Assembly (NCBI RefSeq): GCF_035920345.1
Contig: NZ_CP109149.1
Location: forward strand, 3,224,001-3,288,000
DNA from: Nocardia vinacea
GTDB taxonomy: Bacteria; Actinomycetota; Actinomycetes; Mycobacteriales; Mycobacteriaceae
Length of the DNA: 64,000 nucleotides
Direction: 5' to 3'
Part shown: positions 1 through 64,000 of the stretch, piece after piece
How positions within the stretch are numbered: the first letter of the stretch is position 1
How the letters are laid out: every line of letters begins with the position of its first letter
Notes under the pieces: generated by a model
What the model was told of the DNA's origin: nothing
Database searches by the model: none
The model's input: the letters and a program-made list of their open reading frames with translations, nothing else
Position numbers and translations under genes: made by a program

Positions 1-973
1 CGCCGAGGGCGGTCAGATCCGCACCCGCACCGGCGGCATCGAGCTGGTCGTAGGTGATGCATTTCTGATTCGTACCGGTGCCGACGCAGCTGGCGTCGGC
101 GATCTTGCGGTAGATGCCGTCCTTGCGCGAGCCGGTATTCACGTCCTGCTGGTCGTGCAGCTGCCGTCCCTCGGAGACGACCAGATTGCCGACCCGCGAA
201 CTCTTGCCGAGCAGTGCCGTCACCGCCTGCGTGGACGGGCTGTGACTCGGGATCGCGTAGTAGCCGGGCTGCACCGAATTCATATTCGAATTGCGCATGG
301 CCGCTTGGAAGAAGGCCTCACTGCTCGCGACAATGCCCTTCTTGTGCATCTCCTCCGCGATCTGGTTCGACGTATCGCCCGGATGGACCTGCACCACCAC
401 CAGCGGTCCGACCGGACCCGCGAAATCCTCGGGTGCGCCGAACATCTTGACCACTTTCATCCCCGCGAATACCGCGGCACCGGCGAACAGCGCCACGAAT
501 AGCGCACCGATCAGCCACAGATTCCGGCGGCGCTTCTTGCGCTCGGCGGCCTTGCGGGAGGCCACCCGGGACCGTCGCCCGCGCGAGGGCGCACTGCGCC
601 GACGCTCCGAGCGGGACTCCGCACGCTCCTCGTCTGTCCGACTCCCGCCGCGCTCGGACCTGGTGCGCCCCGACCGCGCGGACGCGGCACCGGAGCGTCC
701 GCCACCCGACTCGTCACCGCGGGACCGCCGTGGCTCCGCTCCCTCGGCCCGCTGCGGACGCCCACGCCGCGGTTCCACGCGCTCGGCCCGCTGCGGGGCC
801 GCACGCCGCGAACGCTCGGCCTCGAGTACCTCGTCGTGATCTTCGTCGGTGTAGCGCGGAATGACCGTGGTGTCGTCGTCGTAGTCCTCCCATGCTTGGT
901 CGTTTCGCCGGTAACGCCGCTCAGCCTCGCGCTGACGGAAACGTTCCTCGGCTCGCGCCCATCGATCCGTCAT
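1..973 (-). CDS. mltG: Endolytic murein transglycosylase MltG (YceG), 3' end outside window
   Basis: MltG cleaves nascent glycan strands at the outer face of the membrane. 324 codons are visible and the reading frame stays open to the window edge, so the C-terminal catalytic part with its glutamate is not seen. The first 150 or so residues are a disordered Arg/Glu/Asp-rich cytoplasmic tail, then one membrane helix (about 151-170), then the start of the YceG domain ([25 protein letters not shown]). The long charged tail is typical of actinobacterial MltG. The ATG overlaps the ruvX stop by 4 bases (ATGA), so the two are translationally coupled, as in mycobacteria (Rv2553c-Rv2554c). Identification rests on the visible domain and on synteny. 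Confidence 0.9.
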
Positions 974-1503
974 GCACCGTCTCCGGAATCAGACGCCGCT
1001 TCGGCCGACTTCAACACCGCACTCCGTTCGTCCAACCATCCCTGCAGGATCGCTACGGCGGCCGCCTGATCGATCACCTGCCGCTGGCCACGCGCGCGAA
1101 CTCCACTGTCCCGCAATGCACGTGCAGCTGACACCGTAGTCAAACGTTCGTCGGAAAGTCGGATAGGCACAGGTGCTATGACTGCGCGCAAACGCTCCGC
1201 GAACGCCATCGCCGCATCGGCTGCGGTCCCCTTTTCCCCGCGCAATGTCCGTGGCAGACCGACGATGACCTCGACGGCCTCGTATTCCCGCACAATTTCG
1301 GCAATTCTGGAAATGTCGCTTGCCGGTCCGGGTGCGCGCTTATTCGGCTTCGCGCGCGCCACCGTTTCCACGGGCGTGGCGAGCATGCCGTTCGGGTCGC
1401 TGGAGGCGACCCCGATTCGGACACTGCCGACATCGATGCCGATCCGCCTGCCGCGGCCGGGATCGGTGTCGGGCGAGGGACGATGACTCTCCGAGTCGCC
1501 CAT
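970..1503 (-). CDS. ruvX: Holliday junction resolvase-like protein RuvX (YqgF)
   Basis: A 177-residue RNase H-fold protein of the YqgF/RuvX family, implicated in 16S rRNA 5' processing and possibly Holliday junction cleavage. Family motifs are present in order: [13 protein letters not shown] near residue 22 (first catalytic Asp), [12 protein letters not shown] in the middle and DERLTT with the second acidic residue. It lies between alaS and mltG with overlaps on both sides, so the three form one operon. The ATG overlaps the alaS stop by one base; a GTG one codon upstream (1506) overlaps it by four (GTGA) and is an equally possible start. Confidence 0.93.
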
Positions 1504-4169
1504 CACCCGGCGAGTTCGGCCACCCGGGCACGGACCGAGGCCAGACCGACTTCGATACCCGAGGGGTCCGAACCGGCGCCCTGCGCCATCTCCGGCTTGC
1601 CGCCGCCGCGACCGGAAATGCTCGCGCCGAAGCTGGCGACCAGGTCTCCGGCCTTGAAGCCGAGATCCTGCGCGCTCCTGTTGACCGTCACGACGAAGGG
1701 CACCTTGCCATCGGCATTGCCGAGCAGCACGACGACCGCAGGTTCGGTGCCGAACCGGCCACGGATATCGGTGGCGAGGGTGCGCAGATCACCGGCGGTG
1801 ACACCTTCGGGCGCGGCCGCGGCCACCAGCAGCACGCTGCCGACCCGCTCGGCCTCGTCCACGAACTTGGCCGCCGAGGCGAGCACCGTAGCGATCTTGG
1901 TGCGCTCGAGCTCCTTCTCGGCCACCTTCAGCCGCTCCACGAGCTGCTCGACGCGCGCCGGCACCTCCTCCGAAGGCACCTTCAGCGAGGACGCGACACC
2001 GGCCAGCAGCGCACGCTCCTTTGCCAGATACCTATATGAGTCCAGGCCGACGAAGGCCTCCACACGTCGCTTACCGGAACCGATCGCCGATTCGCCGAGC
2101 ACGGTGATCGGGCCGATCTGCGAGGAATGCTGTACGTGTGTACCACCGCACAGCTCCATCGAGAACGGTCCGCCGATCTCCACCACGCGCACCTCGTCGC
2201 CGTAGTTCTCGCCGAACAGCGCGAGCGCGCCCATCTGCTTGGCTTTGGGCAGATCAGTGACGAAGGTGTTCACGGGGAAGTCCGAGCCGACCCCGTCGTT
2301 GGAGACGGCCTCGATATCGGCCTTCTGCTGTTCGGAGAGCTGGCCCTGCCAGTTGAAGTCGAAACGCAGATAGCCGGGCTTGTTCAGCGAACCGGCCTGC
2401 ACGGCGTTCGGGCCGAGCACCTGCCGCAGCGCGGCATGCACCATATGCGTGCCGGAGTGGCCCTGGGTGGCGCCGTGGCGCCAGGCCGGATCGGCTTGCG
2501 CGAGCACGACATCACCCTCGGTGATCTGGCCCTGTTCGACCGTGGTCTTGTGCACCCACAGCTTCTTGGCGATCTTCTGCACATCGTTGACGCGTAGTTT
2601 GAGGCCCTGCGCCGTAATGGTGCCGCGATCGGCGATCTGACCACCGGACTCCGCGTACAGCGGGCTGCGGTCCAGGATCACCTCGACATCCTGGCCGATG
2701 GTGGCGGTCGGCACCCGGACACCGTCGGCGATCAACGCGAGGACGTGCGCCTCGGAGGTCAGCTCGTCGAAACCGGTGAATTCCGTTGCGCCGCGATCGA
2801 CCAACTCCTTGTAGATGGACAGGTCGGCATGTCCGTGCTTGCGTGCCTGCGCATCCTCCTTGGCCATCTTCCGCTGTTCGGCCATGAGCGAGCGGAAGCC
2901 CTCCTCGTCGACCGACAGTCCGGCCTCGGCTGCCATCTCGAGGGTCAGCTCGATCGGGAAGCCGTAGGTGTCGTGCAGTTTGAAGGCATCCGAACCCGGA
3001 ATGGTCTTGCCGCCCTTGGCCGCAACCTCATCGACGGCATCGGCGAACAGCCGGGAGCCGGTATTGAGCGTCTTGAGGAACGCGGTCTCCTCACCCACCG
3101 CGACATTCTCGATCCGCGCGAAGTCGGTGGCCAGTTCCGGATACGACGGCGACATCAGCTCGCCGACGACCTTCATGAACTCGCCGATCACCGGCTTGTC
3201 CGCGCCGAGCAGTCGGGCCGAGCGCACGATCCGGCGCAGCAGACGGCGCAGCACATAGCCACGGCCCTCGTTGCCTGGGTTGACACCGTCGGCGATCAGC
3301 ATGGCCGAGGTGCGGGCATGGTCGGCGATGACGCGGAAGCGGCGGTCGTCCTCGTGTTCGACGCCGTAGGACCGGCCGGTCAACTCTTCGGCCTTATCGA
3401 TGATCGGGCGCAGCAGGTCGGTCTCGTAGACGTTGTCGACGCCCTGCAGCAGCAGCGCGATGCGCTCGACGCCCATACCGGTATCGATATTCTTCTTGGG
3501 CAGCGATCCGACCGGCGGGTAGCCGAGCTTGGGGCTCTGCTCACCGCGGATGTCCTGCATGAAGACCAGATTCCAGATCTCCAGGTAGCGGTCCTCGTCG
3601 GCGACCGGGCCGCCGTCCCCGCCGTATTCGGGGCCGCGGTCGTAGTAGATCTCCGAACACGGGCCGCCCGGGCCGGGCACACCCATATCCCAGTAGTTGT
3701 CCTTGCCGTCGCGGAACTGGATCCGCTCCTTCGGGATGCCCGCGACCCGGTGCCAGATCTCGGCGGCCTCCGGGTCGGATTCGTAGGCCGTCACCCAGAT
3801 CCGCTCCGGATCGAAGCCGTAGCCGCCGTCCTCCTGCGACTTGCTGATCAACTCCCAGGCGAGGGTGATGGCGCCCTCCTTGAAGTAGTCACCGAAGGAG
3901 AAGTTGCCCGCCATCTGGAAGAAGGTGTTGTGCCGGGTGGTGACGCCGACCTCTTCAATATCGCCGGTGCGGACGCATTTCTGCACACTGGTCGCGCGCG
4001 CGAACGGCGGCGCCTCTTGGCCCAAGAAATACGGCTTGAACTGAACCATGCCCGCGTTGACGAACAACAGGGTCGGGTCGGCCAGGATCAGCGAGGCACT
4101 GGGCACCTCGGTGTGTCCGGCACGGACAAAATGGTCCAGGAATCGCCGTCGGATCTCGTGGGTCTGCAC
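1503..4169 (-). CDS. alaS: Alanine--tRNA ligase
   Basis: Charges tRNA-Ala in the cytoplasm. The 888 residues match the usual bacterial length. The N-terminal class II catalytic core starts at [17 protein letters not shown] sequence and includes [11 protein letters not shown] and the motif 2 region. The editing domain carries the zinc/active-site residues in [12 protein letters not shown] and MELCGGTHV, and the C-terminal DHHA1 region ends with [14 protein letters not shown]. The start is the ATG just before QTHEIRRRF, which aligns with family N-termini. It is first in an alaS-ruvX-mltG operon. I saw no T-box leader in the 105 bases between it and rarA. Confidence 0.97.
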
Positions 4170-4274
4170 AGATATCCAGCCTACCGGTGCCCCGCATCCC
4201 CTTTTTCAGCGACCGGGGTGGTCCACGTCCGCTGACGGGGCCGCCCCGGAACCGGTCTGCGGCGAAGTGAGCGT

Positions 4275-5621
4275 TTATCGTCCACGGACGATTCTGCGCA
4301 GCTTCTCGACGCGGCGTTGGATATCGCGTTCGACGCCGTGGTCGGTCGGGGTGTAGTAGTCGCGCCCGACGATTTCGTCGGGCGGATACTGTTGGGCCAG
4401 TACGCCGTCCGGGTCGTCGTGCGGGTATTTGTAGCCCTGGGCGTTGCCGAGGGCGGCGGCTCCTGCGTAGTGGCCGTCGCGTAGGTGTGCCGGGACCGCA
4501 CCCGCCTTGCCTGCCGAAATATCGGCGAGCGCGGCACCGAGCGCGGCGGGCACAGCACCGGATTTGGGGGCCGTGGCCAGGTGAATGGTCGCGTGGGTCA
4601 GGGTGAGTTGGGCCTCGGGCATGCCGATCAGCTGCACGACGTGTGCCGCCGCGACCGCGGTCTGTAGCGCCATCGGATCGGCCATGCCGATATCCTCGCT
4701 CGCCGAAATCACCAGGCGGCGGGCGATAAAACGAGGATCCTCGCCCGCGCTGAGCATGCGAGCCAGATAGTGCAGTGCCGCATCGACATCCGAACCGCGA
4801 ATGGATTTGATGAAGGCACTCACCACGTCGTAGTGCTGGTCACCGGCACGGTCGTAGCGCACGGCCGCCTTGTCCACGCTGGCCTCGACCAGATCCACAT
4901 CGACGGTGCCGTCCAACGAGGATTCCGCCGATGCCTCCAGCGCGGTGAGCGCCCGGCGCGCGTCGCCACCCGCGATCCGCACGATGTGCTCGAGCGCGGC
5001 CTCGGTCACCGTGTACGCGCCGCCGTAACCACGCGGGTCCGCGAGCGCACGATCGAGCACCAGCCGGATATCAGCCGCGGTGAGCGACTGCAATTGCAGT
5101 ACCAGCGAGCGCGACAGCAGCGGCGAGACCACCGAGAACGACGGATTCTCGGTCGTCGCGCCGACCAGCAGCACGATCCGGTTCTCCACCGCGGCCAGCA
5201 ACGCGTCCTGCTGGGTCTTGGAGAAGCGGTGCACCTCGTCGATGAACAGCACGGTCTGCTCGCCCGCGGTGAGTCGGCGGCGGGCCACATCGATGACCGC
5301 GCGCACCTCCTTCACCCCGGCCGACAAGGCCGACAGCGCCTCGAAGCGCCGACCGGTGGCCTGCGAAATCAACGACGCCAGCGTCGTCTTGCCGGTTCCC
5401 GGCGGTCCGTACAGCAGCACCGACGCCGCGCCCGAACCATCGATCAACCGCCGCAGCGGCGAGCCGGGTCCGAGCAGATGCTGTTGGCCGACCACCTCAT
5501 CCAATGTCGCGGGCCGCATCCGCACCGCCAGCGGCGCACCGGCATCGCGGCGCACGACACTGTCGATGGAGTGTCCGGTCGGCACCTCGTCGCCGGGCAC
5601 GTCGAATAAGCCTTCGCTCAC
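4275..5621 (-). CDS. rarA: Replication-associated recombination protein A (RarA/MgsA AAA+ ATPase)
   Basis: A clamp-loader-like AAA+ ATPase that acts at stalled replication forks. With the GTG start at 5621 the protein is 448 residues, the usual size. Visible motifs: [15 protein letters not shown] at the start of the AAA domain, Walker [13 protein letters not shown] (near residue 71), Walker [11 protein letters not shown] and sensor 1 GATTENPSF, followed by the C-terminal MgsA domain ([18 protein letters not shown]). The frame is open far upstream (to 6089), but that part reads as shuffled Arg-rich shadow sequence and overlaps the phoD remnant, so the GTG before SEGLFDVPG was chosen. Same position as Rv2559c in mycobacteria. 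Confidence 0.93.
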
Positions 5622-5719
5622 AACGAGCACGTTACCGAGGGGGACCGACACCTCCCCAACGCTGCATGCGCCGAAGGTCCGGAACGGGCGTCGATTTGCC
5701 TGCCGACCGTGGATCGGCT

Positions 5720-5927
5720 GTGATCGCAGCCGTGGCTGAAAACGTCGTCGTTCCAGATTCCGAGCCGTTCGCTCGACGCACTCTGCTGAAGGCTGGTGCC
5801 GCGGCGACCGTCGCCGCGATCGCGATCGCCACGCCCGCCCGCCCGCGCCGAGGGTCCGATATTCCGCCACGGCGTGGCCTCGGGTGATCCACTGCCGAAC
5901 GGCGTGATCATCTGGCCGGTCGCCTGA
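5720..5927 (+). pseudogene. Remnant of a Tat-exported PhoD-like alkaline phosphatase
   Basis: From the GTG at 5720 the translation begins with a Tat-type signal ([10 protein letters not shown] followed by an Ala-rich stretch ending ATPAR). At about 5852 the homologous reading jumps by +1 into the frame that reads [20 protein letters not shown], the conserved N-terminus of mature PhoD-type phosphatases, then a stop occurs at 5925-5927. The rest of the roughly 500-residue enzyme is missing. This is a frameshifted and truncated gene start lying between rarA and the YCII gene. The signature and the frame change are read directly; the PhoD assignment is from memory of the family. Confidence 0.72.
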
Positions 5928-6087
5928 TAGCTCGGCAGGGTCTGCATTGGCACGACTTGCGAGACTCCGCGCGATTCCAGGAGCAGAATTTTTCTCACGA
6001 AAGGTTGTCGATTTCCGTCGAGCTCGATCGTCGGAACGAATACGACGGCCCGATCGGCGGGCCGACGCAACCCGAAGGAGCGAGATC

Positions 6088-6435
6088 ATGAGCCAGTACC
6101 TGGTGCTGATTTACGAAGACGAAAACGCGTACGCGACCGCATCGGAGCAGGTCATGGGCGAGGTCTATCAGGCACACGTGACCTTCCAGGAGATCGCGGG
6201 CGACGCCGTGCAGGGCGGCAACGCCCTCCAGCCGACCGCCACCGCCACCTCCATCCGGCAGAAGGACGACGGCGATTTCACCGTGACCGACGCCCCGTTC
6301 GCCGAGGCCAAGGAAGCGCTCGGCGGCTACTACCTGATCGAGGCCGCGGATCTGGACGCCGCGATCGCAGTCGCCAAGCAGGTGCCTGCCCGATTCGGCG
6401 GCGTCGAGGTGCGCCCGATCATGACCTTCGACTAG
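6088..6435 (+). CDS. YCII-related (DGPF-type) protein
   Basis: A 115-residue single-domain protein of the YCII/DGPF family (dimeric alpha/beta barrel). The start [12 protein letters not shown] and the family motif [20 protein letters not shown] (here DAPF instead of DGPF) are diagnostic. The start is the ATG at 6088 with an AAGGAG ribosome binding site 7 bases upstream; the open frame extends upstream but without family similarity. The ECF sigma factor gene begins 4 bases after the stop. Pairing of DGPF proteins with ECF42 sigma factors is well known; the biochemical role of the DGPF protein in these pairs is not established. Confidence 0.9.
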
Positions 6436-6439
6436 CCCT

Positions 6440-7693
6440 GTGCCGATCGATACCGATGCGGCTGCCGCCGTCGACCAGGCGCACCGTCGCGAATGGGCCT
6501 TCGTGCTCGCCGCGACGGTGCGGCTGGTCCGCGATTTCGACCTCGCCGAGGAATGCGTCCAGGACGCCTACGCTCGGGCACTCACCGAGTGGTCCGCGCA
6601 CGGCGTTCCCGCCAAGCCCGGCGCCTGGCTGACCACCGTTGCCCGCCGCCGCGGTCTCGACCTGCTGCGCCGCGATTCGAGCATGCGGCGCGCACTGCCC
6701 ACGCTGGTCACCGACCAGGCCGGCGACACCGCCGATCTCGCACTCGCGGAACTGGATTCGGCATCCGCCATTCCCGACGACCGGTTGCGTCTGATCAGCA
6801 CCTGCTGCCACCCGGCACTGGCCCGCGAGGCCCGGGTGGCGCTGACCCTGCGTCTGGTCTGCGGTGTCACCACCGCCGAGGTCGCTCGCGCCTTCCTCAC
6901 CAGCGAATCGACCATGGCGGCCCGAATTACACGCGCCAAGAAGAAGATTGCGGTGGCGCGCATTCCGTATCGGGTGCCGTCGGTGCGTGAACTCCCGGAC
7001 CGGCTCGATGCCATCTGCGCGGTCATCCATCTGCTGTTCACCACCGGCCACACCGCGCCGTCGGGTAACGCGCTTGTTCGTGCCGATCTGGTCGAACGGG
7101 CGCTCCAACTTGCACGAATGATGCATGCGCTCGTCCCGGACGACCCTTCCGTCACCGGCCTCCTGGCCCTGATCCTGCTCACTGACGCGCGGCGCGCCGC
7201 CCGCGTGGATGCCGAAGGGCGCCTGTGTACTCTCGAACACCAAGACCGCTCCCGCTGGGATCGCGCGGCCATCGCCGAGGGTATTGCCTTGGTGAAAACT
7301 GCCCTGCCACATACGGATCGGTACACCCTGCAGGCCGCCATCGCCGCCGTGCACGACGAGGCACCGTCCTGGGCGGAAACCGACTGGCGTGAGATCACCG
7401 GCCTGTACGTACTCCTGCTCCGAATCTGGCCGGCACCAGTGGCGCGCCTCAATCACGCGGTAGCAGTGGGCCTTTCCGGCAATCCGACACGAGCGCTCGC
7501 CCTACTCGACGCTCTCGCCGCCGAACCGTCCCTCGCCACCTACGGCTACCTCGAAGCCTCCCGCGCGGCCTTTCTTACCCAATTGGGCCGCACCACCGAA
7601 GCCGCCCGAGCCTATGAATCCGCGCTACTCCTAACCGAAAACACCATGGAACGAGCCCACCTCGAATCCCGCCTATCCGACCTCACGGCCTGA
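6440..7693 (+). CDS. ECF42-type RNA polymerase sigma factor with C-terminal extension
   Basis: A 417-residue extracytoplasmic-function sigma factor. Region 2 occupies about residues 15-85 (DLAEECVQDAYARALTEW), region 4 about 110-170 (VALTLRLVCGVTTAEVARAF, then ITRAKKKI), and about 200 further helical, TPR-like residues follow (NHAVAVGLSGNPTRALALLD). That extension in place of an anti-sigma factor is the mark of the ECF42 group, which is co-encoded with DGPF proteins exactly as here. Start GTG at 6440, 4 bases after the DGPF stop, so the pair is an operon. In this group the extension is thought to control activity; targets often include the DGPF gene itself. Confidence 0.92.
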   Translation: MPIDTDAAAAVDQAHRREWAFVLAATVRLVRDFDLAEECVQDAYARALTEWSAHGVPAKPGAWLTTVARRRGLDLLRRDSSMRRALPTLVTDQAGDTADLALAELDSASAIPDDRLRLISTCCHPALAREARVALTLRLVCGVTTAEVARAFLTSESTMAARITRAKKKIAVARIPYRVPSVRELPDRLDAICAVIHLLFTTGHTAPSGNALVRADLVERALQLARMMHALVPDDPSVTGLLALILLTDARRAARVDAEGRLCTLEHQDRSRWDRAAIAEGIALVKTALPHTDRYTLQAAIAAVHDEAPSWAETDWREITGLYVLLLRIWPAPVARLNHAVAVGLSGNPTRALALLDALAAEPSLATYGYLEASRAAFLTQLGRTTEAARAYESALLLTENTMERAHLESRLSDLTA

Positions 7694-7833
7694 CGCAGCC
7701 GAGTAGGAGCGCGAGGTCTCCTGTTCTCACACGTACCGATAACCCCACACCCCTATGTACTGGCCACAAAAGGTACGCGGACGACGGAGTCGCGTCGACT
7801 ACGCCGGGTCCCAAGCTAACGCAGGCCCGAAAC

Positions 7834-9003
7834 CTATTCCGACCAGCGCTCTTCGAGCATCGCCGACACATCCTCGGCGAAATCCCCGACTGCGTCGTCG
7901 CCGGTGCATCGCGCGTCTTCCGCCAGGGCGGCCCAGCGATTGATCAGGGCTTCCGAGCGCGGAACGGAGAGGCCGTGTTCGCGGGCGGCGGCGATGCGGG
8001 TGTGGTCGGCGGGCAGGAACCAGTAGGTGGTGAGCCAGACCCAGATGAGGCGGGCTTCCAGGATACGTTCGGCGAGTACCGCGTCGTCGGCCAGGGCGGG
8101 CCAGACGCCGACGACCTCGGCCCGCCACGCTTCCACCATTTGCTGGGCGCGCTCGCGGGACAGTTCGAAGTCGCACAGGCAGCCGGGGAAGGACACCAGC
8201 GCGTAGGCGATGTCGAGGGTGGCATCGCGGTAGCCACCCCATTCGTAGTCGAGGAAGCGTGCGCCCTCTTCGTTGAGGATGACGTTGTCCGGGCACAGGT
8301 CAGAGGGGCTGAATGCGCGGAAGCGACCCGCGGAGAACAGGCGATTGCCTCGAACGATCCGCTCGGCGATCTCACCGGGAACCTCGATGCCGAGTTCGCG
8401 CTGCAGCATGCCGGGCACCTCGGAGATGGCGGCCTCGGCCTGTTGCGCGATGCCGTCGACCCGGTGTACCACGTCCACCCTGCGCAGCAGCGCGACGAAA
8501 TCCGCTTCGCGCCCGACGGTTGCCGCATGCATCCGACCCAGCGCCTGCGCGAAAGCCATGAGCGCGTTGCGCGTCGCCGGTTCCGCACCGGATTGCAACA
8601 CCTGTGTCATCCGGGCGTTCTCCCCGAGATCACTCAGGACGAGCAGCCGGTCCGGGAGGCTGTGCGCGATCACGTATGCGCCGGGCCGCTGTTCGCGGCT
8701 GAGCGCGGTAGTGAACTGATACGACACGGCCTCGCGTAGAAACGCGGAGTCGATGCTGGCGACGCCGGGCGCTAGACCACCCGTCGTGCGGTCCGCCGCG
8801 GATCCGCGAACCTGCTTGACGATAAGCGTCCGGGGCAGGGAGAAGGCGTTCTCTGAAACACGCACGCGTAGGACCGTGGTCCTACCACTACCGCTGAGTT
8901 CCATCGGATCGCTCAGCTTTACCGGAGCACCCATTCGCTTTGTGAGCAACTGCTGTGCTGCGGACACGACTTCGGCGGCGCGTTCGGCCAATAGTGCGGT
9001 CAT
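7834..9003 (-). CDS. Aminoglycoside phosphotransferase/choline kinase-fold protein
   Basis: A 389-residue protein with the APH-like small-molecule kinase fold. The N-lobe has TLIVKQVRG (probable ATP-binding Lys), and the C-lobe has FSPSDLCPDNVI and FLDYEWGGYRDATLDIAYAL, corresponding to the Brenner loop (HGDxxxxN) and the metal-binding DxE/D motif. The catalytic Asp and the Asn are kept but the loop histidine is replaced by proline (P-S-D for H-G-D). The substrate cannot be told from sequence; it should not be read as an antibiotic resistance gene. It stands alone, convergent with the sigma factor gene and divergent from the proline-rich membrane protein gene. ATG at 9003. Confidence 0.8.
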   Translation of the reverse strand: MTALLAERAAEVVSAAQQLLTKRMGAPVKLSDPMELSGSGRTTVLRVRVSENAFSLPRTLIVKQVRGSAADRTTGGLAPGVASIDSAFLREAVSYQFTTALSREQRPGAYVIAHSLPDRLLVLSDLGENARMTQVLQSGAEPATRNALMAFAQALGRMHAATVGREADFVALLRRVDVVHRVDGIAQQAEAAISEVPGMLQRELGIEVPGEIAERIVRGNRLFSAGRFRAFSPSDLCPDNVILNEEGARFLDYEWGGYRDATLDIAYALVSFPGCLCDFELSRERAQQMVEAWRAEVVGVWPALADDAVLAERILEARLIWVWLTTYWFLPADHTRIAAAREHGLSVPRSEALINRWAALAEDARCTGDDAVGDFAEDVSAMLEERWSE

Positions 9004-9196
9004 CGCTAATCAAGCTACTCGCACCGGGTCACTTCTAGCGAGCGGTTACACAACCTTTCCGCGTCGTTCGGCGTGTCTGCGTCAAGGTTGCGGAACGGGC
9101 GCTGGTTGCTTGACACCATTGCGGCTGTCCGGTTTTCTCATCGTCAACTGCCGTGCGCCACACCGCAAACCAGTTGCGTCGAAAGGTCTGCAGACA

Positions 9197-10411
9197 ATGT
9201 CCGACTCACCGTCGCCCAAGCCGAACGAACCAACTGGCTCGCCCGAACGGAGCAGCGGCGCGCCCGACGAAGGTGACGGCGAACAGTTCGCCGCGCGTCC
9301 GGGTCAGCACGAAGGTCCGAATCCGCAACCGACGGAACCGACGGAACCGAGCACCGGACCAGGCAGGCACGAGATGGCCGGACGCGCGGGCTACCCACAG
9401 TTCGAGGGTCCCGGCGCGGCGCAGTACGGCAGTGAACCGGTGGAGCCGCCACCGCCGGTCGGCGCGCCCGGACAGCCGGGACAGCCGAGCTATGGCCCAC
9501 CGGGAACCGGTCCCGGCTCGGCGCATCCCGCACCGATGCCCCCTGGCGCGATGCCGCCCGGAGCTGCTGGAACGGTCCCGCCGGGTGCGATGCAACCCGG
9601 CTTCGATCCGGCCGGCTCAGCAGCGCCCGGCCTGGCGAAGCCCGGTGCCGTACCTCCCGGCGCAATGCCGCCTGGCGCAACGCAACCCGGCATCGAACCG
9701 GCCGGCACGATGCCTCCCCCCGGCGCAATCCCTCCGGGCGCTCAGCCCGGCGCGCCGACCTACGGCTACCAATCCGCCCCCGGCGCGCCGACAACCCTCG
9801 ATGTCGGCAATGCCCTGAGCTACGGCTGGGAGAAGTTCCGCGCGAATTTCGGCCCCTGGCTGGCCGTTACCGCGGTCGGCGTGATCATCTATCTCGCCTT
9901 CGTGCTCATCGTCCAGGCCGTGCAACCGAATTCCCTGTTCGGTCTGTTGCTGATCTTCCTTGTGGTCATGGTCGCGATCTGGCTGCTGCAGGCCGCCATG
10001 ATCCGCGGCGCCCTCTACGAAACCGATGGCAACAAACCGACTTTCGCGTCCTACTTCCATTTCGTGAATGCGGGCAATGTCCTCTTGACAGCCCTGCTCG
10101 CCTTCGCGCTCACCTGGATCGGCGCGGCGCTGTGCTTCGTGCCCGGTCTGATCGCCGGATTCCTGTGCATGTTCTCACTGCACTTCGTCGTCGATCAAGA
10201 ACAGGGTCCGTTCGACGCGATCAAGTCCAGCGCGACGCTGGTCATCGCCAATATCGGGCAGGTGCTGCTACTCGGCCTCGCCGTGCTGGTCATCACCTTT
10301 GTCGCCACCCTGCTGTGCGGCTTCGGCCTGCTGGTCGCCGGACCGGTGTGCACGATCGCGGTGACCTACGCCTACCGGGCACTCACCGGCGGCACCGTGT
10401 CCGTGTCCTAG
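9197..10411 (+). CDS. Proline/glycine-rich membrane protein
   Basis: 404 residues. The first half is low-complexity and Pro/Gly-rich, with imperfect repeats of PPGAMPPGA-like units (about 110-185). The second half has four or five hydrophobic segments (LAVTAVGVIIYLAFVLIV, LLLIFLVVMVAIWLL, LLTALLAFALTWIG, VLLLGLAVLVITFV). It corresponds in position and architecture to the proline- and glycine-rich transmembrane protein next to rarA in mycobacteria (Rv2560). Function unknown. The ATG at 9197 (MSDSPSPKPNEP) was chosen because the long upstream open frame is antisense to the kinase-fold gene. Confidence 0.85.
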   Translation: MSDSPSPKPNEPTGSPERSSGAPDEGDGEQFAARPGQHEGPNPQPTEPTEPSTGPGRHEMAGRAGYPQFEGPGAAQYGSEPVEPPPPVGAPGQPGQPSYGPPGTGPGSAHPAPMPPGAMPPGAAGTVPPGAMQPGFDPAGSAAPGLAKPGAVPPGAMPPGATQPGIEPAGTMPPPGAIPPGAQPGAPTYGYQSAPGAPTTLDVGNALSYGWEKFRANFGPWLAVTAVGVIIYLAFVLIVQAVQPNSLFGLLLIFLVVMVAIWLLQAAMIRGALYETDGNKPTFASYFHFVNAGNVLLTALLAFALTWIGAALCFVPGLIAGFLCMFSLHFVVDQEQGPFDAIKSSATLVIANIGQVLLLGLAVLVITFVATLLCGFGLLVAGPVCTIAVTYAYRALTGGTVSVS

Positions 10412-10413
10412 CC

Positions 10414-10452
10414 TTCGGTGCGCTGGGCGGATCTGCTCCCAGCGCACCGGAA
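10414..10452. terminator. Bidirectional hairpin terminator
   Basis: A 12-base stem, CGGTGCGCTGGG paired with CCCAGCGCACCG, around a 10-base loop. It starts 3 bases after the stop of the proline-rich membrane protein gene and sits between two convergent genes, so it can serve both. There is no strong T-run, as is common in actinobacteria. Confidence 0.75.
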
Positions 10453-10478
10453 CATCGGCCCCGCAACAGAATTGGCGG

Positions 10479-11447
10479 TCACTTCGAGGGCAGTGACCGC
10501 ATCCACCACCACTGCTTGAACCGGGCGATCGGTCCCCCCTCGCTACCCGCTCGCGGGCGCAGCGCCAGCACGAGTACCCCGGCCGTGACAATGCCGGCCA
10601 GGTTCACGGCGAGCTGCCCCGCCGACATGAACGCGACATGCCACTCCCCCAGAGTCGCCGCGATCACCGCGAATCCGGCCGCGGGGACGGTGGTGACCGA
10701 GATGAACACACCGACCAGTGCCGCCGATTTCGCGGTCACCACCGCCAGCATGCCCGCCGCACCCGCCAGCAGCGCGACCACCAGTGAGAACGGCCCGACC
10801 TCATAGATGAAGTCGACATTCTCGATGGCTTCCACCCCGGTCAGCGTGATCCAGCCGAACTGCTCCCACAGCAAGGTCGCCAACAGCGTGATGACCATCG
10901 CCACGGGAAATGCCACCAGCAGCGCGACAGCCGACTTGCGAGCAAGCAGGAAATCGCGGCGCCACAGCCCCACCGAAAAGGCTGCCAGCGGCCCGAATTC
11001 CGGCCCGACCACCATCGCGCCGACGATCGTCACCGATGAGTCGGTGGCCACGCCGACGGCCGCGAGCAGGCAGGCGATGGTGAGGAAGGCGACGAAGGTC
11101 AGTGTCAGCGAGGACTCCTCATGAGTCTGGGCGAGCAGTTCCTCCCACACCACGGCATCGGTCGGATCGCCCGGAGCCTTCTCGACCGCCCGCTCACCCG
11201 CATCAGAGATCACCGTCTCGACGGGGCCGAGCGTGATGCCGCCGGTGTGTTTGATGCCGAGCGTGGTCAGATCGGCGAGCACATCATTGGCGGCCTCACG
11301 CGCGACATCGGCCTGGATCAGATCACCGACGGGCTCGACGGCGACACCGCGCGCCAGCGTCACATGCGTGACGCCCGGGTCGGCACTCAGCACCGCCATC
11401 ACCTTGTCGGTGCGTTCGGGCGGGCTGATCATGCGCAAGTGCAGCAA
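10479..11447 (-). CDS. DUF389 integral membrane protein
   Basis: 322 residues with a soluble N-terminal domain (about 1-110: LHLRMISPPERTDKVMAVL, then GVTHVTLARG) followed by five or six membrane helices (LTLTFVAFLTIACLLAAVGV, VGAMVVGPEFGPLAAFSVGL, VALLVAFPVAMVITLLATLLW and others). The GAMVVGPEFGPL loop is characteristic of DUF389. Function is unknown; transport has been suggested for the family. The TTG at 11447 was chosen because GAGGGG lies about 6 bases upstream and homologs begin with a LHLR-like strand; an ATG at 11483 lacks a ribosome binding site. Single gene. Confidence 0.88.
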   Translation of the reverse strand: MLHLRMISPPERTDKVMAVLSADPGVTHVTLARGVAVEPVGDLIQADVAREAANDVLADLTTLGIKHTGGITLGPVETVISDAGERAVEKAPGDPTDAVVWEELLAQTHEESSLTLTFVAFLTIACLLAAVGVATDSSVTIVGAMVVGPEFGPLAAFSVGLWRRDFLLARKSAVALLVAFPVAMVITLLATLLWEQFGWITLTGVEAIENVDFIYEVGPFSLVVALLAGAAGMLAVVTAKSAALVGVFISVTTVPAAGFAVIAATLGEWHVAFMSAGQLAVNLAGIVTAGVLVLALRPRAGSEGGPIARFKQWWWMRSLPSK

Positions 11448-11616
11448 CGGGACCCCTCGTGGTCGGCGTCGATGCGACAGCATCGACGATATTGACCAAA
11501 AAGTACCGTTCAGGCGACCGCCTCGCTATCCCGCAAGACCGACCCGCACCGTATTCGTCATGCCGACCGATGACGGTCGAAAGTGGGTCCGACCGCGTCC
11601 GCCGCGAACGTCCGGC

Positions 11617-13413
11617 CTACTCGGCGGCGCCCTTCGCGTCGCCGTCGTCCTTCTTCTCGGGCTTGAAGTCCAGGCCCGCTTCCTTGCGCTGCTGCGCGGT
11701 GATCGGCGCGGGCGCATCGGTCAGCGGATCCACACCGCCACCCGTCTTCGGGAAGGCGATGACCTCACGGATCGAATCCATCCCGGCCAGCAGCGCGGTG
11801 ATCCGGTCCCAGCCGAAGGCGATACCGCCGTGTGGCGGGGCGCCGTAGGAGAACGCGTCGAGCAGGAAGCCGAACTTCTCCTGCGCCTCGTCGTGCCCGA
11901 TGCCCATCACGTTGAAGACGCGCTCCTGCACATCGCGACGATGGATACGGATGCTGCCGCCGCCGATCTCGTTGCCGTTGCAGACGATGTCGTAGGCGTA
12001 GGCCAGGGCCGAGCCCGGGTCGGTGTCGAAGGTGTCGAGCGACTCCGGCTTGGGTGAGGTGAACGCATGGTGCACCGCGGTCCATGCCGAATGACCAAGT
12101 GCCACATCGCCACTCGCGGTCGCCTCGGCGGCGGGTTCGAACATCGGCGCATCCACGATCCACACGAACGCCCACGCGTTCTCATCGATCAGACCGCATT
12201 TGCGCGCGACCTCGCCCCGCGCCGCACCGAGCAGCGCGCGCTGCGCCTTGGCCGGGCCCGCGGCGAAGAACACACAGTCACCCGGTACCGCGCCGACATG
12301 CTTCGCCAGGCCCTCGCGCTCGGATTCGCTGAGGTTCTTGGCGACCGGACCGCCGAGCGTGCCGTCCTCCTGCACCAGCACATACGCCAGCCCCTTGGCG
12401 CCGCGCTGCTTGGCCCAGTCCTGCCAGGCGTCGAGCTGACGCCGCGGCTGGCTCGCGCCACCTGGCATCACGACCGCGCCCACGTACTCCGCCTGGAACA
12501 CCCGGAACGGGGTCTCCTTGAAATATTCGGTGCATTCGGTGATCTCGACACCGAAGCGCAGGTCCGGCTTATCGCTACCGAAGCGACGCATCGCCTCCGC
12601 GTAGGTCATATGCGGAATCGGGAACGGGATCTCGTAGCCGACCAGTTTCCACAGCGCTTCCAGGATTTCCTCGGCGACCAGGATCACGTCCTCCTGGCGC
12701 ACGAAGCTCATCTCGAGGTCGAGCTGGGTGAATTCGGGCTGGCGATCGGCGCGGAAGTCCTCGTCGCGGTAGCAGCGCGCGATCTGGTAGTACCGCTCGA
12801 TACCGGCGACCATCAGCAGCTGCTTGAACAGCTGCGGGCTCTGCGGCAGCGCATAGAAGCTGCCCGGCTGCAGACGCGCGGGCACCAGGAAGTCGCGGGC
12901 GCCCTCGGGCGTCGACCGGGTCATCGTCGGGGTTTCGACCTCGATGAATTCATGACGAGCCAGAACCGTGCGGGCGGCCGCGTTGACCTTCGAGCGCAGC
13001 CGGATGGCCTTACCCGGCGCCTCGCGGCGCAGGTCGAGATAGCGGTACTTGAGGCGGGCCTCGTCACCGGGCTGCTCGTCGAGCTGGAACGGCAGCGGCG
13101 CACTCTCGTTGAGCACCTCGAGCTCGGTGACGTTGACCTCGATGGAACCGGTCGGCAGCTCCGGGTTCTCGTTGCCGTCGGGCCGCTGCTCGACCACACC
13201 GGTGACCTGCACGCAGAATTCGGCGCGCAGTTTGTGCGCCTGCGCCGCGGGCTCGCCCTCGCGGAACACCGCCTGCGCCACACCCGACGCATCGCGCAGA
13301 TCGATGAAGATCACGCCACCGTGGTCACGACGCCGGGCCACCCAGCCGGTGAGGGTGACGGTCTGACCGGCGTGCTCGCTTCGCAGCGAACCAGCCAAGT
13401 GGGTGCGCAGCAC
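11617..13413 (-). CDS. aspS: Aspartate--tRNA ligase
   Basis: 598-residue bacterial-type class II synthetase. Domains in order: OB-fold anticodon-binding domain ([19 protein letters not shown]), catalytic core with [14 protein letters not shown] and motif 2 ([20 protein letters not shown]), the inserted GAD domain characteristic of bacterial AspRS, and motif 3 ([15 protein letters not shown]). The GTG at 13413 (VLRTHLAG) has AAAGGA 5 bases upstream and matches the family N-terminus; the frame extends to 13482 without similarity. Single-gene unit on the minus strand. Confidence 0.96.
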
Positions 13414-13613
13414 GGGATTCCTTTCGACGAATGTGACACCGGCAGGGCGATCCGGTGCGGTTGCCATCGTAGTGAGACACATATCCCGAGAGGAAACCGA
13501 TATCGCCGCCCCGCGTGCGAAGCTGTAGACATCAGGTCATCGGTCCGCAGGTTTGGGCCGAAACCGGGCAGTACCGCACACGTTCCCACCAGGGTGCGAG
13601 TCTTACGAGCGCC

Positions 13614-13708
13614 GTTCGCGGCGCGTCTCGCATCCGAGTGGCCGAAGCGCAGCGCCGCAGGCGCGAGTCTCGGCCGCTCGGGATGCGAGACAACAGGGGG
13701 CCGCGAAC
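13614..13708. repeat. Long imperfect inverted repeat
   Basis: Left arm 13614-13643, right arm 13672-13708. The core GTCTCGCATCC (13625-13635) pairs perfectly with GGATGCGAGAC (13681-13691); flanking GAGTGGCC/GGCCGCTC and outer GTTCGCGGC/GCCGCGAAC also pair. The loop contains GCGCCGCAGGCGC, which recurs just beyond the right arm. It lies between aspS and the metallopeptidase gene and ends about 45 bases before that start codon. It may be a small repetitive extragenic palindrome or an RNA structure in the leader. Confidence 0.7.
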
Positions 13709-13754
13709 ACGCGGCGCCGCAGGCGCCGCAAATCCAACACAGAAAGCGAAGCAG

Positions 13755-14678
13755 ATGACCTTCAACGAAGGCCTCCAGATCGACCCGGATCGGGCTTCAT
13801 CCGGCGGCGGACCCGGGATGGGCGGCAAGCTCGCTCTCGGCGGTGGTGCCGGGGGTCTCATCCTGCTGGTAGTCGGCCTGTTGCTCGGTGGGGATCCCGG
13901 TTCGCTGCTCGGACAGTTGAACGGCAGCGAGAGCAGCACTGTGCAGCCCGGCACCGCGGGCACGCCCGCGCACTGCAAGACCGGCGCGGACGCCAATAAG
14001 TACGTCGACTGCCGGGTGGTGCTCACCGCCCAGAGCCTCGACGCGGTGTGGGCGGCACAGCTGCCACAGCAGACCGGCAAGAAGTATTCGAAGCCGAAAT
14101 TGGTGTTGTTCTCCGGCGCGGTCTCGACCGGTTGTGGCAATGCGACCAGCGCGGTCGGCCCGTTCTACTGCCCCTCCGACCGGACCGCCTACTTCGACAC
14201 CGCCTTCTTCCAGGAACTGGTCGACCGCTTCGGTTCCAGCGGCGGCCCGCTCGCCCAGGAGTACGTGGTGGCGCACGAGGTCGGCCACCACATCCAGAAT
14301 CTGCTCGGCGATATCGGTCGGGCCCAACAGGATCCGCGCGGACCGGAATCCGGCGCGGTGCGCACCGAACTACAGGCCGACTGCTACGCGGGCATCTGGG
14401 CCCACTTCGCCGACAAGCAGCCCGCCCCCGGCACCGATCAACCGTTCCTGAAAGCCCTGTCCGACAACGATATCCGTGACGCCCTCTCTGCCGCGTCCGC
14501 CGTCGGCGACGACCGGATACAGCGTGCCGCCCAGGGGCGCGTCAACCCGGAGGCCTGGACCCACGGGTCCTCGGACCAACGGCAGAAATGGTTTCTCACC
14601 GGCTACAAAATCGGTCAGGTCCAAGCATGCGACACGTACTCGGCCGCCGACCTGAACAACCCGTCGGCCTTACGCTGA
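13755..14678 (+). CDS. YpfJ/KPN_02809-type neutral zinc metallopeptidase, membrane anchored
   Basis: 307 residues: a short cytoplasmic tail, a Gly-rich stretch and one membrane helix (about 30-46), then an extracellular zincin domain. The zinc-binding HExxH is AHEVGHH (His174, Glu175, His178) and TELQADCYAGIWAH supplies the downstream acidic ligand and the family signature. Several paired cysteines fit an exported domain. Substrate unknown. The start is the ATG at 13755 (MTFNEGLQIDPDR); upstream reading is the inverted-repeat region. Mycobacteria have a similar gene next to aspS (Rv2575). Confidence 0.88.
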   Translation: MTFNEGLQIDPDRASSGGGPGMGGKLALGGGAGGLILLVVGLLLGGDPGSLLGQLNGSESSTVQPGTAGTPAHCKTGADANKYVDCRVVLTAQSLDAVWAAQLPQQTGKKYSKPKLVLFSGAVSTGCGNATSAVGPFYCPSDRTAYFDTAFFQELVDRFGSSGGPLAQEYVVAHEVGHHIQNLLGDIGRAQQDPRGPESGAVRTELQADCYAGIWAHFADKQPAPGTDQPFLKALSDNDIRDALSAASAVGDDRIQRAAQGRVNPEAWTHGSSDQRQKWFLTGYKIGQVQACDTYSAADLNNPSALR

Positions 14679-14741
14679 TCGCCGACGGATGGTCGATAAT
14701 CGATGCCAGTTGGACTGTGGCACAGCGTAGATAGGGATTTC

Positions 14742-15263
14742 ATGCGGATAACAAAGTCGGCACTGCTGTTTCTCGTCGTAGCGCTTGCGGGTAGCTGGGG
14801 TGTCGCCTCCGCCGAACCCGCTGCCGACGCACCACAACCGCCCGCCACGGCACTGCTGACACTCACCACCATCCCGAGCGGTTGGTCCGAACGGGTCGAC
14901 CTGCGCCCGTTGCTGCAGATCTACGCCGACGGCCATGCGGTCCAACAGCCCGACGCCGCATCCACCACTCGCGCCGCCGACACCCCGCCGCAGCGGCTCA
15001 CCGGCACCATCCCCACCGACGTGCTGAATGCCGCACTTGCGGAAACCAAATCACTCGCCGCCCTCGACCTCGGCATGCCCAGCGCCACCGACCAGGGCAC
15101 CCAGATCATCGACCTCATGCCTACACCGCCCGACCAGGACGTCCATATCCTCATGTACGCCCCCGACGCGACCGAGAACCTCTCCTCCGACCAACAAGCC
15201 AACCGCAAACGCTTCACCGACCTCTATCGCAAACTCATCGACGCCTTCACCCGAGACCACTGA
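14742..15263 (+). CDS. Secreted protein of unknown function
   Basis: 173 residues with a clear Sec signal peptide (MRITKSALLFLVVALAGSWG, then VASAEPAADA with cleavage after ASA). The mature part reads LTTIPSGWSERVDLRPLLQIYADG, LTGTIPTDVLNAALAETKSLAALDLG and a C-terminal FTDLYRKLIDAF helix. I do not recognise the family. It follows the metallopeptidase gene by 63 bases on the same strand and may be co-transcribed. Start: ATG at 14742, since the upstream in-frame ATG at 14703 would put 13 residues before the signal. Confidence 0.8.
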   Translation: MRITKSALLFLVVALAGSWGVASAEPAADAPQPPATALLTLTTIPSGWSERVDLRPLLQIYADGHAVQQPDAASTTRAADTPPQRLTGTIPTDVLNAALAETKSLAALDLGMPSATDQGTQIIDLMPTPPDQDVHILMYAPDATENLSSDQQANRKRFTDLYRKLIDAFTRDH

Positions 15264-15375
15264 GCCGGTTGCCGACCTCGGTAGCGATGGCCACGAGGAA
15301 CGTTGCGCGCTTCGGTATCCGCCAGGCCTGAGGTACCGCAACACCGTTCGGACGTATGCACAGCTAGAACGCCGA

Positions 15376-15403
15376 TGCCCCCACTCGAAATCGAGCGGGG
15401 GCA
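15376..15403. terminator. Hairpin terminator between convergent genes
   Basis: A 12-base stem (TGCCCCCACTCG with CGAGCGGGGGCA, one mismatch) and an AAAT loop, placed between the secreted-protein gene (ends 15263) and the EspA-like gene (ends 15422), which face each other. A short T-rich CTTT lies about 10 bases after the plus-strand side. Confidence 0.75.
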
Positions 15404-15421
15404 TTGCGGAACTCTTTCGGA

Positions 15422-17038
15422 CTAGAACTGGTCCTGTTCGTAGTCCGAGCTGACCAATTCATCCGGGTGGGTCGCGCCGATTACGTCCGGGGTGGACTCA
15501 CCGAGTGGCCCGGTGAGGTCATCGTTGCCGGTGCGGCTCTGGTACGGGTCCACATTGCGCGTGTGCTCGTCGTCGTTGCCGCCGCGTTGGCCGGTGGCAC
15601 CGGGGCTGCCGCCCATGAAGGAACTCCCCGAGCTCGCCGCGCTGGTCGACGTACCCGTGCCCAAGGATGTGCCGGACAGGCCCGAGACCCGGCTGATGGG
15701 TGACACGGTGCTGCCCGGCGTGCCGGTCACCTTCTGCGTCGACGGCGAGCCCGACGTGCTCGGCGAACCGGAACGGCTTCCGACGCCGCTCATGCCCGAG
15801 ATCCCCGAGGTAGTGTGCCCGGCATTGGTCGATGCCGCCGTGGTAGACGTGCTCGGCGACCCGGAGGTGCTGGAACCGTCCAACAGGCCGGCGGCATTGG
15901 TCGACGCATCCTGCGCGACCGACTGCGCCTGTTCCATGATCGGCTCGCCGATGTTCTGCATGACCGCCTGCGCGACCTCCTGCGGCGCGGGCAGACCGCT
16001 GGTCCCGAGGAGCTGGTTGACCACACCGGTCAGCTCGGCGGTCTTCCCAGCCAGGTCACCGCGGGTGGCATTGGCTACCGCGACGGCCGATCCGAGATGT
16101 TCGGTCGCGGTCGCAATGAGCGCGGCCTGACCGGGCGGCGTCAGCGCCACCGGCACGAGTGCGGTTGCCTGCGTGGCGAATTCGCTCGCGATACCCAACA
16201 GCTGCGCATTGCCCTGCTGCACCACCGCGGCGGCCCGCTGGGTGAGTTCGGAGATATCGATACCGCGCTGACTGGTGTCCTGCCCCTGGGTCTGCGCGGT
16301 GTTGCTGGCGGCCTGCGCCTCGCGGGACGACTGGCCCTGCCACAGCTGCTCGACGGTCTGCAGACCACCCTTGCCGACCGATACCGCGGCCTCGATGATC
16401 TTGGATGACTGACTGAGAATCGCGGTCGGGTCGAAGGCTCCGATGACGCCGGTGCCGAAGCTGTTGAGCAGCTCCAGGATCGGCTGGAACAGCGTGTCGA
16501 TTCCGGGAATCCCGGGAATCGATAGCCCCTGCATCAGCGCCGCGACCGGATCAGACGGAATATTCGTCGCCGCTGCGGCCGCCGCCGCTCCCTGGTTGCT
16601 CGCCCCGCCGAGCGCACTGCTCACCGCACTCTGTGCCTGTTGCGCCGCGCTCTGCGCCGCCTGCACCACCGGCGCCGCCGCATGGCTGATCGCGGTCTGC
16701 GCATCGGTAAGCGCCTGCGACACATCGGGCGGCACCACACCGGACAGAATCGCGCTCGCGTCGGGGGTCGAATTCCCGTTGAGCCCCGGCATACTCGCTG
16801 GCATGGTCCCCAGCTGCGGCGAATCCTCGGTGATCTTGCGCGCGAGTACGAATTCGGGCGCCTCGATCGGCGGCAGATCCGCCGGCAACTGCGGCAGCGA
16901 CAGATCGCTCAATCCCTGCGACACGTTCTGCAGTGTGTCGACGGCGGTGTTCTGCGTCGCGATCACGGCCTCTTCGATCGCCACGCTCTGCTGATCAGGT
17001 GCGATCACGCCGGTCGCGCCGGTATCCATCGGTCTCAT
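15422..17038 (-). CDS. EspA-like type VII secretion-associated protein
   Basis: 538 residues, Ala/Gln/Ser-rich and mostly helical, with no signal peptide or charged core. The N-terminal third has helical stretches (VAIEEAVIATQNTAVDTLQ), the middle is Ala-rich with LSIPGIPGIDTLFQPILELL, and the last 170 residues are a Ser/Thr/Gly-rich low-complexity tail (SGSPSTSTT-type repeats) ending DELVSSDYEQDQF. Its ATG overlaps the stop of the 109-residue gene upstream by 4 bases. A small EspC-type protein followed by a large helical partner recalls espC/espA-type substrate pairs of ESX systems. EspA homology itself is inferred from organisation, not recognised motif by motif. Confidence 0.55.
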   Translation of the reverse strand: MRPMDTGATGVIAPDQQSVAIEEAVIATQNTAVDTLQNVSQGLSDLSLPQLPADLPPIEAPEFVLARKITEDSPQLGTMPASMPGLNGNSTPDASAILSGVVPPDVSQALTDAQTAISHAAAPVVQAAQSAAQQAQSAVSSALGGASNQGAAAAAAATNIPSDPVAALMQGLSIPGIPGIDTLFQPILELLNSFGTGVIGAFDPTAILSQSSKIIEAAVSVGKGGLQTVEQLWQGQSSREAQAASNTAQTQGQDTSQRGIDISELTQRAAAVVQQGNAQLLGIASEFATQATALVPVALTPPGQAALIATATEHLGSAVAVANATRGDLAGKTAELTGVVNQLLGTSGLPAPQEVAQAVMQNIGEPIMEQAQSVAQDASTNAAGLLDGSSTSGSPSTSTTAASTNAGHTTSGISGMSGVGSRSGSPSTSGSPSTQKVTGTPGSTVSPISRVSGLSGTSLGTGTSTSAASSGSSFMGGSPGATGQRGGNDDEHTRNVDPYQSRTGNDDLTGPLGESTPDVIGATHPDELVSSDYEQDQF

Positions 17039-17364
17039 GCCCCGCCTCCGACCTGGTCGGCGATCGCGTTCAGTACGCCCGCGTTGCCGAAGTCGGTGGT
17101 GTCGAACGCGCTGGCCGCGGTGAACGCGGACTTCGAGAGCTTGTCGTATTTGGCCGACAGATCATTGATGTCCTTGGCCTGCAACACCTGTGCCGCTGCG
17201 AACGCCACCAGATAATCGGCGCCGATCAGGCCGAATACCGGCGTGAGCGCCGCAACGTTCTGCACGGCATCGAAATTGCCCGCTCCCGCGATCTCGCCGG
17301 CGACCCCGGCATTGGTCGCCGCGAATGCTCGGACCGCATCGGTCTCCACCGAGAGATCAGCCAT
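17035..17364 (-). CDS. EspC-like (DUF2580-type) secreted helical protein
   Basis: 109 residues, helical hairpin size and composition (LSVETDAVRAFAATNAGVAG, LTPVFGLIGADYLVAFAAAQ, LSAKYDKLSKSAFTAASAFD), like WXG100-related EspC/DUF2580 proteins exported by type VII secretion. Near the C-terminus FDTTD could act as a variant of the YxxxD/E export signal, with Phe for Tyr. No signal peptide. First gene of a two-gene operon, ATG at 17364. No ESX core genes are in the window, so export would rely on a locus elsewhere. Confidence 0.65.
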   Translation of the reverse strand: MADLSVETDAVRAFAATNAGVAGEIAGAGNFDAVQNVAALTPVFGLIGADYLVAFAAAQVLQAKDINDLSAKYDKLSKSAFTAASAFDTTDFGNAGVLNAIADQVGGGA

Positions 17365-17584
17365 CGAGTTGCACCCCCCAAATCGTCGTGAACTGTAGTT
17401 CCGTGTTCATAGCGTCGATCAACATCTACTCCCTGCCCGCACCGGCAGCTCGGCTGCGATCGGACCCCTGCGCAGCTGCGAGTCGGTACCGGCGCCGCTG
17501 CGGTTGCGCTCAATATAGCGGACCCCACCGGCAAGTTTCGAGCCCAACGCGACCACCGGAAAGGAACTGGAACAGGTTGCAAAT

Positions 17585-17598
17585 TAGAACAAGTTCTA
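17585..17598. promoter_or_regulatory. KstR-type palindromic operator
   Basis: TAGAACAAGTTCTA is a perfect 14-base palindrome, 13 bases upstream of the SDR start codon. It fits the KstR consensus TNNAACNNGTTNNA known from the sterol regulon of mycobacteria and rhodococci. A possible -10 (TATATT, 17597-17602) overlaps its right half, so a bound repressor would block the promoter. Another TetR-type regulator with a similar half-site is possible. Confidence 0.5.
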
Positions 17599-17611
17599 TA
17601 TTCTCGATCGC

Positions 17612-18616
17612 ATGAAGGTCGCAGTGACCGGCGCAGCCGGCTACCTTGGCACGAATCTGCTCAGCCTGCTGGTCGAACGAGGACACGAGGTCACAGCAAT
17701 CGATCGCGTCGTTCCGGAGCAGCGGACGGACCCGAACGTCACCTGGGTCTCCGGCAATGTGCTCGACCCCGAATCCATGCGCACCGTGCTCGCCGGCGCG
17801 GAGATCGTCTACCACCTCGTCGCCGTGATCACCCTTGCCGAGCAGCACGACCTGGCATGGAAGGTCAATACCGAGGGTGTGCGCGTCGTCGCCGAGGCGG
17901 CCTTGGATCTGGGCGTGCGTCGCATGGTGCACGCGAGCTCCATTCACGCCTTCAACCAGTACACCTGCGGCGGCCGCATCGATGAGACCTCGGTGCGTTC
18001 GACCGATCCCAGCCTGCCCGTCTACGACCGCTCCAAATGGGCGGGCGAAATCGAACTGCGCAAGGTGATCGAACAGGGACTGGACGCGGTGATCTGCAAT
18101 CCCACCGGCGTCTTCGGCCCGCTCGACTACAGCACGCCGCTGTCCAGGATCAACCGCACCCTCAAAGACGCCGCCCGCGGGCGGGTACCCGCGATGATCG
18201 GCGGCGGCTTCGATCTGGTCGACGTCCGCGACGTCGCGAAGGGCCTGATCCTGGCCGGCGAGCGAGGCCGGACCGGCGAGAACTACCTGCTCGGCGGTTC
18301 CATGATCTCCATGCTCGACCTGTGTCGCACCGCGGCGGAGTGCGGTGGCAAGAAGGGACCGAAGTTCTCCATCTCGCCCAAGGTCGTCAACGGCTTGATT
18401 CCGGTGCTCGAACCGATCGGCAAACTGTTCAAGACCGATATCGTGTCGAAGGCCGCACTCGGCGCGCTCGTCTCCGCCCCGATCGTCGACCACGGCAAAG
18501 CGGAGCGCGAAATCGGTTATCAACCGAGGGCCATCGATGAGACCGTGCGCGATCTGGTGAGCTTCTTCACCGATCCGAAGCAGCTCACCACGCCCGACGC
18601 CCGACAGATCGCTTGA
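17612..18616 (+). CDS. NAD-dependent epimerase/dehydratase-type SDR
   Basis: 334 residues, extended short-chain dehydrogenase. Rossmann motif VAVTGAAGYLGTN at the N-terminus (GxxGxxG), Asp after strand 2 (TAIDRV) suggesting NAD(H), NVLDPES, catalytic Ser in HASSIHAFN and the YxxxK pair in VYDRSKWAGE, then NPTGVFGPLDY. It resembles the dihydroflavonol-reductase/3-beta-hydroxysteroid dehydrogenase branch; the substrate is not shown by the sequence. The KstR-like operator in its promoter would fit a sterol or lipid substrate. ATG at 17612; the gene ends 31 bases before the radical SAM gene. Confidence 0.85.
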   Translation: MKVAVTGAAGYLGTNLLSLLVERGHEVTAIDRVVPEQRTDPNVTWVSGNVLDPESMRTVLAGAEIVYHLVAVITLAEQHDLAWKVNTEGVRVVAEAALDLGVRRMVHASSIHAFNQYTCGGRIDETSVRSTDPSLPVYDRSKWAGEIELRKVIEQGLDAVICNPTGVFGPLDYSTPLSRINRTLKDAARGRVPAMIGGGFDLVDVRDVAKGLILAGERGRTGENYLLGGSMISMLDLCRTAAECGGKKGPKFSISPKVVNGLIPVLEPIGKLFKTDIVSKAALGALVSAPIVDHGKAEREIGYQPRAIDETVRDLVSFFTDPKQLTTPDARQIA

Positions 18617-18623
18617 CACTCTT

Positions 18624-18639
18624 TAGAACACATGTTCGA
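18624..18639. promoter_or_regulatory. LexA (SOS) box
   Basis: TAGAACACATGTTCGA differs at one position from the mycobacterial-type SOS box TCGAAC-N4-GTTCGA. It lies 8 bases before the GTG of the radical SAM gene, and a TTGACA (18613-18618) that overlaps the SDR stop codon is a fitting -35. Damage-inducible expression of the downstream gene is inferred. Confidence 0.68.
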
Positions 18640-18647
18640 CTGACGGG

Positions 18648-19664
18648 GTGCGGTGGCAAAGCCAAACCCTGGATGCCGACGATGGCGCCCTGCCCGGTCT
18701 CGACCGGGCGGGTTTCGTGCGCACCGTACAGACTCCCGAATTCGAGGGCATCACGTTCCACGAGGTGCTGTGCAAGAGCGCACTGAACAAGATGCCTGAG
18801 GCGTCGAATCTGCCGTTCCATTGGACAATCAATCCGATGCGCGGCTGTTCACATGCCTGCCGCTACTGTTTCGCGCGTCCCACGCACGAGTATCTGGACC
18901 TGGACGCGGGCCGGGATTTCGATTCGCAGATCGTGGTGAAGACCAATATCGCCGCGGTGCTACGCAAGGAACTCGGTCGGCGGTCCTGGCATCACGAACC
19001 GGTCGCGCTGGGCACAAATACCGATCCGTATCAACGGGCCGAGGGCCGATATCGGTTGATGCCCGGCATCATTCGCGCACTGACCGATTCCGGCACACCG
19101 TTCTCCATTCTCACCAAGGGCACGCTGCTGCGCCGGGATATGCCGCTGCTCACGGCGGCGGCGCGCAAGGTCCGGGTGAGCATCGCCGTCTCCATCGCGA
19201 TCCTGGATATGGATCTGCACCACAGCCTGGAATCGGGTACGCCATCGCCCAAGGCGCGGCTGGAGATGGTGCGGGCGCTGGCCGATGCCGGGTTCGAGGT
19301 GAATGTGATGGTCGCGCCGGTGATTCCATATCTCACCGACAGCCGCGCCCACCTGGACGCATTATTCGGTGCGATCGCCGAGGCCGGGGCGGTATCGGTG
19401 GTCGCATTCCCGATGCATCTGCGCGGCGCCACCCGTGGCTGGTTCCTGAGTTGGCTGGCCGAGGCGCATCCAGCGCTGGTGCGCCGCTATCGCCAGCTCT
19501 ATGGCCGCGGCGCCTATGTGACGCCGGAATATGCGTCCTGGCTACGCGAGCGGGCGCAACCACTGCTCCAGCAACACGGCCTCACCCGCGAGCACACCGC
19601 GGAGCCGCAGGCACAACCCCCGGCACCGCTACCCGACGACACGCAGCTGGCGCTCTTCGCGTAG
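18648..19664 (+). CDS. Radical SAM protein (SPL-like, Rv2578c-type)
   Basis: 338 residues. The radical SAM cluster-binding CxxxCxxC is RGCSHACRYCF (Cys67, Cys71, Cys74). Surrounding sequence (FHEVLCKSALNKMP, ARPTHEYLDLD, LGTNTDPYQRAEGRY, FSILTKGTLLRRDMPLL, HLRGATRGWFLSWL) matches the group often annotated Rv2578c-like, distantly related to spore photoproduct lyase. The true reaction is unknown; a DNA-damage role is suggested by the LexA box at 18624. The GTG start gives MRW, which fits the family, and leaves an almost leaderless transcript. The C-terminus is Pro/Ala-rich and ends DTQLALFA. Confidence 0.88.
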   Translation: MRWQSQTLDADDGALPGLDRAGFVRTVQTPEFEGITFHEVLCKSALNKMPEASNLPFHWTINPMRGCSHACRYCFARPTHEYLDLDAGRDFDSQIVVKTNIAAVLRKELGRRSWHHEPVALGTNTDPYQRAEGRYRLMPGIIRALTDSGTPFSILTKGTLLRRDMPLLTAAARKVRVSIAVSIAILDMDLHHSLESGTPSPKARLEMVRALADAGFEVNVMVAPVIPYLTDSRAHLDALFGAIAEAGAVSVVAFPMHLRGATRGWFLSWLAEAHPALVRRYRQLYGRGAYVTPEYASWLRERAQPLLQQHGLTREHTAEPQAQPPAPLPDDTQLALFA

Positions 19665-19747
19665 AGCATTTCACAAGCAATTCCCGCACACGGCGGAGTA
19701 GGTTGGCCAATGGCACCTCCCATCGGACGAGGAAGTGAAGCAGGCAT

Positions 19748-21673
19748 ATGGTTTCCGACCAAAGTGATGTCGGCACAGCGAAATTGGAAAAGGTCGTAAT
19801 TCGGTTCGCCGGGGACTCCGGTGACGGAATGCAGCTCACCGGTGATCGCTTCACACACGAGGCGGCCGCATTCGGCAACGACCTCGCCACCCAGCCCAAC
19901 TTCCCGGCCGAAATCCGGGCGCCACAGGGCACGCTGCCCGGCGTCTCGTCCTTCCAGATCCAGATCGCCGATTACGACATCCTCACCGCGGGCGACCAGC
20001 CCGATGTGCTGGTCGCGATGAATCCCGCCGCACTGAAGTCCAATATGGAGGACCTGCCGCGCGGTGCCACCCTCATCGTGAACACCGACGAGTTCACCAA
20101 ACGCAATCTCGGCAAGGTCGGCTACACCACCGATCCGCTCGACGACGACACACTGAGCGATTTCGTGGTCCACCGCGTGCCGATGACCTCACTCACCCTC
20201 GGTGCGACCGAGCCGACCGGTGTCGGCAAGAAGGACGCTCAGCGCGCGAAGAATATGTTCGCGCTCGGCCTGCTGTCCTGGATGTACGGACGCCCGATCG
20301 GCGGCACCGAACGCTTCCTGCGCGAGAAGTTCGCCGCGAAACCGGATATCGCCGAGGCGAATCTGCTCGCCTTCCGCGCGGGCTGGAACTACGGCGAGAC
20401 CACCGAAAGCTTCGCGACCACCTTCGAGGTGGCCCCGGCCAAACTGCCGCCGGGCACCTACCGTCAGATCACCGGCAATACCGCGCTCGCCTACGGCCTC
20501 GTCACCGCGGGGCAATTATCCGGGTTGCCGGTCTTTCTCGGCACCTATCCGATCACGCCCGCCTCCGACATCCTGCACGAACTCAGTAAGCACAAGAATT
20601 TCGGCGTTACCACCTTCCAGGCCGAGGACGAGATCGCGGGCATCGGCGCGGCCCTCGGCGCATCGCTCGGCGGCGCGCTCGGCGTCACCAGCACCTCCGG
20701 CCCCGGTCTGGCGCTCAAGAGCGAAACCATCGGGCTGGCGGTGATGACGGAACTGCCGTTGGTGATCGTCGACGTGCAGCGCGGCGGACCGTCCACCGGA
20801 CTGCCGACCAAGACCGAACAGGCCGATCTACTGCAGGCGCTCTACGGCCGCAACGGGGAATCGCCGGTCGCCGTGCTCGCGCCGCGCTCCCCCGCCGACT
20901 GCTTCGCCATCGCGGTGGAGGCGGCCCGCATCGCCCTCACCTACCGCACGCCGGTGCTGTTGCTTTCCGACGGCTCGATCGCCAATGGCTCTGAGCCGTG
21001 GTCGATTCCGCAGGTTACCGAACTGGAGCCGATCGATCCGCGCTTCGAACCCGAGGCCGAGGAGGGCACGCCGTTTCAGCCCTACTCCCGTGATCCCGAT
21101 ACTCTCGCCAGGCCGCTCGCGGTGCCGGGCACCGCCGGTCGCGCGCACCGGATCGGTGGACTGGAGAAGGCCGATGGCAGCGGCAATATCTCCTATGAGC
21201 CCGGCAACCACGAACTGATGGTTCGCCTGCGACAGGCCAAGATCGATGGCATCACTGTCCCCGATCTCGAGGTCGACGATCCGGACGGGCGGGCCGAACT
21301 CCTGCTGATCGGCTGGGGCAGTTCCTTCGGGCCGATCGGCGAGGCGTGTCGGCGCGCGCGCCGTCGCGGCGTCCCGGTCGCGCAGGCGCATCTGCGATAT
21401 CTGAATCCATTGCCCGCCAACCTCGACACCGTGCTGCGGAGCTATCGGATGGTTGTCGCACCGGAAATGAACGGCGGTCAGCTGGCCATGCTGCTGCGGG
21501 CAAAGTATCTGGTGGACGTGCAACCGTGGACGAAGATCGCGGGCACGGCATTCTCCGCACAGGAACTCGTCGGGGTGATCGATGCGGCACTGGACGGGTC
21601 GATCGAAGATATGGAACACGACAAGGCGTTCGCGGCCCGGGCGCGGGCCACGTACTCGGCTGGGGGTAACTGA
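19748..21673 (+). CDS. korA: 2-oxoglutarate:ferredoxin oxidoreductase, alpha subunit (KorA)
   Basis: 641 residues with the gamma-type domain fused at the N-terminus (VVIRFAGDSGDGMQLTGDRF, about 1-190) followed by the alpha pyrimidine-binding domain (GTYPITPASDILHELS, AEDEIAGIGAALGASLGG, TSTSGPGLALKSE). With KorB it converts 2-oxoglutarate and CoA to succinyl-CoA, reducing ferredoxin, a low-potential branch of the TCA cycle used by mycobacteria beside the dehydrogenase complex. ATG at 19748 with GAGGAAGTG upstream. The stop overlaps the korB start by one base (TGATG). Confidence 0.96.
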   Translation: MVSDQSDVGTAKLEKVVIRFAGDSGDGMQLTGDRFTHEAAAFGNDLATQPNFPAEIRAPQGTLPGVSSFQIQIADYDILTAGDQPDVLVAMNPAALKSNMEDLPRGATLIVNTDEFTKRNLGKVGYTTDPLDDDTLSDFVVHRVPMTSLTLGATEPTGVGKKDAQRAKNMFALGLLSWMYGRPIGGTERFLREKFAAKPDIAEANLLAFRAGWNYGETTESFATTFEVAPAKLPPGTYRQITGNTALAYGLVTAGQLSGLPVFLGTYPITPASDILHELSKHKNFGVTTFQAEDEIAGIGAALGASLGGALGVTSTSGPGLALKSETIGLAVMTELPLVIVDVQRGGPSTGLPTKTEQADLLQALYGRNGESPVAVLAPRSPADCFAIAVEAARIALTYRTPVLLLSDGSIANGSEPWSIPQVTELEPIDPRFEPEAEEGTPFQPYSRDPDTLARPLAVPGTAGRAHRIGGLEKADGSGNISYEPGNHELMVRLRQAKIDGITVPDLEVDDPDGRAELLLIGWGSSFGPIGEACRRARRRGVPVAQAHLRYLNPLPANLDTVLRSYRMVVAPEMNGGQLAMLLRAKYLVDVQPWTKIAGTAFSAQELVGVIDAALDGSIEDMEHDKAFAARARATYSAGGN

Positions 21674-22752
21674 TGACGATCGTCGAAACCTCGCTCGTCG
21701 GAACAGATCTGGGTCTCACCGGACTGTCGGGAGTACCGTCCGCGGACGGGCCGCAGAAAGTCAAGGACTTCACCTCCGATCAGGAGGTGCGCTGGTGCCC
21801 CGGTTGCGGTGACTACGTGATCCTGGCGACCGTGCGCGGCTTCCTCGCCGAACTCGGATTGCGCAGGGAGAACCTGATGTTCGTCTCCGGGATCGGCTGC
21901 TCGAGCCGGTTCCCGTACTACCTCGAGGCCTATGGCATCCACTCCATCCACGGCCGTGCGCCCGCTATCGCGACGGGGCTTGCGGTGACCCGACCGGATC
22001 TGTCGGTGTGGGTGGTGACCGGTGACGGTGACGCGCTGTCGATCGGCGGCAACCACCTGATCCATGCCCTGCGCCGCAATGTGAATATGACAATCCTGCT
22101 GTTCAACAACCGGATCTACGGACTCACCAAGGGGCAGTACTCCCCCACCTCCGAAGAGGGCAAGATCACCAAGTCGACGCCGATGGGGTCGGTCGACCAT
22201 CCGTTCAACACGCTGTCGGTCGCGCTCGGCGCGGAAGCCAGCTTCGCCGCGCGCGCTCTGGATTCCGATCGGGCGGGCCTCACCGAGGTGTTGCGCGCCG
22301 CCGCCGAACACCGCGGGACCTCGTTCGTGGAGATCCTGCAGGACTGCCCGATCTTCAACGACGGTTCCTTCGATGTGCTGCGCAAGGGCGATGCCGAATC
22401 GCGCCTCATCCCGCTGCACCACGGTCAGCCGATCCGTTTCGGCGCCGATGGCGAATTCGCCGTGGTGCGTGCCGGTTTCGGGCTCGCGGTGGTGCGCACC
22501 GACGAGGTCGAAGAGTCCGAGATCATCGTGCACGACGCCTACACCGACAATCCGGAGTACGCCTACGCGCTCTCGCGCCTGTCCGATCAGGACCTCGGCC
22601 ACGTGGTCACCGGCATCTTCCGCAATGTCACCCGACCCACCTACGACGATGCGGTTCGCACCCAAACCGCCATGGCGCGGGAACGCAAACCGGTACAAGA
22701 GGACTCGCTGCAATCCCTGCTCAATGGTTCGGAAACCTGGACCATCAGCTAG
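21673..22752 (+). CDS. korB: 2-oxoglutarate:ferredoxin oxidoreductase, beta subunit (KorB)
   Basis: 359 residues. WCPGCGDYVIL and SGIGCSSRFPYY provide cysteines for the iron-sulfur cluster, and VVTGDGDALSIGGNH plus LLFNNRIYGLTKGQYSP form the thiamine diphosphate binding region (GDG...NN). Works only with KorA, to which it is translationally coupled. Its 3' end overlaps the convergent MarR gene by 8 bases, leaving no room for a terminator between them. Confidence 0.96.
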   Translation: MTIVETSLVGTDLGLTGLSGVPSADGPQKVKDFTSDQEVRWCPGCGDYVILATVRGFLAELGLRRENLMFVSGIGCSSRFPYYLEAYGIHSIHGRAPAIATGLAVTRPDLSVWVVTGDGDALSIGGNHLIHALRRNVNMTILLFNNRIYGLTKGQYSPTSEEGKITKSTPMGSVDHPFNTLSVALGAEASFAARALDSDRAGLTEVLRAAAEHRGTSFVEILQDCPIFNDGSFDVLRKGDAESRLIPLHHGQPIRFGADGEFAVVRAGFGLAVVRTDEVEESEIIVHDAYTDNPEYAYALSRLSDQDLGHVVTGIFRNVTRPTYDDAVRTQTAMARERKPVQEDSLQSLLNGSETWTIS

Positions 22753-23200
22753 GCAGGCCGAGCCGATCGGCGAGCGTGCCGAGGATGCGGTGTAGGTCGG
22801 CACGCTCGGCGGCGGTGAGATCCGCGGTGGTCTCGGCGTCGATCGCATGTGCGGCGTCGAGGCATTTACGCAGTAGTGCGCGGCCGTGGGGGGTCAAGCA
22901 CAGGTTTTGACGGCGGCGATCCTCCGGATCCCGCAGCCGTTCGATGGCCCCGAAGGACTCCAGGTGGTCGGCCAGTGCGACGACCAGACTCGGCGCGACG
23001 CGCAGTATCTGCGCCATCTCCATCTGCGATGTCTTGCCGTTGGCCGCCAACACATTCAGCATTCCGGCGTGTTTCGGCTTGAGACCGAGACTCGACACAT
23101 CGGCGCTGAAGCGGTCGGTCAGGAACGCACCCAGCAGTCCGAGCCGGAAGGTGATGGTCTCCGGCAGCTTTTCCGCCTTGACGTTCTTCATATCCAGCAT
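22745..23200 (-). CDS. MarR-family transcriptional regulator
   Basis: 151 residues with the winged helix of MarR proteins: LGLKPKHAGMLNVLAANG, then TSQMEMAQILRVAPSLVVALADHLESFGAIER as helix-turn-helix and RDPEDRRRQNLCLTPHGRALL as the wing. The ATG at 23200 was preferred (23191 also possible); the open frame reaches into the divergent gene. It is divergent from a small membrane protein gene and the intervening 49 bases hold a palindrome, so it probably represses both itself and that gene. Confidence 0.9.
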   Translation of the reverse strand: MLDMKNVKAEKLPETITFRLGLLGAFLTDRFSADVSSLGLKPKHAGMLNVLAANGKTSQMEMAQILRVAPSLVVALADHLESFGAIERLRDPEDRRRQNLCLTPHGRALLRKCLDAAHAIDAETTADLTAAERADLHRILGTLADRLGLPS

Positions 23201-23211
23201 AATACTGACCC

Positions 23212-23238
23212 TAAACCATTCAGAGTCTGAACGATTTA
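23212..23238. promoter_or_regulatory. Palindromic operator in MarR divergon
   Basis: Arms TAAACCATTCAG and CTGAACGATTTA (10 of 12 bases complementary) around AGT, midway between the divergent starts at 23200 and 23250. Size and placement suit binding of the neighbouring MarR dimer. Confidence 0.7.
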
Positions 23239-23249
23239 GGGAGTGAAAG

Positions 23250-23645
23250 ATGCAGGGCGAGAAGCTCACCAGATCCGCGATCATCGTCAATGCGGTCGGC
23301 GCGAGTGTCGCCGTGGCATTCAGCGTCGCGGCGCTCGTCGACCCAACCCTGGCGATAACCGGCAGCGCGGACTCGCCTGGTGTCGATTTGTATGCCCAGG
23401 CCTACACTGTCCGTGCCATCCCGCTGGGCGCCGCACTGCTGTTCAGCCTGATGAGCCGCCGCAAGCGCGCTCTCCTACCGCTGCTGACCGTGTCCGGTGC
23501 GGTACAGCTCGGCGACGTCGCCATCGGTGCTACCCAGGGAGTTCCAGGCATGATGGTCGGCGGCAGCGTGCTCGCGCTCATTCATCTCGCCACCGCGGGT
23601 CAATTGGCCCTCGGCAGGAGTCGGTCCGCGACAGCCGCAGCCTGA
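23250..23645 (+). CDS. Small integral membrane protein (DUF4267-like)
   Basis: 131 residues with four hydrophobic segments (IIVNAVGASVAVAFSVAALV, AYTVRAIPLGAALLFSLM, ALLPLLTVSGAVQLGDVAIG, GMMVGGSVLALIHLATAGQL). The pattern, with an RAIPLG motif in the second helix, resembles DUF4267 proteins. Function unknown. ATG at 23250 preceded by GGGAGTG. Divergent from the MarR gene and likely its target. Confidence 0.75.
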   Translation: MQGEKLTRSAIIVNAVGASVAVAFSVAALVDPTLAITGSADSPGVDLYAQAYTVRAIPLGAALLFSLMSRRKRALLPLLTVSGAVQLGDVAIGATQGVPGMMVGGSVLALIHLATAGQLALGRSRSATAAA

Positions 23646-23665
23646 GCGACGACTACGGACATGAG

Positions 23666-25055
<1,390 letters not shown>

Positions 25056-25712
25056 TCAACACAGTCCCGCGACTTCCTGATCGGTCAGGACGATCGGCGA
25101 CACATAGTCCTTCGCCCGAGCCAGGCGAGCAGCACGGTACAGCGGCCGCTCCTCCAGTCCGGCATCTCGGGCCTCGGCGCGCAGTTGGTGGACGAGCATG
25201 GTCGATACCGCTACGGCCGCTGCGAGTTCGCTGGCAGCCAGGGCGTCGGCCAGTTTGCGGAGGCCGAGCAGGTGGAGTTCGCGACCGCTGCCCGCATCGG
25301 TGTACATCGCGAGCGGCACGAGCTGTGACTCGACGCCTGCGGTCACCCGCAGGACGATGCGGCTCAAACGGGCCGGAAAGACGAGAATCTCGACGCCGTT
25401 GGCGGCCGCGATATCGACCTGACGCTCCCCGATCACCCGCCGCGCGTGAATCGTGGTGCCGGCCAACCACATCCGCCGACGGCGCAGCGCGATGGCGTAG
25501 GCGACGGTGGGTGCACCGACGACGAGACCGATCGCGATCGCGATCGGCCACGGCACCAGCAGCGCCGCGAGCAATGCGGCACCGATACCCACCCCTACCG
25601 CGGCGAGGGCGAGTCGCCGCAGCATGGGTGCGTAAGTCTCGGGCGCGACGAGATCGAGGCCGACCGACGGAACCGGTTGGGCTGCACCGGGATTCGTGGG
25701 TTCTACCGGCAC
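25056..25712 (-). CDS. Hypothetical membrane protein
   Basis: 218 residues. Two adjacent hydrophobic helices (about 32-75: LALAAVGVGIGAALLAALLV, IAIAIGLVVGAPTVAYAIAL), then a soluble domain that begins with a strand-rich part (TTIHARRVIGERQVDIAAAN) and ends in helices. No family recognised. It follows hisS by 42 bases on the same strand; in mycobacteria that place is taken by a glyoxalase II gene (Rv2581c). GTG start at 25712. Confidence 0.75.
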   Translation of the reverse strand: MPVEPTNPGAAQPVPSVGLDLVAPETYAPMLRRLALAAVGVGIGAALLAALLVPWPIAIAIGLVVGAPTVAYAIALRRRRMWLAGTTIHARRVIGERQVDIAAANGVEILVFPARLSRIVLRVTAGVESQLVPLAMYTDAGSGRELHLLGLRKLADALAASELAAAVAVSTMLVHQLRAEARDAGLEERPLYRAARLARAKDYVSPIVLTDQEVAGLC

Positions 25713-25754
25713 GGCTGCCCATTCGTCGTGGTGCGGGTGTACCCCGGCACCGTA

Positions 25755-27032
25755 CTACTCGCCCGAGCGCAAAGCGGTCGCGACGGCGGCCACCGTCTCG
25801 TCCAGTGGGATCTGACGCTGTTCACCGGTGGCCATATCCTTCAGGCCGATGGTGTTCTCGGCCAGATCACGGTCACCGAGGACCAAGGTGAATTTGGCAC
25901 CGGACTTATCCGCGGCCTTCAGCGACCCCTTGACGCTTCGACCGCCGTAGGCCAGATCGACCCGAATGCCCGCCGCCCGCAACTGTGCCGCGAGCACGAC
26001 CAACCGCTGCTTGGCCGCATCGCCGAGTGATACGCCGTAGACCTCGCACCGCGCCGGATCGCCCGCCGACTTGCCCTCGGCCTGCAGCGCCAGAATGGTG
26101 CGGTCCACACCGAGTCCGAATCCGATGCCGGACAGCGGTTGTCCGCCCAGTTCGGCCATGAGCCCGTCGTAGCGTCCGCCGCCGCCGATCCCCGATTGCG
26201 CCCCGAGACCGTCGTGCACGAATTCGAAGGTCGTCTTCGTGTAGTAGTCCAGGCCGCGCACCATCCTCGGATTCACCACGTAGGGCACGCCGAGCGCGTC
26301 GAGATAACCGAGCACCTGCTCGAAGTGCGTCTTCGCCGACTCCGACAGGTGATCGATCATCAGCGGCGCATTCGCGGTCATCTCGCGCACCTCGGGCCGC
26401 TTATCGTCGAGCACCCGCAGCGGATTCAACTGCGCCCTCCGCTTGGTCTCCTCGTCCAGCGGCAGCCCGAATAGGAACTCCTGCAACAGCTCTCGATACT
26501 GTGGACGACAGGTCTCGTCACCGAGCGAGGTGATCTCCAGCCGGAAGCCATCCAACCCGAGTTCGCGATATCCGGCGTCCGCGATCGCGATCACCTCGGC
26601 ATCCAGCGCCGGATCATCGATTCCGATCGCCTCGACGCCGACCTGCTGCAACTGCCGGTACCGACCGGCCTGCGGGCGCTCATAGCGGAAGAACGGACCC
26701 GAGTACACCAGCTTCACCGGCAATTGTCCCCGGTCGAGCCCGTGTTCGATGACCGCACGCATGACACCCGCGGTGCCCTCCGGCCGCAGCGTGACGCTGC
26801 GCTCGCCGCGGTCGGCGAAGGTGTACATCTCCTTGGTCACCACATCGGTGGATTCACCGACGCCCCGCGCGAACAAGGCGGTGTCCTCGAAGATCGGCAG
26901 CTCCACATGCCCGTACCCGGCGAGTCGGGCGGCACGGATCAAGCCGTCGCGCACCGCGACGAACTCGGCCGAACCGGGTGGCACGTAATCCGGAACCCCC
27001 TTTGGGGCGGAGAAGCTGCTGGTCTTGGTCAC
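25755..27032 (-). CDS. hisS: Histidine--tRNA ligase
   Basis: 425 residues, class II HisRS. Motif 1 region ([21 protein letters not shown]), [13 protein letters not shown], motif 2 [19 protein letters not shown], the histidine-specific motifs [15 protein letters not shown] (here MVRGLDYY) and GGGGRYDGL, and motif 3 [10 protein letters not shown] are present. The C-terminal anticodon-binding domain contains GVRVDLAYG-like sequence ([14 protein letters not shown]). GTG at 27032 gives the family N-terminus [11 protein letters not shown]; the upstream 13 codons in frame are not conserved. Confidence 0.97.
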
Positions 27033-27086
27033 GATGGTCCAGTTTCCACCACTACGGCCCGTCAAGTCCAACCGGTTTGCCGCCGC

Positions 27087-27115
27087 TAGCGACTGCTTGC
27101 ACGTCGCTCGAAAGG
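27087..27115 (-). repeat. Copy 1 of a small palindromic repeat (inverted orientation)
   Basis: Reads, on the minus strand, as the same element found at 28049 (plus) with one base change: TTTCGAGCGAC, a central TGCAAGCA and GTCGCTA. Its own halves are partly complementary (AGCGAC/GTCGCT). Together with the copy at 28049 it flanks the cyclophilin gene in inverted orientation. Confidence 0.65.
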
Positions 27116-27226
27116 ATCAGCTCGTTTATACGGCGTCACGACTGGTCGAAATGGCCTGCTGAGCAGTCTCAGAAATAGATGGCACAATCCTGTGCCGTAC
27201 GTAACGGATACGGGAGGAACGTGGTA

Positions 27227-28042
27227 GTGCCGAGCAACGAACAGCGACGGGCAGCGGCCAAACGCAAGCTGGAGCGCCAGCTGGCCAACCGGGCCGATCG
27301 GGTGCGCAAGCGCAAGCGACTCACGATCGCCGGATCGGCGCTCGGCGTGGTGGTCGTGGCGGCAGCGGCCGTCGGCGTCTACTTCCTGACCAAGAGTGAC
27401 GATAAGCCCGCGGCCATCAGCTGCGACTACCGCGACAGTCAAAAGCCCGCGGATAAGCAGGTGAACAAGCCGCGCACCAGCGGCATCGAGAACACCGGCG
27501 ACAATGCGAGTCTCAGCGTCAGCATGGAGACCTCTCAGGGCCCCATCGGCCTCAGCCTGGACAATGCCAAGGCGCCGTGCACCGTCAACAGCTTCGCGAG
27601 CCTGGCCGGTCAGGGCTACTTCGACAACACCACTTGCCACCGCATGACCGCGGACGAGGGCCTGAAGGTGCTGCAGTGCGGTGACCCGACCGGCACCGGC
27701 ACCGGCGGTCCCGGCTACCAGTTCGACAACGAGTACCCGACCAATCGGTACAACCCCGCCGACCCCGCATTGCAGCAGCCCATGGACTACAAGCGCGGCA
27801 CGTTGGCCATGGCCAACGCGGGACCGGATCCCGTCACCGGCGGCGGCACCAACGGCAGTCAGTTCTTCATCGTCTACGGCGATTCGCAACTGCCGCCGAA
27901 CTACACCATCTTCGGCACCGTCGATCCGGACAGCATGGGCACGTTGGACAAGATCGCCGCAGGCGGTCAGGACAACTCCAACGGACAGGGCGACGGCAAG
28001 CCCAATCTCCCCGTAACCATCCAGTCGGTCCGCATCGACTGA
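27227..28042 (+). CDS. ppiB: Membrane-anchored peptidyl-prolyl cis-trans isomerase (cyclophilin type)
   Basis: 271 residues: a basic cytoplasmic N-terminus (EQRRAAAKRKLERQLANR), one membrane helix (about 34-53), then an extracytoplasmic cyclophilin domain from about residue 95. Cyclophilin motifs are VNSFASLAGQGYFDNTTCHR, GGPGYQFDNEYP, RGTLAMANAGPDPVTGGGTN and GSQFFIVYGDS; the proline-isomerase pocket residues Arg, Phe and Gln are kept. Two close GTG codons compete as start; 27227 has GGAGG at 9 bases and matches homologs beginning PTNEQRR, whereas 27221 leaves only 3 bases. Equivalent to Rv2582, located next to hisS and relA in mycobacteria. Confidence 0.9.
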   Translation: MPSNEQRRAAAKRKLERQLANRADRVRKRKRLTIAGSALGVVVVAAAAVGVYFLTKSDDKPAAISCDYRDSQKPADKQVNKPRTSGIENTGDNASLSVSMETSQGPIGLSLDNAKAPCTVNSFASLAGQGYFDNTTCHRMTADEGLKVLQCGDPTGTGTGGPGYQFDNEYPTNRYNPADPALQQPMDYKRGTLAMANAGPDPVTGGGTNGSQFFIVYGDSQLPPNYTIFGTVDPDSMGTLDKIAAGGQDNSNGQGDGKPNLPVTIQSVRID

Positions 28043-28048
28043 GCCGGC

Positions 28049-28077
28049 CCTTTCGAGCGACCTGCAAGCAGTCGCTA
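28049..28077 (+). repeat. Copy 2 of the small palindromic repeat
   Basis: TTTCGAGCGACCTGCAAGCA followed by GTCGCTA. AGCGACCTGC and GCAGTCGCT are complementary with one bulge, so the element can fold into a hairpin. It begins 6 bases after the cyclophilin stop codon and could act as a terminator there. Confidence 0.68.
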
Positions 28078-28112
28078 CGACACGCCCGATCCGAATACTC
28101 GCTTCGTTCGGA

Positions 28113-28137
28113 CCCGCTGCGCACAATGAGCAGCGGG
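28113..28137. terminator. Hairpin downstream of the cyclophilin gene
   Basis: CCCGCTGC paired with GCAGCGGG around a 9-base loop, about 70 bases after the stop codon. Possible second terminator for that gene. Confidence 0.45.
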
Positions 28138-28498
28138 CCCGAACTACCTTCCCGAACCAGCCAGGGTAGGCGACCCTAATCGTTCGGTTAGGGTGCGCTA
28201 AGACCGGAGATCCTCCGAAGCTTTCCCGTACCCGCCGGAATTGTGCGATATATGCTGTTAAGCGGCACGCCCACACGGTTGGCGCCGAGCTTTCTCGGGT
28301 AATCTCGAATAAAGGAGAACGCGAAGCGTAGTCATCCCCTGCCGGACGATCCCAACCGGGAATGCCACGCTACGAGTTCTCTGGGTGTCCACGTTTGCAG
28401 GCGGGGCACCGGCGCGGCGGACTACAGTCCGACGTGGCGGCGTCCGTGACGAAGCACCACAACATCCATAGTGATCACTGCAGCATCGGGGAGCAGCC

Positions 28499-29053
28499 AT
28501 GTCCGAGGAACTGGACGACATCGGCCGGGAAACCGCGGCCATGATGAAGACCGCATTGCAGCTTGCGACCCTTGTCGCACTGCGGACCCGTGAGCGTGGT
28601 CAGAAGGAAGCCGAAGCCCGCGTCAAGGTCACCGAGGCCCGCATCAAGGAGGCCCGGGAACTGCAGATCCGTGAGGCCCGCGACGCCAAGGCGAAGGACC
28701 CACGCAATCTCGAACTGGCCCGGATGGTCGAGAAATCAGTTCCGGCCCAGGGTATTTCATTGGAGAAAGATCGTTTCTCCGCACAGGCCGAGGCCAGCCG
28801 GATGGCCGCGACGGCGTCGGCTCAGTCCAAACCGCTCGTTCGCTACGACTCCCAGGAACGTCGGATGGCGATCGCGGCGCATCTCGCCCGGATCGGTATC
28901 GCACCGGAACTGGCGGCAGTGCGGATGCTCATCGAGGTAGGTCAGGGGCAACCGCCCGAAGAGGCCGTACGTATTCGCGACGAAGCCGCCCGCGCGGCCG
29001 GCGCACGAGGTCGGGAACAGGACGCACGCGGTTTGGAACGCGTCCGACAGTAG
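28499..29053 (+). CDS. Coiled-coil protein of unknown function next to the T4SS-like cluster
   Basis: 184 residues, highly charged and almost entirely helical. A long coiled-coil runs over about residues 28-72 (KEAEARVKVTEARIKEAREL), then a second helical block (RMAIAAHLARIGIAPELAAV, MLIEVGQGQPPEEAVRIRD). No family recognised and no export signal. It is transcribed toward the secretion-like cluster and separated from it by a strong bidirectional terminator, so it is not in that operon, but its location between ppiB and the cluster suggests it arrived with it. ATG at 28499. Confidence 0.75.
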   Translation: MSEELDDIGRETAAMMKTALQLATLVALRTRERGQKEAEARVKVTEARIKEARELQIREARDAKAKDPRNLELARMVEKSVPAQGISLEKDRFSAQAEASRMAATASAQSKPLVRYDSQERRMAIAAHLARIGIAPELAAVRMLIEVGQGQPPEEAVRIRDEAARAAGARGREQDARGLERVRQ

Positions 29054-29076
29054 CTGGATCCCGACGCCGGAAACCG

Positions 29077-29106
29077 AAAACGCCCGCTGAAATCAGCGGG
29101 CGTTTC
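29077..29106. terminator. Strong bidirectional terminator
   Basis: AACGCCCGCTGA paired perfectly with TCAGCGGGCGTT around AA, flanked by A- and T-runs on both sides. It separates the convergent coiled-coil gene and the end of the secretion-like cluster. Confidence 0.9.
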
Positions 29107-29120
29107 GACGTTTTCGGCTC

Positions 29121-29507
29121 CTAGACGCGAAAATCGCCGATGGTCGGATCGCCGAAAAGCCCCTGGGTGGGGGACTTCAGCGGCAGTGGGCTCAGCATGT
29201 CCTTGTGGCCGTTGCGCACACTGCAGTACTTGAACGGTCCGCGGGGATCGAAGAGTTTGGTCATATGCGGATCCGCGTGGTCGAGGAACCAGATGCTCAA
29301 TCCGGTGCTCGGCTCGAGCCGATAGTGCTCCCATGCGCGCCAGAGCGCATCTAGTCGCGCCACCGCCTCGGCATGCTTCCACCACTCCGGGCACCAGACC
29401 GTTTCACTGATATCGGTGACCTGACGCCGGTACACCAGGCCGAGGTAGTTCTCGACGAAGTCCACCACATTGCTGTAGATCATGGGCTGTTGCTGCTGTT
29501 CAGTCAC
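29121..29507 (-). CDS. DUF4913 protein
   Basis: 128 residues matching DUF4913: VDFVENYLGLVYRRQV, then the signature WCPEWWKHAEAVARLDALWR, AWEHYRLEPSTGLSIWFLDH and ADPHMTKLFDPRGPFKYC. The family is actinobacterial and tends to be encoded beside conjugation or T4SS-like genes; its role is unknown. It is the last gene of the cluster, with a GTG start preceded by GAGGTGGAG, and is separated from the coupling ATPase gene by exactly 73 bases. Confidence 0.85.
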   Translation of the reverse strand: MTEQQQQPMIYSNVVDFVENYLGLVYRRQVTDISETVWCPEWWKHAEAVARLDALWRAWEHYRLEPSTGLSIWFLDHADPHMTKLFDPRGPFKYCSVRNGHKDMLSPLPLKSPTQGLFGDPTIGDFRV

Positions 29508-29580
29508 AGCTCCACCTCGATCGCGCTCGGCTCCGCTGCGACTGGCCGTGCTGTGTCTATGGTTCCCTCGCTACGCTCGG
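29508..29580 (-). repeat. 73-bp stop-to-start spacer element, copy A
   Basis: Runs on the minus strand from the coupling-protein stop codon to the DUF4913 start. Both ends resemble those of the 73-bp spacer at 41229-41301: an early CGAGCG-AGCGAG-GAA-CAT part and a final CGGAGCCGAGCGC part followed by CGAGGTGGAG, which includes the ribosome binding site. The middle differs. Confidence 0.6.
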
Positions 29581-31404
29581 TCACAGTGGCCGAACCTCCT
29601 CGATTTGACCGTATTCGGGTGGCGGAGCAGCCTTGGTCAGGTTGGGCGAGCCGAGCAGGTCGGCGATCTCGGTCTTACGCCCCGGAAGATGGTGCGAGAT
29701 CGACTTCTTCACGTCGTCAGCGTAGTCGCCCTCCCACCAGGGCACGGTACGCACGAGCACTGCGGGCTGGCCGGAGGTGAAGACGATCGCGCGGCTCTGT
29801 GGCAGGGTCGCCAGCGCGTTCACGGTGAATGTCTTGGACGAACCGAGTGAACGCGAATAACTCTTGCCGCCTTTGGATTCCGAGACCGAGGACGAGATCG
29901 CGTCGTATTCGCCGATCGCCTCGGAGCGGTCGCGCAGGAAGTTCATATCGTCGACGCCCGGACCGAGCACCTTGATATTGGCCGCCGACCACAGCGCCAG
30001 CATGCCGTCGTCACCCCAGCAGCGCGCACCCTGGGCCCAGGACTGCAGCACCGTCATCACCACGATGCCGCGTGAACCGAAGTGACTGTACTGCTTGGGC
30101 AAATCCTTCCAGCGCACCACATTCGCCGCCTCGTCCAGGACCGCGAGCATCGGGATCGGCAACCGTCCGCCGGGCGAATGCGTGGCCTTGCGCATGGCCA
30201 CATCGACCACGGCCTCGGTGAGCGCACTGACCAGCGGCGCCGCCGAACCGCGGCCCTCGAGCGAGAGGCTGTAGAGCGTGCCGTTGTTCTCGATGAATTC
30301 GAGTTCGTCGAACTGCAAGCGGTTGTCGCCCGGCAGGATCCACGGGTGCACATTGGACAACTGCAGGCAGCGGATCATTTTCTTCGCGGTGCCGAAAATG
30401 CCGCTCTTGGTGCGCGGATCGGCGTTGTACTGCATCGCGAGGCCCGAGGCGGTGTAGTGCTTACTCGAATTGCGCAGCAGCTCGATGGGTTCGGAGTCGT
30501 TGGGATTGGTCACCCAGTCCCAGACCTGGACGATCGGGCGACCACCGAGCGCGGCCGCCAGGAACAGCCCGGCGAGCAGATCCTCGGCCTCCGGGTCGAA
30601 GAACACATCGCCCTTGGCATCGGAGCCGCTGTCGGCATCGGCGAAGTGTCCGGCCAGACGCGCGGCCCGCATCTCCGCACCGTCGTGATATGCGTCCACC
30701 CAGGCAAGCGGATCCCAGAACCAGGTCGGCTCCTCCCCCGCGACGCCCTGCGGGTCGAAGACGAAGGTGCGACTTCCCTTGGCCTCGCGCACATCTCGGG
30801 TCGCATCGACCACATCGCGCTTATTCGAGGTGGACAGGACCGGTCCGATGGCAGTCAGGATGGCCGGGATCACCCGCGAGGTCGATTTGCCCTGACGCGG
30901 ACCCCAGATGTCCAGGTGCAGATCCTCATACGAGCCGTAGAGCATCACCCCATCGGCAACACCGAAGCCGATCGGCACGCCCGGGCTGTCGTTGTAGCCG
31001 AGCCGGACGCCGAGCATTTCGGCCTTCGCCCGAACCCCGGCCTCGGTGAGCGATTTTATGGCGCTGCCGCTCCCCATCACATCGGCCTTGTCGTCCACGG
31101 AGAGCCGACCGACCGATCGACGTGCGGCGAGCCGCTTGCGCACCACCACATAGGCAACGATCGCGCCGATGACGAGCAGCACGATCACCGTTGAGGCGCG
31201 CGGCCAGTGCAGTTTCCCCCTGATCAGATCGGCGACGATCGCGATCGGGTTGATCGGAATGTCCTGCGGGGTGACAGCCATCGCGTTGCCGAGATGCAGG
31301 GCGATCCACAGGGTTCCGAGAGTCGCGAAACCGGCGTAGATCATGTAGAGGGCGATATCGGGTCCGACCACGGCCGGATCCTGCACCTTCTTCTTTTTCG
31401 CCAT
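29581..31404 (-). CDS. Type IV coupling protein (VirD4/TraG-like ATPase)
   Basis: 607 residues. Two N-terminal membrane helices (about 17-38 and 70-88), then a RecA-like domain with Walker A GPRQGKST (168-175) and Walker B LAVLDEAAN (about 420-428); DLHLDIWGPRQGKST and FGSRGIVVMTVLQSWAQG (arginine/glutamine motif region) fit the TraG/VirD4 group. Such ATPases sit at the inner face of the membrane and feed substrates into type IV secretion channels. No relaxase is encoded nearby, so the substrate is open. Upstream gene is separated by 48 bases; ATG at 31404. Confidence 0.88.
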   Translation of the reverse strand: MAKKKKVQDPAVVGPDIALYMIYAGFATLGTLWIALHLGNAMAVTPQDIPINPIAIVADLIRGKLHWPRASTVIVLLVIGAIVAYVVVRKRLAARRSVGRLSVDDKADVMGSGSAIKSLTEAGVRAKAEMLGVRLGYNDSPGVPIGFGVADGVMLYGSYEDLHLDIWGPRQGKSTSRVIPAILTAIGPVLSTSNKRDVVDATRDVREAKGSRTFVFDPQGVAGEEPTWFWDPLAWVDAYHDGAEMRAARLAGHFADADSGSDAKGDVFFDPEAEDLLAGLFLAAALGGRPIVQVWDWVTNPNDSEPIELLRNSSKHYTASGLAMQYNADPRTKSGIFGTAKKMIRCLQLSNVHPWILPGDNRLQFDELEFIENNGTLYSLSLEGRGSAAPLVSALTEAVVDVAMRKATHSPGGRLPIPMLAVLDEAANVVRWKDLPKQYSHFGSRGIVVMTVLQSWAQGARCWGDDGMLALWSAANIKVLGPGVDDMNFLRDRSEAIGEYDAISSSVSESKGGKSYSRSLGSSKTFTVNALATLPQSRAIVFTSGQPAVLVRTVPWWEGDYADDVKKSISHHLPGRKTEIADLLGSPNLTKAAPPPEYGQIEEVRPL

Positions 31405-31452
31405 GTCTGCCTCCTGTTAGGACCTAGCTATGTGGTTGTCGCTGGTGCGGGT

Positions 31453-32166
31453 TCAGCGGAACGCGTCGAGACGCCAACCGTCCGATATGCGCACCACGGT
31501 CGCGATCACCGTTGCGGGCGGCAGGGATTCCTTGCGCCCGTTCGGGTAGACGACCGTTTGCTCGATCCCGATCTTGAACTGTTGGACGTTCGGATCGGCG
31601 CTCGCGGGCGGGCGCTCACCCGACGCGAAGGTGAACGCTTCGATATGTGCCTGCGCCTTGGCCCAGTCCGCCCACTGCAGCGTCGCTTTCGGTGTCTCGA
31701 TCGCGGTCGGCGTGCTGTCCAGCATGCGGATCAGGCTGGGCCCCAACCATTTCCGCGCCCGCGACAACGAAGCACCTTGAGCCTCGGTGACGGGCTGCCA
31801 GGAGTAGATCTCCTTCAGCGCGGCCACCGCGACGCCGTCGGGCGTCACCGGATCGGGTGCGGGCACCCCCTCCAGCAATCGGGTCGTGGACGTGGGCGGC
31901 TGCGGCGCACCGGAACCCGACTCCCGACCGCACCCCGCAACCGATATCACGACGCTCACCACCAGCATCACCACCAGTTTCGCGCGTGCAGTGTTCGATT
32001 TGCGGCGTTCGCGGGCCCCTTCGTGGTCACGCTCCGCTACCGCCTCCGGGACCGTCGCTCGCACCGCCGTGTTATTCAAGGCTAGCCGCCGGGACCGACA
32101 CTTGTGCGGTCCAATCGCCGCACGTACTTCGGCGTGTTCGCCGGCCGCGGTATCGATTGTCGTCAC
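31453..32166 (-). CDS. Membrane-anchored conjugation-type protein, possibly VirB8/TcpC-like
   Basis: 237 residues. About 62 cytoplasmic residues, a hydrophobic helix (AKLVVMLVVSVVISVAGC), then an extracytoplasmic domain (VAVAALKEIYSWQPV, ATLQWADWAKAQAHIEAFTF, VRISDGWRLDAF). VAGC at the helix end looks like a lipobox but lies near residue 79, so lipidation would need an internal start. The GTG overlaps the hydrolase stop by 4 bases (GTGA), which supports the full-length start. An NTF2-like VirB8/TcpC fold is only an inference from size, topology and context. Confidence 0.6.
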   Translation of the reverse strand: MTTIDTAAGEHAEVRAAIGPHKCRSRRLALNNTAVRATVPEAVAERDHEGARERRKSNTARAKLVVMLVVSVVISVAGCGRESGSGAPQPPTSTTRLLEGVPAPDPVTPDGVAVAALKEIYSWQPVTEAQGASLSRARKWLGPSLIRMLDSTPTAIETPKATLQWADWAKAQAHIEAFTFASGERPPASADPNVQQFKIGIEQTVVYPNGRKESLPPATVIATVVRISDGWRLDAFR

Positions 32167-33845
32167 AGCACCCTCCTCCCGCGGCCGTCACCCGGCACCG
32201 CGACCTCGGTCACGCCACTGGAATGCCCGTATGCGGCGGGCACGGATTGGATCATTCGACTGTTGCCGGAATAGATTCCGACCTCGGCGGGGCCGCGCGG
32301 GCCGAATGAGCTGAACACCAGATCACCGGGTTGCAGCTTGCTCAGCGGTACTTCGACGCCCGCCTCCCACTGCTGTTCGGCGGTCCGCGGCAAAGTCACC
32401 GAGCCCGACGATGCCGCGAACACCGCGGCCGAAGTGAGACCGGGACCGTCCATGCCGCCGCCGCTCGGCCCCTGTGGGCCACCGCCACCCCAGACGTACG
32501 GCGTGCCGAGCCATTGCTGCGCCGCCTGGACGACCTGAACGCCGCCCGCCCCCTCCTGCGGAGTGAAGCGGCCATTGGAACCCTGCGCGCGGTATTGCGC
32601 TTCCATCGCAAGGATATTCGCGACGTACGGCTGGGTTTCGGCGTAGTGCGCGGCCACCTGGTTCGGCATGCCGCCGGAGGCGAGTACCGCGCCCTCGCCG
32701 GCGTTGTAGGCGGCCAGGGTCAATGCGACGACATCGCCCTGCACGCGGCCCTGGGACTCCCACGCCGTGATCTTGTGCGCGAGCGCGCACATATAACGGC
32801 CCTGACCGATGATCGCGTCGCCGTCGTCCCATACGCTCGCGACGCCATTGCCGTCGGCATCGATGACATAGGGCTGACCGTCATCGGGATCAATACTGGC
32901 CGCGGTGCCGGGCAGGAACTGGGCCAGACCCTGCGCGCCTGCGGGAGAGGATGCACCGCGCCGGAATCCGGACTCCTGCCTGCCCTGTGCGGCCAGCAGC
33001 GACGGGGTGATCTGCGGACAGATGGAACCCGCACGGCGATACCAGATCTCGAGTTCCTGCGGCACCTTGCCCGCGGCCAGCGCACCACCCGCGGTGCCGA
33101 AGCCGCGGTTACAGCGCGGATCGGACGAGAAGGCCTGCGCGCCACCGACATTCGGGGTCGGTGCGCCGTCGAGCCAGGGCAGCGGGTCGATTTGCCGACC
33201 ACCGGTGAAGCGTCCGCCCGGCACGATCTCGAAATGCAGGTGCGGGCCGCTGGATTCACCCGCCGAACCGACCTGCGCGATGGGCTGACCAGCGACGACG
33301 GTATCGCCGACGTGCACATGCACGCCGCTGTCCCACATATGGCCGTACACCGCGGAATATGCGCGGCCGTTGGTGTCGACGGAATCGACGACGATCCAGT
33401 TGCCGAAACCCGAAGCGGGACCGGCCGCTACAACGCGTCCATCGGACACCGAATAAATGGTGGTGCCGTCGGCCGCAGCGAAGTCGACGCCCTTATGGGT
33501 GCCGCCGCGCGCGCCGAATACGTCCGACACGGTGAAGGTGCCGGTGGCCAGCGGCAGCGTCCGGTGGATCGGGCCGACGCCCGCGGCCAGCGACGGCGCA
33601 CCCGTCGCGGTCGAATGGGCTTGGGTGGCGGTCGGATTGCCGGTCGTACGCATGGGAGTGGGGCTGCCCGCGACGCGGGAATTACCCGGCGCGTATCCGC
33701 CGAGCGGCGCCAGCATAGTCGACGATACGAGCACCGAAGTGCCCTCGCAGGCGTCGTCCACGGCGGGCATCACGATGACGACCACCAGGGTCATCAGCCC
33801 GAGTACGCTCGTCAGCGCCAGGTAGAGGAGGGTCCGCCCGGTCAC
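32163..33845 (-). CDS. Three-domain cell-wall hydrolase: M23 peptidase, SLT transglycosylase, degenerate NlpC/P60
   Basis: 560 residues. Signal-anchor helix (about 5-28), Ser/Thr-rich linker, M23 domain (about 100-215) with zinc ligands in HKGVD (117-121) and HLHFE (202-206), lytic transglycosylase domain (about 270-420) with catalytic Glu291 in QESGF and AYNAG (389-393), and a C-terminal NlpC/P60 domain (436-560). In the last domain the catalytic DCSGL is DGPGL (Cys467 replaced by Gly) and the residue before VGIY is Glu521 instead of His, so it should be inactive. Conjugation systems need such enzymes to cross peptidoglycan. GTG start at 33845. Confidence 0.88.
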   Translation of the reverse strand: MTGRTLLYLALTSVLGLMTLVVVIVMPAVDDACEGTSVLVSSTMLAPLGGYAPGNSRVAGSPTPMRTTGNPTATQAHSTATGAPSLAAGVGPIHRTLPLATGTFTVSDVFGARGGTHKGVDFAAADGTTIYSVSDGRVVAAGPASGFGNWIVVDSVDTNGRAYSAVYGHMWDSGVHVHVGDTVVAGQPIAQVGSAGESSGPHLHFEIVPGGRFTGGRQIDPLPWLDGAPTPNVGGAQAFSSDPRCNRGFGTAGGALAAGKVPQELEIWYRRAGSICPQITPSLLAAQGRQESGFRRGASSPAGAQGLAQFLPGTAASIDPDDGQPYVIDADGNGVASVWDDGDAIIGQGRYMCALAHKITAWESQGRVQGDVVALTLAAYNAGEGAVLASGGMPNQVAAHYAETQPYVANILAMEAQYRAQGSNGRFTPQEGAGGVQVVQAAQQWLGTPYVWGGGGPQGPSGGGMDGPGLTSAAVFAASSGSVTLPRTAEQQWEAGVEVPLSKLQPGDLVFSSFGPRGPAEVGIYSGNSRMIQSVPAAYGHSSGVTEVAVPGDGRGRRVL

Positions 33846-33891
33846 CGCATCCCCGGCAGTGCCGAACGACTGCGGACCGAACCGAAAAAGT

Positions 33892-34200
33892 TCACGTTCG
33901 CCGCCGAGATTCGTTGAGGGTGTCGGCCAGGGTGCGGTTCATCTCCGCGGCGGCGGCCAATTGTTGTTGTAGCAGTGCGACTTTGCGGCGCAGCGCCGTC
34001 GCGTCCAGGCGCTCGAGACTCGGTCCCTCGGCGGCGCGCACCCAGTTGCGCACCGAGTTGGTATGCACGCCGATCTGCTCGGCGACCACCCGGCAGGCCT
34101 CCGATTCGCTGCGTAGTTTGCCGGTAAGTGCAATGACCTGCTCGACCGCTGCCTTGCGCACCTCCGGCGACACTCTCCGATAGGACCGGTGCGGCATCAT
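33892..34200 (-). CDS. Orphan transposase OrfA-like helix-turn-helix protein
   Basis: 102 residues. The first 60 resemble IS3-type OrfA (HTH_Tnp_1): VSPEVRKAAVEQVIALTG, SEACRVVAEQIGVHTNSVRN, WVRAAEG; the rest is a leucine-zipper-like helix (ALRRKVALLQQQLAAAAEMN). No OrfB transposase or terminal repeats follow, so this is not an intact insertion sequence. Its ATG has GGAGG 9 bases upstream and it sits between the VirB4-like ATPase and the wall hydrolase in the same orientation, suggesting a co-opted DNA-binding protein or the relic of an insertion. Confidence 0.75.
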   Translation of the reverse strand: MMPHRSYRRVSPEVRKAAVEQVIALTGKLRSESEACRVVAEQIGVHTNSVRNWVRAAEGPSLERLDATALRRKVALLQQQLAAAAEMNRTLADTLNESRRRT

Positions 34201-34246
34201 GCGCCCCACCTCCCACAGCCATCCATCGGTCTCGAAAGCTGTGTTT

Positions 34247-34272
34247 TTTCGAGCGACCTGCGAGCAGTCGCA
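34247..34272 (+). repeat. Copy 3 of the small palindromic repeat
   Basis: TTTCGAGCGACCTGCGAGCA then GTCGCA, differing from the copy at 28049 by two bases. It lies in the 85-base gap between the VirB4-like ATPase stop and the OrfA-like start, so within the cluster it would be transcribed as part of the message. Confidence 0.65.
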
Positions 34273-34285
34273 AGCGCGAGCCCCC

Positions 34286-36589
34286 TCATGCGGCACTCCC
34301 ACTGGGGGAATCGCCACCACGCGAAGTCGACTCGGTGAACTCGGAGAAGCGCTGGTTGGTTTCGTGGATCCCACTCTCCTTCTCGGACAAGGTGAATTCC
34401 ATATGGAACGGGATGCCGGGGCGGCGATCCTCACCGATCTTCAGTAGGAATTTGCCGGTACCCGGCGGCGACGGGCGCAGCTGACCAGGCTTGAGCGCCT
34501 CGCCCGTCAGCGCTTGCGGTGCGGACCATCCGGTCACCATCTCCTCCTCGGCGGATGTGAACGGAACCACACTGTCCAGGCGCTTGATCTCCTCGCCGGG
34601 CAGCGCGCCGAATATCTTGGCGCGGGCGCGTTCGAGGAAGCCCAGCGCCTTCGCGATGGCGGCTTCCGATCCCAGTGCTTGCAGGTCCTTGATGGTGTGG
34701 CTGATCATGATCAGCGCGGTGGCGATGGTGCGCTGCAGACGGGTCAGCTCATCGACCCGGTCGACCATGAAGTCGCCGAGGCCGAGCACCTGCCACAGCT
34801 CGTCCATCACTACCTGGAAATAGCGCTGCGGGCCGAGTTTCGCGTCGGCGAGCACATGCGCGGCCTCCACGGAGGCGAAACCGTCGGCCCAGCAGGCCAG
34901 CATCACCGCGGCCTTGAGCTTCTTATCGCCGGTGGGGATATGGGATACGTCGATGCAGACCGCGACCGCGCTGGTATCGATCGGAACGGTGGTCTGCCCG
35001 TTGAAGATCGCGCCGAACGGGCCCTGGGTCAGGGCGCGCAGCGAGCGGCGCAGGCCCTTGATGGCCACCTGGTATTCGTTCGGATCATCGGCGCCGGCGT
35101 CTAGCTGCAATTCGTCACCGCCGGCGACGATCACCTCGAGCAGGTTCTCCATGATGGGCGGTTGGTCGGGCGTATAACCGCTGCCCGGTCGGTAGAGGAT
35201 GCGCAGCGCGGTGGCGATCAGCGTCTCCTCGTAGTCGCGCACCCGTGCGCCGCGTACGAGCTCGACCAGACCGGCGATGAGCGTGACCTGACGGGCGCGC
35301 AGATCCTGCAGCACCTGAAGTTGCAGTGCCGGAAGCTCGTCCAGCATCGGCACGACCGAACCGAGCACACCGGCGGCGAGCGGGTTGAGCTTGCCGTGGC
35401 CGTAGCCGAGGTCGATCACCTGGCCGCCGACCAGTTCGACCAACTTGCGGTAGTCCGGTTTCACGTCGGCCAGGATCAGCGGGGTGATGCCCTGCGCGAT
35501 CCCGCCGAGCACGATCCGGCGCACCAGCGAGGACTTACCGAAACCGTTGAGCCCCAGCACGAAAAGGCTGGGCGCGGTGATGAAGCTGCCGCGCAGGAAC
35601 CAGTTCATCGGGTCGAAGCAGACCGGGGCGCCGGTATGCAGATGCGAACCGAGCGGGGTGCCGATCAACGGCGCACCCGCGCCGACCGACCACGGCCACA
35701 GACCCGCCACCTGGGCGGTGGTGGCCCGATATTCGACCGGGCGGCCCACGACATTCATCCGGCCGCCGCCTGGACCCATATAGCCGCGATCGGTGAGTTG
35801 GGCTGTGCTGCGGTCGAATCCGTCTTCGAAGACCTGTTCGGCGCGCGCCGCGTAATTGCGGCGGCGGATATCGTCGGTGCGGATCCGGAAGGTCGCGAAG
35901 GCCGCCCGCAGGCCGGTGCCCTCACGACTGATCTGCTCGAGTTTGGCCCTGGTCGCATCGTCGAGCAGCGCCGGACCCGACTGTTTGCGCTTGTCCGACC
36001 TCGCTTTTGCGCGACGGGCGGCCTTGTCCATCTGCGGGGTGCCCATGGCGCGGTCGGCGGTGTAGTCGACCTTGGCCGCGCGCTGTGCCTCGCGACTCGT
36101 CCGCGAGCCATTGCGTTCCGGTCGTGCCACCCGTTCCCCCCGTGCCGGTCGTTGCGGTGCGCCATCGCGCGGGCGAGCGGTCCGGGCGCCGTCGGGACGT
36201 CCACGCTCGGTCGAAGTCCGTTCCCCGCGGCCGTTTTCGGGCCTGATGCGCCCGCGGTCCGGATGCGGCCGATCGGCACGGCCACCGTCCGCGGCTGCGG
36301 CGCCGGGGCGCGCCCGCCGCTCGGCTGCATCGCGCGACGGCCGCCGCTCCCGATCGGACGTTTCGCCGATGCCGGTCCGCTCGCCGCCGCTCACCCCCGC
36401 CGGGCCCCGCGTGGACCGCCGATCCCGGTCGGGCATCTCCTCGATGCCCGAGCGCTCGACCCGGCCCCCGGTGGGCCGCTGAGCGTGTTCGTCCGCCGGC
36501 CGCTCCCTTGCCGCGTCCTCGGGACGCCGCTTGCGGCGCACCGGCACCTCGTCCCGTTCGCGCACGGGTGGCTCGTACTCACGTGCCAT
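34286..36589 (-). CDS. VirB4/TraC-like secretion ATPase (ATPase half)
   Basis: 767 residues. The first 200 or so are disordered and very rich in Arg, Asp, Glu and Pro; a linker (RIRTDDIRRRNYAARAEQVF) precedes the ATPase core with Walker A GLNGFGKSSL (346-355), ILADVKPDYRKLVELVGG, Walker B FQVVMDELWQ (591-600) and the C-terminal FGALPGEEIKRLD. VirB4 proteins power assembly and transport in type IV systems. The usual VirB4 N-terminal domain is absent here and is supplied by the next gene (SCO6880-type, 36597-38093), 7 bases away. ATG at 36589. Confidence 0.87.
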   Translation of the reverse strand: MAREYEPPVRERDEVPVRRKRRPEDAARERPADEHAQRPTGGRVERSGIEEMPDRDRRSTRGPAGVSGGERTGIGETSDRERRPSRDAAERRARPGAAAADGGRADRPHPDRGRIRPENGRGERTSTERGRPDGARTARPRDGAPQRPARGERVARPERNGSRTSREAQRAAKVDYTADRAMGTPQMDKAARRAKARSDKRKQSGPALLDDATRAKLEQISREGTGLRAAFATFRIRTDDIRRRNYAARAEQVFEDGFDRSTAQLTDRGYMGPGGGRMNVVGRPVEYRATTAQVAGLWPWSVGAGAPLIGTPLGSHLHTGAPVCFDPMNWFLRGSFITAPSLFVLGLNGFGKSSLVRRIVLGGIAQGITPLILADVKPDYRKLVELVGGQVIDLGYGHGKLNPLAAGVLGSVVPMLDELPALQLQVLQDLRARQVTLIAGLVELVRGARVRDYEETLIATALRILYRPGSGYTPDQPPIMENLLEVIVAGGDELQLDAGADDPNEYQVAIKGLRRSLRALTQGPFGAIFNGQTTVPIDTSAVAVCIDVSHIPTGDKKLKAAVMLACWADGFASVEAAHVLADAKLGPQRYFQVVMDELWQVLGLGDFMVDRVDELTRLQRTIATALIMISHTIKDLQALGSEAAIAKALGFLERARAKIFGALPGEEIKRLDSVVPFTSAEEEMVTGWSAPQALTGEALKPGQLRPSPPGTGKFLLKIGEDRRPGIPFHMEFTLSEKESGIHETNQRFSEFTESTSRGGDSPSGSAA

Positions 36590-36596
36590 GTAATGC

Positions 36597-38093
36597 TCAC
36601 CCCGCCAAGGCTTTCGGAATTGTCGCGTGTTCCGGCAGGATCACCCCACAACCGAGCGAGGCCGCGAAGGCCGCCGCCTGGTAGCGGTAGCACCGCCGGA
36701 TCTTCAACCGCGCCTGCGTGGACAGGTCGCGGGTAATGGCTTCGATGCGTGGCAGATCACCGCGCAGGGGCTCGGTGATGGTCACCAGCGCACCGAAGCG
36801 GGTCACACCGTGACCCCGGGCTTGTTCCTCACGGGCCTGCTGGGTGGCGCCCACCCGCAGGGTCGCGGCCGCCGAGACGACACCGCGTTCACTCTGCTGG
36901 GCCACCAGCGCGTTCTTGAAATCGTCGTCGACGATTTCGGCGGCGTCGGCGGCCGAATGCGGACGGTACACGATGGCGATGCGCTTGCGCGGCACTTCGG
37001 GATTCGGCGCGAGCAGCCGTTGCAGCACTCGCTCGTCCACCGCGCCCTCGGGTGCCGCGTCCATCTCCCAGGTGACCGAACGGCCACCGTCGTGCACCAG
37101 ATGATCCCACTTCTCGTCGTGCGAAACCGGTCCGGCATCGGCCCAATCCAGTCCATGCCCCTCGGGTTCGCCCGAGGCGACCTCGAGGTCGGCCTGCGAG
37201 GCAGGGTCGTAGCTGCGCCGTATGAACGAGATGACCTCATCAGCCGACATCGGCTGCGCGCGCACACCTGCCTCGGCCATCGCGGCACAGATTCCGGGGA
37301 GCCTGCGCCCGATCTCGACGGCCTCCTCGGCCGGATTCTTGCGGCGCTCAGCGGTGGTCGCCTTGAAGGTGATCGCAACGCGCGGCAGCAACTGCACCCG
37401 TTCCTGCGGCAACTCGGTGGCGAGTTCGTACATCACCTGCTGCGCCAGCTCCGGCGCTTCCGGACGGGTGATGGTCGAGACCTCGGTCAGCAGCCGGTTA
37501 CCCGTCTCGGGCACGGTATCGATCACCGGGACGACCGCGACGATGTCACTGGTCTGGCCGACCGAAGCGAGAAAAGTACCCCAGGCCGAGACCCAGCGAT
37601 CGATGACCGGCTGGTCCACCGCCTCGTGCCCCTGCGGCCAAGCCCGCAAAACCACTGTGTACTGGGCGAATTGCGGTAGGTGGATCATGCCGAAGCTGTA
37701 GCCGCCCGCATCGATGCCCTCGTAGAGCTTGGACGGCGCGAGCAGACCGGGTAGCCGCGTGACACCGCCCGGAATCCGCGAGAACCGGCCGCCGCGATAC
37801 ACATGCTCTCCGCGGTTGCGTGAGCGCATCCAGTTGAACATCATCAATCCGTTCTCGTATCCAGAGCGGCCCCCCGTCCGCCACACCAGTGGAACCATCA
37901 CGACAACACCGGTGCCGCCCACGATCAGACCCCATTTGAAGCCGCCGACCATGGCGCAGATAAGGGCCGTGATCACGACGACGAAGCCGATGACGGTCTC
38001 TTCCCAGCGCAGACCGAAAAGGCCTGCGCTGCGCGGCTTCTGCCACAGCCCGTACGAGCGGCGCTCGTAGGTATCGCTCGTCGTCATCGTCAT
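36597..38093 (-). CDS. SCO6880-family protein (VirB3/PrgI plus VirB4 N-terminal-type)
   Basis: 498 residues. Two N-terminal helices (about 35-72: VIGFVVVITALICAMVGGF, GLIVGGTGVVVMVPLVW) resemble PrgI/VirB3, then a large soluble domain (GLLAPSKLYEGIDAGGYSFG, FAQYTVVLRAWPQGHE, ITFKATTAERRKNPAEEAVE) typical of the SCO6880 family, related to the N-terminal part of VirB4. There is no Walker A motif. Encoded directly before the ATPase half, so the two probably form one split VirB3-VirB4 unit. The ATG overlaps the stop of the VirB6-like gene by 4 bases. Confidence 0.85.
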   Translation of the reverse strand: MTMTTSDTYERRSYGLWQKPRSAGLFGLRWEETVIGFVVVITALICAMVGGFKWGLIVGGTGVVVMVPLVWRTGGRSGYENGLMMFNWMRSRNRGEHVYRGGRFSRIPGGVTRLPGLLAPSKLYEGIDAGGYSFGMIHLPQFAQYTVVLRAWPQGHEAVDQPVIDRWVSAWGTFLASVGQTSDIVAVVPVIDTVPETGNRLLTEVSTITRPEAPELAQQVMYELATELPQERVQLLPRVAITFKATTAERRKNPAEEAVEIGRRLPGICAAMAEAGVRAQPMSADEVISFIRRSYDPASQADLEVASGEPEGHGLDWADAGPVSHDEKWDHLVHDGGRSVTWEMDAAPEGAVDERVLQRLLAPNPEVPRKRIAIVYRPHSAADAAEIVDDDFKNALVAQQSERGVVSAAATLRVGATQQAREEQARGHGVTRFGALVTITEPLRGDLPRIEAITRDLSTQARLKIRRCYRYQAAAFAASLGCGVILPEHATIPKALAG

Positions 38094-39574
38094 CGCGGAA
38101 TGGTGCTCCTCCCGAGGTCGGGCGAACGGTTCGCCCAGCGGTCGCCCGCCACATCACCCATGGCTTCATCGGCTCGGTTCAGCGGCGCGGATGCCGCACG
38201 GGCCACGCCGATCGCACCCGCCGCCCTCGACGCACCGGACGGTACTCCCGCCCCGCCCTGCGGGACGGAGGCGCGCGGAGGTCCGCCCGCCGCTGCGCCA
38301 CTGCCACCGCCGCCGCCGCGTGGCGGGGCCGGGCGCGGCGCGCCACCGCCGCCGCGCGGACCGCCCGCACCACCCGGTGGACGCGGACCGGTGGAGGTAC
38401 CGCTGACGTAACCCGCCGATCCCGGCGCGGCGCTCTTCGTCGCGACGGCCTTGGTGCCCATCGCACCCAAAGCGCCCACCGCGAGCAAGGTTCCGCCCGC
38501 CGCGGTGAGACCGGAACCACCACTACCCACGATCGCGACCGCCGGCGTGACCAACCGCATCAATGCGGGCAGCACGAACGCGACGCTGCACAGCAGCACG
38601 ATGGCGACCAACATCCGTTGGGCCTGTTCACCTTCGGGCAGTCCGCCGGTATCGGTCAGCGAATCCACATGGCCCGCGGTGGTGAACGCGATCATATAGA
38701 CGATGGCGGCCACCGGCTTCCAGAGCATGAACGCGATGATCCAGCCGATCAGCTTCTGATACGACTGTTTACCGATATTCATCCCGGATGCGGCCGCGGC
38801 CAATGGCAGCACACCCGCCGCGATGATCAGCAGACCCTGACGCACGATGGCGAGCACAATCTGTGCCAGTGCGCCGAGCAGTCCGACGATCGCGATGATC
38901 AACACCAGACCCGGCGAGAATGCCTGCAGCTTACTGGTTTTCACCATCAGCTCGGCCAGATCCTTGGCGTTGCCATTGGTCGAATCATTGATGATCCACT
39001 CGGAGAAGCGATCCGAGGCCTGAGTGCCCGCGACGATGACGGCGCCGAGCATCCAGGAACTGAAAACCACCCGCGTGAACATGCGGAACGATTCGGCCGC
39101 CTCATTCATGACGGCGCCGCGTCTGGCCTCGGCCAATCTGGCGCCGGACAATATCACCGAGGCTATGAGCAGCAATATCTGCGCTTGATAGGTGTAGTCG
39201 TTGATCTTGACGAACAACGAACCCGAATCGCTGGCCGCCTCGTTGGGGACCTTCATCCAGAAGGTCAACGCGAGGATGATGGCCTCACCGAGGCCGTTCA
39301 TCAACGAATCGACGACCTTGCCGAAGGTCGAATCCCAGGCCTTGTCCTTGACCGCGTTCGCGGCGCTGCCCGGGTGCGAGGCGGCATTGCCCGCCTTGCA
39401 TACCGCCGACGCGGCGTCACCGAGAGAGACGCCCGGCAGCCCGACATTGTCGAGGGTGTCGTGCAGTTCGTTGCACGTATCGTCGAAACCGTACGTCTGG
39501 CCATAGGCCACCGTCGGCGTCGCGATCATCACTGTGAAGATGACCGCGAATATCGTGAGTACACGCCTCACCAT
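38090..39574 (-). CDS. VirB6/TrbL-like polytopic membrane protein
   Basis: 494 residues. Signal peptide (VRRVLTIFAVIFTVMIATPT, cleavage near VAYGQ), an exported segment with paired cysteines, then five or six membrane helices (QILLLIASVILSGARL, LVLIIAIVGLLGALAQIVLA, GLLIIAAGVLPLAAAASG, WIIAFMLWKPVAAIVYMIAF, LVAIVLLCSVAFVLPALM) and a Gly/Pro/Ala-rich C-terminal tail. This is the layout of VirB6/TrbL channel components. The ATG at 39574 overlaps the end of the upstream gene by 7 bases (ATGGTGA); a GTG at 39571 is an alternative. Confidence 0.8.
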   Translation of the reverse strand: MVRRVLTIFAVIFTVMIATPTVAYGQTYGFDDTCNELHDTLDNVGLPGVSLGDAASAVCKAGNAASHPGSAANAVKDKAWDSTFGKVVDSLMNGLGEAIILALTFWMKVPNEAASDSGSLFVKINDYTYQAQILLLIASVILSGARLAEARRGAVMNEAAESFRMFTRVVFSSWMLGAVIVAGTQASDRFSEWIINDSTNGNAKDLAELMVKTSKLQAFSPGLVLIIAIVGLLGALAQIVLAIVRQGLLIIAAGVLPLAAAASGMNIGKQSYQKLIGWIIAFMLWKPVAAIVYMIAFTTAGHVDSLTDTGGLPEGEQAQRMLVAIVLLCSVAFVLPALMRLVTPAVAIVGSGGSGLTAAGGTLLAVGALGAMGTKAVATKSAAPGSAGYVSGTSTGPRPPGGAGGPRGGGGAPRPAPPRGGGGGSGAAAGGPPRASVPQGGAGVPSGASRAAGAIGVARAASAPLNRADEAMGDVAGDRWANRSPDLGRSTIPR

Positions 39575-40419
39575 TGTGTCCACCCCTCGATGCTTCGCAG
39601 GGAATCGATCTGGACTTGCTGCTGTCCGCTCACCGCAGTGAGCTTCCAATCGCCGTCGCGCCATATCACTGCCAGGCGCATGCCGACCCATGTTGGTTGA
39701 CCATCAGCTGTTTCTCGGGCCTTTCTCGCAAACTGGATGATCGCGGAATCTTCGGTATAGCTTTCGATTCGGAACGCATCCGAAGCGAACAGCAAGGGGC
39801 TCAACTTATCCGGCAGTCGATCCGAGACCTTGCCCTCGGCGACGAGTCGGTCGTAGTCGGCCAGGTATTGCGGGGTGACCTCGACCAGCCGCAGCAGAAG
39901 ATCACGATCACGCGGGTTGGCGTTGGTGCGCCAGTAGATCTGTTCGGCAGCCAGGGCCGCGCCCTGTGGGGTGTGGGCGAATCCGACAGCGGCCTTACCG
40001 TCGACGCGCGCTGGGCCGTCGGAGGTGGAGAACCGCACTACGGGTCCGCCGAATACCCGCTGCCACACGCCTTGTCCGCTCGCGGGCTGCGGTGCCGCGG
40101 TCAGCCAGGTCGATGCGCCCGGCTGCTGCTGCACGGCCGGATTCTGTTCCAGCGCAGTGCCGATGCCGTTGTCGGGCATATCCACGCGGCGGCCGAACAT
40201 ATCGACTTCTGGGTTCCCGAACCCGGACACTGCGGTGCCGGGCACATTCTCCGAACTCGTGCCGGTCTTCGATACCTGGTCACCCCCGGCGGCATTGTCT
40301 CGCATCGCGACCACGGTCACGGCGACCGCGACGACCACGGCAAGCAATGCGCCGACGCCCAGCATCGCGAGCGGCGAACGTTTGCCTGCCGGACCGGATC
40401 CGGGCCCCATGGTCACCAT
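39568..40419 (-). CDS. Envelope protein of a tandem paralog family (copy 3)
   Basis: 283 residues: short cytoplasmic tail, one helix (MLGVGALLAVVVAVAVTVVA), and a 230-residue exported domain. It shares with the next gene upstream the signatures NPEVDMFGRRVD, VRFSTSDGPARVDG, AVGFAHTPQGAALAAEQI, a PRDRDLLLRLVEV block, FASDAF and the terminal GWTQW. The NTF2-like feel of the end (VIWRDGDWKLTAVSG) suggests a VirB8/TcpC-type role in the channel, an inference only. The ATG overlaps the upstream stop by 7 bases (ATGGTGA); GTG at 40428 is an alternative start. Confidence 0.7.
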   Translation of the reverse strand: MVTMGPGSGPAGKRSPLAMLGVGALLAVVVAVAVTVVAMRDNAAGGDQVSKTGTSSENVPGTAVSGFGNPEVDMFGRRVDMPDNGIGTALEQNPAVQQQPGASTWLTAAPQPASGQGVWQRVFGGPVVRFSTSDGPARVDGKAAVGFAHTPQGAALAAEQIYWRTNANPRDRDLLLRLVEVTPQYLADYDRLVAEGKVSDRLPDKLSPLLFASDAFRIESYTEDSAIIQFARKARETADGQPTWVGMRLAVIWRDGDWKLTAVSGQQQVQIDSLRSIEGWTQW

Positions 40420-41228
40420 TTGGTCCACCCGTTCAACGACTCGACGTATTCGGTCTGCGGGTTATTGGAGGTCGCCGGCTTCAGCCGCCAGTCTCCCGCA
40501 TCCCAGATCATCACCAATCGCAGGGCCGCCCACAGCTGCTTGCCATCGACCACCTGGCCACGGGTTGCCAACTGGATGATCGCCAAATCGTCCGCATAGT
40601 TCTCGACCTTGAACGCGTCCGAGGCGACGAAATACTTTGTCACCTTCTCCGGCTGCTGTTCCGGGAGTTTGTCCTGGGACAGGGCCTTGTCGTAGGCGGC
40701 GATCTGCTGGGCCGAGACGCGGACCTGGCGGACATAGAGGTCGCGGTCGGCGGGGCGGGCGTTGAGGCGGTAGGTGATCTGGGCCGCGGCGAGCACCGCA
40801 CCCTGCGGGGTGTGCGAATAGCCCACGGCCAGACCGTCTTCGATGTGGGTCGGTCCGTCGGAGGTGGAGAACGGGACCGAAGCGCCGTAGACGCGCTGCC
40901 AACCGTGCGGTGCGGTGGTGCCCTCGGGTGCCGCGGTCAGCCAGTCTGCGTCCGACGGCCTGCGCTGCCGAGTCGGATCCTGCAGAAGTGGTTGTCCGGC
41001 AGGGTTGTTCGGAATATCGACGCGCCTGCCGAGGATATCCACCTCGGGGGTCGCGAAGCCCTCACCGCCGGAATTGGCTGCGGCGGCGGCCTTGTCGCCA
41101 CCAGAACCCGAATCGTCCCGGCTCACGTACACGAATACGCCGACGACCACGATGAGCACCAGCACAGCAGCGGACGCGATGACACCGAAGGAGACGCGAT
41201 CGCGGGCGTACGACTCCTTCTCGCTCAT
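40413..41228 (-). CDS. Envelope protein of a tandem paralog family (copy 2)
   Basis: 271 residues with one membrane helix (about 14-35) and an exported domain paralogous to the downstream gene: TPEVDILGRRVD, VPFSTSDGPTHIEDG, AVGYSHTPQGAVLAAAQI, PADRDLYVRQVRV, VASDAFKVENY and the terminal GWTKW. The start ATG is preceded by GAGGTGGAG and by a 73-bp spacer element. Probably part of the secretion channel's periplasm-equivalent layer; no enzymatic motif is seen. Confidence 0.7.
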   Translation of the reverse strand: MSEKESYARDRVSFGVIASAAVLVLIVVVGVFVYVSRDDSGSGGDKAAAAANSGGEGFATPEVDILGRRVDIPNNPAGQPLLQDPTRQRRPSDADWLTAAPEGTTAPHGWQRVYGASVPFSTSDGPTHIEDGLAVGYSHTPQGAVLAAAQITYRLNARPADRDLYVRQVRVSAQQIAAYDKALSQDKLPEQQPEKVTKYFVASDAFKVENYADDLAIIQLATRGQVVDGKQLWAALRLVMIWDAGDWRLKPATSNNPQTEYVESLNGWTKW

Positions 41229-41301
41229 GACTCCACCTCGCCGGCGCTCGGCTCCGTCATGAGCGAAGCACGCTGCGACATGATTCGCTCGCTGCGCTCG
41301 C
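41229..41301 (-). repeat. 73-bp stop-to-start spacer element, copy B
   Basis: Runs on the minus strand from the stop of the lipoprotein-like gene to the ATG of the next gene, the same length as copy A at 29508-29580 and similar at both ends. Its middle contains an ATGAGCGA/TCGCTCAT inverted pair, so it may fold. Confidence 0.6.
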
Positions 41302-41982
41302 TCATGCCGGTGCCTCCAATTTCACTATTTCCGTGGGCAATTCATCGACCGCCTCGATGGGGCGCGCGGTCGAGTCGGGATCCGGCAGTCTTAATCTCCA
41401 GTCGTTGCCGAACCATTCGACAGTGGTGTGGTTCACCGCCTTCGAGTTGTCCGAATATTCGGTATAGACGTCGACGGCGGAGGCCGCATCGGTGTAGCCG
41501 GTGATCTTGTATCCGAGCACTCTCGGCGCATATTCGGGCGTGGCCGGACCGGTGAGCGAGAGCTGCACCCGGCTGACCGCCCACTCGTCTCTGGCCTTGT
41601 TCGGCACCACCTCTTGGCGCACGATATCGGCCCATTGACTGTCGGCGGCCACCGACAATCGCACCGTGTGCACGATCGCCGCCAAGGCGGCACCGATCGG
41701 CGAATGCTCGAAACCCGTTGCAGCGCCGTCGGATACCTGCTTCGGGCCCTGGTCGGCACTCGGGAGCGCCACGCCCTGGAACGGCTGCCACCGCACATGG
41801 GTCGGCGCGGCCGTCAGGTTCGGGCCGGAATCACCGTCACCGCCGTTGCAGCCGACCGCCGCCAATAGCAGGGCAGCACCGAACGCACCGGCGGCGGGCT
41901 TGCGAATACCGCGCCGCCACACGCCGGGTTGCTCCCGCACAACTGTGGAAATCATCCCAGGGCCGTCCCCATCCCCGTTCAC
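41302..41982 (-). CDS. Lipoprotein-like envelope protein of the same family (copy 1)
   Basis: 226 residues. Hydrophobic segment ending in a lipobox (GAALLLAAVGC), then an exported domain with VRWQPFQGVALPSADQGP, VSDGAATGFEHSPIGAALAA and VEWFGNDWRLRLPDP. The GFEHSPIGAALAA block aligns with AVGYSHTPQGA of the next two genes, marking it as a more diverged member of the tandem family. The GTG at 41982 overlaps the upstream stop (GTGA); ATG at 41955 is also possible. Lipidation would anchor it on the outer face of the membrane. Confidence 0.65.
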   Translation of the reverse strand: MNGDGDGPGMISTVVREQPGVWRRGIRKPAAGAFGAALLLAAVGCNGGDGDSGPNLTAAPTHVRWQPFQGVALPSADQGPKQVSDGAATGFEHSPIGAALAAIVHTVRLSVAADSQWADIVRQEVVPNKARDEWAVSRVQLSLTGPATPEYAPRVLGYKITGYTDAASAVDVYTEYSDNSKAVNHTTVEWFGNDWRLRLPDPDSTARPIEAVDELPTEIVKLEAPA

Positions 41983-42263
41983 GTCGGCAGGAACGCCAAC
42001 GCGATCCCCGAGGCCGTGCTCGCCACAGCCGCCCCGAGCAGACTCATCAATACACCGTGCGAGGCGTCGTTCATCGCCAGGTCGCTCCGGAACGCGATCC
42101 ACAGGCGGCCCGCGGAGACGATCATCCACGCCAGGCACACCAGCAGTACGAACCAGAGCAGCCAGTTCAGCAGCTGCATCAGCGGTTGCAGCACTTCGGC
42201 GGGCATCTGCTTGTAAGCAAGCAGTTCCGCCGCCGACATTCGCACGGTAGCCATCGCCGACAT
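41979..42263 (-). CDS. Small two-helix membrane protein of the T4SS-like cluster
   Basis: 94 residues: MSAMATVRMSAAELLAYKQM, then two hydrophobic segments (LMQLLNWLLWFVLLVCLAWM and GVLMSLLGAAVASTASGIAL). Size and topology resemble the gene just upstream (98 residues), and both recall VirB2-type pilins or VirB3. The ATG overlaps the upstream stop by one base (TGATG). The longer open frame upstream is antisense-like Arg/His-rich sequence and was rejected. Confidence 0.7.
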   Translation of the reverse strand: MSAMATVRMSAAELLAYKQMPAEVLQPLMQLLNWLLWFVLLVCLAWMIVSAGRLWIAFRSDLAMNDASHGVLMSLLGAAVASTASGIALAFLPT

Positions 42264-42559
42264 CAAGTCCCGATGACGGCGTTCATGATGGTGCCCGCGC
42301 TCGTCGCGACGACGCCGCCGATCATGGCTCCGGCCACCATCTTCGGCGATTCGAGCCCACCACCGGTCCACTTCTCCCACGCGAATTTGCCACCCGCGTA
42401 GGTGATTCCGCAGATACCGGAGAGCAACACGAACCAGGTGAGATAGCGGACCAGCTGCAGGATCTTCTCCGAGCCGGGAGGCGCTTCCGGTGTCGGGTTA
42501 CCGACCTGAGCCAGGACAGTGCCGTACGTGTCCTGCACGGCAAGGAGAATCATGCTCAT
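42263..42559 (-). CDS. VirB2-like small membrane protein
   Basis: 98 residues: short N-terminus (MSMILLAVQDTYGTVLAQ), a loop, then helices LTWFVLLSGICGITYAGGKF and MVAGAMIGGVVATSAGTIMN. Two helices around a short charged loop are the layout of VirB2-type pilins and their relatives. ATG at 42559 with AAAGG 8 bases upstream; 25 bases after the DUF6668-like gene. Assignment rests on size, topology and location. Confidence 0.7.
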   Translation of the reverse strand: MSMILLAVQDTYGTVLAQVGNPTPEAPPGSEKILQLVRYLTWFVLLSGICGITYAGGKFAWEKWTGGGLESPKMVAGAMIGGVVATSAGTIMNAVIGT

Positions 42560-42584
42560 CGGCTGCCTTTCTTGGTAGTGGCGG

Positions 42585-43226
42585 TCAACGGTGGTCCTCG
42601 TCGAAAGGTGCACTGCTGTCGAGGTTTTCGCGCACGACCGCAACGATATCGGCCCCGAGCTCCCGGATCTCGAGCGGAACTTCCTCTAGCGGGTCGATCC
42701 TCTTTTTCTTCTGCGGTATCTCGTCGCCCGGGGTCCAGATCGGCAGGCTCTCCGGTTCGACGAGGGTCCATTCCTCGTACCACGGGACCTGCCAGACCTG
42801 ACCGGCCAGGGAGCCGACCACATCGCGGTAGCGGCGGATTTCGGCGGGCATGCGCCCGGGACGAGCCGCGACCGTGATCAGTCCGAGGACCTCACAGGAG
42901 CCGGCGAAACCCGAATGATGTTGGCGCAGAAGATCATGCGCGCGAGTGAGTCCGGCAATGGTCTCGCGAGCCACCAGGACGACGAAGGGCGATTCGCGGT
43001 CGAAGACGCCGGGCCAGCGCCGGCCCGAATCCGCCGCAGGCGCAAGCACACGCGCGAGGCTACTGGCTCCGGCACCGCCGTGCACACCTAGCAGCCACCA
43101 CAGCGGCGCCCGACCGACGCCGGGTACGGGACGGTCCCAAATGGGCGCGCGACGGGACTCCGGTGGGGCGACCACACCGGCCTGGGCGGCTTCGGACTGG
43201 CGACGAAGTTTCATGGCGGCCGTCAT
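42585..43226 (-). CDS. P-loop-like protein (DUF6668-type) lacking the Walker A lysine
   Basis: 213 residues. WWLLGVHGGAGASSLARVLA (about 43-62) looks like the glycine-rich loop of ParA/MinD-type NTPases but has Ala-Ser-Ser where Gly-Lys-Ser/Thr is expected. Downstream are FVVLVARETIAGLTRAHDLL and VLGLITVAARPGRMP, resembling the strand that follows in that fold, and a Lys/Asp/Glu-rich C-terminus. I believe it is the family named DUF6668, common in actinobacterial T4SS-like loci. ATG overlaps the stop of the ParA-like gene by 4 bases. Confidence 0.72.
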   Translation of the reverse strand: MTAAMKLRRQSEAAQAGVVAPPESRRAPIWDRPVPGVGRAPLWWLLGVHGGAGASSLARVLAPAADSGRRWPGVFDRESPFVVLVARETIAGLTRAHDLLRQHHSGFAGSCEVLGLITVAARPGRMPAEIRRYRDVVGSLAGQVWQVPWYEEWTLVEPESLPIWTPGDEIPQKKKRIDPLEEVPLEIRELGADIVAVVRENLDSSAPFDEDHR

Positions 43227-44098
43227 GATGCCACTCCGGCGAGCAGCCGCCCATAAGCCCGGCGCGTCTCCGAAGCCAGTGATGCGTGGCGAACGAGTTC
43301 ACCGCGCGCCAGATGCGGATCGTAGGGAATCTCCCTGATGTCACGAACCCAGCCGGAAAGGTGCTCGCGCAAATGATCGGCAACATGCGAGTCCGCACCG
43401 GGGAGCTGGTGTGAGACAACGATTGTGGTATCGCCGACGATGCCGGCGCCTTGCCCCTCGGCCGAATCGCCGAACTGGTCGTCGAGCCATTCCAGGGTCA
43501 CCCGCAGTCGGTTCGCGGCATCGGCGCGCGCCGGAATGGCAAGTACCAGAGCGACATCCGCGTCATCCAGCAATGGTCTCAGCTGCCGTCCGGCAATCGG
43601 GTTGCCGCCGTCGTAGACGGCGGTGTACCCGGCGTCATAGATCGCGCGCGCAACTGTGAGATATGTGGCACGCCGACGCAGTGGCGCGGCGTCGCGCCAG
43701 AGCAGTCCGATGCCCGAACTCGCCTGCGACAGACACTCCTTCAACGGCGCCGGCTCATCGTTGCCGCGACCGTACAACCACGATTGCAGGCTGATCGGAT
43801 GCAGGTGCTCATCGGCCCCGCGTAGCGCCAGATCGCTGCCCGCCGCAGTGGCGTCCACCGCCACCGTCGAGGTGCCCGTCGTGCCGAGTTCACCGGCCAA
43901 GCCCAAGGCCGTGGTCGTGGTTCCCGCACCACCACAGCCACCGACCACCAGAATCGAACGCTGCGCCGGTTCCGCGGATTCGCTGTCTCCGCCCTTACGC
44001 CGCAGACGCACCACCGGAGCCTTCGAAGGCGCGTGCCGGTCCGACGGATCACCCTCATCGGGCGCCTCGTCGAGCCAGCGGCTCCAGTCGTCTCCCAT
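43223..44098 (-). CDS. ParA/MinD-like protein with atypical Walker A
   Basis: 291 residues. After a charged N-terminal 45 residues the fold begins with ILVVGGCGGAGTTTTALGLA (49-68). The deviant Walker A of this family (KGGxGKT) is here CGGAGTT: both the signature lysine and the P-loop lysine are gone. Other features are kept: VAVDATAAGSDLALRG after strand 2, YTAVYDGGNP, and VALVLAIPARADAANRLRV. Degenerate Walker A also occurs in TadZ-type proteins of pilus systems, which act as localisation factors. ATG at 44098, preceded by AGGGAG. Confidence 0.8.
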   Translation of the reverse strand: MGDDWSRWLDEAPDEGDPSDRHAPSKAPVVRLRRKGGDSESAEPAQRSILVVGGCGGAGTTTTALGLAGELGTTGTSTVAVDATAAGSDLALRGADEHLHPISLQSWLYGRGNDEPAPLKECLSQASSGIGLLWRDAAPLRRRATYLTVARAIYDAGYTAVYDGGNPIAGRQLRPLLDDADVALVLAIPARADAANRLRVTLEWLDDQFGDSAEGQGAGIVGDTTIVVSHQLPGADSHVADHLREHLSGWVRDIREIPYDPHLARGELVRHASLASETRRAYGRLLAGVAS

Positions 44099-44117
44099 CG
44101 CTATCAGCTCTCCCTAT

Positions 44118-45053
44118 TCATCCGGCCGCGACGCTCGTGATGAGCGTGTGGCCGTCGACCACCACCGTGGTGACGGTCTGCTTGTTGTACGTGGCGGGCG
44201 CGCCGCCGGGTCGGTACTCGGTGACCTCGACCGAATACCGGTCGTCGGTGATCGTCTGGATCCGCACGCAGTGCGTGGTGCCCAGCGGAATGGTGTCGAT
44301 GCCGTGCTGGATCACCGTGGCCGAGGAGATATTCGAATCCGGGGCGACCACCGCCCGGACCCGCTCGCCGGAGCGTTCCACGTAGTAGGCGTATTGGAAC
44401 GCCAGGATCACGTCCGGTCCGGAGTCGGTGCCGCCGGGTTCGGCACTGCGCACGATGCGGTCGCCGCGTTCGGTCGGACAGTCGGCGATGCCACGGGATT
44501 GGACACTGCCCGCGGTGAATTGCATCGAGGGCACGACCGGCGCGGCGGCGCGATCACCGGACGAGCGCAGGAGCAACACCGCGCCCGCGGCGGCTGCGGC
44601 CAACAGCAGTACGGCCACTACGAGCACCGCGATCACCCGGGCCCGGCGCGCGGCCGGATGATCGCGCGCCTCCTGGCGCAGTGCGCGCGTCACGCGAGTC
44701 GACCGTTCACGCGGAACCTGGTCGTGGTCGTCGTCCTCCGGCCACGGGAACTGTACAAGTTCGCCGTCGCGCGGACCGATGTAGTCGTCGTCGGGACCGG
44801 GGGCGCGTCCGGCCACCCAATCCGACCACCCACCGGTGAATTCGCTGCGACCGGAGGCCAGATCGGCGGGCACCTCGTTGCGTGCGCGCACCTCGTCGGG
44901 ATCCTCCTCGCGAATGTAGTGCGGAAACCGGGGCGCTCCGTCCTCGTCACCGGGATCCAGCAATCCCGGCTCGTCGGGGTTCGGGGCCGCTACCCCCGTC
45001 TCCGGCTCCAGCGCGCCGTACCAGCGCGACAGCTGTTTGTACGACTTCAACAT
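44118..45053 (-). CDS. Single-pass membrane protein of the T4SS-like cluster
   Basis: 311 residues. An acidic cytoplasmic half (about 1-138, with DDDYIGPRDGELVQFPWPED), one membrane helix (VIAVLVVAVLLLAAAAAGAV, about 140-162) and an exported domain (SMQFTAGSVQSRGIADCPTE, FQYAYYVERSGERVRAVVAP, GTTHCVRIQTITDDRYSVEV) with two cysteines that may pair. No family recognised. It is the first gene of the tightly packed part of the cluster, 51 bases after the cutinase-like gene. The ribosome binding site is poor (GGGGGA directly before the ATG). Confidence 0.7.
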   Translation of the reverse strand: MLKSYKQLSRWYGALEPETGVAAPNPDEPGLLDPGDEDGAPRFPHYIREEDPDEVRARNEVPADLASGRSEFTGGWSDWVAGRAPGPDDDYIGPRDGELVQFPWPEDDDHDQVPRERSTRVTRALRQEARDHPAARRARVIAVLVVAVLLLAAAAAGAVLLLRSSGDRAAAPVVPSMQFTAGSVQSRGIADCPTERGDRIVRSAEPGGTDSGPDVILAFQYAYYVERSGERVRAVVAPDSNISSATVIQHGIDTIPLGTTHCVRIQTITDDRYSVEVTEYRPGGAPATYNKQTVTTVVVDGHTLITSVAAG

Positions 45054-45104
45054 TCCCCCATTCCCGCAGAGCGAGGCACATGCATAATCGGACCCTCTCT
45101 GCGA

Positions 45105-46733
45105 TCAGTTCGTGGAGAACGGGTAGGTGTTGTTTACGGTGCCGGGTACTACGGTGGGCGGAGTCGACGTCGCGCCGCCGGATGAGGTGCCATCGGCTCC
45201 TGTCCCGAACGGAAATTGTCCCGTACCGGACGAATTCGGCGGGGTCGACGCGCCGGAACTTTCTCCGAAGAATCCGGTGGTCGATTTCGTGCTGCCACCG
45301 ATAGGCGCAGCTCCGCTGCCATATTTATCGGCCAGATCGTGTGCCGCCGCGGCGAACCAGTCCGCAACGAATCGGGTGGGTGTATCACCGGTCGCGGTGA
45401 CCGCCGCCGTGCTGTAGACGCCGTGGCGCTGCACGGTATCCCAATAGCGCACCCAGGTAGTCACATTGAGCAGTTCGCTGTTATCGGTGATGTTCTGCAC
45501 CACCGCGTCGAAGGCCTGAGTTACCAATCGTGCACCGGTCGTCGGCGGCACCAACTGCGGAATCGCGCCCAGCAATTTCGTGCCGAATAGCAGGATTCCG
45601 GAGACCGGATCGGCCAAACCCGCGGTGACCAGTTGGCTGATATTAGCCGAGCTGATGACCGACTTGACCACCGTCGCGACCGCGTTGAGTCCGATCATGC
45701 CGACCTTCAGCAACGCCTGCAGTGCCGCGGGAATATTCAACGGCGTGCGCGGATCGGCGGCATCGGCCAAGCGCTGCGAAATCGACTTCTGTGGTGAAAT
45801 CGACAAATTCGCGAGTGAGTTGCCCTGAACATCTTCATTGACAACTTTGGTGGCGGTCTTGATAGACGTGTACGCCAGTGCCTGGGAAATCGAAACCAAT
45901 GACGCGATCGGGTCGCCGCCACTCAACTTGGACTGGCCCGCAATAGATGCCACTGCCTTCAGAATCGGCGCGCCTTCCGGTGCATCGCACGCGAGATCGC
46001 CTGCAGCACAGAAACTCGCGACACGCCCGGTGAGCGCGGCGAAATTGGGGGCTTTATCGCGTTCCGGCCCGATTCCGCCGCCGCTCGCCGGCTCCTGTGG
46101 CAGTGCCGCGATGGAGCCGACCCCGTCCCCCGAGGTGCCCGGCGCGGGGTCCGGCGTCGCCTTGCCCGGCGAGCCGGGAAACAGCGGCGCACCGGGATTG
46201 CGGGTCGGATCGGCGAACAAGGCGACCGCAGCGACCTTCTCGGGCGGGATCACGCCATGGCCCTGGCCGACCTCCTGGGCGAACATCGAGGCCACATGCG
46301 CGCCTTGCGAATAGCCCACGATCGCGAAGCGGGTCTCGGTGCAGCGGGCCGCGACATCCCGGGCCATCGAGCGCAGCCGGAGCAGTCCGCCGATCACCGA
46401 CTCCGCATACGACACCGTGCCACCGGCGGTCGCGCCGCCGAAACCGGATTCGTATGGGACATAGGCGCGGTCGACCAGGCTGGGATCGGCCTTGGCCAAC
46501 ATCGGCATGAAGACCGTGGAGAGCATGCCGGTATCGGTGGTCGGCGCGGCATCTGGTGACGATTCGCCTGTGCCCTGAATTCCCAAGGCGTACAATGCCG
46601 GACACGTACCGATGGCGATGTTGGTCGTCGGGCCTGCGGAATCGGACGGTTCCGCCACGGCGGTCCCCGCGGTCGCCACAGCAACGGCGAATGCGATCAG
46701 CATTCCCGAGATCCGTGCCGTGTAGTTCATCAT
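45105..46733 (-). CDS. Secreted cutinase-family serine hydrolase
   Basis: 542 residues. Signal peptide (residues 1 to about 27, cleaved after TAVA), then an alpha/beta hydrolase domain of the cutinase type: CPALYALGIQGTGESSPD, YVPYESGFGGATAGGTVSYA, and the nucleophile elbow FAIVGYSQGAH (Ser142). The region after about residue 290 is an extra helical part, and the last 70 residues are Gly/Ser/Thr/Pro-rich and end NNTYPFSTN. Mycolic-acid bacteria have many cutinase-like esterases acting on envelope or host lipids. It may head the secretion cluster or be an independent gene. ATG at 46733 (46730 possible; a TTG lies at 46745). Confidence 0.85.
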   Translation of the reverse strand: MMNYTARISGMLIAFAVAVATAGTAVAEPSDSAGPTTNIAIGTCPALYALGIQGTGESSPDAAPTTDTGMLSTVFMPMLAKADPSLVDRAYVPYESGFGGATAGGTVSYAESVIGGLLRLRSMARDVAARCTETRFAIVGYSQGAHVASMFAQEVGQGHGVIPPEKVAAVALFADPTRNPGAPLFPGSPGKATPDPAPGTSGDGVGSIAALPQEPASGGGIGPERDKAPNFAALTGRVASFCAAGDLACDAPEGAPILKAVASIAGQSKLSGGDPIASLVSISQALAYTSIKTATKVVNEDVQGNSLANLSISPQKSISQRLADAADPRTPLNIPAALQALLKVGMIGLNAVATVVKSVISSANISQLVTAGLADPVSGILLFGTKLLGAIPQLVPPTTGARLVTQAFDAVVQNITDNSELLNVTTWVRYWDTVQRHGVYSTAAVTATGDTPTRFVADWFAAAAHDLADKYGSGAAPIGGSTKSTTGFFGESSGASTPPNSSGTGQFPFGTGADGTSSGGATSTPPTVVPGTVNNTYPFSTN

Positions 46734-47063
46734 AGCGATCCGCAATCAATTCGTGTTGCCGCAGCTAACCTAAACGCCATGAAACGCAATAGACCGTAAC
46801 AGATTCCGACTCTTGCTGCGGCTTCGACGAAAAGTTTGCGCGAACCACCGAGTGGCGCATGGCAGTTCACGGCGTGCCACCCTGGATTTTCCAACAAGTT
46901 TCCGACGGCGAAAATCACCCTGCAACCGGTCGGCGACCCTACAACGACTCGAATCATCATCCTGGACTTCGCATTCCAGCGAACGCCGAACCACACGGCA
47001 GACAACCGCAACTTTCCATGCGGGTACGCCGGCTATGTCCAGCGAGGTTGACGGGGTGCGGTT
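46734..47063. other. Intergenic region without recognised feature
   Basis: 330 bases between the relA stop and the cutinase-like start, both genes on the minus strand. No gene, clear terminator or promoter pair was found; short open frames on the plus strand are His/Arg/Pro-rich and not convincing. Base composition is somewhat lower in GC than the flanking genes. Confidence 0.6.
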
Positions 47064-49469
47064 CTAGGTGGCCGAGGTCACCCGGTAGACGTCGTAGACG
47101 CCCTCCACATTGCGCACCACATTCAGCAAGTGACCGAGGTGTTTCGGATCGCCCATCTCGAAGGTGAACTTGCTGATCGCAACCCGGTCGCCGTGCGTGG
47201 CGACCGAGGCGGACAGGATATTCACCTTCTCATCGGCGAGCACCTTGGTCACATCCGACAGCAGTCGGGTGCGGTCGAGTGCCTCGATCTGGATGGCGAC
47301 CAGGAAGACCGAGGACGGCGAGGGCGCCCACTCCACGTCGATGATGCGCTCGGCCTGTTCGCGCAGGGAACCTGCGTTGGTGCAGTCGGTACGGTGCACG
47401 CTCACCGCGCCACCCCGGGTCACGAAGCCCATGATCTCGTCACCGGGGACGGGGGTGCAGCACTTGGCCAGCTTCGCCACCGTGCCCGACGCGCCGGGGA
47501 TCAGCACTCCCGCGTCACCGGTCACGCGCTGTCGGCTCGGCGTCGTCGACGGGGTCGAGCGCTCGGCGAGCTCGTTCTCGACATCACCGATGCCACCGAG
47601 TTGCGCCATCAACCGCTGCACGACGTGGTGCGCGGACACCTGGTGCTCACCGACGGCGGTGTAGAGGGTGGAGATGTCGGTGTAGTGCAGTTCGTGCGCG
47701 ACGGCGGTCATCGCGTCCACGCTCATCAACCGCTGCAGCGGCAGCCCTACGCGGCGGACCTCCTTGGAGATCTGCTCCTTACCGCTTTCCAGGGCCTCTT
47801 CGCGGCGTTCCTTGGCGAACCACTGCCGGATCTTGGCCTTGGCGCGCGGGGAGACCACGAAGTTCTGCCAGTCGCGGCTGGGTCCTGCGTTCTGCGCCTT
47901 CGAGGTGAATACCTCGACGACCTCACCGTTTTCGAGCTGACGTTCCAGTGCGACCAGCCGGCCGTTGACCCGCGCGCCGATGCAGCGGTGCCCGACCTCG
48001 GTATGCACGGCGTACGCGAAATCGACCGGAGTCGACTTCTGCGGCAACGTGATCACATCGCCTTTCGGGGTGAACACGAAGATCTCCGGTGACTTCAGGT
48101 CGAAGCGCAGCGACTCCAGGAATTCGGCCGGGTCGGCGGCCTCGCGCTGCCAGTCGAGCAGTTGACGCATCCACGCCATATCGTCGACTTCGGTGGAGTC
48201 GTTGGAATGCTTGCCGCGGGTCTCCTTGTAGCGCCAGTGCGCGGCGATGCCGAATTCGGCGGTGCGGTGCATGTCCTGGGTGCGGATCTGCACTTCCAGC
48301 GGCTTACCGTCGGGGCCGACGACCGTGGTGTGCAGCGACTGGTAGACGCCATAGCGCGGCTGGGCGATGTAGTCCTTGAACCGGCCCGCCATCGGCTGCC
48401 ACAGCGAATGCACGACACCGACCGCCGCATAGCAGTCGCGCACCTCGTCGCACAGGATGCGGATGCCGACCAGGTCGTGGATATCGTCGAAGTCCTTACC
48501 CTTGACGATCATCTTCTGGTAGATCGACCAGTAGTGCTTGGGTCGCCCCTCGACGATCGCGTTGATCCGCGATGCCGCAAGCGTATTCACGATTTCCGCG
48601 CGCACCCGCGCCAGGTAGGTATCGCGCGACGGCGCCCGGTCGGCGACCAGGCGCACGATCTCGTCGTACTTCTTCGGGTGCAGAATCGCGAACGCGAGGT
48701 CCTCGAGCTCCCATTTGACCGTGGCCATACCGAGGCGGTGCGCCAGCGGCGCGATCACCTCGAGAGTCTCCTTGGCCTTCTTCGCCTGCTTCTCCGGCGG
48801 CAGGAAGCGCATGGTGCGCATGTTGTGCAGGCGGTCGGCCACCTTGATCACCAAAACGCGCGGGTCGCGCGCCATCGCGATGATCATCTTGCGGATGGTC
48901 TCGGCCTCGGCGGCGGCACCCAGGTTGACCTTGTCGAGTTTGGTGACACCGTCGACCAGATGCGCGACCTCGGCGCCGAAGTCCTCGGTCAGCTGCTCGA
49001 GCGAGTAGCCGGTGTCCTCCACGGTGTCGTGCAACAGCGCCGCGACCAGCGTGGTGGTGTCCATGCCGAGTTCGGCGAGGATATTGGCGACCGCGAGCGG
49101 GTGGGTGATGTAGGGATCACCGGACTTGCGGAACTGGTGGGCGTGGCGCTCGTCGGCGACGTCGAAAGCGCGCTGCAGCAGCGTGAGATTCGCCTTTGGA
49201 TACAGCTCGCGGTGCACGCTCGCCAATGGTTCGAGCACCGGTTTGACCGCCGCTATACCGCGCTGGCCGGTCATGCGCCGGGCCAGGCGGGCGCGCACCC
49301 GCCGCGAGGCGGAGGTCGGGACCGCTGCCGTGGTCCCGGGCTGCCGCGCCGGTGCGGCACTGCCGCTCATCTGCGGTTTCGGCGTGCTCACATCCGAGGC
49401 GGCCGCACCATTCGACTGCGGGGCACCTGCCGATTGCTCGACATTCGCCTCGCCCAGATGCTGAGTCAT
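47064..49469 (-). CDS. relA: Bifunctional (p)ppGpp synthetase/hydrolase Rel
   Basis: 801 residues. Disordered Ala/Ser-rich N-terminus (about 75 residues), HD hydrolase domain ([32 protein letters not shown] with the active HD pair), synthetase domain ([35 protein letters not shown]), TGS domain ([20 protein letters not shown]), zinc-finger/helical region ([13 protein letters not shown]) and C-terminal ACT domain. Intact HD motifs indicate both synthesis and hydrolysis of the alarmone. ATG at 49469 has AGAGG 8 bases upstream and matches the 790-residue mycobacterial protein; the frame extends to 49685 without similarity. Confidence 0.97.
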
Positions 49470-49662
49470 GCCACCACCTCTCCACGCCGCGATCGGACCA
49501 CAGTATCCGACCGCTGCAACCGCCCAGACCACAACTTTAGTCCGCGCGCAGGTCACCTGCCCGATCCGAGGTTGCCGAGTCGGAAATGCCCCGGTTATGC
49601 GGGTGAATTGCGGCGCTGGCGATCGTATGCGGCGACAACGAGCGGAGTGCGCGAAAGGTGCC

Positions 49663-50634
49663 CTATCGGCTGGTAAAAGGTTCAACGGGCTGGCGGATGC
49701 GCGATTGTCCGTCGAAGTCCGGGTCGAGCGGGGCGTGGAAGATATCCAGCACGGTGGGGGTGATATCGACCAGCGAGAAGCTGGAACTGGTCGCGCCCGC
49801 GAGGAAGTTCGGGCCGCGGGCGATGACGAAACTGGCTGTCTCGTCGGGGGTTTGGCCGCCGTGGCCGCCCTTGGGCCGGTGGCCGTGGTCGGTGGTGACC
49901 AGGATGGTCCAGCGTTCGGCGGGGTTGGCGCGAGCGCGAGCGTCCACGGCGGCGACTATGCGGCCGACGAGGGCGTCGATGCGGGTGACGGCATCGCGGT
50001 ATTCACTGGACGCGCCGCCGTGCTGGTGGCCGGCTCGGTCGACCTGGTCGAGGTGGGTGAAGAGGAATTCAGGGGCGTATTTGGTGATGGCGGTGACGAC
50101 GCTGTCGGCGGTGGCGGCGTCGGTGGCGCTTTCGTTGTCGTCATCGGGGACGAGCGGGGTGGAGATGACGACGTCGGCGCGTGGATCGCCGCTGGCCGTC
50201 ATGGTGGCGATCTGATCCCAGGTGGCGATGGACTGGGTTTTGAGGGTCGGATCGTGGCGTTCGAGGCGGGTGAAGACCGTCGGATATTTCGCGAACGGGG
50301 TGGCGTCGAAGTTGTTGTCGGTGATGCCGTGTTTGCTGCCCCAGACGCCGGTGAGCACGGTGGCCCAGGACGGGCCGGAGATGGAGATATGCGGGGCGAT
50401 GGAGCCGCGGCCGAGTGTGCCTTCGGCGCTGAGCCGCAACAGGTTCGGCGCCCGCACCTCCTCGATCTTGCGGTACATCGTGCCGTCGAGTCCGATGAGG
50501 ACGACCTTGTCGGCTTGGGGGCCGGCCTGCGCACGTCCGGCGGTGAGGATGGTCGAAACGGCCGCGACGGCAACGGCTCCGGAGAAGAGTTGCCTGCGTG
50601 CGAGGGACGTGGTGGCTACGGTTCGCGCGCTCAT
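49663..50634 (-). CDS. Exported alkaline phosphatase-superfamily phosphodiesterase
   Basis: 323 residues with a Tat-type signal ([20 protein letters not shown], cleavage near AGRAQA). The metal-binding core of the nucleotide pyrophosphatase/phosphodiesterase type is visible: [36 protein letters not shown] with the nucleophile Ser, [14 protein letters not shown] and [16 protein letters not shown]. Substrate unknown; the family acts on phosphodiesters outside the cell. ATG at 50634 places the twin Arg at residue 13; the ATG at 50691 would give 19 extra residues. Confidence 0.87.
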
Positions 50635-50849
50635 ATCCCGAACGATCCGGTACGACAGTGCCTTTCGGTAGCGCACCGAGTGAGTGTTCATGGACGTTTC
50701 ATCGGTCTCGCCATTACCGGTCGCCTTGCTGAACAACCACCGAACTTGCGATAGCCAATAACTATTCATACTGCTCACGGATGCGTATCGGTGAGATGAA
50801 CAGCAGAAGCCGGTTGACACGCCGTCCAGCGTGTGGCTGGCTGACCGCC

Positions 50850-51569
50850 ATGTCCCCCGCTACACCCCTTCGGATCGCCGCCGTCGCGGATCTGCATATG
50901 CGCGACGCCGTCGCGGGACGTTTCCGCCCGGACTTCCTGCGACTGAACGCCGATGTGCTGCTGCTGGGCGGCGATCTCACCGAGGGCGGTGGGCCGCACG
51001 AAACGGATCTGCTGTGCGCCGAGATCGCCGGACTCGCCATGCCGGTGGTCGCGGTGCTCGGCAATCACGATCACGATCGGCGGCTCGGGTACCGCATCGC
51101 GGCCATGCTCACCGCACTCGGCGTGCATGTGCTCGACGGCGATGCGATCACGCTCGAACTGCGCGGGCGGCAGGTCGGTATCGCCGGTGTGATGGGTGGC
51201 AGCGGTGGATTTCCCGACTACCCGGGCACACCCGACGAGGGCAGCGTTGAGCACCGTGCCCGAATGCGGCGCGGGCCGTTGGACGCACTGCGGCTGCGTC
51301 AGGCGCTGGATTCGCTGGAGTGCGAAACTCGAATCGCCGTGATGCATTTCGCGCCGATCATCGACACGCTTGCGGGTGAACCGCCGAAGATCTATCCGGG
51401 GTTGGGCTGTCACGATCTAGGTGCCGCCGTGGACGCGGGCGGTGCGGTGCTGGCGATTCATGGACATGCGCACGGAGGCACGGAATTCGGACGCACTGCG
51501 GGTGGGGTGCCGGTGCGGAATGTGTCCTATCCGGTGCTCGGACGCACGTACGCGGTTTATGAGGTGTAA
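50850..51569 (+). CDS. Calcineurin-like metallophosphoesterase
   Basis: 239 residues with all five metal-binding blocks of the family: AAVADLHMRD, LLLGGDLTEGG, VLGNHDHDR, VMHFAPI and AIHGHAHGG. Cytoplasmic by sequence, with no signal peptide. The substrate could be a nucleotide or phosphoprotein and is not shown. ATG at 50850; the open frame begins earlier but reads Arg/Cys-rich. Followed by the ynfA-like gene 36 bases later on the same strand, so possibly an operon. Confidence 0.9.
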   Translation: MSPATPLRIAAVADLHMRDAVAGRFRPDFLRLNADVLLLGGDLTEGGGPHETDLLCAEIAGLAMPVVAVLGNHDHDRRLGYRIAAMLTALGVHVLDGDAITLELRGRQVGIAGVMGGSGGFPDYPGTPDEGSVEHRARMRRGPLDALRLRQALDSLECETRIAVMHFAPIIDTLAGEPPKIYPGLGCHDLGAAVDAGGAVLAIHGHAHGGTEFGRTAGGVPVRNVSYPVLGRTYAVYEV

Positions 51570-51605
51570 GGCGCTCGCCGTAGACCTGCCGGTACGTTCT
51601 ACCGC

Positions 51606-51938
51606 ATGACGATCGCTCGGTCGCTGCTACTGTTCGCCATTGCCGCACTCGCCGAGATCGGCGGCGCCTGGCTGGTCTGGCAGGGCTGGCGTGAACATCG
51701 CGGGCTGCTCTGGATCGCGGCAGGCGTACTCGCACTCGGTGCCTACGGCTTCGTCGCCACCTTCCAACCGGACCCGAACTTCGGCCGCATCCTGGCCGCC
51801 TACGGTGGCGTTTTCGTGGCCGGCTCCCTCGCCTGGGGCATGATCGTCGACAAATTCCACCCCGACCGCTGGGACTACCTCGGCGCCGTCCTCTGCCTCC
51901 TCGGCGTGGCCGTCATCATGTACGCCCCACGCGACTGA
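51606..51938 (+). CDS. YnfA/UPF0060-family membrane protein
   Basis: 110 residues, four membrane helices. The family pattern [59 protein letters not shown] and [20 protein letters not shown] is almost complete. Related to the small multidrug resistance fold; transport function unproven. ATG at 51606. Convergent with the Nudix gene. Confidence 0.94.
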
Positions 51939-51971
51939 ACACCGCTGCGTGGAAGACGTTGACGCGGTGCG

Positions 51972-52598
51972 TTATTCGTCGGGGGTGAAGGCCCAGACGG
52001 CGGCGGGGCGACCGGTGGCTTTGACGCGGCGGCGTTCGGTGGTGCGTTCCAGGCCGGAGATGGCGGCCAGGATGCGGTTCAGGTTCGCCGGGTCGGGGCG
52101 GGCGCCGAGGACGGAGGAGCTGAGTTCGACCGCGCGGGTCGCCGGGAATTCGTCGCCGGTCAGCGCTCTGGTGAAAACCATATCCTTCCAGAGCAGACGG
52201 GCCAGCAGGCCGCGAGCGGCATCGACGATGCGATTGTGGTCGAAGGCCAATGCGGGCACCGCATCGAACGAAACCCATTGCGCGGGCCCCTCATGCGGCC
52301 CGACCACCGCCCACATGGCGATGGACAGCGTCGGCCCGCGCGGGTCGCGATTGGGTTGGTCGAAGGTCACCAACTGCCCGACTGCCCCGATCGCCGCTTC
52401 CGGCACTCCCAACTTGGTATGCACCGCCCGCCGCGCCGCCGCGACCAACCGCTCCCCCCGCCCGAGCAGTACCCCCGGCAGCGCCAACTGCCCGGTGAAC
52501 GGCTCCATCTCCCGCGTTGCGATACCCACGGTCACCCCGGCATCGTCGGCCCAGAACCGCAATGCCACCACATCAACCGAAACCACGGATTGCTCCAC
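51972..52598 (-). CDS. NrtR-like Nudix-domain transcriptional regulator
   Basis: 208 residues. N-terminal Nudix fold (SVDVVALRFWADDAGVTVGI, then LPGVLLGRGERLVAAARRAV, HTKLGV) and a C-terminal winged-helix part (LTGDEFPATRAVELSSSVLG, LNRILAAISGLERTTERRRV). The Nudix box lacks the catalytic REUxEE glutamates (RRAVHTKLG), as in NrtR-type regulators that bind ADP-ribose-like ligands without hydrolysing them. GTG at 52598 starts VEQSVVSVDVVA. It lies downstream of the PurA paralog and VWA genes on the same strand and may control them through the palindrome at 55101-55125. Confidence 0.78.
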   Translation of the reverse strand: MEQSVVSVDVVALRFWADDAGVTVGIATREMEPFTGQLALPGVLLGRGERLVAAARRAVHTKLGVPEAAIGAVGQLVTFDQPNRDPRGPTLSIAMWAVVGPHEGPAQWVSFDAVPALAFDHNRIVDAARGLLARLLWKDMVFTRALTGDEFPATRAVELSSSVLGARPDPANLNRILAAISGLERTTERRRVKATGRPAAVWAFTPDE

Positions 52599-52656
52599 GC
52601 CACCCCATCCTGCCGCACCCCGGCCGGCTTCGACCGAGTGGCACACCAACGAAGTC

Positions 52657-53910
52657 CTAGGCAGCGGCGACGACCCGGGTCGGGATCCGGTTGCGACGGT
52701 CCGGGCCATCTGCGGTCAGGACTATCGGGGCGCCGAGTTGACGTTCCAGCCACAGCACCGGGTCGGTTGGCACCGCAGTCAGGATCGGGTCGGCCGTGGT
52801 CAGCAGGGCGGTGAGGTCCTGTTGGTGGTCGAGGTCTTGCCAGCGGCCCGGTTCGAGGCGGTCGATTGCCCCGCGCGGAGTCGCGTATCCCGTTGCGGCG
52901 TAGCCGGTTCCGGGTACGCCGAGGTGGGTGAGAGCGATGCCGTCGATGCCCCCGGAGACCTCGATGGCGTAGCGAAGCAGGATGGGGTCGAGGTGGCCGC
53001 GTCGGAAGTGGCCCTGGTAGCGGCCGGTGGTGTTGTGGGGTTCGGGGATGGTCATGGCGGGGTCTTCGGTGGGGAAGGGGCCCGCGCCGTGGCGGGTCAT
53101 GTAGGTGCGGGTGACGCCGAGTGTGTAAGCGGGGGTGTCGATTTCGGTGAGCAGGGCGCGGGCGTTGCGCGGTTCGACGGTGGACCAGGTGGTGTGCGGG
53201 TGGAAGCCGCGCCATTCGTCGAGGAGAACGCCTTGTGCGCCTTCGAAAATCAGGCGCCCGCGTTGCGCTGAGCGAACGAGTTCGGCGCCGTCGACGATCC
53301 GTACGGCGGCGGCGAATTCCCGGTACATATCGACCAGATCGCGAATCGCTTCGTAGCGGTGCGTGCTCGGCGCGATCAGCGGCCCGTAGTGTGCCGCCAT
53401 CGCCTGCAGTTTGGCGTACAGCACGTCGGGGCGCAGGCAGTCCGAGACAGTCGGCGCATCGTATTCGAGTGCGTAACTCGCTGTTTCGCCGATGCCGCGA
53501 CCGCAGGAACCGTGCCGCGAGGAACCCCTCGCATCCTCGCGCGCACGGTTGGCGGCGATATGGATCGGGGTCGTGAGCAAGGCTCGACCGTCGATCCGCA
53601 AGAGCGACAGCGGATCCCGCACACCGAGTGCCGCCAGTTGCCGCGACTCACTCGCCAGCGCGATCGGCTCGACCAGCGTGTGCCGCGAGAGCAGTGTCGG
53701 CACACCGGAAAAGGTTCCGGATCCGAACTGGGCGAAGGTGTGATGGCGACCGTCGGCGATCACATTGTGCGCGGCCTGCGCACCGCCGTTGAATCGCACG
53801 ACCGCCGATACGTCCAGCCCCGCTTCCGGTGAGCACAGCCAATCGACGGTCGCTCCCTTCCCCGCATCCCCGAACCCGAGGTCGAGCACGATAATGTGCG
53901 ACGAAATCAC
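52657..53910 (-). CDS. Adenylosuccinate synthetase paralog (PurA-like)
   Basis: 417 residues, close to PurA length (about 430). N-terminal IIVLDLGFGDAGKGATVDWL corresponds to the PurA WGDEGKGK loop with the catalytic Asp kept but Glu-Gly-Lys altered to Ala-Gly-Lys; RFNGGAQAAHNVI corresponds to QGGxNAGHT and keeps the catalytic His. LIFEGAQGVLLDEWRGFHPH and TRHGAGPFPTED match FEGAQG and the TRxGxGPFPTE loop. Divergence and context argue against housekeeping PurA; it may join aspartate or another amino acid to a purine-like substrate. GTG at 53910 with AAGGGG upstream overlaps a small open frame (GTGA). Confidence 0.82.
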   Translation of the reverse strand: MISSHIIVLDLGFGDAGKGATVDWLCSPEAGLDVSAVVRFNGGAQAAHNVIADGRHHTFAQFGSGTFSGVPTLLSRHTLVEPIALASESRQLAALGVRDPLSLLRIDGRALLTTPIHIAANRAREDARGSSRHGSCGRGIGETASYALEYDAPTVSDCLRPDVLYAKLQAMAAHYGPLIAPSTHRYEAIRDLVDMYREFAAAVRIVDGAELVRSAQRGRLIFEGAQGVLLDEWRGFHPHTTWSTVEPRNARALLTEIDTPAYTLGVTRTYMTRHGAGPFPTEDPAMTIPEPHNTTGRYQGHFRRGHLDPILLRYAIEVSGGIDGIALTHLGVPGTGYAATGYATPRGAIDRLEPGRWQDLDHQQDLTALLTTADPILTAVPTDPVLWLERQLGAPIVLTADGPDRRNRIPTRVVAAA

Positions 53911-54116
53911 CTTTCACCCCTTGCCTTTCCATTGATGCGTTCGAAAGCGCGGACATTCGACCCGAGCCGCGGTGGCTGCGCACCGTGATTCGGCCCTGTG
54001 CACCGCCATCCGCGTGCCACCGCCGCGTCGGTCACAGGCTCAGCGCGGCAGATCAGCAGCGTGCCCGCGCGATAGCCGTCCGGGGCCACACCCCCATCGG
54101 AGCAGCACTCCAACAC
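53907..54116 (-). CDS. Possible small ORF between VWA and PurA-like genes
   Basis: 69 codons filling the gap between the two genes: GTG start 9 bases after the VWA stop, TGA overlapping the PurA-like GTG by 4 bases. The product (LLICRAEPVTDAAVARGWRC and similar) has no recognised family. Third-position GC is lower than in neighbouring genes, so it may be only an overlapping chance frame; the coupling geometry is its main support. Confidence 0.3.
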   Translation of the reverse strand: MLECCSDGGVAPDGYRAGTLLICRAEPVTDAAVARGWRCTGPNHGAQPPRLGSNVRAFERINGKARGER

Positions 54117-54125
54117 TTGCCGGAT

Positions 54126-55076
54126 TCAGCTCTGCCCCCGCGACAGGGCGCGGATACTCGGTCCCGCCTTGATGCCCAACGCCTTTCCGACCGAATCGGC
54201 CTCCGCTATCGACCCCACGTCACGCAGATCCGCGAGTCCGGCATGCACGTCGATGCGGTCTTCTTCCAGCCCGATGGTGAGTGCTATGAGCTCACAGACC
54301 GCGGCGGGATCGTCGAGCTTCATGAAGTTCTGGCCGAGCAATCCCCGCCAGTGCTCGGCGATCTCGGGATCGTCGAAGTAGTTCGACTGGTTCGGCAGGA
54401 TGTAGTACACATGCCAGCGCTGGGCCAGTTCCCGATAGATCGATGCGACCTCGATATCGGTGCGCACGTGATCGCCGATGACGCCGCGGATATGGCGGCC
54501 CGCCAGCTTCGCCTTGTTCAGCTCGTCGCCGATGATGAACAGGTAGCCGCGCTTCCCGCGCCGCTCCCATGCGTCGGTCGCGACATGGGTGGCCATGAAA
54601 TACGCGGCCAGTTCATAACTTTCGGACTTCTGTCCGCCGCCACCACCCTCCAACAGGATATTGCGCAACTGCTCGTCCATCCGGTTGTCGGATTCGAACT
54701 GCCCGACCTGCAGCGGCACGCGGTCGGTATCGGCGTCGCCGATGGCGCCGAACATGATCTGCGGATCCGCCGCGTAGCCCTTGCGCTGCAGCAGCCCGTG
54801 CAATTTGCCGAGCTTGTCCTGCATGATCCGCGGCACCCGCCCCATCGATCCGGTGACGTCGAACAGCACCGCGATCGGCAGCGAGTTGCCGTGCTCGACC
54901 GAATCCCGGCATTCGCGCACGGTGACGCCGAGCGGTTCGAGCGCGGGATGCGCCCGCCAATCCGAATACGGCCGACCCTGCATCTCCGCCGTGTATCCGA
55001 AATCGTCCAGACCTCGACCGGCACGGAAGGTCTTGGCCGCGCGGTAGGCGGTGTCGTCCCAATGTCCGTATCCCAT
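54126..55076 (-). CDS. VWA-domain protein
   Basis: 316 residues. IAVLFDVTGSMGRVPRIM (about 68-85) holds the MIDAS motif (DxTxS variant of DxSxS) and MFGAIGDADTDRVPLQVGQF and YLFIIGDELN fit later strands of the von Willebrand factor A fold. The N-terminus (GYGHWDDTAYRAAKTFRAGR) is distinctive. Cytoplasmic; partner unknown. ATG at 55076 with AGGAAG upstream. First gene of a probable operon with the PurA paralog and Nudix regulator, behind a perfect palindrome. Confidence 0.85.
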   Translation of the reverse strand: MGYGHWDDTAYRAAKTFRAGRGLDDFGYTAEMQGRPYSDWRAHPALEPLGVTVRECRDSVEHGNSLPIAVLFDVTGSMGRVPRIMQDKLGKLHGLLQRKGYAADPQIMFGAIGDADTDRVPLQVGQFESDNRMDEQLRNILLEGGGGGQKSESYELAAYFMATHVATDAWERRGKRGYLFIIGDELNKAKLAGRHIRGVIGDHVRTDIEVASIYRELAQRWHVYYILPNQSNYFDDPEIAEHWRGLLGQNFMKLDDPAAVCELIALTIGLEEDRIDVHAGLADLRDVGSIAEADSVGKALGIKAGPSIRALSRGQS

Positions 55077-55100
55077 GTCGTCACTTCCTCTCGTGAGCTT

Positions 55101-55125
55101 AGTTTTAGTGTAGAAGACTAAAACT
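55101..55125. promoter_or_regulatory. Perfect 25-bp palindromic operator
   Basis: AGTTTTAGT and ACTAAAACT, perfectly complementary, around GTAGAAG, 25-50 bases upstream of the VWA start codon and A/T-rich in an otherwise high-GC sequence. Placement fits a repressor site over the promoter. The NrtR-like Nudix protein of the same gene group is the natural candidate to bind it; that link is inferred. Confidence 0.72.
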
Positions 55126-55181
55126 CGGCTCGTCAAGAGTCCGCTGGTCAGGACCAAGATCATCGAACCGGCGGAAGCCGC

Positions 55182-56141
55182 TCAGGCCTCTTGCCGCTCG
55201 CGCTTGTGCGCCTCACGCGCCAGCGCCCGGTCGCGCTGCTCCTCGAACTTGAGCACATCCTTGCCGAGCTGCTCGAGGAATAAGCCGAGCTCCTCGCGCG
55301 CCTGCTCACCGCGGGCCCCGAAGTCGTTGCGCTCGAAGATATTCCACTTGCGCAGCACCGGCGTGATGACCTCCTCGAGGTGCTGGCGCAGATCGTAGAT
55401 GCCGTGTTTGGCCATCAGCACGCTGTTGCGACGCCAGTTCGGCATGCCCGCCCCCGGCATCTGGAAGTTGCGAATGATCGCGGAGATCGCTAACAGCGCC
55501 TGGTCCGGAGCCAGATCGATGGCCGCACCGCAGAGGTTGCGGTAGAAGACCATGTGCAGGTTCTCGTCGGCGGAAATGCGCTGCAGCATCCGGTCGGCGA
55601 CCGCGTCGTTGCAGACCCGGCCGGTATTGCGGTGGCTGACCCTGGTCGCCAGTTCCTGGAAAGTCACGTAGGCGACACCGGGTAGGAATCCGTTGTCGTC
55701 CACCCCGGTCGGGTGCTGCACCCCGGCTGTCATACAGACCAACCGCGCATGTTCCAGCGCCACCGGGTCCACCCCGCGGGTGACGACGAGATAGTCACGC
55801 ATGACGGTCCCGTGCCGGTTCTCCTCGGCGGTCCACCGCCCTACCCAGGTGCCCCAGGCGCCGTCCTGGGAGAAGGATTCGGCGATCAGTCGGTGATAAG
55901 ACGGCAGATTGTCCTCGGTCAGCAGATTGGTGACCATCGCGGCTTTGGCCAGTTCACTCAACTGGGACTGCGCTGGCTCCCAATCGATTCCGCCCATCTC
56001 GGCGAAATTGCGGCCTTGGTCCCACGGCACATAGTCGTGCGGGTGCCAGTTCTTGGCTATCGATAGGTGGCGGTTGAGATTTTGTTCGGCAACGGGTTCG
56101 AGTTCGGTCAGCAACTCCAGCTGTGTCAAGGTACGTGTCAC
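55182..56141 (-). CDS. Acyl-ACP desaturase (DesA-type)
   Basis: 319 residues, soluble di-iron desaturase related to mycobacterial DesA1. Di-iron ligands appear in WTAEENRHG (EExxH) and RISADENLHMVFYRN (second ExxH), with helices such as LVVTRGVDPVALEHARLVCM between. It introduces a double bond into acyl chains on carrier protein for membrane or mycolic-acid precursors. GTG at 56141 with AGGAA upstream. Ends in a charged helix (AREAHKRERQEA). Single gene. Confidence 0.93.
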   Translation of the reverse strand: MTRTLTQLELLTELEPVAEQNLNRHLSIAKNWHPHDYVPWDQGRNFAEMGGIDWEPAQSQLSELAKAAMVTNLLTEDNLPSYHRLIAESFSQDGAWGTWVGRWTAEENRHGTVMRDYLVVTRGVDPVALEHARLVCMTAGVQHPTGVDDNGFLPGVAYVTFQELATRVSHRNTGRVCNDAVADRMLQRISADENLHMVFYRNLCGAAIDLAPDQALLAISAIIRNFQMPGAGMPNWRRNSVLMAKHGIYDLRQHLEEVITPVLRKWNIFERNDFGARGEQAREELGLFLEQLGKDVLKFEEQRDRALAREAHKRERQEA

Positions 56142-56329
56142 GATCGGATTCCTGTCATCGGATCAGGGGCTCTCCTCCAGAGTGCCCCCATTGCCGGGCC
56201 ACCGAAATCCCCTGCGGCTAATTCGTTTCACCGAAGGCGTGATGGCTCACTACTAATTGATCGCGAAGACGTGCCGACACGGTATCGGTGCGGACGGCGT
56301 GGCGAATACCGAATCTGCTGGGGTCCGAT

Positions 56330-57580
56330 CTACCCCGAGGTCGCAATCCAGCCGGCGATATCGGAGACAACCTGTCGATCAACATGTTGCGCCGGTCCGT
56401 ACTCCGCCGGAGTCGAAGGACCCACACCCGGAAAGAACAAGTGGTTATCGGCGTCGTACACCCGGATCGTCACCTCCGCCCGATCGGTCAGACCGGCCCG
56501 CCACCGCGACAAGTCGTCATCGACAGTGACCTGGTAATCCCGCCCACCCTGCAGGATGAACATCGGCTTACCCAGCGTCGCAGCTACCGCGACCGGGTCG
56601 TAGTCCCGCAAATCCAACCAATACGACGCAGGCAGCCCGAGGGGCAGTTCACTGGCCGGAGTCGACATCGTCAGCGCATTGTCGACCAATTGCGCCTGCC
56701 GAACGATCGCCTCGATCGCGGCCTGCGCGGCGACGCCACCATCGGGCTCCAAGGCGGCGAGGTAGCGCGTGACCCGCACCGCGGCCCAGTGCATCGGCGA
56801 GGCGTCACCGGCCAGGACGATCAACCCCGCCACCGCCGCTTCCGCGGCCGCGACCCGTGGCGCGACTTTCCCACCCATGCTGTGCCCCAGCACGAAGACC
56901 CGATCCGCATCGATAGCCGAGTTCGCACGCAGCGCCCGCACGGCCGCGACCGCGTGCGGCACGTATTCGTCGGTCATGGTGAACGATTCGAGCGCCGCGA
57001 CCGCACCGGCATGCGCATGAGTGACCTTGTCGAAACGCAACACCGCGATCCCGCGGCCGGCCAGTCCCCACGCAATATCCGCGAGCGGCTTATTGGAACC
57101 CGTCGTCATATCACGGTCGAACGGTCCCCCACCCGCGAGCAGCACAACCGCCGGGCACGGCCGGGGGCTCCGCGGCAGGCTGATGGTGCCCTGAACGACG
57201 AACGGCGGTTGCCCGATCGACACCTGCTCGTCGTCGAAGGACTCCGGCTCGGCGTAATCGGGTGGCTGCCACGGCGCGGCGGGCGGCGTCAGTTGCAGGC
57301 CGGTGAGGCGATCCGTTTCGTCGATTGTCATCCCGACCACAACCTCGCCATGTTCGAGTCGCACGGGCACGCGCACCACCCCGGCCGCACGCACCGCGGC
57401 ACCCACCTCGGCCACCGATCCGTACCGATCGACGATCGATTCCCAAGCGGCACCCAGCTTTTCGGCCGATGCCAGCGCTTGCAGTTGCGCCGCGAACATC
57501 GCGTGCACCTGCGCATACCGACCGGAGCACAGGTGCTCGACCACTTCGATGCCGGTGCGAGTGGGTGCGATCGACGACAT
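56330..57580 (-). CDS. Alpha/beta hydrolase with N-terminal DUF3887-like domain
   Basis: 416 residues. The first 110 (TGIEVVEHLCSGRYAQVHAM, LGAAWESIVDRYGSVAEVGA) resemble the DUF3887 helical domain often fused to dienelactone-hydrolase-like enzymes. The hydrolase part has VVLLAGGGPFDRDM, VFVLGHSMGGKVAPRVA (nucleophile Ser), FILQGGRDYQV (Asp) and DADNHLFF (His). Substrate unknown. ATG at 57580 with GGAGG 5 bases upstream. Divergent from an ArsR-type regulator that probably controls it. Confidence 0.87.
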   Translation of the reverse strand: MSSIAPTRTGIEVVEHLCSGRYAQVHAMFAAQLQALASAEKLGAAWESIVDRYGSVAEVGAAVRAAGVVRVPVRLEHGEVVVGMTIDETDRLTGLQLTPPAAPWQPPDYAEPESFDDEQVSIGQPPFVVQGTISLPRSPRPCPAVVLLAGGGPFDRDMTTGSNKPLADIAWGLAGRGIAVLRFDKVTHAHAGAVAALESFTMTDEYVPHAVAAVRALRANSAIDADRVFVLGHSMGGKVAPRVAAAEAAVAGLIVLAGDASPMHWAAVRVTRYLAALEPDGGVAAQAAIEAIVRQAQLVDNALTMSTPASELPLGLPASYWLDLRDYDPVAVAATLGKPMFILQGGRDYQVTVDDDLSRWRAGLTDRAEVTIRVYDADNHLFFPGVGPSTPAEYGPAQHVDRQVVSDIAGWIATSG

Positions 57581-57661
57581 CGAATCCTCCTGCTCTCCGG
57601 GCAAATCAGCCGGGATTAATCTCAACTTTGCGAACAGTATCAGAGATGAGAACATTGCTCC

Positions 57662-58201
57662 ATGGACCCGATGGAGCTACTCGCCCACCCCGTGCGACTG
57701 CGGATCGTGCATGCCCTCGCCGGGGGCAGCGTGCTGACAACCGCACAGCTCAGCGCCCGCATGCCCGATATCTCGAAGGCCACCGTGTACCGGCATGTAG
57801 ACCTGCTCGCCGACCACGACATCCTCGAAGTGGCCCGGGAACAACGAGTGCGTGGTGTGGTGGAACGCGGCTACCGCCTGCGACGCGAGCGCGCGGTGGT
57901 CGATGCCGAAACCGGGACGCCCGCCGACCATCGCCGGATCTTCCCCATCGCCATGGCCACCTTGCTGGCCGAATTCCAGGCCTACCTGCAAAGCGATGAC
58001 GCAGACCCGGTCGGCGATCTGGTCGGCTATCGCCAGCATGCGGTATGGCTCAGCCGCGACGAACTCACCGAACTCATCACCGACCTGCGGGCAGCGATCC
58101 TGCCCCGACTGTCCAATGCGGCGACCGAAGACCGCGTGCCGTACCTGCTGAGCCCGATCCTCTTTCCGCTGGCCCAGGCACTGGAGGGCGACGGGACGTG
58201 A
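57662..58201 (+). CDS. ArsR-type winged-helix regulator
   Basis: 179 residues. The N-terminus is a clear winged helix (MDPMELLAHPVRLRIVHALA, LTTAQLSARMPDISKATVYR, HVDLLADHDILEVAREQRVR), the rest an all-alpha ligand or dimer domain. Divergent from the hydrolase gene with 81 bases between the start codons; TCTCA/TGAGA half-sites lie in the gap but no strong palindrome. ATG at 57662. Confidence 0.85.
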   Translation: MDPMELLAHPVRLRIVHALAGGSVLTTAQLSARMPDISKATVYRHVDLLADHDILEVAREQRVRGVVERGYRLRRERAVVDAETGTPADHRRIFPIAMATLLAEFQAYLQSDDADPVGDLVGYRQHAVWLSRDELTELITDLRAAILPRLSNAATEDRVPYLLSPILFPLAQALEGDGT

Positions 58202-58237
58202 CGCCGACCGGATACAAGTCACTGTCCGGTAATCGGC

Positions 58238-58603
58238 TCAGGCGGCCGACACCAGAGCCACCGCGGCGACCGTCTCGATAATGCAGTAGAACCAGTTGGG
58301 GTAGAAGGCGACTCGCTCATCGAGTATCGCGGATACGATGCGGCCGAACGCCATTCCCCCCAGTGCGGCACCGATGGTAACCATGATTCCGGTGCGCAGG
58401 GCTCCGTCGTGGGTGGCCGCGACCGCCAGCATCGCCGCCATCGCGAGACCGAATCCGCCATAGACGGCACGGATCTCGTAGCGCGCCTCGGTTTGCTCGA
58501 GACGAATGCCGAAGGGGCGGATCAGTGCTGCGGGGGCCGCGAGGGCATACACACCCATCGCGAGGAAGAACACGCCGATGACGGTATTGACGGCAATTGC
58601 CAA
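58238..58603 (-). CDS. DUF4345-like small membrane protein
   Basis: 121 residues, four membrane helices (VIGVFFLAMGVYALAAPAAL, RAVYGGFGLAMAAMLAVAAT, GIMVTIGAALGGMAFGRIVS, FYCIIETVAAVALVSAA). The EIRAVYGG motif after the first helix is typical of DUF4345. Start is a TTG at 58603 with GGAG 6 bases upstream. Function unknown. Confidence 0.82.
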   Translation of the reverse strand: MAIAVNTVIGVFFLAMGVYALAAPAALIRPFGIRLEQTEARYEIRAVYGGFGLAMAAMLAVAATHDGALRTGIMVTIGAALGGMAFGRIVSAILDERVAFYPNWFYCIIETVAAVALVSAA

Positions 58604-58675
58604 GGGAATCTCCTGTTCGAGTCGGAAGGCCAGCTTGCTCGACCAGAGCGCGCACCCGCTTCCACAAACGTGCGG

Positions 58676-59947
58676 TCAGTCCCCGTTGTAGTGCAGCGAG
58701 CGCCAGGCTTCGATCGCCCAATCCAATTGCGTCCCGGGAACACTGATCGTGACGAGCAGCAATTCACCATTGCGGCGACTGGCGATCCCCTGCACGCCGA
58801 CCTCGTCACCGTCCTCCGAGGGCAACCACCATCCGTCACCGGGACCACCGCTGACCGGTTCGCCGCGATGACCCGCGGTCGCATTAGCACCGTATTGCAG
58901 CATCGCGGCCGGTGGCGGCCCGGTTTTCGGGTCGCCGACGCGCAGGATGGTGATCTCGATCTGGCGGGTGCCGTCCCAGGCCCACCACCGATCGCCATCC
59001 CAGCCGTAGGTGAAATCGCCGGGAATCCGCAGGCTCCACCCCGATACCGGTGTGGTGTGCACCGGGCGGCGACGGTAGCCGAGCGCCACCTGGTCCGCCG
59101 CGGCGGCCCGCGCGGACAGATCGGTGGGCGCACCCGCCGCGATGGCGGCCGAATCCGCGAGCAGCAGCCGTAATTCGTGCCAGGCCGCCCACGGCAGCTC
59201 CAGCGCCGCGTCGAGCCGGTGCGCCTCGGCGAGCAAGGCATCGGCCTGATGCAGTGCGGGCGTGTCGTCGGCGTCCGATGGTGCCCGCCAACGCACGTCG
59301 TTCCACATGATGCCGATCGCGGTATTGCGAATCGTCGGCGCGGTCCAACCGTCCTCCCACCACGGAAAGAACGCGCGCGCGGCCGCCTCGTCGCCATCGC
59401 GGACGGCCTGGAACCAGTCGCGATCGCGCGGCCCCAACCAGCTCGCGGCCAGCCCGTCGTAGTCGAAACGGTCACTGCCGAGCGACAATCCGATCGAAAC
59501 CCACGCATCCTCCGCCGGAACTTCGGTCAGGACCGTTTCCGCGAGACTGCGGATCCACACCAGATAGTCGTGTTCGACCTCGGCGCGGTCATCGCCCAAT
59601 CCGAGCGGATCCTCGGTCCCCTCGTCCCACACGATGTCGAATCGCCGACCCATTTCGTGCAGCACCGCCGCGACGTGCCGGTGATAGCCCGGCCCGGCCG
59701 ACGCACAACCCGCGCTCACCACCACCTGCCCGTGCGCCGCACGCAGATCGACAGGTTCGGCCGCCGGATGCAGCACGGCCAGCAGGCGATCTCCGGAGAC
59801 CTCCACCGATTTCCGCAGTGGCGCCGACGTGGCGGTCCAGTCGACCCGCGCACCAGCCGGGCCGGTCAGCAGCCACTCCCCCACCTGATCGAGGAAGTCC
59901 GCGGTGGGCGCGCGACATACCCCCGCCGCGTGCAACTCGATTCCCAT
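58676..59947 (-). CDS. Hypothetical protein
   Basis: 423 residues, soluble, acidic and Trp-rich. Stretches include VDWTATSAPLRKSVEVSGDR, YHRHVAAVLHEMGRRFDIVW and GWSLRIPGDFTYGWDGDRWW. The C-terminal part (LLLVTISVPGTQLDWAIEAW) is strand-rich. No family recognised. ATG at 59947 (MGIELHAAGVCRAP); upstream frame overlaps the next gene and was rejected. It lies 79 bases after the HEAT-like gene on the same strand and the two may be co-transcribed. Confidence 0.75.
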   Translation of the reverse strand: MGIELHAAGVCRAPTADFLDQVGEWLLTGPAGARVDWTATSAPLRKSVEVSGDRLLAVLHPAAEPVDLRAAHGQVVVSAGCASAGPGYHRHVAAVLHEMGRRFDIVWDEGTEDPLGLGDDRAEVEHDYLVWIRSLAETVLTEVPAEDAWVSIGLSLGSDRFDYDGLAASWLGPRDRDWFQAVRDGDEAAARAFFPWWEDGWTAPTIRNTAIGIMWNDVRWRAPSDADDTPALHQADALLAEAHRLDAALELPWAAWHELRLLLADSAAIAAGAPTDLSARAAAADQVALGYRRRPVHTTPVSGWSLRIPGDFTYGWDGDRWWAWDGTRQIEITILRVGDPKTGPPPAAMLQYGANATAGHRGEPVSGGPGDGWWLPSEDGDEVGVQGIASRRNGELLLVTISVPGTQLDWAIEAWRSLHYNGD

Positions 59948-60026
59948 GGATACACATCCTTGTGTCCGCGTTCCGGCGGCGAAAGTCAGGACCCTACACC
60001 TACTCTGCGGACGTGGGACCGAGCGG

Positions 60027-61304
60027 TTACTGCTCGACGAGCCGCCGACAGCCGTCCCGACCGCCGGGCAGACCCACGGTATCGAGCCAGCGTTCGAGTT
60101 GACCGAGCTGCCAGAGATCATCGATCTCCACCAGTACCGCGAGGAACGACAGCTGGGCGGCGGACAGCTCCGATCCGACGCCTACGGTATCCGGAAAGGC
60201 TCTGTGCAGGAAGGAAATACAGTCGTAGTGCACGGTGCTCGGATTCGCCGCCCACGCGGCTTCGATCGCGGCGGGCAGCAGCGTCTCGAAATCATCGACA
60301 CGGCTGACGAGTTCGCGGATGACATCGTGGCGCAGCCAGCCGTCCTGTCCGGGCAGATGGCGATCGAACCACCGGTCGATGACCTCCGGATGCTCCAGCG
60401 CGGCAAGCAGTTCGTCGGTGGCACGCTGTTCGGCGGCGAATGCAGGCGCGAGGGCGGCGCAGGTGCGCACACCGGGATGGGCATCGGCGAGCAGTTGCTC
60501 CGGACGGCCGCCGTTCAGGCCGGAAATCCGTGCGGCAGTGGCTCGTTCGACCGGATCCGACATGGCCGGCGCGATCTCGTCCAGCCGCTGCAGCAGCGCG
60601 GCCCGCTTCTCGGCATAGGCCGGATGCGCGGTGAGTTCGATCATCGCGCGCAGCGCGGCCATGCGCACCATCACATCCGGATCGTCGAACAGGGGCGCGA
60701 CCGCCTCGATCACGCCGGGAACAACTGCGCGACAAGCGATCTCGTCCCTGGCCCGCATTGCCGCCCGGAATTCGTGGTCATCGATGGCGGCCAGCAAGCC
60801 CGGTGGCGTCGGAACATGCTCCACTAGAAGGGCATTCGCGGGATCGGGCCCCAATTCCAGTAGCCCGGCGCGCCGATTCGCCTTGACGCGCTGCAGATCC
60901 TCTTCGGTACGACCGGATGGATAGGCCTCGGCGTACAACTGCTCATCGGAGATCCCCGAACAACACCCCTGCGCGAAGACCTCGAGATAGTCCAGCAGCG
61001 CGACGCGCAACGGTCGCGGGCCCGGATCCCACGGCAGTATGTCCTCGACCTTCATCTCGGTATGCGGACGCGCCAGCAGTTCGGCCACGATCGCGACGAA
61101 CGGCGCGGTCGCGGAGTACACACTGCCCTGATGCAATAGCGCGGCGTCGAGATAGCCGACCGCGTCGACACAGGACTCGGCATCACCGTCCATCAGCGCC
61201 CGCAGGTGCGCCGGAGCATCCGCCGCCGGGCCGTAAGCATGTTCCAGCTCGGCCCAATCGACATCGGCTATCGCCCGCAACACCGGATCCATCGGATTGA
61301 TCAT
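60027..61304 (-). CDS. HEAT-repeat-like hypothetical protein
   Basis: 425 residues, nearly all helical with repeating paired helices, e.g. VIEAVAPLFDDPDVMVRMAA, LRAMIELTAHPAYAEKRAAL, LLADAHPGVRTCAALAPAFA and LLAALEHPEVIDRWFDRHLP. The DPDVMVRMAA and HPGVRTCAA turns are like HEAT or Armadillo-like repeats, a protein-binding scaffold. Binding partner unknown. ATG at 61304 chosen (61292 also possible). Confidence 0.75.
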   Translation of the reverse strand: MINPMDPVLRAIADVDWAELEHAYGPAADAPAHLRALMDGDAESCVDAVGYLDAALLHQGSVYSATAPFVAIVAELLARPHTEMKVEDILPWDPGPRPLRVALLDYLEVFAQGCCSGISDEQLYAEAYPSGRTEEDLQRVKANRRAGLLELGPDPANALLVEHVPTPPGLLAAIDDHEFRAAMRARDEIACRAVVPGVIEAVAPLFDDPDVMVRMAALRAMIELTAHPAYAEKRAALLQRLDEIAPAMSDPVERATAARISGLNGGRPEQLLADAHPGVRTCAALAPAFAAEQRATDELLAALEHPEVIDRWFDRHLPGQDGWLRHDVIRELVSRVDDFETLLPAAIEAAWAANPSTVHYDCISFLHRAFPDTVGVGSELSAAQLSFLAVLVEIDDLWQLGQLERWLDTVGLPGGRDGCRRLVEQ

Positions 61305-61357
61305 GCTGCAGCCGAGCACGTCGATCAACTCGAGCGAAACACTTGCGTTACCCGAAC

Positions 61358-61876
61358 CTACGGCGCCGGTTCCAGATGATCGCCGATCAGCATGGTTCCC
61401 GGTCCACGCTGTGCGCCGGGACCATGCTGCCAGTCCACATTGTCGGCGGTGAGCGGCGCGCCGCAGTCACGGCAGACCACTACCCCGGACGTGGGATGTC
61501 CGCAATCGCGATGCACGACCAGCGCGGGCGGCCCCGCAGGCCCGGCGAGCCACTTATCGCCCCACGTGATGAGCATCGTGAGCACCGGATACAGATCGCG
61601 CCCCTGCTCGGTGAGCACATATTCGTGGCGCACCGGATTCGTTTGATAGGCCCTGGCCTGGACGATCCCGTACTGCCGCAACGCATCCAGACGCGCGGTC
61701 AGGACATTGGAGGCGATGCCCAGATCGCGGCGGATGTCCTCGAACCGGTTCACCCCGACGAACAGGTCGCGCAGGATCAAAGGCGTCCACCGCTCCCCGA
61801 CCACGTCGAGCGTTCGCGCGATCGAGCACACAATGTCGGACATGGCAGCTTTTGGCACCCACCCATCGTAGTCCAT
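61358..61876 (-). CDS. HxlR-family transcriptional regulator
   Basis: 172 residues. SIARTLDVVGERWTPLILRD, GVNRFEDIRRDLGIASNVLT, ARLDALRQYGIVQARAYQTN and VRHEYVLTEQGRDLYPVL are the HxlR winged helix. The C-terminus adds HRDCGHPTSGVVVCRDCGAP, with CxxC-like cysteines that could bind zinc. Start uncertain: ATG at 61876 or 61843. Divergent from the SnoaL-like gene; AGTG-N4-CACT lies at 61888-61899. Confidence 0.87.
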   Translation of the reverse strand: MDYDGWVPKAAMSDIVCSIARTLDVVGERWTPLILRDLFVGVNRFEDIRRDLGIASNVLTARLDALRQYGIVQARAYQTNPVRHEYVLTEQGRDLYPVLTMLITWGDKWLAGPAGPPALVVHRDCGHPTSGVVVCRDCGAPLTADNVDWQHGPGAQRGPGTMLIGDHLEPAP

Positions 61877-61938
61877 TGCTTTTTGCAAGTGACTCCACTA
61901 CGTTGCGAAACAACCAACTGTGAAGGGGTGATCGAGAC

Positions 61939-62370
61939 ATGTCCGATGCTGTGGCGCGGTTTCGCGAGGCGACGGAGGCCAGCGATTTCGATGCGCTGAT
62001 AACGACCCTCACACCCGATGCCGCGCTGACCTCTCCGGTCTCCGGCAGGTTGGTCTTCCGCGGTCACCAGGATCTGCGCATCCTGCTGGCCGCGGCGTAC
62101 GGCAGCCTCGGCGGGCTGCGCTGGACCGAGCACATCGGCGAGGGTGCGCGCCGAGTTCTGCTCGCCGAGGCCGCCGTCGGACCATTCCGGATGACCGAGG
62201 CCATGATCCTCGAATTGGCCGCCGACGGCCGCATCCGCCGGCTCGAACCACACCTGCGGCCCTGGCTCCCGCTGACCCTGCTTGCGGTGAAGCTGGCGCC
62301 GCGCCTACTTCGTCATCCGGGCGTCATGCGGCGCGCGCTGTCACGTTTCGACCAACCCGTCGCCGGTTAG
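61939..62370 (+). CDS. SnoaL/NTF2-like protein
   Basis: 143 residues. FREATEASDFDALITTLTPD, AALTSPVSGRLVFRGHQDLR and MILELAADGRIRRLEPHLRP give the NTF2-like alpha+beta barrel of the SnoaL/polyketide-cyclase-like superfamily. Members include enzymes and binding proteins; function here unknown. Divergent from and probably regulated by the HxlR gene. Its 3' end overlaps the convergent ABC-F gene by 30 bases. Confidence 0.8.
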   Translation: MSDAVARFREATEASDFDALITTLTPDAALTSPVSGRLVFRGHQDLRILLAAAYGSLGGLRWTEHIGEGARRVLLAEAAVGPFRMTEAMILELAADGRIRRLEPHLRPWLPLTLLAVKLAPRLLRHPGVMRRALSRFDQPVAG

Positions 62371-63921
62371 TTCGAGACGTCTGGTCACCCCGATGTCGTC
62401 GAGGAAACGAGGGTCGTGGCTGACGACGATCAGTGCGCCCTCGTAGTTGGCCAGGGCCTGGGTGAGGTGGTCGAGGCTGGGCAGGTCGAGGTTATTGGTG
62501 GGCTCGTCGAGCAGCAGCAGCTTCGGGGCCGGATCGGCGAGCAGGAGCATAGCCAGGGCCGCGCGCAGGCGTTCACCGCCGGACAGCGCCGCCGCCGCGA
62601 CGTCGGCGTCAGCGCCGCGGAACAGGAAGCGGGCCAGTTGGGCTCGGATCCGTTCGGCGGCCACATGTGGTGCGGTCGCGGCGACATTCTCGAAGACCGT
62701 GCGTTGCTCGTCGAAGATGTCGAGGCGCTGTGGCAGTATGCGCCACGGCACCTGCGGCGGTTCGGCGGCGATGCGGTGCAGCAGTGTGGTTTTGCCCGCG
62801 CCGTTGCGGCCGGTCAGTGCGCTCCGCTCCGGACCGGAGACCCGCAATGTCACGGTCGGACCGCACGCCAATTCCACCTCCTCGAGATTGATGACGTCCT
62901 GGCCCGGGTAGAGCCGGGTGTCCGGCAGGTCGATGCGGATCTGCCGGTCGTCGCGCAACAGGTCCTCGGCCTGCTGCAGCTGCTCCTTCGCGGTGTCCAG
63001 CTTTTCGATGTGGTTATTGCGCAGCTTGCCCGCCGACACCTGCGCCGCCCGCTTGCGTGCGCCCATGACGATCTTCGGCTCACGTTTGTTCTCGAACATC
63101 TTCTGCCCGTAGCGCGCTCGGCGATCGAGTTTGATCCGGGTGTCGACCAGCTCGCGTGCCTGTTTGCGAACGTCACTGCGCGCGTCCCGGATTGCGGCGC
63201 GCGCCACCTCCTGCTCCGCGTCGACGATCCGCTCGTATTCACTGAAATTGCCGCCGAACAAACGTAATTCACCCTGACGCAATTCGGCGATAGTGGACAT
63301 CCGCTCCAGCAGCTCGCGGTCGTGGCTGACCGTGAGGACGGTGCCGGAGAACTGGGCGACGACCTCGTAGAGCCGTTGACGGGCAACGTGATCCAGGTTG
63401 TTGGTCGGCTCGTCGAGCAGCAGCACGTCCGGATCGCGCAGCAGCTCGGCGACCAGGCCGAGCAGCACCGTCTCGCCGCCCGAGAGGGTTTCCAGACGGC
63501 GGTCCAGCTGTTCGGTCGAGTCGGCGAGGTAGTGCAGGCCCAGTCGGCCGAGCAGCGCGATGGCACTCTCCTCGACATCCCACTGCGCGCCGACGATCTC
63601 GAAGTCGGACTCGTCGCCGAGGCCGGACTCGATGCGGTGCAATGCCTTTCGTGTCTCGGCGATGCCCAGCACCGCGTCGACGCGCTGACCGTCGCCGAGG
63701 CCGAGATCTTGGCGCAGATAGCCCAGCCGCCCGGTGACCGTGATCGAACCGCGCGCCGGTACAAGCTCACCCGCGATCAGCCGCAGCAGGGTGGACTTGC
63801 CCGCACCGTTGCCGCCGACCAGGCCGAGGTGGCCGGGGCCGAGCACCGAGTCCAGACCGTCGAAGACGGGTGTGCCATCGGGCCAGGAGAAAGTGAGATC
63901 GGAAAGAGACAGATTGGTCAT
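62341..63921 (-). CDS. ABC-F family ATP-binding protein
   Basis: 526 residues, two ABC domains and no membrane segments. Walker A GGNGAGKSTLLRL and GRNGAGKTTLLHR; signatures LSGGETVLLGL and LSGGERLRAALA; Walker B VLLLDEPTNNLD and LLLLDEPTNNLDLPS; an Arg/Lys-rich linker with ARYGQKMFENKREPKIVMGA between. ABC-F proteins act on the ribosome (translation factors or antibiotic protection); which subtype this is cannot be told here. ATG at 63921. Convergent with the SnoaL-like gene. Confidence 0.93.
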   Translation of the reverse strand: MTNLSLSDLTFSWPDGTPVFDGLDSVLGPGHLGLVGGNGAGKSTLLRLIAGELVPARGSITVTGRLGYLRQDLGLGDGQRVDAVLGIAETRKALHRIESGLGDESDFEIVGAQWDVEESAIALLGRLGLHYLADSTEQLDRRLETLSGGETVLLGLVAELLRDPDVLLLDEPTNNLDHVARQRLYEVVAQFSGTVLTVSHDRELLERMSTIAELRQGELRLFGGNFSEYERIVDAEQEVARAAIRDARSDVRKQARELVDTRIKLDRRARYGQKMFENKREPKIVMGARKRAAQVSAGKLRNNHIEKLDTAKEQLQQAEDLLRDDRQIRIDLPDTRLYPGQDVINLEEVELACGPTVTLRVSGPERSALTGRNGAGKTTLLHRIAAEPPQVPWRILPQRLDIFDEQRTVFENVAATAPHVAAERIRAQLARFLFRGADADVAAAALSGGERLRAALAMLLLADPAPKLLLLDEPTNNLDLPSLDHLTQALANYEGALIVVSHDPRFLDDIGVTRRLELTGDGLVET

Positions 63922-64000
63922 GTGGACCCCAGAGGTTGCGCGGAATGCGGCGCACAGGATGCGGGCCGCCCGAGTGGCTACCTCATGAGAGCAACGACAT

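Follow-up and report, generated by a model that had tools for sequence, protein, structure and literature searches.

The type IV secretion system (T4SS) locus at 29121–46733 (minus strand) of the window, i.e. the whole 64,000-nucleotide stretch analysed, is conjugation-type in gene content according to profile searches. It sits between relA and ppi–hisS; the Nocardia chromosome that carries it is closed (10.36 Mb). Of the 150 Nocardia genomes examined (own genome counted), 149 have the locus. We consider it fairly probable that this is a chromosomal core machine of conjugative origin that works free of a relaxase (the enzyme that readies plasmid DNA for transfer between cells), with protein, not relaxase-led DNA, as its main cargo; a domesticated 'MOBless' T4SS with protein as putative cargo is the most likely reading.

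Gene content of the locus

Features of the locus and its flanks (window positions; supporting matches in brackets):

25755–27032, minus: hisS, flank (PF13393, 2.3e-39)
27221–28042, plus: cyclophilin PPIase gene (ppi), flank (PF00160, 9.6e-27)
28499–29053, plus: 184-aa companion gene, convergent with the operon
29121–29507, minus: DUF4913 protein (PF16259, 5.1e-41)
29581–31404, minus: VirD4 coupling ATPase (TraG-D_C, 1.9e-29; T4SS-DNA_transf, 2.1e-21)
31453–32166, minus: lipoprotein, start uncertain (lipobox in translation; Pfam, none)
32163–33845, minus: wall hydrolase, M23 + SLT + NlpC/P60 lacking the catalytic Cys (Pfam)
33892–c. 34200, minus: HTH_Tnp_1-type DNA-binding protein, start uncertain (PF01527, 2.3e-5)
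34286–36589, minus: VirB4-type ATPase, C-terminal half of VirB4 (sub-threshold profiles, motifs)
36597–38093, minus: SCO6880 protein, two hydrophobic helices (putatively VirB3-like) and a VirB4 N-terminal-domain fold
38090–39574, minus: VirB6-like polytopic protein, predicted start (TraG_N, 2.2e-4, under cut-off; position)
39568–40428, minus: tandem relative of 40413 (cross-matches)
40413–41228, minus: single-TM envelope protein, putatively VirB8-like (Pfam, none)
41302–41940, minus: lipoprotein, putatively of the VirB8-like group, start uncertain (lipobox)
41979–42239, minus: 86-aa pilin-sized protein (median 84% identity, 83 regions)
42263–42559, minus: 98-aa pilin-sized protein (median 92% identity, 83 regions)
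42585–43226, minus: DUF6668 protein (PF20373, 3.5e-6)
43223–44098, minus: ParA/CpaE-like P-loop protein (CbiA, 0.0017; CpaE_hom_Actino, 8e-6; both under cut-off)
44118–45053, minus: putative single-TM envelope protein, fast evolving (Pfam, none)
45105–46733, minus: secreted cutinase-family protein, Culp6-like (Cutinase, 1.4e-12; predicted ATG start)
46790–46807, minus: promoter-like element GGAATCTGTTACnGT preceding the operon (predicted role)
47064–49685, minus: relA, flank (HD_4, RelA_SpoT, TGS, ACT)

Both ATPases of a conjugative element are present. The coupling ATPase VirD4, placed by the preliminary description with a Walker A motif at residues 168–175, matches its profiles and has GPRQGKST at those residues of the translation; a pattern search found a Walker A motif in 102/102 loci, and while four of the 102 lack the Walker B pattern, all four retain DE. 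Conservation of the VirD4 substrate domain gave no separation of protein from DNA cargo. The VirB4-type ATPase was recognised, as had been claimed, by profiles under the cut-off (P-loop_TraG in Pfam, 1.1e-4; best VirB4-type NCBIfam model, 4.4e-14), by motifs (Walker A and B patterns in 85/85 loci) and by position, so that the searches on which the preliminary description had staked its reading failed for neither gene. The partner that it called SCO6880/VirB3-like scores 565 bits against a family cut-off of 60, with a VirB3-like part that is predicted; this protein adjoins the VirB4 ATPase and the VirB6-like protein, the arrangement of SCO6880-type actinobacterial T4SSs. The motif counts given here and below take in the window locus itself and some genomes present under two names (distinct sequences: VirD4, 97 of 102; VirB4, 79 of 85; hydrolase, 88 of 91; cutinase, 52 of 56).

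The VirB6-like, envelope and two pilin-sized proteins noticed earlier are likewise found within 29121–46733. Assignment to VirB6 is suggested by the sub-threshold TraG_N match plus position, and the gene holds the same position in plasmid T4SS operons. The lipoprotein at 41302 is related to the proteins at 39568 and 40413 (tblastn); the fold model of the latter was too poor for use (pLDDT 47), and VirB8-like stays a tentative label. Values of dN/dS are 0–0.044 for the 98-aa pilin-sized protein and 0.10–0.14 for the ParA/CpaE-like protein. The envelope protein at 44118 has plasmid relatives, with 30–97% identity across Nocardia and one plasmid. The gene at 45105–46733 was identified as cutinase-family, which corrects an earlier annotation: it matches the Culp6 model under the cut-off (7.9e-22), and the GYSQG motif is found in 56/56 copies; some genomes are missing the gene.

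A protein with a transposase-type helix–turn–helix (HTH_Tnp_1) lies inside the locus and was missed in the first reading. Its gene (33892–c. 34200) is the real one in place of the frame 33842–34273, which we rejected as a gene (three comparisons gave a dN/dS of ∼2, and another three ran into stops); it was found stop-free in 95/100 loci, in 83/83 of those with both neighbours present, and it occurs in plasmid T4SS operons as well. Internal stops were flagged for 29121 (one region), 38090 (13), 39568 (four), 41302 (four) and relA (three). Those in 38090, 41302 and relA all precede the accepted starts; those in 39568 fall at residues 265–267 of 286, in loci whose best match may be the tandem relative; and the single 29121 stop affects residue 12 of a metagenome-bin copy (L110). 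Contig ends leave some genes uncovered.

Two other readings of the locus were considered. No EccB/EccC/EccD/MycP set of type VII (ESX) secretion was found in a Pfam scan of 20 ORFs, from DUF4913 to 49663–50820, where the sole ESX-like signal is a sub-threshold EccE match (0.0082). A defence-system reading was dropped: PADLOC matched none of the 10 operon proteins given to it (part of the operon).

Traits that distinguish the Nocardia locus

All three domains of the wall hydrolase described earlier (M23, SLT and NlpC/P60) were found, but the third is without its catalytic residues. The M23 ligands and the SLT Glu are kept in 91/91 copies. The NlpC/P60 catalytic Cys is absent from all 91 Nocardia locus copies (88 distinct; in a recount of these the pattern failed to read the residue in two), and the His is altered in 90 of 91. 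The Cys is retained in 6/6 relatives elsewhere that possess the domain, namely those of pCP1, pR09C01 (near pCP1), R. opacus L303, the element of genome G075 and copies B and C of the own genome (counted among the relatives; neither is called mobile). Loss of the Cys is thus, judged from these sequences, a trait distinguishing the Nocardia locus from its relatives. Four of seven plasmid hydrolases (L301, L302, L304 and L305), excluded from the 6/6 count, are missing the NlpC domain altogether, so its loss alone is no argument against conjugation.

The conserved promoter-like element would be a second distinguishing trait. GGAATCTGTTACnGT has a single match in the window at ≤2 mismatches (0.04 expected). 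Among 80 Nocardia loci, 65 carry it with 0–1 mismatches and 15 gave no match at ≤2 mismatches; a set of 12 other T4SS stretches gave none at this limit either.

Distribution, site and selection

Conjugative T4SSs are normally patchy parasites. The patchy distribution and variable site of such an element were not seen here: the flanks are the same wherever they were fetched. A search with SCO6880 at ≥90% identity detected the locus in 130 of the 150 genomes; the absence of a match in 20 mostly reflects assembly breaks ahead of SCO6880, as 19 of them have VirD4 at 73–98% identity and at least one operon gene on the relA contig. No locus gene was found in the remaining genome, G099, by the SCO6880, VirD4 or relA-contig searches. 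relA adjoins the locus in nine of 10 regions fetched, as do ppi and hisS; in each case the tenth contig ends first. The presence/absence check proposed in the preliminary description thus came out in favour of a fixed locus. In genomes of other families, ppi lies ≤1.5 kb from relA in 19 of 24, and the relA–ppi site is free of a T4SS in the genome whose RelA is closest; in four of the other five ppi is farther from relA with no T4SS match between, and the fifth contig ends. The 184-aa companion gene is present in 99 of 110 Nocardia regions and has no match in the outgroup stretch L286. We rejected the idea that it is left over from a plasmid, since plasmids yielded no convincing relative and just two partial Clavibacter matches.

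Purifying selection on SCO6880 resembles that acting on RelA (dN/dS 0.018–0.027 versus 0.022–0.024, the latter from two comparisons); VirB4 (0.10–0.18) and VirD4 (0.11–0.26) have higher values. Comparisons with a stop or uncovered sequence were dropped (two of six for 38090, four of six for relA). Near genus-wide fixation, together with RelA-like selection on the best-kept part, implies that the T4SS performs an enduring function in Nocardia cells. In a set of 21 genomes (flanking genes recovered in 19, 13 and 20 of them), T4SS and rpoB trees have nine of 18 splits in common and distances correlate (r of 0.70; best of 999 permutations, 0.40), but 19 pairs of well-supported splits conflict, so descent of the locus was not strictly clonal; rpoB conflicts with the flanking genes too (five split pairs).

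Relaxases, cargo and alternative explanations

The preliminary description had reported no relaxase, integrase, att repeat, replication gene or insertion sequence, and Pfam and repeat searches agree except for the HTH_Tnp_1 protein, which it did not list. Within 29121–46733 the searches detected neither a relaxase nor an integrase or att repeat, and called genes in the rest of the window have no relaxase, integrase or transposase family match in Pfam; the window has no Pfam match for replication genes, no tRNA was found in it, and no flanking direct repeats are longer than in shuffled sequence. A profile search of the genome, as had been proposed, gave four MOBF relaxase matches, the nearest ∼330 kb from the locus; no relaxase or integrase framed by att repeats was found nearby. 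The profiles used covered the MOBF, MOBP and MOBQ families. With no such relaxase accompanying the machine, the cargo is probably something other than plasmid DNA.

A relaxase could also be served in trans, with the T4SS as a channel open to relaxases or mobilizable elements that reside elsewhere in the same cell. The own genome has four MOBF matches for three SCO6880 copies, and among 20 genomes assembled into one or two contigs, 13 have MOBF; however, the locus persists where no MOBF, MOBP or MOBQ match was found, i.e. in six one-contig genomes (G076, G077, G124, G147, G148 and G152, of 18 searched; one SCO6880 match each) and seven drafts (G006, G010, G018, G021, G028, G029 and G030), which makes such a role improbable. 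Five of the six were fetched and have no internal stop in the locus except in the rejected 33842 frame (in G077 two starts fall outside the aligned stretch; in G124 neither the cutinase nor 41302 was matched). That the T4SS derives from a conjugative system would also fit a decaying or merely recent integrative element, an explanation we can hardly credit given the fixed site, 149/150 genomes, low dN/dS and intact ATPase motifs.

More serious, though still unlikely, is a machine for DNA, either transferring chromosomal DNA from one Nocardia cell to another with no classical relaxase, comparable to mycobacterial distributive conjugal transfer, or releasing DNA. A conjugative channel and its coupling protein are kept whole, and unconventional chromosomal transfer exists in mycobacteria, according to the available text of PMC12857230. 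The retained HTH DNA-binding protein would fit work on DNA too, which counts against protein cargo, but its gene also occurs in plasmid operons and so need not signal DNA cargo; nor was a relaxase found in the searches above. We propose only tentatively a broader version, in which a genus-defining, vertically kept T4SS without a classical relaxase would pass toxic proteins or chromosomal DNA from a cell to its neighbours through a mycolate envelope, a core-genome, contact-dependent transfer undescribed in this lineage.

The preliminary description had left the choice between a domesticated conjugation machine and a protein/DNA exporter. Near-universal presence, flanks, selection, genomes with no MOBF, MOBP or MOBQ match and plasmid relatives back this reading, of which we favour a domesticated T4SS with protein as cargo. 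On this view, a conjugative T4SS of the type seen on Rhodococcus and Nocardia plasmids would have entered the relA–ppi interval before diversification of the sampled Nocardia, with relaxase and replication functions either lost or never carried in, and may now be a chromosomal core machine of the genus. Power would come from VirD4 and from VirB4, the latter divided between SCO6880 and a separate ATPase, and VirB6-like, VirB8-like and pilin-sized proteins would form the channel; the M23/SLT hydrolase would open the peptidoglycan, the cutinase, in species retaining it, may aid passage through the mycolate layer, and VirD4 would hand over a resident substrate. Active transport is what we infer from this gene set. 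The Nocardia T4SS could serve as a clean test case of a mycolate-envelope T4SS released from plasmid transfer.

Comparison with known systems

Relatives with the same gene order lie on plasmids, and the relaxase was typed in six of nine opened. The Rhodococcus plasmids pCP1 (NZ_CP088907) and pR09C01 (NZ_AP018734), near-alike in their T4SS and therefore counted as one example, keep the common genes collinear with the locus, cutinase through DUF4913 (pCP1 identities to the Nocardia locus: SCO6880, 63.7%; VirB4, 59%; VirD4, 48%). They differ in a few additional small genes, in an intact NlpC Cys and in being typed MOBP; in pCP1 the relaxase and mobC, which the Nocardia locus is without, lie ∼3.6 kb beyond the T4SS, across the record start. 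In the Rhodococcus plasmids a staphylococcal-nuclease-like gene adjoins virD4. The second T4SS of G075 (L294–L297) is similar to the locus over aligned parts (SCO6880, 77%; VirB4, 78%; hydrolase, 65%; cutinase, 62%), but its VirD4 is just 33% identical, its NlpC Cys and His are intact and a MOBF relaxase lies ∼23 kb off. As described in the available text of PMC6794481, pRErm46 of Rhodococcus equi shares a VirB4-like ATPase, a TraG-like protein, a murein endopeptidase and a secreted cutinase with the locus, but is a self-transmissible plasmid with a MOBP relaxase.

Among the literature matches listed, no paper concerns a relaxase-free T4SS of Nocardia, and the word Nocardia is absent from the main text of PMC3158045 (Guglielmini 2011). 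The MOBless T4SSs of that paper, which its available text suggests to be mostly protein exporters, are likewise VirB4-bearing and chromosomal with no relaxase nearby; the Nocardia locus has these same properties, and differs in being one system fixed genus-wide at a single site.

Chromosomal site and distribution

The T4SS operon (29121-46733, minus strand) lies in a closed chromosome of 10 358 337 bases; its neighbours are relA at one end, and a cyclophilin gene and hisS at the opposite end. We found relA in nine of the ten relatives' regions compared (inverted in two of the nine, G020 and G033), and ppi with hisS likewise in nine out of ten; the tenth is in each case a contig end. Among 24 genomes from other families, the cyclophilin gene is at most 1.5 kb from relA in 19. 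In four of the remaining five the distance is 1.7 to 10 kb and the interval contains no T4SS match (these four include G048, which has the highest RelA identity, 79%), and in the fifth the contig ends. Together with the distribution given below, this makes an insertion predating the divergence of the sampled Nocardia the best reading of the locus.

The best 80 of 104 confirmed named SCO6880 matches are all from Nocardia, at about 90% identity or more. A match of at least 90% is found in 130 out of 150 Nocardia genomes, our own included (127 full or nearly full, three partial). For 19 of the other 20, at least one operon gene adjoins relA before the contig ends, and VirD4 is found at 73-98%; the sole exception in both checks is G099 (1340 contigs), with neither an operon gene beside relA nor a VirD4 match, and with an unrelated gene directly after relA. 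SCO6880 relatives in the 24 other-family genomes score at most 488 bits, versus 556-570 for the SCO6880 of this locus in congeners where it is complete. Many draft assemblies break repeatedly close to where virB6 meets SCO6880, possibly owing to the Gly/Pro-rich 3' end of virB6.

Other features of the window are:
28499-29053, charged 184-aa protein without a Pfam match, kept beside the T4SS across Nocardia
55756-55823, a 68-bit match to the small RNA ASdes; a fatty-acid desaturase gene lies on the other strand
17035-17364, small EspC-like (T7SS_ESX_EspC) protein adjoining a 535-aa protein without an assigned family

Selection, descent and proposed signs of domestication

When our genes were compared with those of up to six relatives, dN/dS was 0.018-0.027 for SCO6880, 0-0.044 for the 98-aa protein, 0.10-0.18 for VirB4 and 0.11-0.26 for VirD4; RelA gave 0.022-0.024 (two comparisons, partial gene). 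A tree built from eight T4SS proteins in 21 genomes conflicts with the flanking genes at one well-supported point and with rpoB in 19 split pairs; the correlation of distances is r 0.80 with the flanking genes and r 0.70 with rpoB. Inheritance is therefore vertical in broad terms, with recombination, and may not be strictly so.

The element GGAATCTGTTACnGT precedes the operon and has no other match within the window. Across 80 loci it shows no mismatch in 46, one in 19 and three or more in 15; at up to two mismatches, none was found in 12 other T4SS stretches (copies B and C, further SCO6880-type systems of our genome; the second T4SS of G075; and nine plasmids). It resembles the consensus of an extended -10 promoter, and we infer a promoter-like role.

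All 91 locus hydrolases (88 distinct) keep the M23 ligands and the SLT glutamate; at the NlpC cysteine position 85 have Gly and six Ala, and the NlpC histidine is changed in 90. Relatives elsewhere that have the NlpC domain retain the cysteine (six out of six) and the histidine (four aligned; the motif is present in two others). The domain is wholly absent from four out of seven plasmid hydrolases, so NlpC activity is optional for transfer. The changed NlpC residues and the conserved upstream element may be marks of domestication.

Relaxases and putative cargo

We searched for three relaxase families, taking PF08751 as MOBF, PF03432 as MOBP and PF03389 as MOBQ. Four MOBF matches occur in our genome, none closer to the locus than about 330 kb, and the profile search gave no PF03432 or PF03389 match. 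Ten one-contig genomes match the window's SCO6880 just once: six of them (G076, G077, G124, G147, G148 and G152) lack matches to all three families, and four (G087, G095, G149 and G155) carry MOBF. Seven drafts likewise lack a match to any of the three, one of them (G010) with a second SCO6880.

From its parts, the locus could form a channel powered by ATP and gated by VirD4. Relaxase-led DNA is unlikely as its selected cargo, because the three searched families are absent genome-wide in several species. PMC3158045 suggests that MOBless T4SSs, VirB4-bearing chromosomal systems without a nearby relaxase, are mostly protein exporters; from this suggestion and the improbability of relaxase-led DNA as cargo, we favour protein export as the putative function. 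The main rival to protein export is transfer of chromosomal DNA by the locus.

Comparison with mobile relatives

According to PMC6794481, a cutinase is proposed to help a conjugation machine cross the mycolate layer, and one reportedly promotes pFiD188 conjugation. In the relA-T4SS interval of G002, G166, G118 and G123 (L239, L236, L237 and L238), the cutinase gene is missing or a short C-terminal remnant (reading frames were inspected for the first three), so the cutinase of the locus is probably helpful rather than essential.

Our genome has two further SCO6880-type T4SS copies, at 3638712-3640130 (L042; a MOBF match lies about 36 kb away) and 9970386-9971804 (L046). SCO6880 relatives are common on plasmids: of 457 records, 451 show less than 60% identity. 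Six of the nine plasmids examined are typed with a relaxase: MOBP for pCP1, pR09C01 and the R. opacus plasmid, and MOBF for those of N. terpenica and R. ruber and for pREC1; three Nocardia sp. plasmids (NBC_01377, NBC_01327 and NBC_01503) are typed non-mobilizable. In pCP1, a Rhodococcus plasmid, the relaxase and mobC lie about 3.6 kb beyond the T4SS. The closest relative examined, the second T4SS of G075 (L294-L297), shares its stretch with a MOBF relaxase. Identity to the locus is 60-78% for its best-kept channel genes and 42-51% for others, but just 33% for its VirD4, which may mean separate exchange of the coupling protein and the channel.
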